A stretch of 27,932 bases of DNA, taken from positions 1-27,932 of the IMG/VR virus record IMGVR_UViG_3300041809_000637. The stretch is one strand, 5' to 3'. This DNA is from a virus. This document shows, piece after piece, positions 1-27,932 of the stretch. The first letter of the stretch is position 1. Each line of letters starts with the position of its first letter. Position numbers and translations under genes: made by a program. The notes beneath the pieces are model-generated. The model was not told the DNA's origin, made no database searches, and worked only from the letters and a program-made list of their open reading frames with translations.

Positions 1-390
1 CGTCCTGAGTCGGTCGGGAAACAGCAGGTCGGTTTGTGGGAACTGCCTTCTTCAGCCATCAGGGTTTTTGAAGAGTTAAAGAACGCCGCTATTCGGGGTG
101 TTTTTTCCCTCTCTGGTGTGGCCTCGGACCCACAGACTGTTCTTTTTGTATCAGAGGTTTTTGACAAAAGTTGTCAAACTACAGGTCGTGTACCCCATCG
201 TGTTATCATCTATGTCTATTCTATGTATACAGAAGGTGAATTGAAACCTAATGAAGGTTGGGAAGAAGCACAGTGGTATGACATTCGTCAATTGGGGGAA
301 ATTCAGGATGATATGTCCAGTGAAACAGCAGATGCCTTTTTCAAATTCTCTCAGGTTCTAAGGCAGAAAGCATCAGGAGCCCAGTCATGA
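1..390 (+). CDS. Nudix-like protein, 5' end outside window, catalytic box degenerate
   Basis: The frame is open from base 1, so the gene starts upstream; a TTG at 34 is probably internal. The visible 130 residues fit the Nudix fold. A 'VGLWELP' strand precedes the box region and an 'EGWEEAQWYDIRQL' segment matches the usual 'E..e.rW..l..L' end of the domain. The Nudix box (GX5EX7REUXEEXGU) aligns to 'EELKNAAIRGVFSLSGV'. There RE has become RG and EE has become SL, so the metal-binding glutamates are absent. I infer a Nudix fold that is probably not a hydrolase, perhaps ligand-binding. Its stop overlaps the next start (ATGA at 387), so the two genes are translationally coupled. Confidence is moderate because the N-terminus is missing. 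Confidence 0.5.
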   Translation, partial: RPESVGKQQVGLWELPSSAIRVFEELKNAAIRGVFSLSGVASDPQTVLFVSEVFDKSCQTTGRVPHRVIIYVYSMYTEGELKPNEGWEEAQWYDIRQLGEIQDDMSSETADAFFKFSQVLRQKASGAQS

Positions 391-590
391 GTATCGAGTA
401 CGTCACAGACACTGTGTGGAACTCCAACTGTACCTGTGGGCATCCAATGCATGAGGGGTTGTGCCCATTCAATTGCACTTGCAAGGAAGCTGTCGTTCGC
501 GGGGAAGTCGCCACCGCTGTTCATGCTACCTGCACGGAGTGCGGAGCCGAAAAGAAGCATGAGCCATGGTGCTCGGAATACGAGGAGTAG
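387..590 (+). CDS. Small cysteine-rich putative zinc-binding protein
   Basis: A 67-residue protein whose ATG overlaps the TGA of the upstream gene. Cysteine and histidine pairs occur in two groups: 'CTCGHPMHEGLCPFNCTC' (residues about 15-32) and 'CTECGAEKKHEPWC' (about 49-62). This spacing suggests one or two structural zinc sites. I do not recognise the family. The next ATG follows the stop by 2 bases, so it sits in an operon that runs to the clamp loader. Possible roles are a nucleic-acid or protein adaptor, but nothing in the sequence decides this. Confidence 0.65.
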   Translation: MSIEYVTDTVWNSNCTCGHPMHEGLCPFNCTCKEAVVRGEVATAVHATCTECGAEKKHEPWCSEYEE

Positions 591-592
591 TC

Positions 593-871
593 ATGCCATC
601 AGGACCTCCATCTGTTACACGAGCGAGGGAAGCGATGTCTGAAAGAGCGAGAGAAACCAGAGCCGCCGTGATGTGGACTGTTGCGGTGTTCTTCTTGATG
701 TTCGACGCATGGAGCAGATTCTGCATGTGGCTGGTGATGGATTCAGGCATCCGGCTTGGGTTTCTTGCGCCCCACTTGGGTTTCTTGCGCCCCACTTGGG
801 TTTCTTGCGCCCCACTTCTTTCACATGGGGCTGGGACGCGGTATTACAATGAAGAGAATCAGGTGACATGA
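593..871 (+). CDS. Small hypothetical membrane-like protein with repeat-encoded C-terminus
   Basis: I chose the ATG at 593, 2 bases after the previous stop and preceded by GAGGAG; an ATG at 566 lies inside the upstream gene. The 92-residue product starts with a charged region and then a hydrophobic stretch near residues 23-47 (AAVMWTVAVFFLMF), a possible membrane segment. Residues 55-76 are encoded by three tandem copies of a 20-bp unit. Because 20 is not a multiple of three, each copy is read in a different frame. The stop overlaps the clamp-loader start (ATGA at 868), which supports translation through the repeat. Function unknown. Confidence 0.5.
   Translation: MPSGPPSVTRAREAMSERARETRAAVMWTVAVFFLMFDAWSRFCMWLVMDSGIRLGFLAPHLGFLRPTWVSCAPLLSHGAGTRYYNEENQVT
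755..814 (+). repeat. Three perfect tandem copies of a 20-bp unit
   Basis: The unit CTTGGGTTTCTTGCGCCCCA occurs at 755-774, 775-794 and 795-814. It lies inside the 593-871 gene near its 3' end. Gain or loss of one unit would change the frame of everything downstream, including the ATGA junction with the clamp-loader gene. Confidence 0.95.
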
Positions 872-1995
872 ATCTAATCGCTTATCGGCCTAACTATTGG
901 ACGGAAATTGCGGGTCAGGAGCGGGTGCTACGACTCCTTCAATGTATTTTGAAGACTGAGCGATTCATGCCTCGTGGTTACTTATTTCAAGGCCCCGTGG
1001 GGGTGGGAAAAACTACAACTGCTTACACCCTCTCAAGGTCTTTAATGTGTACCGGCAACGACCCTCTTGGTTGTGGCAAGTGCCCCTCTTGTACATTCAT
1101 CGACAAAGCCGGAGACATCGAGCGTGGGTTGAACCTCGCCTCTGACTTCATGGAAGTGGACGCCGCGTCTAACTCCGGGGTGGAGAACGCCCGGAACTTG
1201 ATGGACGTGATGAACTCCCCACCGTCTGCGATGTCGAAGCGGAGAATCATCATCATAGATGAAGCCCACCAGCTTACCAAGGAAGCATGGGATGTCTATC
1301 TGAAGCCCACCGAGGCCAAGGACACCACCAGCATTTTCATTTTTGTCTCTAATCAGGTTGAAGGCATCCCGCCGTCAATCATCAGCCGTCTCACACCTCT
1401 CTACTTTGAGCGGGTTCACACTGACTTGGTATTCGGGCTGCTAGTCAATCTGGCAAACCAGAACAATCTCCAGTATGAGCATGAAGCCCTTCGGCATATC
1501 GCTGTGAAGTCCAAGGGCATCGTGAGAGACGGCGTGAAGTGGCTGGGTATGGTAGCCTCCATGGGGAACATCACGGTGAGTCTGGTCAAGGACGCCTTGA
1601 ACGACACACTGGAGGATTTGTGCGTCAAGTGCTACGAGTCCATCATTGAAGACAATCAGGTCGATGCCGTGAAATGGGTGGACGAAGCCGGTCGAAACTA
1701 TAGTACAAGTAAAGTAATCGAAGTATTGTTCTCCATCTATGCTCGTACCCCATGGGCAGAGCCGGGTACAGTACATCACAAACTCTCTCTTCGGCTTCCA
1801 AACGTGGCGGCAGTGGATGCGGTGTTTATTAAATGGTTATCTAACACCAATCTGCCAGCAGATGCCCTGCCGCTGGTTGTTTATGAACTCCTCAACTCGT
1901 CTGCTGCCCCTGTGGTGGTGGGTACCCGACCTTCTAAGAAGAGCGATAACTCGTTGATAGAACCAGAGGATTTCGACAAATTTCTCAATGGCTAA
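868..1995 (+). CDS. Sliding-clamp loader ATPase, DNA polymerase III gamma/tau-like
   Basis: This 375-residue AAA+ protein should load the DNA polymerase sliding clamp at primer-template junctions during phage replication. Walker A is GPVGVGKT (residues 42-49). A four-cysteine zinc module follows (C61, C69, C72, C75), typical of bacterial gamma/tau. Walker B is IIIIDEAH (127-134), sensor 1 lies around 'IFVSNQ' (158-163), and the arginine-finger 'SRC' motif is present as ISRL (172-175). The rest (about 185-375) is a helical region consistent with the lid and collar. The start overlaps the upstream stop. Length and domain order match phage-type single-gene clamp loaders rather than the longer bacterial tau. 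No sliding clamp or polymerase is seen in this window. Confidence 0.92.
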   Translation: MNLIAYRPNYWTEIAGQERVLRLLQCILKTERFMPRGYLFQGPVGVGKTTTAYTLSRSLMCTGNDPLGCGKCPSCTFIDKAGDIERGLNLASDFMEVDAASNSGVENARNLMDVMNSPPSAMSKRRIIIIDEAHQLTKEAWDVYLKPTEAKDTTSIFIFVSNQVEGIPPSIISRLTPLYFERVHTDLVFGLLVNLANQNNLQYEHEALRHIAVKSKGIVRDGVKWLGMVASMGNITVSLVKDALNDTLEDLCVKCYESIIEDNQVDAVKWVDEAGRNYSTSKVIEVLFSIYARTPWAEPGTVHHKLSLRLPNVAAVDAVFIKWLSNTNLPADALPLVVYELLNSSAAPVVVGTRPSKKSDNSLIEPEDFDKFLNG

Positions 1996-2013
1996 GGAAA
2001 ATGCAGTATTAGC
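1991..2013 (+). promoter_or_regulatory. Weak hairpin before the GIY-YIG start
   Basis: GCTAA (1991-1995) can pair with TTAGC (2009-2013), leaving the purine-rich AAGGAAA and a 13-base loop between them. The ATG at 2017 lies 3 bases downstream. The only Shine-Dalgarno-like sequence is about 18 bases from the ATG in linear sequence, and the fold would bring it nearer. The stem is only 5 bp, so this is a weak case compared with the other endonuclease leaders in the window. Confidence 0.25.
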
Positions 2014-2016
2014 TGA

Positions 2017-2724
2017 ATGATGCTAGTTTACGCGGTTACAAACAGGGTAAACGGGAAGGTGTATGTGGGTCGAACCCGTCAGGAGTTGTCTGAACGGTGG
2101 AAGCAGCATACACGGTGCGCCCTTCGGGGTGCGCCCGGTTATCTTTACGCCGCTATGCGTAAGTACGGGGTTAGCACATTTTGCATTTGTACAGTCTCCA
2201 CTGCTTGCAATTCTGAGCAACTGTGTAAGTTAGAAGAGTTCTTTATTGCTAAATATCATAGTAATGACCCCCTATACGGCTACAACTTAACCTGTGGTGG
2301 GGAACCAGTTAGGGCTCCCGACCCTATTTCTCAGGAGCATAGAAATAGAATACGCGAAGCTATGCGTCAACGACATGCAGAGCCTGATAGCCCGTGGGCA
2401 CATGTTGGAGAACTACTATCAGGGCGTTCTATATCTGAAGAACAACGTGCGGCAATTGTGAAGACCAAACACGATAACCCTTGGACCCCTACTCAAGATA
2501 CCCGGCGTAGAATGTCTGACTCTCATCGCAACATCCCTAAACCACAAGAAGTAAGAGAACGAATTTCTGAAAAAGCCAAGTTACGTGTCGGGGTTAAAAA
2601 TAACCAATTTGGAACTAGGTGGGTAACAAAGGGTGCGGAGGACAAGAAAATAAAAGGCTCAGATTTGGAGCTATACATATTGAATGGGTGGCAACCGGGG
2701 CGTAAGAATAGGGTGTGGTTATGA
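2017..2724 (+). CDS. GIY-YIG homing endonuclease with NUMOD3 repeats
   Basis: A 235-residue free-standing homing endonuclease, expected to cut an intron-less or element-less allele and spread by recombination. The GIY-YIG domain occupies about residues 1-95, beginning 'LVYAVTNRVNGKVYVGRT', with the conserved arginine following and a glutamate in 'LCKLEEFFIAKY'. NUMOD3-type DNA-binding repeats follow ('ISQEHRNRIREAM', 'ISEEQRAAIVKT', 'RRRMSDSHRN', 'RERISEKAK'). The C-terminal 'WVTKGAEDKKIKG...GWQPGR' segment is common in phage GIY-YIG and HNH enzymes. It is inserted between the clamp loader and the NusG-like gene and overlaps the latter by ATGA. The start could be ATG 2017 or ATG 2020. Confidence 0.9.
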   Translation: MMLVYAVTNRVNGKVYVGRTRQELSERWKQHTRCALRGAPGYLYAAMRKYGVSTFCICTVSTACNSEQLCKLEEFFIAKYHSNDPLYGYNLTCGGEPVRAPDPISQEHRNRIREAMRQRHAEPDSPWAHVGELLSGRSISEEQRAAIVKTKHDNPWTPTQDTRRRMSDSHRNIPKPQEVRERISEKAKLRVGVKNNQFGTRWVTKGAEDKKIKGSDLELYILNGWQPGRKNRVWL

Positions 2725-5033
2725 TTCTTTACTATGGTGACTGTAGTTCCTTGGCTGGCCACGAGTGGTTTATGTTAGAAATACGGTCGGAAAAGACTGC
2801 GGAAAGTACACTCCGTAGAGTGGGTAAAGCTATTCCCAATATATTCCGCTCTGACCCTTTGGAGATGTTCATCCCTGTGATTAAACGAGACCTTGACACC
2901 TTTGACCTCGCCACAGGACCCTATATATTCGTTCGCAGCACTAACTTTCAGAGTCTGTTGAGACTTAAAACCATCACTGGCGTTGTATCTCTTGTAACTG
3001 AGGGGGACTCGAACCGCCCGTCCAAAGCCATCAAGGTGGAAGACAGTTATGTCCAGTCCATTATAGCTGAGGCGGAAGAAGAGTTCCGTAATCGTGGTGT
3101 AGGTATTGGAGTGGACTCTTTTGTGCGAGTCTTAAACGGAGATACCCGCGATTTCTGTGGGGTCGTAGAAGCCATCGGTGATGGTAAAGCCATAGTTCGC
3201 ATCAACCTAAAGACAAAAAGCATCTTGCTTGAAACTCCTCTCCGTAATCTCCTCAACATTTCAGACGTACCGGCCAACGAAAGAGTCTACTATTTCTGCC
3301 CCTTAGTAGAGGAGTTGGTGAAAGACCAAGGCGAAGAAGGGTTGAAGTTGATTGAGGAAGACCTGAAGCTGGAAGACGCTACAGTACCCTCTCATATTCA
3401 GGAAGAGCAGTCGCACGAGCCGAAGCGGCATTCTCGGCAGAAGACAGTCACTGCTCTGGTTAAGCGGCTTATCATGATTGAGAGCCAGCATGACCCAATG
3501 ACAATCTGTAAGCGTGTGGTCGAAGCCCTTAAGACAGGGGACATCAAGGTACCCAAGAACTACTTCATTATCTATTGTCTTCCCGGTGAGACTGTGATGC
3601 AGGGATTAGTCCCGTTCAAAGCAGAAGATGGTATACAGCCCCATGTATTGGATATGAATGGAAATAGTCAACGTATTACGGCTTACATGAATCGAGAGTA
3701 TCATGGTCAATTGATTGAGATTCATATGGCTGGAAATCTCCCATTTCGTTGTACTCCAGAACACGAGGTGTTAGTCATCCGCTCTTATAGGAATCACAAA
3801 GGACAGCTTGTGCGACCTACTTGGAAGGCGTTTACGAAGGTGAATCATCAGGCTGTCCCCACATGGATTCCAGCCGCCGATATACGTGACACTGATTTTC
3901 TTCTCTGTCCTTCAAAACTACCCAATACTTTAACACAGCCGGAGTTCGCAGAATCCCACCATCATCTGGCTAAACAGATTAACACAAGTATACTTCCTGA
4001 TGTAGAGTTAGCTTGGTTGTTTGGGTTGTATGTGGCTGATGGGGGAACTCAAGGCCTGAACAACTTCGCAATAACATTGAACCAACGAACAGATAGGGTC
4101 CGTGTTGCTTCGGCGTTCAGGAAATTGGGGGTTGAAGCTACTTTTGATGAACGTGGTACTCACTGTGTGGTGCTTGTCAATTCTGTTTCACTGACTGATA
4201 CATTTCGTAATTGGTTTGGGGCTGATTGCTATACAAAGCATTTTCCTGAGTTCATCTATGGATGGGGTCATGAGTGTCTGTCCAGTTTGGTGGAAGGATA
4301 TGCTGAAGGAGACGGCCATACTGAAGTCTCTTACTATACTAAAATCAAGAGTGGGGGTCATTGGGCTGTTACTACATCATATCAACTTGCCTATCAACTA
4401 TGGTACCTGTTGGTTGGGTTGGGGTGCTACCCAAGTTTGAGTGACTATCACGATGGTGAGGTCACCAATTTCGGGGAACGCGCCAAAACGTGGAGGGTTT
4501 TTTGGACAGAGAGTTCGCACAAAACTAGACATAGTACCACCTACTATGGGGGGTACTACCTCATGCCTGTGAGGTCAACCGCGTCAGTAGATTTCGCTGG
4601 CACTGTACACAACTTCTCCGTAGAAAACACTGAAACCTATGTGGCTAATGGGGTTGTAGCCCATAACTGCATAGTGAAGGACCATCTGATGCGGGACTAC
4701 TTCCGCCAGATTGACCCCAGCATCTCGAACTACCGCGAAGTCATCAATAAGTACGGAAAAACTTACAAATTCTCTGCTCAGCAAATATCGGAAATCGACC
4801 CAAGTCTGAAAATTCCGGTATTAAGTAGTGAAGAGGAGTTACCGGAGCCCAAGAAGGGTCAGATAGCTCCAAAGCGCCGTGGTCGCCCGAGGAAGAACAA
4901 GAACCGTCCCCCGGAGCCCAAGGCTAAAGTCAAGAAAAAGAGAGTCCTCTCCCCACAAAACAAGGAGAAGATGATTGCAGGTTTGAAGAAGTGGCACGCT
5001 TCTCGCCGTAAAGAGAAGCAACGCAAGAAATAG
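2721..5033 (+). CDS. NusG-like transcription factor (NGN + KOW) interrupted by an intein
   Basis: The precursor has 770 residues from ATG 2721, which overlaps the upstream TGA; a GTG at 2715 is the alternative. The N-terminus resembles the NGN domain ('HEWFMLEIRSEK', then 'TGPYIFVRS' and 'TGVVSLV' within about residues 14-95). A KOW-type beta-barrel follows near 128-180 ('VDSFVRVLNGDTRDFCGVVE', then the closing 'LETPLRNL'). NusG proteins bind RNA polymerase and act in elongation, termination or antitermination. After KOW comes a helical region split by an intein (residues 286-649), then a lysine/arginine-rich tail with an AT-hook-like 'RRGRPRK'. The spliced protein would have about 406 residues, much longer than bacterial NusG (about 180). 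The NusG assignment rests on motif pattern only. The helical and basic extensions are of unknown function and may bind DNA or RNA. Confidence 0.72.
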   Translation: MILYYGDCSSLAGHEWFMLEIRSEKTAESTLRRVGKAIPNIFRSDPLEMFIPVIKRDLDTFDLATGPYIFVRSTNFQSLLRLKTITGVVSLVTEGDSNRPSKAIKVEDSYVQSIIAEAEEEFRNRGVGIGVDSFVRVLNGDTRDFCGVVEAIGDGKAIVRINLKTKSILLETPLRNLLNISDVPANERVYYFCPLVEELVKDQGEEGLKLIEEDLKLEDATVPSHIQEEQSHEPKRHSRQKTVTALVKRLIMIESQHDPMTICKRVVEALKTGDIKVPKNYFIIYCLPGETVMQGLVPFKAEDGIQPHVLDMNGNSQRITAYMNREYHGQLIEIHMAGNLPFRCTPEHEVLVIRSYRNHKGQLVRPTWKAFTKVNHQAVPTWIPAADIRDTDFLLCPSKLPNTLTQPEFAESHHHLAKQINTSILPDVELAWLFGLYVADGGTQGLNNFAITLNQRTDRVRVASAFRKLGVEATFDERGTHCVVLVNSVSLTDTFRNWFGADCYTKHFPEFIYGWGHECLSSLVEGYAEGDGHTEVSYYTKIKSGGHWAVTTSYQLAYQLWYLLVGLGCYPSLSDYHDGEVTNFGERAKTWRVFWTESSHKTRHSTTYYGGYYLMPVRSTASVDFAGTVHNFSVENTETYVANGVVAHNCIVKDHLMRDYFRQIDPSISNYREVINKYGKTYKFSAQQISEIDPSLKIPVLSSEEELPEPKKGQIAPKRRGRPRKNKNRPPEPKAKVKKKRVLSPQNKEKMIAGLKKWHASRRKEKQRKK
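3576..4667 (+). mobile_element. Intein with LAGLIDADG homing endonuclease in the NusG-like gene
   Basis: This 364-residue in-frame insertion should excise itself by protein splicing. It begins at Cys ('CLPGETVMQG', block A) after Tyr. Block B is 'FRCTPEHEVLVI' with the TxxH motif. The two LAGLIDADG motifs are 'LAWLFGLYVADGG' and 'LSSLVEGYAEGDG'. Blocks F/G are 'FAGTVHNFSVENTETYVANG' and 'VVAHN', followed by Cys as the +1 extein residue. All expected splicing residues (Cys1, block B Thr and His, penultimate His, terminal Asn, Cys+1) are present, so it is probably active. The two acidic LAGLIDADG residues (VADGG, AEGDG) also look intact. Confidence 0.95.
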
Positions 5034-5043
5034 GAGACACCAA

Positions 5044-5358
5044 ATGCATCTACTCGCGTTTTTCCTCATGCTCACGGCCCTCACCATTGTTGTCCCTCCG
5101 GCAGCTAAGGTGTTGGCGATTGTCGCCGTGGTCTACCCGCTTATTCAGGGGCTCAAGAAAATTCCTGCGCTCACCCCTTACATCAAGGGTTGGTGGGCGA
5201 TTGCTCTGAACGTTGCACTCTCTGCCTTGGGCTTGCTCATCACAATCCCGGCTGACCAGCTTTACACCACGAACACCGCTCTCGCTCTTGTGACGGCTAT
5301 TCTGGCTGCGGCTGGCGTCCATGGCACTGTGTCCAACTTGTCAGCGAAGACTTCCTAA
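5044..5358 (+). CDS. Small multi-span membrane protein, holin-like
   Basis: A 104-residue protein preceded by 'TAGGAGACACCAA', giving AGGAG about 8 bases from the ATG. It has three hydrophobic stretches: about residues 3-32 (possibly one long or two short helices), 48-66 and 77-94, separated by a short lysine-containing loop (GLKKIPALTPYIKG). Size, segment number and compact loops resemble phage holins, which permeabilise the inner membrane at lysis. No endolysin lies beside it in the same operon; the secreted peptidase at 9460-10179 is on the other strand. The holin role is inference. It could equally be another phage membrane protein. Confidence 0.55.
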   Translation: MHLLAFFLMLTALTIVVPPAAKVLAIVAVVYPLIQGLKKIPALTPYIKGWWAIALNVALSALGLLITIPADQLYTTNTALALVTAILAAAGVHGTVSNLSAKTS

Positions 5359-5381
5359 CAACTCGAAAGAGGGAAACCAAC

Positions 5382-5927
5382 ATGAAGAAACTCACCGCTC
5401 TACTCGCTGTAGCTCTCATCTTCACATTCGGACTCGCCGTATCGACACCCGTCGTTCAGGCTCAGACCGGATGTGCGTCAAACCTCAACAAGCAGATTCC
5501 TGCCGATGGTGCCGCTGTATCTGATGCAGTTCTAGCCATTGCTGCGGTCGAGACCGACCCCACGGTCAAGCAGCATCTGATTACGGCTGCGAATGCCCTC
5601 AGGACAGCAACAGCTAACTGGAAGGTTGGCACGCCGACTGATGACATCAACACTGCCGCCGTGGCTCTGGAGGCTGTACTTGGTAGCATCCCACAGACCT
5701 CTCAATATGTAGTGCTTGTTCCAATCGCAGTCGCCGCCATTGACATCCTGTTGGAGAATCTACCGGTATCCACCACCAGCAATGCCAAGGCAAAGACGCT
5801 ACATGTCGCGTACAACCCATATCGTGGCAAGGCTACCATCCCGCACCGTTTTGGTCGCAGCCGCGTGGACGACTTCAAGGCTGCTTGGAACGCGAAGGCT
5901 CCAACCCCGGCACTTCAACTCAAGTAA
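5382..5927 (+). CDS. Secreted alanine-rich helical protein of unknown function
   Basis: The 181-residue product starts with a clear Sec signal peptide: 'MKK', a hydrophobic core of about 18 residues and a likely cleavage after 'VQAQ' near residue 28. No lipobox is present. The mature part is rich in Ala, Thr and Val and mainly helical, with regularly spaced hydrophobics (about 35-125), then a basic segment 'YNPYRGKATIPHRFGRSR' near 144-161. The start has 'GAGGGAAACCAAC' upstream. It follows the holin-like gene by 23 bases, so a lysis- or envelope-related job is possible, but I do not recognise the family. Confidence 0.7.
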   Translation: MKKLTALLAVALIFTFGLAVSTPVVQAQTGCASNLNKQIPADGAAVSDAVLAIAAVETDPTVKQHLITAANALRTATANWKVGTPTDDINTAAVALEAVLGSIPQTSQYVVLVPIAVAAIDILLENLPVSTTSNAKAKTLHVAYNPYRGKATIPHRFGRSRVDDFKAAWNAKAPTPALQLK

Positions 5928-5936
5928 GGGAGTTGC

Positions 5937-6164
5937 ATGAGCTTTCAACTCTCGCTAACGCAAGATGAGTACACTCAGGCCGCTGCCAAACTAACGGCGG
6001 ACGGCCTGAGCCTCTCTAAAGGAACTCTGCCGACATCACACGGAGTTTCTCTCGCTTATGTGGTGGATGGGCTTGTTGTGACATTCACTGTGTTGTCAAA
6101 ACCGTTCTTTGTCTCCGTAGACATGATTGAAAACGGGGTCAAGGGTTTGCTTGGAATCTCCTAG
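5937..6164 (+). CDS. Hypothetical 75-residue protein
   Basis: The ATG follows 'AAGGGAGTTGC' and lies 9 bases after the previous stop. The protein has an amphipathic start (MSFQLSLTQDEYTQAAAKL) followed by a probable beta-rich half ('VSLAYVVDGLVVTFTVLSKPFFVSVDMI') ending in 'VKGLLGIS'. No catalytic or metal-binding pattern is visible. It is part of a run of small genes 5044-7074. Function unknown. Confidence 0.65.
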   Translation: MSFQLSLTQDEYTQAAAKLTADGLSLSKGTLPTSHGVSLAYVVDGLVVTFTVLSKPFFVSVDMIENGVKGLLGIS

Positions 6165-6180
6165 AAGGAAGAAAGAACCA

Positions 6181-6450
6181 ATGAAAATCATTTTCGTACT
6201 CGATGACCAGTCCATCCTCGTTGCCAACCCTGAGGAAATTCAGCTTCGGCAGATTGAAGCCGGGTTGTCCGCTCTTGTCCTCCCCGCTGGAAAGAATGAA
6301 GCTGGCGAGGACCTCTTCCGTCCGCTCATAACCTACCCGGTTGCTATCACAGTGATTCCACCGTCTGCCCCGATTCCAGCACCTGAGACCACAGAGGCTC
6401 CAGTGCAGAAGCCAGAACTGGTGAAGAGCAAGGGCAAGAAGAAGGCTTAA
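6181..6450 (+). CDS. Hypothetical small protein with Pro-rich, Lys-rich tail
   Basis: I chose the ATG at 6181 (89 residues), preceded by AAGGAAGAAAG, over an upstream ATG at 6127 that lies inside the preceding gene. Residues 1-60 look like a small alpha/beta domain ('MKIIFVLDDQSILVANPEE', later 'PLITYPVAITVIP'). The tail is proline-rich (about 60-75) and ends in 'KSKGKKKA', a basic patch that may touch nucleic acid. The next gene starts 3 bases after the stop. Function unknown. Confidence 0.65.
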   Translation: MKIIFVLDDQSILVANPEEIQLRQIEAGLSALVLPAGKNEAGEDLFRPLITYPVAITVIPPSAPIPAPETTEAPVQKPELVKSKGKKKA

Positions 6451-6453
6451 GCG

Positions 6454-7074
6454 ATGGCGATGAAAGTCAACAAAACGACAATCACTCGACTCAGCATTGA
6501 CATGTCCTGCGGTTGCCGGATGTATGCTGAGTTCGAGGATGCTCAGTGCAAGAAGCCTGTTGGCTCCCCGCCTACGGCTGAGGGTGAAACGCCCCCACCG
6601 GCTGAGAAAGTGTTTAAGGCGTGCTCTACGCACGAAAAGGACGCCGCCTTAACCATGTTGCAGTTCATCATTGGTGAGCGTCTTGACGAGGCTGTCGCTG
6701 AAGCCAATAAGGCCCCAGTCCACCTTCACTACCCGCCCGGTGTTCGAGGCGGCGGGTTTGAGGATGGTGGTGGAGAAATCGAAGAGGGAGACACAGGTGG
6801 GGTTGTTGCCACTTGCGAGAACGTGCAGACTGTGGCTCGGGTTGCCAGACCTCTCGCTGTGACCCGTCAGCGCCCTGAGAAGCCTCCCGGCGTCAAGACA
6901 ATGGTACGGAGCCCTGAACAGCTTGCAAAGGCAGGAGCCGCCCCTAGACACTCAGGAGGGGGTTCTGTAGAGATGCAACTGGATGAAGTTGCTGAAGATG
7001 AAGCGGCCACTCCTCACATCGAAGAACTTCTTGATGTGCTGGATAGCAAGGAAGCCGGTCTTTTCGAAGAGTGA
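6454..7074 (+). CDS. Hypothetical protein with cysteine-containing N-terminus and disordered middle
   Basis: The 206-residue protein begins with a segment holding 'MSCGCRMYAEFEDAQC' and 'KACSTHEKDAAL' (about residues 18-70); the three or four cysteines and a histidine could bind a metal. A helix (about 65-85) is followed by a glycine- and acid-rich low-complexity stretch (98-117), a basic stretch (about 128-165) and an acidic C-terminus (about 175-206). Two ATGs lie close together at the start (MAMKV); the first is 3 bases after the previous stop. It ends the first plus-strand block and meets the minus-strand cassette tail to tail. Function unknown. Confidence 0.65.
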   Translation: MAMKVNKTTITRLSIDMSCGCRMYAEFEDAQCKKPVGSPPTAEGETPPPAEKVFKACSTHEKDAALTMLQFIIGERLDEAVAEANKAPVHLHYPPGVRGGGFEDGGGEIEEGDTGGVVATCENVQTVARVARPLAVTRQRPEKPPGVKTMVRSPEQLAKAGAAPRHSGGGSVEMQLDEVAEDEAATPHIEELLDVLDSKEAGLFEE

Positions 7075-7107
7075 GCTACCAGTTGAGGTGGGAAGCGATA
7101 GGGCTAG

Positions 7108-7819
7108 TCACAAAATCCTTCCAACCTTCAATTGGTCGTAGTCATCAATGTAGCCCTTGTAAATCTTAAGTTTTGGGGCTATCTCCCCCCTTTGAACTGG
7201 GTTAGCTTTATTATACATGTCAACCAAAGCTTCATATTGTTGTACAATGGCCGCTTGTTCTTCACGGGAATGGTTCCACATACGGTCGCCTTTAATTCGA
7301 AGGTCTCTCAAAACCTTCCATGCTGTATCAGGGTCTTTCATTTTTCCATAAGGGTCAGATTTGTTGGTCGCAGGAAACCTGTTACCCCGTGGGTCAACCT
7401 CCGACTGCAACATGTGAGTTGTTTCATGCGCTGTCCATTGGTCAGATAAATCTGTGTGAAGAAAGTCATTTACATACTTTGGGTTGATGTAGACTATACG
7501 AGTTCCTTCAGCTACTTGACAAATTGCATTTTTGTCCTCGCTATCAGCGGGAATGCCCTCTTTGAATACAATGGTATTTGGGTCACCAATTTTGCTTTGA
7601 ATGGATTGAGGAAGTCGCTTAATCATGTCATGCCCAATTTGATTCAACATTTTGTCATTAGGGTTTTGGGGTTCAGGGGGGGTTGTAGGTTACAGCGGCT
7701 CCGATTGCTCCGGTGAGTAGAGCAAGGCCGCGCCCCTTCAAAATATCTTTTAGGGTCGCCTCTTTCTTTAAGGGCGAACAGCTTTGGGTTGAATGTAGGA
7801 ATTTAGAAGAGAACTGCAT
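7108..7819 (-). CDS. Putative HExxH zinc metallopeptidase, reading frame joined by a +1 shift
   Basis: A strong ribosome site (GAGGTGG, 6-7 bases before ATG 7819) starts a 48-codon frame that ends at TGA 7675-7673. The preceding bases are a run of seven C on the minus strand. Shifting +1 at CCC-TGA continues in frame to 7108, giving about 236 residues. The N-terminal part has a short hydrophobic stretch (GLALLTGAIGAAVTY). The second part carries 'TAHETTHMLQSE' (HETTH at about residues 131-135 of the joined product) and 'SREEQAAIVQQYE', which resembles the downstream glutamate region of DUF4157-like zinc peptidases. If the shift does not occur, internal ATG 7650 could give a 180-residue form. 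It may be a programmed frameshift, a mutation or a sequence error. It is the last gene of the minus cassette. Confidence 0.6.
7673..7682 (-). other. Candidate +1 frameshift site: C7 followed by TGA
   Basis: On the minus strand the bases read AAC CCC CCC TGA. A tRNA-Pro in the P site can re-pair from CCC to CCT, exposing GAA and the downstream metallopeptidase frame. A slow stop codon in the A site after a slippery CCC is a known arrangement for +1 frameshifting (for example reported in Listeria phage PSA). No obvious downstream pseudoknot was worked out. Confidence 0.5.
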
Positions 7820-7836
7820 CGCACCACCTCGGAGAT

Positions 7837-8091
7837 TTAATCTTCAAACTCTCCCGGAAATTTGAATCCTTTTGGGGGTTTTATCACTCCCTTACGAAGG
7901 GCCATTACCATTTTGAATTCTTGTACTGTAAGACACCCTTTGTCTTGGTTACAAGCATGACAAGCACTCACTACATTTTGTTTGGAGTCGTTTCCACCCT
8001 TCGACCGAGGGATTACATGGTCTTTTGTTGCCCTTCTGCGGCTAAGTGCCTTACCACAATAGAAGCAATGACGAGTATGAATCGTACTCAA
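7837..8091 (-). CDS. Small HNH endonuclease-family protein
   Basis: An 84-residue protein with a compact HNH/zinc signature: 'HCFYCGKALSRRRATKDHVIPRSKGGND' followed by 'NVVSACHACNQDKG'. The two CxxC pairs hold a structural zinc, while DHVIP and the Asn in 'SKQNVV' supply the ββα-metal nuclease centre. There is no in-frame ATG. The TTG at 8091 directly follows the TAG of the upstream gene, so coupled re-initiation is likely. It may be a homing or a general phage nuclease. It differs from the zinc-plus-HNH paralogues elsewhere in the window, having no DNA-binding module. Confidence 0.82.
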   Translation of the reverse strand: MSTIHTRHCFYCGKALSRRRATKDHVIPRSKGGNDSKQNVVSACHACNQDKGCLTVQEFKMVMALRKGVIKPPKGFKFPGEFED

Positions 8092-8307
8092 CTAATTCAT
8101 CTCCTCGCTCATGGCATCTGCATGAGTCATAACTAAGTTTAGGGTGGACACGAGTTCCCGTAGAGCATCAACACTGCCTTCTAATTCAAATTCGGTAGGA
8201 GAGGAATTGAAGTTGGAGTCACTGATGCGGATTCTCACTTTGTTGTGGTTCTTTTGAAAGAGAATTTCGCAGTCGTCATTGATTATGTGAACGATTCGAA
8301 GAGCCAA
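8092..8307 (-). CDS. Hypothetical 71-residue protein
   Basis: It is read from a TTG at 8307 with GGGAG about 7 bases upstream; no in-frame ATG precedes it. The N-terminal half alternates hydrophobic and polar residues (beta-like: 'ALRIVHIINDDCEILF', 'KVRIRISDSNF'). The C-terminus is an acidic helix ('SVDALRELVSTLNLVMTHADAMSEEMN'). It sits between the glycosyltransferase and the small HNH gene. I do not recognise it. Confidence 0.6.
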   Translation of the reverse strand: MALRIVHIINDDCEILFQKNHNKVRIRISDSNFNSSPTEFELEGSVDALRELVSTLNLVMTHADAMSEEMN

Positions 8308-8366
8308 TGCACCACTCCCGCGCTGCTAAAAGGTTCACTACTAATAGAGGGCTGGAAAGTTTGTTT

Positions 8367-9452
8367 CTAATTGAGGTTTTGAAGAGAGAAACGAGCGTTC
8401 TGCTCTATACGTTGCCGGTCGAAGTTGGAAACGTCCGGGCGAGAGAGTAGATTGAGACAGTGGTCGAGTGACTCCTTGTATTGTCCTGTCCAATAGCATG
8501 TCGCAGCATACTGGTCCTCGATTCCGCGCTCGTAAATCCACAACTCAATGAACAACCCGCCATCCGGGGGTTGTGCCCACAAAGCGGGTCTGATGAACTC
8601 GTATGCCTCCTGATGCCGGTTCAGACGACTACATAGAATGCTGGCTTCAAAAGAAGCCTCAGCACGCCGAGGACAGGATTGAATTGCTTTCCTGAACAAT
8701 TCTAGGGCTTCATCCACCTTCCCCAAGTGAGAATGCATCCGCCCCGCGTAGAGATAAGAAAGAAATACCTCCTCATCCCAAAACCCTAATTCAGCCCGTT
8801 GAAGGTAGTATTGAATGGGTTTCTCAAGGTCACCACCATCACGATAGCTCTGTGCCAAATAGAAAGTGTAGCGGGAACGCAAGAAGGGGTCTTCCTCTGT
8901 TTTGAGGGCTTCCTCAAGTAGAACGGCGTCCCTCTGATATGTGTCTGACTCACCACGACGGTGCCCGTCTTGGTTGATTTTGAGAGTCAACCCTTCCAGC
9001 ATCCCAGCGGTGGTTGAAGTATCAGGGCACGCCAGAAATTCATGCACCACGCCTCGCCATACCCATCCCAAGCAACTGCGGATGAGTTGAGGGCGGAAGT
9101 ACACAATAGGCCCGAAGTCGATGCGAACATTATAAGCATCGCTCTCAAGTTCAGGCATCACAAAGCCATCGTTCGGCACCAACATGTCGTCGGCGTCAAT
9201 GATGAGAGTATAGTCGCCATGGGGCTTGGCTAGATGCAGAGCCTCAGTGCGGTTGTGAGCAAAGTTCACCCATGGACGCTCGTAGAGCGTACCGGGAATT
9301 CCCTCCATGGTATTTTTGATGATGTCTTGAGTGCCGTCTGTCGAACCCGTATCCACTATCACCCAGTGAGTGATAAATGGGCGAACGGAGTTGAGGCACC
9401 GGACAATAACCGGAGCCTCATCCTTACAAATCATACTCAACACTATGCCCAT
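8367..9452 (-). CDS. Family 2 glycosyltransferase with TPR-like C-terminal domain
   Basis: The 361-residue protein should transfer a sugar from a nucleotide donor, perhaps to a virion protein, DNA base or host envelope component. The GT-A domain covers about residues 1-190: 'IVLSMICKDEAPVIVRCLNSV' at the start, 'VIVDTGSTDGT' (32-41), and the metal-binding 'LIIDADDM' with DADD at 86-89. A 'WRGVVHEFL' motif follows, as in SunS-type GT2 proteins. Residues 190-361 are helical repeats ('SRYTFYLAQSYRDGGDLEKPI', 'YAGRMHSHLGKVDEALELF', 'AATCYWTGQYKESLDHCL') typical of TPR. It lies 7 bases after the peptidase gene. Its ribosome site is weak, so coupling to that gene is likely. The acceptor is unknown. 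Confidence 0.88.
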   Translation of the reverse strand: MGIVLSMICKDEAPVIVRCLNSVRPFITHWVIVDTGSTDGTQDIIKNTMEGIPGTLYERPWVNFAHNRTEALHLAKPHGDYTLIIDADDMLVPNDGFVMPELESDAYNVRIDFGPIVYFRPQLIRSCLGWVWRGVVHEFLACPDTSTTAGMLEGLTLKINQDGHRRGESDTYQRDAVLLEEALKTEEDPFLRSRYTFYLAQSYRDGGDLEKPIQYYLQRAELGFWDEEVFLSYLYAGRMHSHLGKVDEALELFRKAIQSCPRRAEASFEASILCSRLNRHQEAYEFIRPALWAQPPDGGLFIELWIYERGIEDQYAATCYWTGQYKESLDHCLNLLSRPDVSNFDRQRIEQNARFSLQNLN

Positions 9453-9459
9453 TTTGAAA

Positions 9460-10179
9460 TCAGTTTTTCAGTGGCAGGAGTTCCATGGCAACGTCGGTGG
9501 AATCTAAGGGGATGGTGTCAATGAACTTACCATACTCCCCCGAAACCATAATGTGAAAGCAGAACTGGCGATACTCTTCTTCGACCTCGACTAGCTTCCT
9601 CGTGTACAGAGGCATGAGCCACTGCTCGACAAACTGAGCCTGTTCTTTGCTCATGCGTCTCCGGGCAAGGTCTACTGTGAGACCTGCCAAATGTGAAGAG
9701 GCAGTATCCCCCTCAGCCGGAGCCGCGTTACCATTCCAACGCCGCAGCTTCTTTTGAACCTCGACCGTGCGAACGGCGGAGTCCACCATAACTGGCTCAT
9801 GGAACTTCTCGTAGAAGGCATCACTCAGGTCGGTTAGAAACTGGGCCGTCCACGGGCGGCAGAATCGGCGATTCGCTGGAAGGTGCTTGTCCACTATCAG
9901 GTGGACACCGACCGGCAATGGCACAAGGTCGCCATTGGCGACGAGTGCATTCAACTCCCGGTCGTTCTTGATGCGAGGGAGCCCCAGCCGGTCAATTTCA
10001 ACGTTCTGAGCTAATAAACTTTCATGTGTTGGAGGAAACAGTGGTGCCCATGAGCTAGGATGCCCATGGTATACCTTCAGGTGGTGCATAGGAACGTGGT
10101 GGTGATGACGTGGAATGGAAGCGAAAGAGGTTGAGCCAAAAAGGCTTGCTAGAGTCACAACAAAAATTTGTTTGAACAT
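9460..10179 (-). CDS. Secreted M15-like (D-Ala-D-Ala carboxypeptidase-type) peptidase
   Basis: The 239-residue product has a Sec signal peptide ('MFKQIFVVTLASLFGSTSFA', cleavage near residue 20) and a histidine-rich mature N-terminus. The catalytic half shows 'SAVRTVEVQKKL' (134-145) and 'SSHLAGLTVDL' (161-171), the SxHxxGxxxD zinc pattern of M15/VanY-type peptidases with H163 and D170. The third ligand is probably H209 in 'FCFHIMVSG'. It may cleave peptidoglycan cross-links or stem peptides at lysis or infection. It resembles DUF5715-type proteins, an attribution I cannot check. Start support is AAAGGAG 8 bases upstream plus its own promoter. A signal-peptide-bearing peptidase would not strictly need a holin. 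Confidence 0.8.
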   Translation of the reverse strand: MFKQIFVVTLASLFGSTSFASIPRHHHHVPMHHLKVYHGHPSSWAPLFPPTHESLLAQNVEIDRLGLPRIKNDRELNALVANGDLVPLPVGVHLIVDKHLPANRRFCRPWTAQFLTDLSDAFYEKFHEPVMVDSAVRTVEVQKKLRRWNGNAAPAEGDTASSHLAGLTVDLARRRMSKEQAQFVEQWLMPLYTRKLVEVEEEYRQFCFHIMVSGEYGKFIDTIPLDSTDVAMELLPLKN

Positions 10180-10200
10180 GGTTTCAACTCCTTTTTTGAT

Positions 10201-10229
10201 AGTATACCTGAAATCAGGAGTCCTGACTA
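10201..10229 (-). promoter_or_regulatory. Promoter for the minus-strand peptidase-glycosyltransferase operon
   Basis: On the minus strand, TAGTCA (10229-10224) and TATACT (10206-10201) are 17 bp apart, with the -10 box about 21 bases before ATG 10179. The -35 box differs at one position from the TAGCCA box of the plus-strand promoters. A palindrome CCTGAAATCAGG (10207-10218) fills the spacer next to the -10 box and could be an operator. Confidence 0.6.
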
Positions 10230-10236
10230 CAGAAAC

Positions 10237-10446
10237 CTACTTCAGGTGCCGTTTTAGTATAAAATCAGCAATCTCCTGCGGGGATACTCGTCCATCTGAA
10301 GTTCCATTTTGCACTCGAAACCGGGGATTAGACTGTACTGTGTTTAGAGGAAATCTGTACTTCCTCCCTCTCGGTGAAATGATTCCTACTGAATGAATTC
10401 CTGCAAGATACCGAAACTGCAATCCAGCAATTTCAATGTTATGCAT
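10237..10446 (-). CDS. Hypothetical 69-residue protein
   Basis: I start it at ATG 10446, which has AAAGGAG about 10 bases upstream; a longer in-frame extension lies inside the HNH gene. The protein has a beta-rich first part ('IEIAGLQFRYLAGIHSVGIISPRGRKYRFPL') and a C-terminal helix ('SPQEIADFILKRHLK'). It overlaps the last codons of the HNH gene by 8 bases. No known family recognised. Confidence 0.6.
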   Translation of the reverse strand: MHNIEIAGLQFRYLAGIHSVGIISPRGRKYRFPLNTVQSNPRFRVQNGTSDGRVSPQEIADFILKRHLK

Positions 10447-11182
10447 GTGCTCTTGCTCCTTTTTGAAAATTACCTGCACGATTGATAAAAGCAATGAACA
10501 CATCATAGGGTGTGTTACTTTTTGCTTTTTGACATTCTTTACAGCAAGGAACTACATTGTCCGATGTGTACCCCAAAGAGCTATCTTTACGGTCAACACC
10601 ATTATATACAAATACCCCAGTTCGGCTTGTTGGAGAAGATTTCATTTCCATCGCTGGCGGAAGCCCACAATAATGGCAGTTCTGCTGTGTGAGTTGGAAA
10701 AATTGTTCATTGGTTAATTCCCAACTCAGGTTTCGTTTTTTAGCTCCCCGTTTGTAACCGCTTAAAACTCGATTGCCTCCAGCAACTCCTTTCGGTAGTT
10801 CCTTAGCTTCATTTCTTCGGCACCCCCAGTTTTTGCTTTCCCCGTGGCGAAGATGGTACCCTGACACCACCTGTTCTGTACCACAATCACACTTACAGAC
10901 CCACATCGCCGCTTTGGTGGGTTTGTTGGCCCGTTCAAGAACCACCCAGTGTCCAAAAATACAACCTGTTAGGTCTTCAGCTTTATGGAGCGAGGGTGTA
11001 ATCTGATATGTTTTGCGTAGGGACTCAGATAAGTGTTGCCGGTGTTCTTCAGAGCGTTCTTTACCGCGTAGAGCGGCAGCAATCCGTTCTCGGTGTTGGT
11101 CTGAAAGCCTCCGACCATTAAGACTTTCCCGGATTTTCTGTTTATGTTCATCTGACAACCTTTGCCCTTTGTGCCTACCCAT
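10439..11182 (-). CDS. HNH homing endonuclease with NUMOD3 repeats and zinc module
   Basis: The product is 247 residues from ATG 11182, with a GTG one codon upstream. NUMOD3-type helices open the protein ('RLSDEHKQKIRESLNG', 'RLSDQHRERIAAALRG', 'RSEEHRQHLSESLRK'). A zinc module follows at about 70-122 ('DLTGCIFGHWVVLE ... WVCKCDCGTE ... NWGCRR'). The HNH nuclease comes last ('CHYCGLPP', 'YNGVDRKDSSLGYTSDNVVPCC', 'CQKAKSN'). The nuclease and its C-terminal 'FIAFINRAGNF' are paralogous to the HNH genes at 16374, 24784 and 25902. It heads the minus cassette. The start is preceded by a hairpin that contains its ribosome site. Confidence 0.9.
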   Translation of the reverse strand: MGRHKGQRLSDEHKQKIRESLNGRRLSDQHRERIAAALRGKERSEEHRQHLSESLRKTYQITPSLHKAEDLTGCIFGHWVVLERANKPTKAAMWVCKCDCGTEQVVSGYHLRHGESKNWGCRRNEAKELPKGVAGGNRVLSGYKRGAKKRNLSWELTNEQFFQLTQQNCHYCGLPPAMEMKSSPTSRTGVFVYNGVDRKDSSLGYTSDNVVPCCKECQKAKSNTPYDVFIAFINRAGNFQKGARAHA

Positions 11183-11188
11183 CACTTT

Positions 11189-11207
11189 TACCCCTACAAG
11201 AGGGGTA
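11189..11207 (-). promoter_or_regulatory. Hairpin sequestering the ribosome site of the HNH gene
   Basis: On the minus strand TACCCCT, loop CTTGT, AGGGGTA forms a 7-bp perfect stem. The 3' arm holds AGGGG, which is 8 bases before ATG 11182. The core CCCTCTTGTAGGG is nearly identical to that in the leader of the unrelated GIY-YIG gene at 19256. Confidence 0.7.
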
Positions 11208-11253
11208 GGTAGTCATAAAATCTCCAAGTAGCATAAAAATTTTCCTGAAAAAC

Positions 11254-11283
11254 TAGCCAAAACGTCGGTGTTCCGGGTATACT
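11254..11283 (+). promoter_or_regulatory. Phage promoter, TAGCCA-18-TATACT
   Basis: TAGCCA (11254-11259) and TATACT (11278-11283) are separated by 18 bp. The -35 flank reads ACTAGCCAAAAC, shared with four other sites in the window. The -10 box ends 18 bases before ATG 11301, so the leader is only about 10 bases and holds GGTGGGAG. Confidence 0.8.
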
Positions 11284-11300
11284 GATGGTGGGAGAGAAAA

Positions 11301-12002
11301 ATGACAAGCGAACAGGAAGTGATGGCACTGGAAACGGCGAACGCAGAGGGCTTCCAGCCTAAGCTGATGACCAACCCCAACCTGATTCTAGCCTTCATGC
11401 TGGCTGGAGATGCCACCATCACTTTTCAGAATGCAAAGTCCAAGACCCACCTGACCTACCGGGTGCAGGTCTCTGAACTCACCGAGGCGGAAATCGCTCA
11501 GGGCAAAAAGCCCATCTACTTCGTCAAGCTGCTCACCGGCTCCGACAACGAGAAGGATTACACCTACATCGGCATCATCGCTCCCGACCGCTACAAGAAC
11601 AACGCTCTCGCGTTCCGCACCACTGGCAAGTCCAAGCTGACCATGGACAGCGAGCCCTGCATGGTCATGGCACGGGCGTTTGAGTTCTTCGCTTCTGGCA
11701 AGATGCCCATCGGTCTCGAAGTCTGGCACGAGGGACGCTGTGGCCGCTGTGGACGCAAGCTGACGACTCCTGAGTCTGTCGAGCGTGGCTTCGGTCCCGA
11801 CTGCATCGAAATGATGGGCGGCTTGGCTGGTCTCATGAACTTCTCCGTTCCCGCACAGCCGGTCGAGGCTCCTCGCTTCATCGCTCAGCCTGATGGCTAC
11901 AAGGTCTCTCATGTCATGGTTCCCCCAACGCCGAAGACGCCGAAGGCTATCGTCGCGGCTGTCAATGAAGACCCCGAGATTGCCCGTATGGCTGGGGCGT
12001 AA
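11301..12002 (+). CDS. DUF6011-type zinc-finger protein
   Basis: A 233-residue protein. Residues 30-120 form a beta-rich region ('ATITFQNAKSKTHLTYRVQV', 'KDYTYIGIIAPDRY') that probably binds a ligand or nucleic acid. Residues 144-172 carry 'EGRCGRCGRKLTTPESVERGFGPDC', the CxxCGRxLtxPxSvxxGxGPxC signature of DUF6011, a small zinc ribbon frequent in phage and plasmid proteins of unknown role. A proline-rich linker and a helical tail follow. It has its own promoter and a very short leader, which suggests independent and probably strong expression. GC-rich codon use is smoother than in the nearby endonuclease genes. Confidence 0.75.
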   Translation: MTSEQEVMALETANAEGFQPKLMTNPNLILAFMLAGDATITFQNAKSKTHLTYRVQVSELTEAEIAQGKKPIYFVKLLTGSDNEKDYTYIGIIAPDRYKNNALAFRTTGKSKLTMDSEPCMVMARAFEFFASGKMPIGLEVWHEGRCGRCGRKLTTPESVERGFGPDCIEMMGGLAGLMNFSVPAQPVEAPRFIAQPDGYKVSHVMVPPTPKTPKAIVAAVNEDPEIARMAGA

Positions 12003-12060
12003 GAACGTCAAAAGTGGGCACCTTGCATCTATACAAACTCCAGAGAATCAAAGTAGGGGA

Positions 12061-12144
12061 GCAGTCAAATCTAATCACATTAAGTGGCATGTGAGGCGTA
12101 ATCTCATCAACCCAAATTGCAAACTTTGCAGTATTAACCAGTAG
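12061..12144 (+). other. Start-less reading frame with WHV and CxxC motif, possible gene remnant
   Basis: The 160-base gap between two genes contains an open stretch reading 'SNHIKWHVRRNLINPNCKLC' before a TAG at 12142. The pattern NHxxWHVxRxxxxPxCxxC looks like a conserved small zinc motif rather than noise. No ATG, GTG or TTG with a ribosome site precedes it in frame. It could be a truncated gene, or a fragment of a protein once fused to an upstream gene. Confidence 0.35.
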
Positions 12145-12161
12145 TATTTGGAGGGTTTAAT

Positions 12162-12428
12162 ATGAAGCCAGAAACTCAGTCCATCTTGTCTCTAACCGAA
12201 GCCTCGTATGACAAGTACAATGCCATCCTGCCCGTGATTAAGCAGAAGCTTGGTCGCGACCGCGCTCCCGTTTTTGAAACCACGCTGGTGGAGGAGTTGC
12301 CGCTTACCACGTGCCGTCGTGCGTATCGCACGGCCATCATGGTTGCTTGCGGCGAGTCAAAGGTGTATCGTGAGACGGAGCACCAGAAGCCGGTGCCTGA
12401 GCCGAGGAAGGTGAAGCCCAAGAAGTAG
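12162..12428 (+). CDS. Hypothetical 88-residue protein
   Basis: The ATG is preceded by TTGGAGGGTTTAAT, a good ribosome site. The protein is mainly helical ('SILSLTEASYDKYNAILPVIKQKLG') with a middle 'FETTLVEELPLTTCRRAYRTAIMVACGE' and a basic proline-rich tail ('PVPEPRKVKPKK'). A helix-turn-helix is conceivable but not convincing. It is followed closely by an intrinsic terminator. Unknown function. Confidence 0.65.
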   Translation: MKPETQSILSLTEASYDKYNAILPVIKQKLGRDRAPVFETTLVEELPLTTCRRAYRTAIMVACGESKVYRETEHQKPVPEPRKVKPKK

Positions 12429-12444
12429 GCGGTGTGGAGAATCG

Positions 12445-12480
12445 AAACGGTCTGAGAAAAATTCTCAGACCGTTTTCGTT
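12445..12480 (+). terminator. Intrinsic terminator
   Basis: A perfect 14-bp stem (12445-12458 with 12462-12475) with an AAA loop is followed by TCGTTT. It lies 17 bases after the stop of the 12162 gene and 9 bases before the next -10 box, so it separates two transcription units. Confidence 0.85.
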
Positions 12481-12488
12481 TGGCGTGG

Positions 12489-12494
12489 TACACT
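12489..12494 (+). promoter_or_regulatory. -10 box for the HicA-like gene
   Basis: GGTACACTA matches the GGTATACTA context of the other promoters, and the box ends 18 bases before ATG 12512, the same spacing as at 11278 and 17691. The -35 position falls in the terminator stem and does not match TAGCCA, so the box is less certain. Confidence 0.45.
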
Positions 12495-12511
12495 ACTGGT
12501 AGGAGTGCCCT

Positions 12512-12949
12512 ATGGCTGACCCCAAGACCTCGCTGGAACGATTGATTGAAGAACACGGCGGTGTGCTGGTTAGACAAAAGAAGCACAAGGTGTACCGCTT
12601 CCCGAATGGAGCTACATTCACGGTTGCCAGTACCCCGGAGTGCCCACTTGCGTATGACAATGCACTGGCATTTTTGAAGACCCTCTTGGGTGTCCATTCC
12701 CCCAACCGAGGAACCCCCGGCGAACGCCGCGAGAAGCAGCCCAAGCGAAAACCCGTGGGTAGTGGAGCCCCGCTACCCTTTAGACTCGAAACCCCCGCAC
12801 CAGAAGCAAACACATGGAAGGAAAAATTGGCGATGGCTGTGATTCAACTGACCCCGCCACAAGCAAAACAGCCTGTCGCCCCACCGCTGCGAAAATTGAC
12901 CTTCGAGCAACGAATGCTTCGAGCCGGAGTTAAACGGCTGGAAGACTAG
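12512..12949 (+). CDS. HicA-like domain protein with Pro/Lys-rich C-terminus
   Basis: A 145-residue protein. Residues 6-66 ('SLERLIEEHGGVLVRQKKHKVYRFPNG', then 'FTVASTP', 'NALAFLKTLLG') resemble the HicA fold, a dsRBD-like module whose histidine in 'KH' cleaves mRNA in true HicA toxins. The usual GxSH is here KKH, so activity is uncertain. The second half is basic and proline-rich with a helix at the end. No HicB partner is adjacent, so I favour a phage nucleic-acid-binding protein over a toxin. It starts after AGGAG, and its TAG stop is the first three bases of the next promoter's -35 box. Confidence 0.55.
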   Translation: MADPKTSLERLIEEHGGVLVRQKKHKVYRFPNGATFTVASTPECPLAYDNALAFLKTLLGVHSPNRGTPGERREKQPKRKPVGSGAPLPFRLETPAPEANTWKEKLAMAVIQLTPPQAKQPVAPPLRKLTFEQRMLRAGVKRLED

Positions 12950-12976
12950 CCAAACCTCAGCAGCATCAGGTATACT
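12947..12976 (+). promoter_or_regulatory. Phage promoter, TAGCCA-18-TATACT
   Basis: TAGCCA (12947-12952) and TATACT (12971-12976) are 18 bp apart. The TAG of the -35 box is the stop codon of the upstream gene. The -10 box ends 21 bases before ATG 12997. Confidence 0.8.
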
Positions 12977-12996
12977 AGAGTGAAAGGTAGGGTATC

Positions 12997-13905
12997 ATGG
13001 AGGAAGTTCAAACTATCCAGCTTGACCTTGTGAAGTCCACAAAACGGTCGCTCGTCTATTCCAACGCCGCATTGGGAATATCAAACCTCAAAGTCCCCAA
13101 ACCCTTGGTGGACAACAGTGATGCTCCAGTTCGCATCGGCGTTACCTTTGAGGTTGCTTCTGATGCTATGTCCGCCGAGAGCAGTATCGGCGACCTTCGC
13201 ACCAAATTGGTGGGAAGGCTCCAGAAGGACAAAGAGTTGCGAGGCCGAATCAGAAAGCTGGAGAAGACCTGCCAGCATGATTGGGCTACCAAGGAAGGCA
13301 CTGACGAGCGGCGTTGCTTGCTGTGCGGGAAGAAGGATAGGGTCAAGGAGACTGCTGGTTTTGTCAAGTGTGAAATCTGCTCTGAATCCAAGCAAATCGG
13401 ACCCGATGTGAAGTTGAAGGGCTGGTGGGCAGTCAAGCAGAAGAAGGAAGGCTTCGCTTCTCGTGTTCTCAAGACCGGACTCAAGCCCGGAGAACGAGCA
13501 GCGTGTGGCATTGGTCACTTGATGACTCTGTGCGAACGTGCGGCCTCCGGTTCACTGGACAAGACTGTGTACCCCGACAACAAGCCGAAGCCGGTCGGTT
13601 TGACCGAGGCTACTGTGTTGAACAATGAAGGCAGAACACCCCCGGCTGTGCAGTTTGAAGACGCACCGCTGCCTGAGCCCGAGATGGTCAACACACCGAT
13701 TATTGACGATGTGCCTCCTGACCCAACCATCGTACTGGAACCCGATGTTCCAACCATGGTGTATGAGGAGCCAGTCACCAAGTTTCATGTACTCCCACTC
13801 TTGGTGCGACTTGTCAACAAGCACATGCGCCCACCACTTGATGAGTTTCCATTCTCGGAGTCTGACATGCCGAACATGGGGGTGTGGGATGAACGAACCA
13901 CTTGA
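12997..13905 (+). CDS. Hypothetical protein with zinc-ribbon centre and Pro/acid-rich C-terminus
   Basis: The 302-residue protein has an N-terminal domain (1-70) with 'TIQLDLVKSTKRSLVYSN' and 'PVRIGVTFEV'. A charged helix (about 68-90) is followed by cysteine pairs 'CLLCGKKDR' and 'CEICSES' with 'CQHDW' upstream (about 92-130), consistent with one or two zinc sites. Residues 220-260 are proline- and acid-rich and likely disordered. It has its own promoter. Its last 17 bases overlap the SLOG-like gene. I do not recognise the family. Confidence 0.65.
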   Translation: MEEVQTIQLDLVKSTKRSLVYSNAALGISNLKVPKPLVDNSDAPVRIGVTFEVASDAMSAESSIGDLRTKLVGRLQKDKELRGRIRKLEKTCQHDWATKEGTDERRCLLCGKKDRVKETAGFVKCEICSESKQIGPDVKLKGWWAVKQKKEGFASRVLKTGLKPGERAACGIGHLMTLCERAASGSLDKTVYPDNKPKPVGLTEATVLNNEGRTPPAVQFEDAPLPEPEMVNTPIIDDVPPDPTIVLEPDVPTMVYEEPVTKFHVLPLLVRLVNKHMRPPLDEFPFSESDMPNMGVWDERTT

Positions 13906-14571
13906 TGATGAAATAGCCTCACTCTACTCTCGTCTCAACAAGGCAGACTGGTCGGCTGTTTTCGATGCGTTATTTGCCAACTGGTGTCCTTACCCCGACG
14001 AGGCGTATGCTCGAAAGGTGGGCTGGCCTGTCAACACCGATGGAACAATCACCACTCCCGGCATTGGGCGTGTGCCTTCTCGTGAACTCATCGAAGTGGA
14101 CAAGCTTGAGAGGGTGTTCAAGTTGGAAGACAGACGGGACAGAAAGCGTTCTGTTCACGTCGGCTTTACTGGCACGAAGATTGGAATGCAGCCAAACCAG
14201 CGGTTGGAATTGGCTGAGTACCTTTCATACCTCAAGAATCTTGGGTTCACTCACTTCCACCATGGGGTTGCATTGGGTCCGACGCTCAGGCGGCGAAGCT
14301 TGCCAAGGCTCTTGGCTTCATTCTTGTTTGTCACCCCGGTCACCCCAAAGACAAAGAGAACACGATGTATCGGGCGTTCACTGACTTCAACGATGTGATG
14401 CACGAAGTTAAACCATTCATCAAACGTGACAAAGAAATTGTGGACGCGGTTGAGACTATGATTGCCACGCCAGCCGGAGCCGAACAGGTTCGCTCTGGAA
14501 CGTGGACAACGATTCGCTATGCGAAGAAGCAACTGAAGCCGGTTCACATTATTATGCCGAGGGCAGCATGA
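13889..14571 (+). pseudogene. SLOG/DprA-like Rossmann protein, broken by a frameshift at 14264-14267
   Basis: From ATG 13889 (GGTGTGGG upstream) the frame encodes 'VHVGFTGTKIGM', then 'LGFTHFHHG', the pattern 'GFTGTxxGM ... HHGxCxGAD' of SLOG nucleotide-binding proteins. At 'CAT GGG G' the matching continuation 'GCIGSDAQAAKLAKALGFILVCHPGHP' moves to the -1 frame and runs to 14571, ending with 'KPVHIIMP'. The joined protein would have about 227 residues. One missing G in the four-G run explains the break. Frame zero instead gives a basic nonsense tail to 14398. GGG to TGG re-pairing is poor, so programmed slippage is less likely than mutation or sequence error. The C-terminal half overlaps the next ATG by ATGA, which shows that its frame was recently used. 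Confidence 0.7.
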
Positions 14572-14819
14572 CAGACCAGTACGTAGAGCGCAACGTGTTA
14601 GACACCAATGGAATCGTTCAGGTGTTCCGTGACTATTGGTGGTGGTGCATTGAAGGCGACCCGAAACGGGCATTGTTCTTTTGCATGTTAAGGGGCATAG
14701 GTTCGCCTCAATGTAATCTCAAGCGGGAGATTGCCGAGGCTATCGGCGAACGCTTGGGACACAACAAATGTGCGAAGCTTGTGCAGATACCTCTTGCTTT
14801 AGTCCCGTGGGAGGGTTGA
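14568..14819 (+). CDS. Hypothetical 83-residue protein
   Basis: The ATG at 14568 overlaps the TGA of the SLOG-like frame. The protein starts 'MTDQYVERNVLDTNGIVQVF' and has an aromatic patch 'DYWWWCIEGDPKRALFFC', then helices ('LKREIAEAIGERLGHNKC'). No catalytic signature is seen. Its stop overlaps the next start (TGATG). Function unknown. Confidence 0.65.
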   Translation: MTDQYVERNVLDTNGIVQVFRDYWWWCIEGDPKRALFFCMLRGIGSPQCNLKREIAEAIGERLGHNKCAKLVQIPLALVPWEG

Positions 14820-14950
14820 TGAAATTACTACTGATTTTATTCATCATTCAGACCATCGTGATTGCCCTCATGAGTCAAAACATCAAACTGCTCCATCGGC
14901 GGGTCTCGCGGCTGGAGAAGAAAGAGAAAGACGACGATGGACGAGTTTAG
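14819..14950 (+). CDS. 43-residue single-span membrane protein
   Basis: The ATG at 14819 overlaps the previous stop and has GGGAGGGTT upstream. Residues 2-18 are a hydrophobic helix (KLLLILFIIQTIVIALM). Residues 24-43 are basic then acidic and coiled-coil-like ('HRRVSRLEKKEKDDDG'). Such bitopic small proteins are typical of phage lysis regulators or membrane adaptors, but there is no lysis context here. Its end overlaps the next gene by 14 bases. Confidence 0.6.
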   Translation: MKLLLILFIIQTIVIALMSQNIKLLHRRVSRLEKKEKDDDGRV

Positions 14951-15176
14951 CGTTTGTCAGTTCTTCGATGATGGAACGTCGGAGTATGTTCGCAGGTTTG
15001 TGTCTCCTGAATCTGCTGTAGAGGCATTCAAGCATTACACCAACAGTGTGGCTTCACGCATGGGTATGGTGCCTCGTGTCATCATCACCGATGGTAGAGA
15101 TTGCATTGCCGCCGAGTGGCAGTACGGTAAGGGAATTGTGTTTCCACCTGAGTGGGTGGGTGCCGTTCCGAAATAG
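14937..15176 (+). CDS. Hypothetical 79-residue protein
   Basis: It begins inside the end of the preceding small gene (GAGAAAGACGACG upstream). It looks like a compact alpha/beta protein: 'FSVCQFFDDGTSEYVRRFVSPESAVEAFKHYTNSVASRMG' followed by 'VPRVIITDGRDCIAAEWQYGKGIVFP'. This strand-helix-strand order is like small phage accessory proteins. No known family recognised. Confidence 0.65.
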   Translation: MDEFSVCQFFDDGTSEYVRRFVSPESAVEAFKHYTNSVASRMGMVPRVIITDGRDCIAAEWQYGKGIVFPPEWVGAVPK

Positions 15177-15192
15177 TCAGTATTGAGTATCC

Positions 15193-15906
15193 ATGGCGAC
15201 TAAAGCGAAGGTTCACGGCGACCACTCCCTGCGGATGAATTGGGCAGGGCAGTTTCCTCACCTTGTTGAGGACACCGATGTGTTCAACCGTATGCCAACC
15301 TCTCGCCAGATGGAACTCCGGGCAACTCACGAGTTGATTTCCAACAACCCCAAGGGCCAATTGTTCCTTATCTACGACCCCTCCACGCGACTACCATACC
15401 CCGGCCAGCTACTTTACAGCGATATTGAAAAGAAGCTGAAGGAGAGTCGCAAGGCTTTACCCGAAGTTCCAGCCGGATACCGATACACTGTGCCCAACGG
15501 AGTGTCACGCAGCGTGATGTCGTATGCGTACGCTCCGGAGCCAACTGAAGACCAAGCGTATCAAATCCTTCTCGCCTTCGAAAATCATGTCACGCTGGAG
15601 CGGCTCATTGAAGACTGCACGTACGATAGAAGACTACTCTCTGACAAGCCAGTGGATGGTGTCATGGCCTTCGTTTGGCGGCTGGCGAGATACTTGAGTG
15701 GAGCCGACAACTGCATCCCTTCCACGGCGTTTATTGACCTGATTGACGGTACTTCACGGCTCACCCATCTTCGAGTAGACATCGCACGGGTGAAGACTCT
15801 CACAAAGTTCCTTCAGGACAAGGCAGAAGAACTTGTAACCATTGTCGGCGGCGACCGGCACGCAGGGGCTCTTCGTTGGGCTCAAGCTTCAGGAGTGACT
15901 AAATGA
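15193..15906 (+). CDS. Hypothetical 237-residue protein
   Basis: The ATG at 15193 lies 16 bases after the previous stop; the ribosome site is weak. The first 100 residues look structured ('QMELRATHELISN', 'GQLFLIYDPSTRLPYPGQLL'), with helical regions later ('TEDQAYQILLAFENHVTLERLIEDC', 'VKTLTKFLQDKAEELVTIVGG'). No nucleotide-binding, zinc or membrane signature is visible. The stop overlaps the next ATG (ATGA at 15903). Unknown function. Confidence 0.65.
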   Translation: MATKAKVHGDHSLRMNWAGQFPHLVEDTDVFNRMPTSRQMELRATHELISNNPKGQLFLIYDPSTRLPYPGQLLYSDIEKKLKESRKALPEVPAGYRYTVPNGVSRSVMSYAYAPEPTEDQAYQILLAFENHVTLERLIEDCTYDRRLLSDKPVDGVMAFVWRLARYLSGADNCIPSTAFIDLIDGTSRLTHLRVDIARVKTLTKFLQDKAEELVTIVGGDRHAGALRWAQASGVTK

Positions 15907-16337
15907 AAGAGATGCATGGTGTAGCATTCCTTTTCAGCGAGACTGGTACCGAGGGCGGTTGGTGGGCGATGCATGAAGACGGTTTCATGATGGAGGATGG
16001 TTTCCACTGGCAATACGAGGGGCCCCGGGAATTGCAAGAAGGCGACGAGTTCACTGTATATGCCGAAGATGGTAGTGTACTCTGGACTGGAACTATAAAG
16101 TACGACAAGAAAACCAACCTCAGGGCACGTCAAGTAATGCGTAAGGGAAAACTGGTTAACTCTCGCGACTGGAAGCAGCAAGTGGTTGACGGGGTGTGGG
16201 TTCACTGGCTTCAATCTGGAGTCAAGCCTGAGGTATGGTCGGAGCTATTCGTCGGCCACAAGCGGTGTCTGCTACGTCGCGAAGAAAAATTTGGAGAAAT
16301 ACTAGCCAAAACCGTGTTGAGTCCCGTATTATTCTAG
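15903..16337 (+). CDS. Hypothetical 144-residue protein whose last codons form a promoter
   Basis: It is coupled to the upstream gene by ATGA. The protein is tryptophan-rich in its first half ('EGGWWAMHEDGFMMEDGFHWQYEG') and has a small beta-domain feel ('GDEFTVYAEDGSVLWTGTIKYD'), then helices. The last residues, 'EILAKTVLSPVLF', are encoded by the -35 to -10 region of the next promoter (16303-16332). The tail may therefore reflect DNA-level rather than protein-level selection. Function unknown. Confidence 0.65.
   Translation: MKEMHGVAFLFSETGTEGGWWAMHEDGFMMEDGFHWQYEGPRELQEGDEFTVYAEDGSVLWTGTIKYDKKTNLRARQVMRKGKLVNSRDWKQQVVDGVWVHWLQSGVKPEVWSELFVGHKRCLLRREEKFGEILAKTVLSPVLF
16303..16332 (+). promoter_or_regulatory. 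Phage promoter, TAGCCA-18-TATTAT, inside a gene tail
   Basis: TAGCCA (16303-16308) in the context ACTAGCCAAAACC and TATTAT (16327-16332) are exactly 18 bp apart. It lies within the last 35 bases of the preceding coding region and would transcribe the HNH gene at 16374 through its leader hairpin. Confidence 0.7.
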
Positions 16338-16350
16338 TAACTGAACTATC

Positions 16351-16371
16351 AGCCCCCTAAGTATGGGGGCT
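16351..16371 (+). promoter_or_regulatory. Hairpin holding the ribosome site of the HNH gene
   Basis: AGCCCCC (16351-16357), loop TAAGTAT, GGGGGCT (16365-16371) form a perfect 7-bp GC-rich stem, then TT and ATG 16374. The GGGGG that could act as ribosome site is in the 3' arm. The TTT after the stem also lets it act as a weak terminator. Confidence 0.65.
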
Positions 16372-16373
16372 TT

Positions 16374-17078
16374 ATGAAAGTTGGAGATTTAACAGGTCAA
16401 AAGTTTGGCTACCTCACCGCAATTCGGAGAGATAGTACCAAACGTAGGGTGTGGGTTTGCAGTTGTGATTGTGGTAAAGAGTGCTCGATAGAGGGCGGCA
16501 GACTCAAGCGTGGCATCCGAACCAGTTGTGGTTGTCGCGGTGTGGAAGACATTACAGGTCAGCGATTCGGGTACCTCACTGTGTTGCGACTGAAAGAGAC
16601 CAGACGCCAAAAAACCTTCTTTGAGTGTTTGTGCGATTGTGGCAATACTGCTGTTGTTGGCAGGTACAAGCTGACTCACAGCAGCACGAGGAGTTGTGGG
16701 TGTCTGTACACCAAAACACGGGAGAGTGAGCGAAAAGAGTTTGGAGCCTCGGCTGCAAGGTCGGTACTCAAAGAGTATCGAAGAAGTGCAAAGGTTAGAC
16801 ATCTGGTGTTCAGTTTAACTGATGAGGAAACACAGGAACTCATCAAAGGCAATTGCTTTTACTGTGGGGTTGAACCCCAACGGAAAGTGGAATTGAAAAC
16901 TGGATATGGTTTCTTCATGTGCAATGGTATTGACCGGCTTGACAACACGAAGGGGTATCTCTCCGGTAATGTTGTACCGGCGTGTAAAAAGTGCAACTAC
17001 CGGAAACAGGCAGAATCTGAAGAGGAATTTCTCAATTGGATTAAGCAGGTTGCCACACACAGATTGGGGATGGCATGA
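16374..17078 (+). CDS. HNH homing endonuclease with duplicated zinc module
   Basis: A 234-residue member of the zinc-plus-HNH family. Two copies of the zinc module stand in tandem: residues about 4-51 ('DLTGQKFGYLTAI ... WVCSCDCGKE ... TSCGCRG') and 55-110 ('DITGQRFGYLTVL ... FECLCDCGNT ... RSCGCL'). These probably provide DNA contacts. The HNH nuclease (about 158-215) shows 'CFYCGVEP', 'CNGIDRLDNTKGYLSGNVVPAC' and 'CNYRK'. The C-terminus 'EFLNWIKQVATH' is family-typical. It overlaps the peptide deformylase start by ATGA and has its own promoter and leader hairpin. Confidence 0.9.
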   Translation: MKVGDLTGQKFGYLTAIRRDSTKRRVWVCSCDCGKECSIEGGRLKRGIRTSCGCRGVEDITGQRFGYLTVLRLKETRRQKTFFECLCDCGNTAVVGRYKLTHSSTRSCGCLYTKTRESERKEFGASAARSVLKEYRRSAKVRHLVFSLTDEETQELIKGNCFYCGVEPQRKVELKTGYGFFMCNGIDRLDNTKGYLSGNVVPACKKCNYRKQAESEEEFLNWIKQVATHRLGMA

Positions 17079-17611
17079 GTCAAGTTCTTAGCTTGAAGTA
17101 TTGGAATGACCCTGTACTATCACGAGTTTGTGAGCCGGTGCGAGACACCGAGTTCGGTTCCAAACTGGAGGGGTTCGCTAGTCAACTACTGGCTACTATG
17201 AACACCTACAAGGGTCTCGGTCTCGCAGCCCCACAAGTTGGGATAGCCCGACGCATTTTTATTATGCACTTTCCAGAGTCAGCCAAAGAGGGTAAGCTGA
17301 CTTCCCCTCCCCTTGTGGCATGTAATCCCACCCTTGAACTTAGTGGGGAGACTCTGTACGAGCAAGAGGGGTGTCTTTCTGTACCAACTATTTTTGAACA
17401 GGTCGCCCGACCTAAGACAACCCTGATGCGGTACTTCACCGTTCTCGGTGTTGAGAAGGAAATTGAACTTCACGACATGAATGCTCGTGTCGCGGCCCAT
17501 GAGTCTGACCATCTCAATGGGGTCATGTTTTTTGACCGCAGTCACATGTCTAAGCAAGTACAAAAGGCTCTTTTGCGGAAGTGGGAGAAAGTCAAGCATC
17601 AATACAAATAA
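17075..17611 (+). CDS. def: Peptide deformylase
   Basis: The 178-residue enzyme removes the formyl group from the N-terminal methionine of new proteins. All three motifs are intact: GLGLAAPQVG (47-56), EGCLSVP with C100, and 'AAHESDHLNGV' (HESDH at 142-146), giving the Cys-His-His metal site and catalytic Glu. The C-terminus is short, as in phage deformylases. Phage-encoded deformylases are well known in marine and large phages, where they are thought to support rapid synthesis of host or phage proteins. It is read from ATG 17075 inside the end of the HNH gene. Confidence 0.95.
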   Translation: MSQVLSLKYWNDPVLSRVCEPVRDTEFGSKLEGFASQLLATMNTYKGLGLAAPQVGIARRIFIMHFPESAKEGKLTSPPLVACNPTLELSGETLYEQEGCLSVPTIFEQVARPKTTLMRYFTVLGVEKEIELHDMNARVAAHESDHLNGVMFFDRSHMSKQVQKALLRKWEKVKHQYK

Positions 17612-17665
17612 CGGCTGATGAATTGAAAAAAGTGCTGGTGTACATGGAAAATTCTCCCTAAAAAG

Positions 17666-17696
17666 TAGCCAAACTGCTCACACTCTAGGGTATACT
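17666..17696 (+). promoter_or_regulatory. Phage promoter, TAGCCA-19-TATACT
   Basis: TAGCCA (17666-17671) with the AAAGTAGCCAAAC flank and TATACT (17691-17696) are 19 bp apart. The -10 box ends 18 bases before ATG 17714. The preceding 54 bases after the deformylase stop show no strong terminator. Confidence 0.78.
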
Positions 17697-17713
17697 GACA
17701 ATGGGAAGAAATT

Positions 17714-17878
17714 ATGTCACGTGAAATCTATCACGACAAGGATGGCGACTGGGAGGGAGTCCCTGATTGGATTTCTTTTTCTGTTTTGATTTTTCTGCTC
17801 CTCTTGTTGGTGGGGCTGGTGTATGGGTGCCACGAGATGTGTGTTCATCATTGCTGGCAGTTGATTGATGGGGTATAG
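17714..17878 (+). CDS. 54-residue small membrane protein
   Basis: The ATG 17714 follows TGGGAAGAAATT and the gene has its own promoter. The protein has an acidic N-terminus ('MSREIYHDKDGDWEGVPDW'), a hydrophobic helix at about residues 20-38 (ISFSVLIFLLLLLVGLVYG) and a cysteine/histidine-rich end ('CHEMCVHHCW'). The end could bind metal or form disulfides. No family recognised. Promoter-driven expression of such a short gene supports its reality. Confidence 0.6.
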   Translation: MSREIYHDKDGDWEGVPDWISFSVLIFLLLLLVGLVYGCHEMCVHHCWQLIDGV

Positions 17879-17905
17879 CTGGCTGTAGACGCTTTGGACG
17901 CAGCG

Positions 17906-17911
17906 TATACT
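17906..17911 (+). promoter_or_regulatory. -10 box before the kinase operon
   Basis: GTATACTAG matches the -10 context of the other promoters and lies 15 bases before ATG 17926. No TAGCCA box is found at 17-19 bp upstream, so it may depend on an activator or be weak. Confidence 0.45.
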
Positions 17912-17925
17912 AGTTAGGAGGGGGG

Positions 17926-18108
17926 ATGAGTATGGCTGGGCAATCCTTAATTCGTAGCCGAAACGCAAAACGACATCCTCAAGTTCAAGAAGTTGGCTCA
18001 AGAAAGCAGCAGAAGCTCCAGAACAGGTATCCTCTGTCCCTACCCGAGGACAACGCGGGGCTATGGCTTGAGTTTTTCATCGGGTTTACCGAAAGAGGAG
18101 AGATTTAA
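17926..18108 (+). CDS. 60-residue basic protein upstream of the kinase
   Basis: A strong AGGAGGGG site precedes ATG 17926. The first 35 residues are basic ('RSRNAKRHPQVQEVGSRKQQK') and the end is hydrophobic and acidic ('EDNAGLWLEFFIGFTERGEI'). Its TAA overlaps the ATG of the kinase/phosphatase (TAATG), so the two are translated together and it may assist RNA repair (inference from position). Not a recognised family. Confidence 0.6.
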   Translation: MSMAGQSLIRSRNAKRHPQVQEVGSRKQQKLQNRYPLSLPEDNAGLWLEFFIGFTERGEI

Positions 18109-19208
18109 TGGCTGACCGTGGTTATACTGAGCAGTTCGTGGACTACAGCGCAGGGCGTGAGAACGCCCCAACCCTGACTGTCATGGTCGGCATCTCCGGC
18201 TCCGGCAAGTCTGTGCTTACGAAGCAGTGGGTACTTGCGGCCTATGGCAAGACGCTTCGCTTCAACCGGGACTCGCTCCGTCTTATGCTGGAGCCCGGTA
18301 TCACGTGGGACAAGGGCGGCAAGCACAACGAAGAGTACGTCCGCCGCTACGAGCAGGAGGGCGTCAAGATGGCTCTCCGCATGGGTCGCGACGTAATCGT
18401 TGACGACACCAATTGCGTCAAGCGTACTCGCTACAGTTGGGAGGAAATCGCACAGGGTGCTCGTGCGAAGTTTCGTCTCGTGCTCATGACTACTTCGATG
18501 GAAGAGTGCGTCCGCCGCGATGCGTTGCGTACTGGCACTGAGTGTGTCGGTGAGATGGTTATCCGCCGTCAGGCAAAGGATTTGAGCGAGGCTACTGTGA
18601 CTCCGCAGATGTACGAGGTACTCAACCCGCTGCTGACCCGCGCCGAGTGTGATAGGCAAGCAGTTAAAACAGGGGAGTTCACGCGGCGTTTAAGTGACAA
18701 GCCCTTCATCCTGTGTGATGTTGATGGTACGTTGGCAAACCATGTCGGCATCCGCAGCCCATTTGATGAGTCAAAGGTACTGCTTGATGCGGTTCATACA
18801 CCGATAGCGGAATGGGTGCGGGAGTTGTACCCAACTCACAACATTGTAATCCTCTCAGGAAGACAAAGTTCCTGCTGTGAAGATACAGTGGCATGGCTGG
18901 AGGGGTATCATATTCCCTTTGATTTAATTCTGATGCGGTCGGCAGGAGACCGAAGGTCTGATGCAGTTATCAAGCCTGAATTGCTTGCTGACCTGCTCAC
19001 CACCATTCGGAAGGATGAGATTGAATTTGTAATTGACGATAGGCCCCGTGTGCTTCGTTCTTGGATGGAAGCTGGTTTGAAAGTTCAGCCGGTATATATG
19101 GGGGAGAAATTGGGCACTTGGACTACAGACCACTCCCCTTCATGTAAGTTTGAGGGGAAGAAAGATTACCGGCGCTGTCCAGATTGTGGGGCTTTAGAAA
19201 ATTTTTAG
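18108..19208 (+). CDS. pseT: Polynucleotide 5'-kinase / 3'-phosphatase (T4 PseT-like)
   Basis: A 366-residue bifunctional end-healing enzyme. It phosphorylates 5'-OH and removes 3' or 2',3'-cyclic phosphate so that a ligase can reseal cut tRNA. Kinase domain: P-loop GISGSGKS (28-35), 'RFNRDSLR' (51-58), 'DVIVDDTNC' (95-103) and an arginine-rich lid around 'VIRRQAKDL'. Phosphatase domain: HAD motif I DVDGT (204-208), 'ILSGR' (248-252), Lys 289 and 'VIDDR' (308-312). An unusual C-terminal zinc ribbon ('CKFEG' and 'CPDCG', about 346-361) extends the T4-type protein. Its partner is the ligase at 20069. Confidence 0.93.
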   Translation: MADRGYTEQFVDYSAGRENAPTLTVMVGISGSGKSVLTKQWVLAAYGKTLRFNRDSLRLMLEPGITWDKGGKHNEEYVRRYEQEGVKMALRMGRDVIVDDTNCVKRTRYSWEEIAQGARAKFRLVLMTTSMEECVRRDALRTGTECVGEMVIRRQAKDLSEATVTPQMYEVLNPLLTRAECDRQAVKTGEFTRRLSDKPFILCDVDGTLANHVGIRSPFDESKVLLDAVHTPIAEWVRELYPTHNIVILSGRQSSCCEDTVAWLEGYHIPFDLILMRSAGDRRSDAVIKPELLADLLTTIRKDEIEFVIDDRPRVLRSWMEAGLKVQPVYMGEKLGTWTTDHSPSCKFEGKKDYRRCPDCGALENF

Positions 19209-19226
19209 TCCCTAAACTTTTCAACT

Positions 19227-19255
19227 ATGGCTCCCTCTTGTAGGGAGCCATTTTT
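19227..19255 (+). terminator. Perfect 10-bp hairpin plus T5: terminator and ribosome-site trap
   Basis: ATGGCTCCCT (19227-19236), loop CTTGT, AGGGAGCCAT (19242-19251), then a T-run to 19255 and ATG 19256. As a terminator it would end the kinase transcript. AGGGAG in the 3' arm is also the only ribosome site for the GIY-YIG gene, at the correct 8-base spacing, so the fold would block its translation. Confidence 0.85.
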
Positions 19256-20020
19256 ATGTACGTGTACGTTATTCGAAACAGTGCAACAGGTAAGGTCTAC
19301 ATTGGTCAACACAAAGGGACTAATCTGAAGAAATACCTTCAGATGAAACTGAGCCAAGCTGAATACGAACTAAGACGCAAGGGTCATGGTCGAGGGTCTC
19401 ATCTTTTTAACTCTATGCGTAAACACCCCAAAGATGTGTGGTCAATCGAGCCTCTCATGGAAGTTGACACCAAGGAAGAGCTAGACCGCCTAGAGACTCT
19501 TCTCATTGCTTTCTATGACACTCGCAATCCTCAGGTTGGTTACAACATTTGTAAGGGTGGGGAGGGGTTTACAGGTACTCACACTGATGAGTGGAGAAGG
19601 AACCATAGCGCAAAAATGAAGGGACGTGTATATTCCCCTGAGACTATTGCTAAGATGAAAGCCGCCCCTAAGAGTGAAGTTCAGTTGAACAATCTCAAAC
19701 GAGCGAGAGACCCTGATGTTGCAGCTAAGAGAGCAGAAGGTTGTTCAACCCCTAGCTGCCGTGTCAAATTATCTGAAGCTGGTAAACGTCAGTGGGAGTG
19801 TGGACCCACCCCTGTGCAGTTGGAGCAATTGACGACGGCGAGAACCAACAGGTGGGAAAAGTACAGAAGAGAGGACACGCTGACTACTCAGATTGTTGTT
19901 TTGCGAAAACAGGGGTTGACACAGAGAGCCATAGCCCTCCAGTTGGGGGTGGGAAAAAGTACAGTCAACAGTCATTTGCAAAAATTTATGGAGGAAAATA
20001 GTAGCCAAAACCCGCTCTAG
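19256..20020 (+). CDS. GIY-YIG homing endonuclease with NUMOD3 and helix-turn-helix
   Basis: A 254-residue endonuclease located between the kinase and ligase genes. The GIY-YIG domain (about 1-100) begins 'YVYVIRNSATGKVYIGQ' and includes 'ELDRLETLLIAFYD' with the conserved Glu, and 'GYNICKGGEG'. NUMOD3-like repeats follow ('WRRNHSAKMKGRVYSPETIAKMK', 'CRVKLSEAGKRQW'). The C-terminus holds a helix-turn-helix ('LTQRAIALQLGVGKSTVNSH', about 223-242). The start codon touches the T-run of the upstream hairpin. The last codons ('SSQNPL') are the -35 region of the next promoter. It probably targets the flanking kinase/ligase intergenic site in related phages. Confidence 0.92.
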   Translation: MYVYVIRNSATGKVYIGQHKGTNLKKYLQMKLSQAEYELRRKGHGRGSHLFNSMRKHPKDVWSIEPLMEVDTKEELDRLETLLIAFYDTRNPQVGYNICKGGEGFTGTHTDEWRRNHSAKMKGRVYSPETIAKMKAAPKSEVQLNNLKRARDPDVAAKRAEGCSTPSCRVKLSEAGKRQWECGPTPVQLEQLTTARTNRWEKYRREDTLTTQIVVLRKQGLTQRAIALQLGVGKSTVNSHLQKFMEENSSQNPL

Positions 20021-20031
20021 CCCAGTATACT
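20002..20031 (+). promoter_or_regulatory. Phage promoter, TAGCCA-18-TATACT, overlapping the endonuclease tail
   Basis: TAGCCA (20002-20007) and TATACT (20026-20031) are 18 bp apart. The -35 box lies in the last codons of the GIY-YIG gene and the -10 box just after its stop. It gives the RNA ligase independent transcription despite the inserted endonuclease and terminator. Confidence 0.8.
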
Positions 20032-20068
20032 AGAAGCATGGACTAGGGGTGTTTTTTGAAGGGGTGAC

Positions 20069-21322
20069 ATGAAGGAGTTAGTGATGATGCTCAACAATTT
20101 GATGGATGTCAATCAGCTATTACGGCACATTGAGGAGGGTGTAGTCTCTCAGCGTCAACATCCCACACTTCCCCTGAGGATTCTAAACTACACGCAGAAG
20201 GCCACGTTTGACCGGATTTGGGATGAGGTCACGGTGCAGTGCCGAGGACTTATTGTTGATGATAACAATCAAATAATTTCTCGGTGTATGCCCAAGTTTT
20301 GGAACCTCGGTCAAGAAGGGTTCTTACTTGGGGTTAATCAAGACACTGTGGTGGACAGCGATTATCTTCTTCGGTGTGCCAAAGAATGGGGTTCAAGGTT
20401 AACCATCACCCGTAAGATGGATGGACAGATGGGGGTACTATGGAACTACAGTGGGGAGTGGGGCATCTCAACTCGTGGCTCCTTTGAGTCCGATGGGGCA
20501 AAGTTCGCAACTGCCAAGTTTCAAAAGTTCGTGAAGTACGGCGCAACGGCGTTTATCCCCAAAGGTTGGACACTTATTTGGGAGTTGATTGATGAGAAGT
20601 TGCGTATCGTTATCCCATACACTTGGTCTGGATTGTGCCTATTAACCGCCGTCAATAACGAGACTGGTGAGGAAATGTCCTATGAACAGTTGCACGAACT
20701 CTGGACGAACCTCAACTCATACTCTCAGTCCGGTAAGCCTTGGTGTCGCATTGTTGAGAAGTTTGACATTGACATTTCGACCGCCGTCGCTGACCCTTCT
20801 TTGGAAGAGGAAGGCTACGTCGTATCTGTTAATCACGCAGGGCACCCGGCGCTGAAGAGTAAGGTAAAACTTGCTGAATATTGTAGGTTGCACAAGATTC
20901 TGACGGGCATCACCCCGCAGATGATTTGGGCTGAGTTGGCGAATCCGATGGACCCATGGTTAGTAACCGACACGAAGTACAATCGGAAGACCGGCGAGAC
21001 CACCCACACCATGAATGTGCCCTCCGAGTTCGCTGCATGGGTCAAGCAGTGGCAGCGGGGGCTCACCAAGGCGTTCCATGGCAACTTGGTGAAGGCTGTC
21101 GCGGCATCTGATGCTGTGACGTGGGAAGGCACTCGTCGCCTGTTCAAGAACGATGTGGAGCGCAAGGACTACCTGACCACTCAGGGCTACGAGCGTGACA
21201 TCGTGACGGCGGCATTGCTGCTCTACAACGGTCGCGAGGCTGAGGCGTATGAGGGACTGTGGAAGCTAGTACGCCCATTCGGTCGCGACAACCGCTTCTA
21301 TGTCGAGGGGAAGGGGGAATAG
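20069..21322 (+). CDS. rnlA: RNA ligase, T4 Rnl1-like (tRNA repair)
   Basis: The 417-residue ligase seals 5'-phosphate and 3'-OH RNA ends via an enzyme-adenylate. Visible motifs: 'QCRGLIV' (57-63); motif I 'KMDG' with Lys 116 as the adenylation site; motif III 'TLIWELIDEKLRIV' (168-181); motif IV 'EEEGYVVS' (246-253); motif V 'LKSKVKLAEY' (262-271). The C-terminal 130 residues are helical, as in Rnl1. With the kinase/phosphatase at 18108 it forms the classic pair that repairs tRNA cut by anticodon nucleases such as PrrC. The start is ATG 20069 with GAAGGGGTGAC upstream. The next gene begins 2 bases after the stop. Confidence 0.9.
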   Translation: MKELVMMLNNLMDVNQLLRHIEEGVVSQRQHPTLPLRILNYTQKATFDRIWDEVTVQCRGLIVDDNNQIISRCMPKFWNLGQEGFLLGVNQDTVVDSDYLLRCAKEWGSRLTITRKMDGQMGVLWNYSGEWGISTRGSFESDGAKFATAKFQKFVKYGATAFIPKGWTLIWELIDEKLRIVIPYTWSGLCLLTAVNNETGEEMSYEQLHELWTNLNSYSQSGKPWCRIVEKFDIDISTAVADPSLEEEGYVVSVNHAGHPALKSKVKLAEYCRLHKILTGITPQMIWAELANPMDPWLVTDTKYNRKTGETTHTMNVPSEFAAWVKQWQRGLTKAFHGNLVKAVAASDAVTWEGTRRLFKNDVERKDYLTTQGYERDIVTAALLLYNGREAEAYEGLWKLVRPFGRDNRFYVEGKGE

Positions 21323-21324
21323 GC

Positions 21325-21612
21325 ATGTCGAAAGGCAAGCTTGTCCTTCCTCCCGGCATCGAACTCTACTCGTGGTTCGAGCGATTCATGGACTGGTGGT
21401 TAGGTTGCCGCCACAACTGGGGGTTTCCATTCCGAAGTAGGGGGATGGAGTACCCCCATCCTTATGACGCACATCAAACATGCAATGTGTGCGGGAAGTC
21501 AAGATTTTACCAGTTTCAAGGGGTGCGAACCGACATTGAGGATGTTAGTGTCCACGTCGGTCCGCTATTCAGAGTATTGATTGACAGTGAGAGAGGACTG
21601 CGAGGGGTTTGA
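21325..21612 (+). CDS. Hypothetical 95-residue protein with a zinc-ribbon-like motif
   Basis: I chose ATG 21325, 2 bases after the ligase stop, with AAGGGGGAAT upstream. 'LGCRHNWGFPFRSRG ... HPYDAHQTCNVCGKSRFYQF' contains Cys, His and a CxxC pair that could bind zinc. The start 'MSKGKLVLPPGIELYSWFERFMDWW' is amphipathic. Its stop overlaps the next ATG (TGATG). The operon position suggests co-expression with the ligase. Function unknown. Confidence 0.65.
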   Translation: MSKGKLVLPPGIELYSWFERFMDWWLGCRHNWGFPFRSRGMEYPHPYDAHQTCNVCGKSRFYQFQGVRTDIEDVSVHVGPLFRVLIDSERGLRGV

Positions 21613-22208
21613 TGGACTTCACACGATTCAGGGGACACTACCTTCTCCATGACCGGGGCACTCCAGAAGATGTGGAGAAGCTGGCGGGTATCATGGCAAC
21701 TAAGGTAGGCACGGTCGAGGGCTTCTTCAAGCGGCCTCGCCCTCCCTATGAGTACAAGGAGAACGCATCCGCTTTGGAGTCCTATCTCTGGCTTCGGTCG
21801 TACCTTCTGCCTGAGATACCCTGCAATTCAGTTATCTTTGGCATCGGGCTTGGCGGGTTGCTTGCTGCTAAGGTACAAGAGGACTTCCCGGCTAAGGGGT
21901 TGTCTGTGGTAGCTGTCAATGCCCCCACTTTCGAGGGCATTATAGGACTCAGTAATCTAGTGTCCAATCGAGTTGCACTCTATAGTAGCGTTTATGCTCC
22001 AGTCGCTGCCCGCTGCGAATGGGACCGTTATGCAGGTCAAGCCTATGATGTGTCGTGGCTCCAGCATGGCATCAAGAACACCAAGTACGGTCTAGCCTAT
22101 CTGCTTGCATCCTATATGCAAATCGAGAACCTCGCCGCCGAGGTTGCTTCATTCACAGACGCCGCACCAGAGATTCCAAAGGCTCAGGGTGCGGTTGGCT
22201 CTATCTAA
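21612..22208 (+). CDS. Alpha/beta-hydrolase-like protein, nucleophile missing
   Basis: The 198-residue protein (ATG 21612) has 'SVIFGIGLGGLLAAKVQEDFP', which aligns to the nucleophile elbow 'GHSLGG' of lipases, but with Gly in place of the catalytic Ser. A following 'VVAVNAPTF' and a late 'WLQHGIKNTKYGLAYLL' resemble the loop after the elbow and the catalytic-His region of lipase-like folds. I infer a degenerate hydrolase fold that may bind rather than cleave. The similarity is by eye and could be coincidental. Confidence 0.45.
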   Translation: MDFTRFRGHYLLHDRGTPEDVEKLAGIMATKVGTVEGFFKRPRPPYEYKENASALESYLWLRSYLLPEIPCNSVIFGIGLGGLLAAKVQEDFPAKGLSVVAVNAPTFEGIIGLSNLVSNRVALYSSVYAPVAARCEWDRYAGQAYDVSWLQHGIKNTKYGLAYLLASYMQIENLAAEVASFTDAAPEIPKAQGAVGSI

Positions 22209-22260
22209 ATTTCCTCAATAAAAACCCCAAAAGTTGGGTATTGCATGGTCGGAGGGTAGA

Positions 22261-22506
22261 ATGAAGTTCTACTTTAAGACCCTGCTACCGTACTTCCTCA
22301 TGCTGGTTCTGAACTACTACGTTGTAAAGTATTCGTTCATCGGCATGACAGCCCCTTATGACTGGTCATTCGCAGCGGGAATCCTAGCCCTTATGGCTCT
22401 CGTTGTAGCTGACGTGAAGTTCATTATCTCGCGGGTGAAGAAGATTGCATCTTCACTCGTAGACCCAACCAAAGAGGAAACCCATGAAGACGACCCGTCT
22501 GCTTAG
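22261..22506 (+). CDS. 81-residue membrane protein
   Basis: I chose ATG 22261, which has GGAGGG 4 bases upstream; a longer frame from 22234 has no ribosome site. Two hydrophobic helices (about residues 6-30 and 39-58) are followed by a basic then acidic cytoplasmic tail ('SRVKKIASSLVDPTKEETHEDD'). A small hairpin (CCCAA/TTGGG) lies between this gene and the preceding one. The last 23 bases overlap the SPFH gene, suggesting that the two membrane proteins act together. Confidence 0.65.
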   Translation: MKFYFKTLLPYFLMLVLNYYVVKYSFIGMTAPYDWSFAAGILALMALVVADVKFIISRVKKIASSLVDPTKEETHEDDPSA

Positions 22507-23398
22507 TGTTGCGGCATTGGCGGTTTCAATGCTGTGCGTAGTTTCACTCACGAGCTGCACCCGTATCGGCCCCGGACATGTCGGCATCAAAGTTGACATG
22601 GCGGGTAATGACAAAGGCGTTTTGAATTCCACAGCATCCACCGGCTGGGTATTCTACAACCCATTCTTCACTTCGGTGATTGAGTATCCCACCAACATGC
22701 AAACTGTTCACTGGACGAAGAGCACCGATGAAGGCAAGCCTTCCGATGAGTCAGTGACATTCACCAACAAGGATTCGATGGCTATCAACGCCGACGTGAA
22801 CCTTTCCTACATCCTTCAAGCTGACAAGGTACCGGCGTTCTACGTGAAGTTCTTGGCGAAGGACATCGAAGTGTTCACCGATGGCTATCTCCGCAACGTG
22901 ACGCGCAACTGCATGAACGATGCAGCCGGGAAGTATGAAATCGCACAGATTATGGGCGACAACTCAGCCTTCTTGAAGGATGCCAAGACTTGCCTTGAAC
23001 AGCAAGTGAGTCAGTATGGTGTGGTGATTGACACACTGGGTTTGACAGGTGCTCCGCGTCCGCCGCAAGTTGTGCTCGACCAAATCAACTCGAAGAATCA
23101 GGCTCAGCAACTCGCACTTCAGAAGCAGATGGAGTTGCAGCAGGTTCAGGCCGACGCCAATAAGCAGGTCGCTGCGGCTGAAGGTCAAGCCAAGGCAGCT
23201 ATCGCAGCGGCTCAAGGTGAAGCAGAAGCCAACCGTATTCGTACTGCCAGCATCACGCCGGTCATTCTTCAGAACAAGGCACTGGATAACCAGCACGACG
23301 CCATCTGGCGTTGGAATGGGCAGATGCCAGCAACCGTGGTCAACAGTGGCGATGGCAAGAGCGGCTTGCTGTTCAACATCCCCACCAACAAGCAGTAA
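22484..23398 (+). CDS. SPFH/Band-7 (prohibitin-like) lipoprotein
   Basis: The 304-residue protein has a lipoprotein signal: 'MKTTRLLSVAALAVSMLCVVSLTSC' with lipobox LTSC, so lipidation at Cys 25 is predicted. The SPFH domain follows (about 28-210: 'RIGPGHVGIKVDM', 'STGWVFYNPFFTSVIEYPTNMQTVHW', 'INADVNLSYIL'). A long Gln/Ala-rich coiled coil (about 205-262: 'NQAQQLALQKQMELQQVQ', 'AEGQAKAAIAAAQGEAEAN') matches flotillin/prohibitin helices that build ring oligomers. In cells such proteins scaffold membranes and control proteases. In phage they may modify the envelope or inhibit superinfection (inference). Confidence 0.88.
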   Translation: MKTTRLLSVAALAVSMLCVVSLTSCTRIGPGHVGIKVDMAGNDKGVLNSTASTGWVFYNPFFTSVIEYPTNMQTVHWTKSTDEGKPSDESVTFTNKDSMAINADVNLSYILQADKVPAFYVKFLAKDIEVFTDGYLRNVTRNCMNDAAGKYEIAQIMGDNSAFLKDAKTCLEQQVSQYGVVIDTLGLTGAPRPPQVVLDQINSKNQAQQLALQKQMELQQVQADANKQVAAAEGQAKAAIAAAQGEAEANRIRTASITPVILQNKALDNQHDAIWRWNGQMPATVVNSGDGKSGLLFNIPTNKQ

Positions 23399-23405
23399 GC
23401 TTGGA

Positions 23406-23432
23406 AGCCCTGAGACTCCCCATCTCAGGGCT
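23406..23432 (+). terminator. Hairpin after the SPFH gene
   Basis: AGCCCTGAGA (23406-23415) and TCTCAGGGCT (23423-23432) form a perfect 10-bp stem with a 7-base loop. No T-run follows, so termination would be weak or factor-assisted. It also covers the CAGGG near the start of the small ORF at 23441. Confidence 0.55.
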
Positions 23433-23440
23433 CTACCCTC

Positions 23441-23587
23441 ATGGCAACAAACAAAAAACAACAACCCGAAGAGTCGTGGTCAATGGTTGAAGAAACCGGA
23501 CCAGAGACGTGTGAGACTTGCGACGGCACAGGTTTGTTCGCAGGTAGAAAGTGTAAGGAGGCACTGCGATGGCAAGGGCTACTTTGA
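23441..23587 (+). CDS. 48-residue protein with CxxCxGxG motif
   Basis: From ATG 23441 the frame encodes a lysine/glutamine-rich start ('MATNKKQQPEESW') and 'TCETCDGTGLFAGRKC', a DnaJ-type CxxCxGxG zinc knuckle with a third Cys. The ribosome site is poor and covered by the preceding hairpin. The frame overlaps the next gene by 19 bases. The motif makes it more likely than chance to be real. Confidence 0.5.
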   Translation: MATNKKQQPEESWSMVEETGPETCETCDGTGLFAGRKCKEALRWQGLL

Positions 23588-24060
23588 ACAAGGTGTCAAC
23601 AACTGAAATCAGAAAGCAGCTTCGGGACATCGTTCTCACCCGAGAGAATCGTCCTCGTTCATCGAGAGAAGATGCAATGACCGCTCCTATCAACCGTGAC
23701 CTCCCGGTGATTGTGACCAGACGTGCATCAGGGAAGACTACAGGTCTGGTACACTTCATTGGTGAGCGTACCCTACTTTTGCCGGAGTCTGAGACCATAG
23801 GTGTGCTGTGCCCCACTGAGGGTATCGCTCAAGAGTTTCTTCACCAATTCAAGACCCATTTTCCCACTCTGCAAGAGCCGGTCGTGCTTACTATCGACAG
23901 AGCGATGGACAGGATGGTGGGACGGAAGTTCCATGAAGTTTATGCAGAGGAGGTCTTCTTGATGTACACCGACCGCCTCTCCGAAGTTTGTGCCCATTTT
24001 CCGGTTGTCGCCGGGGTAGGCACAATTGAAGCACCAACTACCATCACGATTCGTGTATAA
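23569..24060 (+). CDS. Putative P-loop protein, truncated ATPase-like
   Basis: A 163-residue protein with AAGGAGG upstream of ATG 23569. 'PVIVTRRASGKTTGLVHFI' (about 46-64) looks like a Walker A motif with the initial Gly missing (xxxRASGKTT), as in some phage terminase/helicase-like NTPases. 'IGVLCPTEGIAQEFLHQF' follows, then 'KFHEVYAEEVFLM' as a possible Walker B. The size is much below a full helicase or terminase, so it could be a small packaging, primosomal or regulatory ATPase. The assignment rests on the P-loop alone. Confidence 0.55.
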   Translation: MARATLNKVSTTEIRKQLRDIVLTRENRPRSSREDAMTAPINRDLPVIVTRRASGKTTGLVHFIGERTLLLPESETIGVLCPTEGIAQEFLHQFKTHFPTLQEPVVLTIDRAMDRMVGRKFHEVYAEEVFLMYTDRLSEVCAHFPVVAGVGTIEAPTTITIRV

Positions 24061-24061
24061 T
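24056..24061 (+). promoter_or_regulatory. -10 box TATAAT before the coiled-coil gene
   Basis: GTGTATAATC spans the stop codon of the previous gene and lies 34 bases before ATG 24095. No -35 box of either TAGCCA or TTGACA type is found at proper spacing, so the call is tentative. Confidence 0.35.
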
Positions 24062-24094
24062 CAGATGGTAAGACTGATTGAAGGGGACCATTCT

Positions 24095-24481
24095 ATGGCC
24101 GAAAACGAAACACCCACTCCTGAGCCGACGACCGAGCCGACTCCCGCCGCCACCGATTCAACCGCACCAGCCTCTTCCTCCATTCCTCCCGCCGTTGCTT
24201 TGTGGCAGGTTGTGAAGGATGCCGCTACCACCAAGGGTCAAGCGGTTCGTGAACTGGTCATTGGCGAACTCACTCAACAGGAAATCGTCAAGCGCAAGGA
24301 TGCACAGGAAATCGTCAAGCGCAAGGATGCCGTCATTGCCCTCTTGGGCAAGTACGAGGAGAAGACCAAGGAACTCAAGAAGCAGGAAGGCGCTTTGGCG
24401 AAGAAGGAATTCGACGCCGAGGGCAAGGAAGCTTTGAAGGCTATCCGCGACGAGATTCGGATACTGAAATCCCAGTATTAG
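24095..24481 (+). CDS. Coiled-coil protein with Pro/Thr-rich N-terminus
   Basis: ATG 24095 is preceded by GAAGGGGACC. The 128-residue product begins with a disordered Pro/Thr/Glu segment (1-31), then a long charged helix (about 33-128). A nine-residue unit QEIVKRKDA is repeated exactly twice, encoded by a 27-bp tandem duplication. The rest ('LGKYEEKTKELKKQEGALAKKEF') is coiled-coil-like. It may be a structural or scaffolding accessory; no family recognised. Confidence 0.65.
   Translation: MAENETPTPEPTTEPTPAATDSTAPASSSIPPAVALWQVVKDAATTKGQAVRELVIGELTQQEIVKRKDAQEIVKRKDAVIALLGKYEEKTKELKKQEGALAKKEFDAEGKEALKAIRDEIRILKSQY
24278..24331 (+). repeat. 27-bp tandem duplication
   Basis: The units 24278-24304 and 24305-24331 are identical except for the last base. 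The length is a multiple of three, so the coiled coil is simply lengthened by nine residues. Confidence 0.95.
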
Positions 24482-24499
24482 GGGACAGAGGTATTTCCC

Positions 24500-24742
24500 A
24501 TGAGTTACACTCCCGGCACCCTTCCAGCAGCAGTTGGAGTGGGCGTTCTCGTATTCCTTGTGTTGGCGGTTGTTATCGTCATCATTACGTGGCCTGTCAT
24601 GTGGCTGATTAACTGGCTCTTCCTGCCGTCTGTGCTTCTGGCTCTGTTCGGCGTGGCGAAGCTGAGTTTCTGGCAAACGTGGGCTTTGCTGTTCATCTGT
24701 GGTACCCTGTTCAAGAGTACCAACGTCAATTCTAGCAAGTAA
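24500..24742 (+). CDS. 80-residue two-span membrane protein
   Basis: ATG 24500 lies 18 bases after the previous stop, with GGGACAGAGG upstream. Hydrophobic helices cover about residues 10-34 (VGVGVLVFLVLAVVIVIITWPVMW) and 42-70, with a polar end ('KSTNVNSSK'). It has the size of small phage membrane proteins, including class II holins. There is no lysis gene next to it, so I do not assign a role. Confidence 0.65.
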   Translation: MSYTPGTLPAAVGVGVLVFLVLAVVIVIITWPVMWLINWLFLPSVLLALFGVAKLSFWQTWALLFICGTLFKSTNVNSSK

Positions 24743-24745
24743 ACA

Positions 24746-24799
24746 AGTCCGTAAGCTATCAATATCATTGTTAGAGGTTTGATATGAAGCTTACGGACT
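24746..24799 (+). promoter_or_regulatory. 12-bp inverted repeat enclosing the HNH start codon
   Basis: AGTCCGTAAGCT (24746-24757) is perfectly complementary to AGCTTACGGACT (24788-24799). The second arm is codons 2-6 of the HNH gene. The ribosome site AGAGG (24773-24777) and ATG 24784 lie in the 30-base loop. Confidence 0.8.
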
Positions 24800-25359
24800 A
24801 TACAGAACAAAAGTTTGGTCGTTGGGTTGTTACGGCGTCGGCGGATAGACCAGCGGGGCTCAAATCTAAAGGGAGATTCTGGTCAGTAAAATGTGAGTGC
24901 GGTGCAGTGAGTGTGGTTTCAGGGGACTCACTACTCAGGGGGTTTAGCACAAGCTGTGGCTGTCGCCGTCAGGAGGAGGCTGTAGCTAGAAGGCTGCTGC
25001 CTAATAATAGAGGGTTGTTTAACAACTTACGATGGATGTATAAGCACAACGCCATCAGACGCGGACTCAAGTGGGAACTCACTGGGGAGGAGTTTGATAA
25101 ACTGATAGTAAAGCCTTGCATTTATTGCGGCTCAGATTTACTAGGGGTGTTTAGAAAAACAGAGAATAACAGCAGTAAAAAAGAGAGAGTTCTCTATTAT
25201 AATGGCATTGACCGGGTTGATAACAGTCGTGGGTATGTGTCAGGTAACGTGGTTCCCTGTTGTAAGTTTTGTAATAGAGCAAAAAAGGATTCTACCGAAG
25301 CTGAGTTTACGGCTTACTTGAAAAGGGTGGCTAATTTTATAAAAGGAACTATGCAGTGA
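24784..25359 (+). CDS. HNH homing endonuclease with zinc module
   Basis: A 191-residue zinc-plus-HNH family member. Zinc module: about residues 4-60 ('DYTEQKFGRWVVTAS ... WSVKCECGAV ... TSCGCR'). Nuclease: about 108-170 ('CIYCGSDLLG', 'YYNGIDRVDNSRGYVSGNVVPCC', 'CNRAKKD'), with the family end 'EFTAYLKRVANFIKG'. The 'LT' of the usual DLTGQ motif is altered to 'DYTEQ'; this region is also the paired arm of the leader stem, so RNA pairing may have shaped the codons. It overlaps the next gene (GTG 25356). Lower GC than its neighbours suggests separate origin. Confidence 0.9.
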   Translation: MKLTDYTEQKFGRWVVTASADRPAGLKSKGRFWSVKCECGAVSVVSGDSLLRGFSTSCGCRRQEEAVARRLLPNNRGLFNNLRWMYKHNAIRRGLKWELTGEEFDKLIVKPCIYCGSDLLGVFRKTENNSSKKERVLYYNGIDRVDNSRGYVSGNVVPCCKFCNRAKKDSTEAEFTAYLKRVANFIKGTMQ

Positions 25360-25871
25360 GAGATAGACGTGAAGTATCGGAGCGGTTCGGCGACCCTGCA
25401 AACTTCGAGTTTAGGGGACAATTCTACCATTCGTCCACCCTTACGAAGTGCGCCCTATGCGGACGTGACATCCGCAACGTCTACACCTTGCGCTCCCCGC
25501 AAGGCCGCTCCGTCCCGTCTGGCGAGTGTTGCTTCCCTGTTTTTCAAAAGTGGAACCCGGAAGCACACACTCGCCTCGTAGCGGCCAAGACCCTCTTGGG
25601 TGCTTACGATGACGGGATTCGGAGCGATGTGAAGACGTACAATGCCACTGGAGACTATGACCACCGTCTCAGTGAGTGGCGTAAGCTAAAGAGACAGGCT
25701 ATGAGGCTCATCCGTGAGCACAAGAAGGCTACAGGCACCGACTGGCTCCCCAAGCCGCTCTATGACCTCAAGGCAGAGGCTGACAAGGCACCCGGCAAGA
25801 CGACTCGCTGGTTCAAGTCCCATCTTTCCGTTCTTCGTAACATGCTAAAATCCTCCGCTGTGAGTTCCTAA
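25356..25871 (+). CDS. Hypothetical protein with DUF6011-like zinc ribbon
   Basis: This 171-residue gene starts at GTG 25356, overlapping the HNH stop (GTGA), with AAAGGA upstream. Residues about 30-62 read 'TKCALCGRDIRNVYTLRSPQ' then 'VPSGECCF', a CxxCGR...GxxC zinc ribbon related in pattern to the DUF6011 gene at 11301. The rest is helical and basic ('RKLKRQAMRLIREHKKATG'). It sits between two members of the same HNH family, one intact and one dead. The zinc-ribbon role in DNA or protein binding is inferred. Confidence 0.65.
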   Translation: MRDRREVSERFGDPANFEFRGQFYHSSTLTKCALCGRDIRNVYTLRSPQGRSVPSGECCFPVFQKWNPEAHTRLVAAKTLLGAYDDGIRSDVKTYNATGDYDHRLSEWRKLKRQAMRLIREHKKATGTDWLPKPLYDLKAEADKAPGKTTRWFKSHLSVLRNMLKSSAVSS

Positions 25872-25886
25872 TTTTACAACTCCTAC

Positions 25887-25901
25887 TTTGAGGTACTCAA
25901 A
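25887..25901 (+). promoter_or_regulatory. Hairpin over the ribosome site of the dead HNH gene
   Basis: TTTGAG (25887-25892), loop GTA, CTCAAA (25896-25901) abut ATG 25902. The GAGG site at 25890-25893 is in the 5' arm and loop. The stem is AT-rich and weaker than those at 19227 and 16351, but perfect. Confidence 0.55.
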
Positions 25902-26457
25902 ATGGGTAAGCTGGATTTAACAGGGCAGAGGCATCGTACTTGTTTTTTTAGATGGTTCAGCCAATGCTAGAACCAACCAGTGACCATACGCTAGAACCAA
26001 CCAGTGAGTGGTTAGGTGCGACTGCGGTACAGAACGGTCGGTGCCACAGTCACGCTTACGTGGGGGCAAGAGTCACAGTTGCGGTTGTCGTTTTCGAAAT
26101 CGAAAAACTAGTGGCAGGGGATTAAGGAGCCTTGTACTGTGGTCATACAAACACAATGCTGGGGTAAGAGGCTATTCGTGGGACTTAGCCGATGATGAGG
26201 TGTACCAACTATTCGAATCTCCATGTCATTATTGTGGGGCCGTTGGTTCCAATTGCAAGACGAAAAAGAAAAGAACACCCTACTATTACAATGGCATTGA
26301 CCGTGTGGATAATCAAGTCGGGTATACACTAACAAATGTTGTTCCGTGTTGTGGGCTTTGTAACGAGTTCAAAAGAGGGATGTCCTATGCAAAGTTTATC
26401 GCATATTTGAATCAAGTTGCAGTATTTCGAAGTAGTGAGAGGTCACCACTTACATGA
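25902..26457 (+). pseudogene. Decayed zinc-plus-HNH homing endonuclease
   Basis: ATG 25902 begins 'MGKLDLTGQR', the family start, then loses frame after about 10 codons. About five bases of the expected 'FG' codons appear deleted. The next frame continues 'GIVLVFLDGSANARTNQ', then TGA where Trp is expected, then a 24-bp duplicated segment with a second TGA, then 'VVRCDCGTERS ... HSCGCR'. The nuclease part is intact: 'CHYCGAVG', 'YYNGIDRVDNQVGYTLTNVVPCC', 'KFIAYLNQVAVF'. GTG 26008 could still give a 149-residue N-truncated protein lacking half of the zinc module. Its end overlaps the next gene by ATGA. It is the fourth member of the family in this window. Confidence 0.8.
25966..26007 (+). repeat. 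Direct repeat of 18 bp, offset 24 bp
   Basis: GCTAGAACCAACCAGTGA occurs at 25966-25983 and 25990-26007, with six bases between. Both copies carry the same in-frame TGA, so the stop arose before the duplication. Confidence 0.92.
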
Positions 26458-26702
26458 GTTTACAACTGTACCTGCGAGTAAACGGCGTCGAAATCGACAG
26501 CTTGAAGATTCGAAGAAAGATGGTCTCCGGGGCACCGATAGGTGACCGGGAGTTCGTTATTTCGGACCCGCTCTTAGGCAAATTCTCCATTGATGACACC
26601 TTCATACTTGAAGTCCGTGCCGACCGGCGTAGGAAATGGAAAGTTACGTCTATCACCGAACTGTTTGAAATGATAGGTCGCATTCCTAGTTTTCAACTAT
26701 GA
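26454..26702 (+). CDS. Hypothetical 82-residue protein
   Basis: ATG 26454 overlaps the HNH stop (ATGA). The protein looks mostly beta ('LQLYLRVNGVEIDSLKIRRKM', 'REFVISDPLLGKFSIDDTFILEVRAD') with a C-terminal helix ('SITELFEMIGRIPSF'). No motif is diagnostic. Coupling to the endonuclease end suggests that it was originally the second gene of the invaded operon. Confidence 0.6.
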   Translation: MSLQLYLRVNGVEIDSLKIRRKMVSGAPIGDREFVISDPLLGKFSIDDTFILEVRADRRRKWKVTSITELFEMIGRIPSFQL

Positions 26703-26737
26703 CATATCTATAGCAGAAGCTAGGAGGTTGTGCCGCC

Positions 26738-26944
26738 ATGGGCAGATACAACGAAGAAGAGTTTGATGACATTGACCTTGACCGTGACGAGGACGAAGAA
26801 GACGACGAGGAAACGTTGGGAGAGTTATTTGTAACCAATGATGGGCACGTCGTTGAAGGTAGAAAACGAGCACATCGTAGCCGTGAGGATGAGTATGAAC
26901 CTGACTTGGAGGTAACCGACCCTGTTGATTATGACGATGAATAG
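26738..26944 (+). CDS. 68-residue highly acidic protein
   Basis: AGGAGG precedes ATG 26738 by 10 bases. About 40% of the residues are Asp or Glu, with runs such as 'EEEFDDIDLDRDEDEEDDEE' and a DxxDYDDE end. A short non-acidic centre ('LGELFVTNDGHVVEGRKRAHR') separates two acidic parts. This composition occurs in DNA mimics and in acidic tails that bind histone-like or polymerase proteins, but I do not recognise a family. It converges on, and overlaps by 16 bases, the opposing HNH gene. Confidence 0.65.
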   Translation: MGRYNEEEFDDIDLDRDEDEEDDEETLGELFVTNDGHVVEGRKRAHRSREDEYEPDLEVTDPVDYDDE

Positions 26945-27552
26945 TTTGCTCCTTTGCTTCGATTGACCGATGGCGGCAGCGGTTGAAGGTTGTTAAGCTG
27001 CCACGCTTCATGAAATGAAGAGCAGGCTGCTAAAGGTTTGATGTGGTCTACCTCCCATGTTATACCATAATTTTCCCATGTCATTTCTCCTGTGAACTTA
27101 GATTCCAGATGTTGTTTCAATTCCTCTAATGTGAATCCCACAAGAATCTCCCAAGACCTACCCCCCTTAATCTGTTTGAGACTCTCCCATACAGATTTAC
27201 GTGTGTTTTTGTATAGACGAAACAGTGGGTCGGCTTTCCTCTTTTTGTAATAAGCCCGAGCAATTATCCTTCGCTGCTCTGGATGAGTGGCATCCCACGC
27301 TTTATTTTGCCCCGACTTTTCCTGCCAGCGGCGGCTGCTCTCTTTTGCTTTCTCAAGGTTATTCCTTCTCCACTTCTTTTTGGATTGGGCTAGACGTTCC
27401 TTGTTGTCGGCTTTCCAGTTTTCAGAACAAGTTAAGCACTGGGATGATGAAGTGTATCGTTTATCGAGATGTCCCTTTGTACAGGGGTTCCCAGTGTAAT
27501 AGAAGGGGGAGCCAGCAGTTACAGCTTCTTTTTTGGTTTTAGGTAGATTCAA
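26929..27552 (-). CDS. HNH endonuclease with Lys/Arg-rich N-terminal region
   Basis: A 207-residue protein read from TTG 27552 with AGGAG 6 bases upstream; the nearby ATG is out of frame and ends after two codons. Residues 1-45 include 'FYYTGNPCTKGHLDKRYTSSSQCLTC', a zinc-binding segment seen in phage HNH proteins. A very basic helical stretch (about 45-120) follows. The nuclease near 160-200 shows 'WEVDHIKPLAACSSF' (DH of HNH) and 'NNLQPLPPSVNRSKG' (Asn and terminal His/Lys region). It is a different HNH subfamily from the zinc-plus-HNH paralogues. Its leader may form a 4-bp stem (CTCT/AGAG) near the ribosome site. Confidence 0.85.
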   Translation of the reverse strand: MNLPKTKKEAVTAGSPFYYTGNPCTKGHLDKRYTSSSQCLTCSENWKADNKERLAQSKKKWRRNNLEKAKESSRRWQEKSGQNKAWDATHPEQRRIIARAYYKKRKADPLFRLYKNTRKSVWESLKQIKGGRSWEILVGFTLEELKQHLESKFTGEMTWENYGITWEVDHIKPLAACSSFHEAWQLNNLQPLPPSVNRSKGANYSSS

Positions 27553-27630
27553 TTCATTCTCCTCTATTTAGAGAGTTGTGTAGTCAACTTATATGAATAT
27601 GTAGTATTGACTTATGAGAAGGAGCACAGT

Positions 27631-27729
27631 ATGGTTGACCAAGAACACCAATCACCCGAAGCTGAAGCCCAGTGCGTGAAAAGAAAGTTGAAAAAACTTC
27701 TTGACATTTGTGGGAATCAAGTATCTTAA
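27631..27729 (+). CDS. Possible 32-residue protein
   Basis: GAAGGAG precedes ATG 27631 at good spacing. The product is charged, beginning 'MVDQEHQSPEAEAQCVKRKL'. Its second half is also the -35 region for the next gene. It could be a small leader peptide. The main support is the ribosome site. Confidence 0.35.
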   Translation: MVDQEHQSPEAEAQCVKRKLKKLLDICGNQVS

Positions 27730-27732
27730 ATA
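27701..27732 (+). promoter_or_regulatory. Sigma-70-like promoter
   Basis: A consensus TTGACA (27701-27706) is followed by TATCTT at 15 bp or TAAATA at 20 bp; neither spacing is ideal. It differs in type from the TAGCCA promoters and would transcribe the gene at 27766. A GAGGC-AAAA-GCCTC hairpin (27738-27751) lies in the leader, just before GGAGGAGG. Confidence 0.4.
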
Positions 27733-27765
27733 CATGAGAGGCAAAAGCCTCGGAGGAGGAATAGT

Positions 27766-27932
27766 ATGAGACTTAGTAAAAAAGCCAAACAGCAACTTCT
27801 TGACCATCCTGAAAGTGGACCGAGAGACAAAAAGGGGGTTTCAAACCCCCTAACGGTGTATATACCCTCTGATTTACGCGGTGTGGTGGTGGCACCAGCC
27901 GGAGTTGAGCCAGATGGTTTAGACCTACCTTC
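27766..27932 (+). CDS. Start of an unrecognised gene, runs off the window
   Basis: GGAGGAGG lies about 6 bases before ATG 27766, the strongest ribosome site in the window. The visible 55 residues begin 'MRLSKKAKQQLLDHPESG' and continue 'NPLTVYIPSDLRGVVVAPAG', open to the end. A perfect GGGGGTT/AACCCCC stem (27834-27850) lies inside the coding sequence and may slow translation or transcription. Function cannot be judged. Confidence 0.55.
   Translation, partial: MRLSKKAKQQLLDHPESGPRDKKGVSNPLTVYIPSDLRGVVVAPAGVEPDGLDLP

Follow-up and report, generated by a model that had tools for sequence, protein, structure and literature searches.

Within a window of 27,932 nt (the whole stretch of viral DNA analysed, IMGVR_UViG_3300041809_000637), homing endonuclease genes of unrelated families lie directly behind hairpins that enclose their ribosome-binding sites, which raises the question of whether these structures belong to the phage genome at large or to the endonuclease genes themselves. 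When the leaders of 45 genes were ranked by stability, 8 of them belonging to endonuclease genes (classed as such by protein family and homology alone), the top three positions were occupied by 19256 (GIY-YIG), 16374 (HNH) and 11182 (minus strand, HNH). Given 8 endonuclease genes among 45 leaders, the chance of their filling all three positions is therefore about 0.004 (i.e. C(8,3)/C(45,3)). In each of the three the sole purine-rich ribosome site is located in the 3' arm (Table 1), and the leader hairpins of non-endonuclease genes in the window were weaker, in line with the proposal of an earlier sequence-only reading that ribosome sites are hidden ahead of both GIY-YIG and HNH enzymes.

Table 1. 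Endonuclease genes of the window with their leader hairpins and associated elements (positions are those of the window).
Feature	Position	Strand	Remarks
NUMOD3 + HNH-type endonuclease gene	10439..11182	-	PF07460; homology
Hairpin TACCCCT-CTTGT-AGGGGTA	11189..11207	-	AGGGG in 3' arm
RACTWY element GACTAC ahead of 11182	11209..11214	-	motif match
Promoter-like site TAGCCA-N18-TATTAT, phage type	16303..16332	+	5' of 16374 hairpin; conserved in L032
RACTWY element AACTAT ahead of 16374	16344..16349	+	motif match
Hairpin AGCCCCC-TAAGTAT-GGGGGCT	16351..16371	+	sole purine run in 3' arm; identical in L032
HNH-type endonuclease gene, CxCDCG zinc-ribbon repeats	16374..17078	+	homologous to annotated phage HNH endonucleases
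RACTWY element AACTAT, foot of 19256 hairpin	19223..19228	+	identical in L032, L098 and L007
Hairpin ATGGCTCCCT-CTTGT-AGGGAGCCAT	19227..19251	+	AGGGAG ribosome site in 3' arm; then TTTT(T), ATG
GIY-YIG endonuclease gene, C-terminal HTH	19256..20020	+	PF01541 7e-5, PF13384 2e-5
Perfect 12-bp stem	24746..24799 (24746-24757 / 24788-24799)	+	encloses ribosome site and ATG of 24784
HNH-type endonuclease gene	24784..25359	+	homology
Weak hairpin TTTGAG-GTA-CTCAAA ahead of 25902	25887..25901	+	z -1.0
Broken HNH-type endonuclease gene	25902..26457	+	early stops; 18-bp sequence repeated
Weak hairpin TCTCT-AAATAGA-GGAGA ahead of 27552	27558..27574	-	z -0.7; GACTAC at -33

By itself the 19256 stem contributes -16.9 kcal/mol (whole-leader z = -4.2), followed by those of 16374 (-14.3 kcal/mol, z = -2.3; ribosome site merely GGGGG) and 11182 (-9.3 kcal/mol). 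The latter is a clear local stem with a whole-leader z of only -0.7, because its shuffles likewise fold well, and its flanking CCTACC is able to pair with the start-codon region too. The strongest structure (z = -6.3) had been overlooked: it belongs to 24784, places its 3' arm within the coding sequence and is one of just two perfect stems in the window with at least 12 bp and a loop no longer than 45 nt. Perfect stems had been claimed before four starts, and this description holds for 19256, 16374 and 11182; the one before 25902 comprises 6 bp rich in A/T, ranks 14th among the 45 leaders at -2.5 kcal/mol and has GAGG in its 5' arm and loop. Little or no hairpin precedes the remaining three endonuclease genes (i.e. 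2017, z = +0.3; 8091, minus strand, z = -1.8, abutting its upstream neighbour; and 27552, minus strand). Accordingly, a stable structure enclosing the sole ribosome site was found at 19256, 16374, 11182 and 24784, in weak form at 27552 and 8091, and neither at 25902 nor at 2017. No Rfam family matched, and the 16374 product gave no HNH match above the cut-off in Pfam.

Phages with related leaders were found by protein similarity only, and the window's first 25 kb had no DNA-level match among phage records; for 11182 and 24784 the search for close relatives returned none. Between 32 and 42 nt of leader are identical or near-identical in the window, L032, L098 and L007 (L032 carrying the leaders of both 16374 and 19256 in identical form), and, the window/L032 pair excepted, the genes upstream are unrelated (three unrelated upstream genes). 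G014 has the same gene backbone (peptide deformylase, kinase, RNA ligase) but lacks both endonucleases and both hairpins, the hairpin thus being absent at both endonuclease-free sites that were comparable, and G028 possesses a 16374 relative together with its leader at the junction that is empty in G014. These comparisons of gene order indicate that the hairpin comes with the endonuclease gene. Identical leaders were also pointed to by the exact 13-mer CCCTCTTGTAGGG, which was dropped as a family mark since most of its 31 matches in viral contigs are unrelated. As had been anticipated, leaders are conserved in relatives wherever the endonucleases are, and the shared phage-level control that had been proposed is better described as one carried by the endonuclease genes than as a property of each phage locus.

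The hairpin is retained in dozens of related phage genes, and relatives of the 19256 hairpin have stem pairs altered on both sides: four of them have a common 10-bp stem in which three pairs are changed in both arms. Because MAFFT mis-registered the 3' arms when aligning the larger groups of leaders (A6 and A7), a swap test was used in place of alignment. In the GIY-YIG subfamily (53 diverged leaders), native 5'/3' halves folded at -12.6 kcal/mol versus -7.0 kcal/mol when halves were mixed, a gap of about 15 sd that controls did not show. The effect was weaker in other endonucleases bearing the hexamer RACTWY (-7.9 versus -5.9, 0 of 5000 permutations). Among the 53 distinct GIY-YIG leaders, the ribosome site falls in a 3' arm in 42, and only 6 show TTTT within the last 9 nt. 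The predicted pairing of the ribosome site reached P = 0.99 in 34 leaders (0.55 in controls) and 0.98 in another 28 leaders that a later scan yielded (0.55 in controls, p = 7e-11). The control genes were crude ORF calls, and the p-values overstate independence because leaders within a family share ancestry, an effect which the swap test and the unrelated insertion sites reduce without removing. The pattern of substitutions indicates that the stem is preserved by compensatory change and is under selection in the GIY-YIG subfamily of 19256. On the other hand, 62 leaders of HNH relatives at large were indistinguishable from controls, and the hairpin is therefore not a rule for all endonucleases; as a general rule for HNH relatives it was rejected.

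In the later scan RACTWY occurred at the hairpin foot in 25 of 28 leaders, versus 108 of 1969 control genes, and it is kept at the 5' foot even when it falls outside the stem. A conserved leader peptide was rejected, as the frame of the hexamer relative to the gene varies; this, together with a codon that is always RAC and never RAT in the leaders viewed, places its conservation at the nucleic-acid level. We know of no promoter consensus that it resembles. Read as a -10 box with 6 nt to the start, it places the predicted transcription start no more than 2 nt from the loop in 31 of 35 cases, a geometry that is partly built in because the start codon serves as the anchor for both. RACTWY may form a late-promoter core, with transcripts that would begin at the loop and leave the ribosome site free, although we put this at somewhat below even odds, and it could equally mark the first bases of the transcript or an RNA signal. 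A fixed promoter within the loop (AGTATT in many leaders) was rejected as not universal; the loop of L065 (ACAAG) is the reverse complement of CTTGT, the loop found at 19256. A tie of RACTWY to genes that need their own promoter (such as those with an opposite-strand neighbour) was suggestive in HNH genes only, where the element was found in 4 of 16 with an opposite-strand neighbour, 9 of 59 behind a gap and 0 of 40 abutting the preceding gene.

On the sequence evidence, free-standing endonuclease genes probably carry their own leader, which would block read-through translation. This portable unit of about 35 nt would consist of RACTWY, a hairpin with the ribosome site in its 3' arm, and the start codon. 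In read-through transcripts from upstream the hairpin would form and translation would be blocked, so that insertion into long operons could take place without early or high endonuclease production; on the less certain late-promoter reading, late transcripts would begin at the loop and hence lack the 5' arm that masks the ribosome site, the situation known for I-TevI in T4. Travelling with its gene and maintained by evolution, the hairpin probably holds the enzyme off until the right moment. A bolder version, which we regard as rather unlikely, combines RACTWY and hairpin into a portable 'late switch': promoter and lock would be packed into a cassette of some 35 bp, and this one element would silence read-through translation as well as initiate productive late transcription. 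In this version, unrelated selfish genes (GIY-YIG, several HNH types, endonuclease VII-like) and some virion genes of non-T4 phages would have the cassette in common and exchange it among themselves.

Timed release competes with the simpler idea that the hairpin damps translation constantly, keeping a toxic or costly nuclease low, to which we give about the same tentative credence as to the late-promoter reading of RACTWY. The sole recognisable promoter of 16374 lies wholly 5' of its hairpin and would yield transcripts with the entire structure, as constant damping predicts; this idea fails to explain why RACTWY is conserved at the 5' foot even beyond the stem, and the same end could be reached more simply with a poor ribosome site. 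The leader might also be a general late-gene element (promoter plus hairpin) common to virion genes and endonucleases: the RACTWY peak at -36 to -25 is likewise seen ahead of non-endonuclease genes, including in other contigs a tail protein (phrog_2048) and a virion protein, and in L018 GCTCCCTCTTGTAGGGAGC precedes a 678-aa collagen-like (GxxGxx-repeat) protein that is virion-like in appearance. With hairpin co-evolution marginal in non-endonuclease genes bearing RACTWY (p 0.04-0.05) and the motif mostly missing from homologous virion genes, we consider it improbable, about one chance in four in our judgement.

Intrinsic termination of the upstream genes by these hairpins, with endonucleases by chance just behind, would account for the 19227-19251 hairpin with its T-run scoring best among the terminator-like sites of that half of the window, for the T-run in a few relatives, and for the 'terminator' label on an endonuclease leader in the phiXaf18 record. 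The combination of G+C-rich stem and T-run is present at 19256, short at 16374 and absent at 11182, which lies behind a divergent gene; furthermore, identical hairpins stand behind unrelated genes, and the rarity of TTTT and the position of the ribosome site in the 53 leaders (see above) fit poorly with termination. We consequently hold the terminator explanation to be quite improbable, its ancestral form being largely refuted by the two empty-site comparisons and by portability; a dual role that includes termination is possible for the 19256 hairpin. A function at the DNA level (e.g. an end or insertion signal of a mobile element) could draw on the hairpin marking the inserted unit's 5' end, and is very improbable: arm sequences change freely while pairing and ribosome site are kept, which RNA pairing fits better than nuclease recognition does, and no counterpart was noticed at the 3' end.

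Leaders that block read-through translation have precedents, and the assertion that silencing hairpins are known singly was wrong: ribosome-site-hiding leaders have been described for I-TevI, I-TevII, I-TevIII and segB of T4 and for mobE of Aeh1 (Edgell, Gibb & Belfort 2010, PMC2988022), so that several such leaders within a single genome, before GIY-YIG as well as HNH enzymes, are already known. The T4 cases (PMC2988022) resemble the present ones in the stable RNA structure that hides the endonuclease ribosome site, in their occurrence several times per genome and in involving both GIY-YIG and HNH types. They differ in having recognised middle/late promoters, with late transcripts that lack part of the structure (here a promoter is only suspected, in RACTWY), and in being mostly intron-borne, whereas the genes described here are free-standing and their leader is traceable between loci. 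According to PMC2988022 and PMC3014915, mobE is, as here, a free-standing HNH endonuclease gene whose hairpin lowers translation; unlike the genes here, mobE lies embedded in a ribonucleotide reductase gene, and no RACTWY-like element is reported for it there. Read-through transcripts likewise hide the ribosome site of the T4 late genes e, soc and 49, which are phage genes and not mobile elements (PMC3014915), and seg43 of Aeromonas phage 25 has a very stable hairpin immediately ahead of the endonuclease gene but with the ribosome site outside the stem (PMC2988022). Related endonucleases with a leader hairpin near the start codon are also present in the Xanthomonas phages PhiXhv-2/PhiXhv-7 (GIY-YIG; 12-bp stem, z -6.9) and phiXaf18 (HNH) and in Pseudomonas phage MR14 (GIY-YIG; 15-bp hairpin), and among these only phiXaf18 and PhiXhv have a 3' arm with a clear G-rich run; we found no report of published tests of these hairpins.

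New here are the portability of the leader, its breadth beyond T4-like phages, the demonstrated co-evolution of its arms and RACTWY as a possible late-promoter core. A trick known from a few T4-like endonucleases is thereby extended, on strong evolutionary evidence, to a conserved mobile leader in phages known only from metagenomes, and RACTWY provides a concrete motif that may be a late-promoter core in uncultured phages. Moreover, these leaders suggest how selfish endonucleases may enter operons of essential genes without harm to the host phage.

The window (27,932 bases, 50% G+C) comprises the entire IMG/VR record, possibly a genome fragment, and encodes a clamp loader, a peptide deformylase, a polynucleotide kinase, an RNA ligase and an SPFH/lipoprotein-like gene, together with eight homing-endonuclease-like genes and, additional to these, an intein (table). 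No DNA-level match to its first 25 kb was found in cultured phage records; the closest relative found was a 31-kb contig (G026/L032, kinase identity 70%), in which the homologue of the intein-bearing gene (L282) is uninterrupted and without intein. In a 140-kb relative (G001, L274-L280) we observed 17 HNH-type matches and at least six GIY-YIG genes, an unusually dense endonuclease load.

For each of the 45 gene starts in the window we determined the best simple stem whose end falls 0-12 nt upstream, and whole-leader folding was compared with dinucleotide shuffles (z-scores). The sequence-only reading had placed hairpins that trap the ribosome site before the starts at 11182 (minus), 16374, 19256 and 25902; the first three carry the strongest stems of all (of positions sampled on both strands, 2.6% have stems of -9 kcal/mol or better and 0.2% have stems of -15 or better), while the last did not hold up and, being a pseudogene, was left out of the tally. 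Overlooked in that list was a fourth strong site, 24784, where a perfect 12-bp repeat surrounds the ribosome site and the ATG, its 3' arm lying within the first codons. Strong leader structure is present in four of the eight endonuclease genes, and little or none was observed at 2017, 8091 and 27552.

Features of the window (stem energies in kcal/mol, with rank among the 45 starts; RACTWY, upstream hexamer; promoter-like family, TAGCCA(AAAC)-N18-TATACT/TATTAT)
Feature	Position	Strand	Stem (rank)	Leader z	Remarks
Tandem repeat	739-817				20-bp, GGTTTCTTGCGCCCCACTTG
GIY-YIG gene	2017			+0.3
Intein	2715-5033				LAGLIDADG_3 domain
HNH-type gene	8091	-		-1.8
HNH-type gene	11182	-	-9.3 (3)	-0.7	RACTWY
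Promoter-like	11254-11283	+
Hairpin	12445-12475				AAACGGTCTGAGAA-AAA-TTCTCAGACCGTTT, 14 bp, longest perfect stem of the window; 3' of gene 12162-12428; probably a terminator
Promoter-like	12947-12976	+
Promoter-like	16303-16332	+
HNH-type gene	16374		-14.3 (2)	-2.3	RACTWY
GIY-YIG gene	19256		-16.9 (1)	-4.2	RACTWY
Promoter-like	20002-20031	+
HNH-type gene	24784			-6.3
HNH-type gene, broken	25902-26457		-2.5 (14)	-1.0	18-bp sequence present twice, at 25966 and 25990
HNH-type gene	27552	-		-0.7	RACTWY

Two alignment-based scans gathered 79 GIY-YIG and 80 HNH loci. Within the GIY-YIG subfamily of 19256 (defined by the N-terminus M[FYH][IV]Y), 34 distinct leaders differed from those of 885 control genes of the same loci in median folding (-12.1 vs -6.7 kcal/mol, p = 9e-10) and in ribosome-site pairing (P = 0.99 vs 0.55, p = 3e-6), all leader p-values being rough since leaders share ancestry; the leaders of HNH relatives at large were no different from controls. 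A later scan (measures fixed in advance, different alignment) of 28 further distinct GIY-YIG leaders gave a folding of -12.2 (p = 8e-9) and a ribosome-site pairing of 0.98 (p = 7e-11). When each 5' half was joined to the 3' halves of others (53 leaders, with pairwise identity capped at 80%), native leaders averaged -12.6 and mixed ones -7.0 (permutation sd 0.37), a difference not found in control genes; the two arms thus evolve together. Three contigs (L033, L065 and L126) have the 10-bp stem and 5-nt loop of 19256 with differing arm sequences, all 40 cells of the stem comparison being paired and three pairs altered on both sides. In the L065 hairpin (about 954-978) the loop reads ACAAG, the reverse complement of CTTGT in 19256, an arrangement resembling an inversion of the hairpin top. 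The subfamily was found almost exclusively in viral contigs, and its best matches in bacteria and archaea (one genome per species, 84,980 species) are at most 34% identical.

A pattern search with the 19256 hairpin recovered, besides chance matches, the same leader in three further contigs, each time preceding a GIY-YIG gene. The expected conservation of leaders alongside endonucleases was borne out: at least the last 32 leader bases are identical in the window, L032, L098 and L007 (as many as 42 align, at no less than 93%), and the stem is kept in GIY-YIG relatives. Broader upstream similarity is confined to the window and L032, which have the kinase in common, the upstream genes of L098 and L007 being unrelated to that kinase and to one another. 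At L007 7700-8628 the endonuclease leader and first four codons (MFIY) are fused to the start of another GIY-YIG-like frame, which seems to be a remnant. The notion that the hairpins are old terminators of neighbouring genes is disfavoured by backbone comparison, since the order peptide deformylase, kinase, RNA ligase is kept in a contig with empty sites (G014) that lacks each of the two endonucleases and each of the two hairpins, and the deformylase junction of another (G028) holds a 16374 relative (64% identical) together with its leader.

At the hairpin foot, about 33 nt upstream of the start, lies the hexamer [AG]ACT[AT][TC] (RACTWY), found in 24 of the 34 first GIY-YIG leaders in a wider-positioned count (controls 118/885) and, at -37 to -26 (a little broader than the range of -37 to -29 set beforehand), in 25 of the 28 later ones (controls 108/1969). 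Its conservation is at base rather than codon level, and holds also where the hexamer lies outside the stem. Other endonucleases picked solely by RACTWY (sorted by crude motifs, and including a few non-endonuclease genes) showed this co-evolution more weakly, at -7.9 vs -5.9 in the swap test, with none of 5000 permutations reaching so low, and the effect was marginal in non-endonuclease genes with RACTWY (p 0.04-0.05). Before non-endonuclease genes in general, RACTWY shows a modest peak at equal distance, including, in other contigs, the genes of one tail protein and one virion protein. Two genes of contig L018, at 5311 and 8713 (minus), are preceded by RACTWY-hairpin leaders: the first encodes a 678-aa collagen-like (GxxGxx-repeat) product and has the CTCCCTCTTGTAGGGAG hairpin core of 19256, and the second encodes a tail protein (phrog_2048).

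Structures hiding the ribosome site precede T4 I-TevI, I-TevII, I-TevIII and segB and Aeh1 mobE, whose late promoters give transcripts without part of the structure (PMC2988022), and T4 late genes follow an equivalent leader logic (PMC3014915). On the structural points testable by sequence, the present leaders match these endonuclease leaders. Comparable leaders were observed in records of Xanthomonas phages PhiXhv-2/-7 and phiXaf18 and Pseudomonas phage MR14; no comparable hairpin was found in those of crAss-like cr1_1, Kolpuevirus 'frurule' and Rhizobium phage P10VF. If RACTWY acted as a -10 promoter element, transcripts would start near the loop and drop the 5' arm, and for 31 of 35 leaders the start so predicted lies at most 2 nt from that loop. 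This geometry is only suggestive of a RACTWY promoter, because hexamer and loop are both anchored to the start codon, and because the sole recognisable promoter of 16374 (TAGCCA-N18-TATTAT) would start transcripts upstream of the whole hairpin. For the promoter-like family (table), WACTAGCCAAAAC with up to two mismatches occurs six times vs 1.06 expected. The promoter-like copy at 20002 overlaps the last codons of 19256, 5' of the RNA ligase gene, a placement similar to that of the promoters embedded in T4 seg genes.

Our confidence is high that the hairpin hides the ribosome site and is selected, and lower for translational repression, which nevertheless seems likely; release of the block by a late promoter at RACTWY would come last, as a tentative proposal that we rather doubt. 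The sequence-only reading had inferred a common phage-level control, with late or regulated promoters starting inside the hairpin freeing the site, and was partly right. While the leader class is known already, what emerges here is a portable leader, with co-evolving arms, that is carried by the endonucleases.
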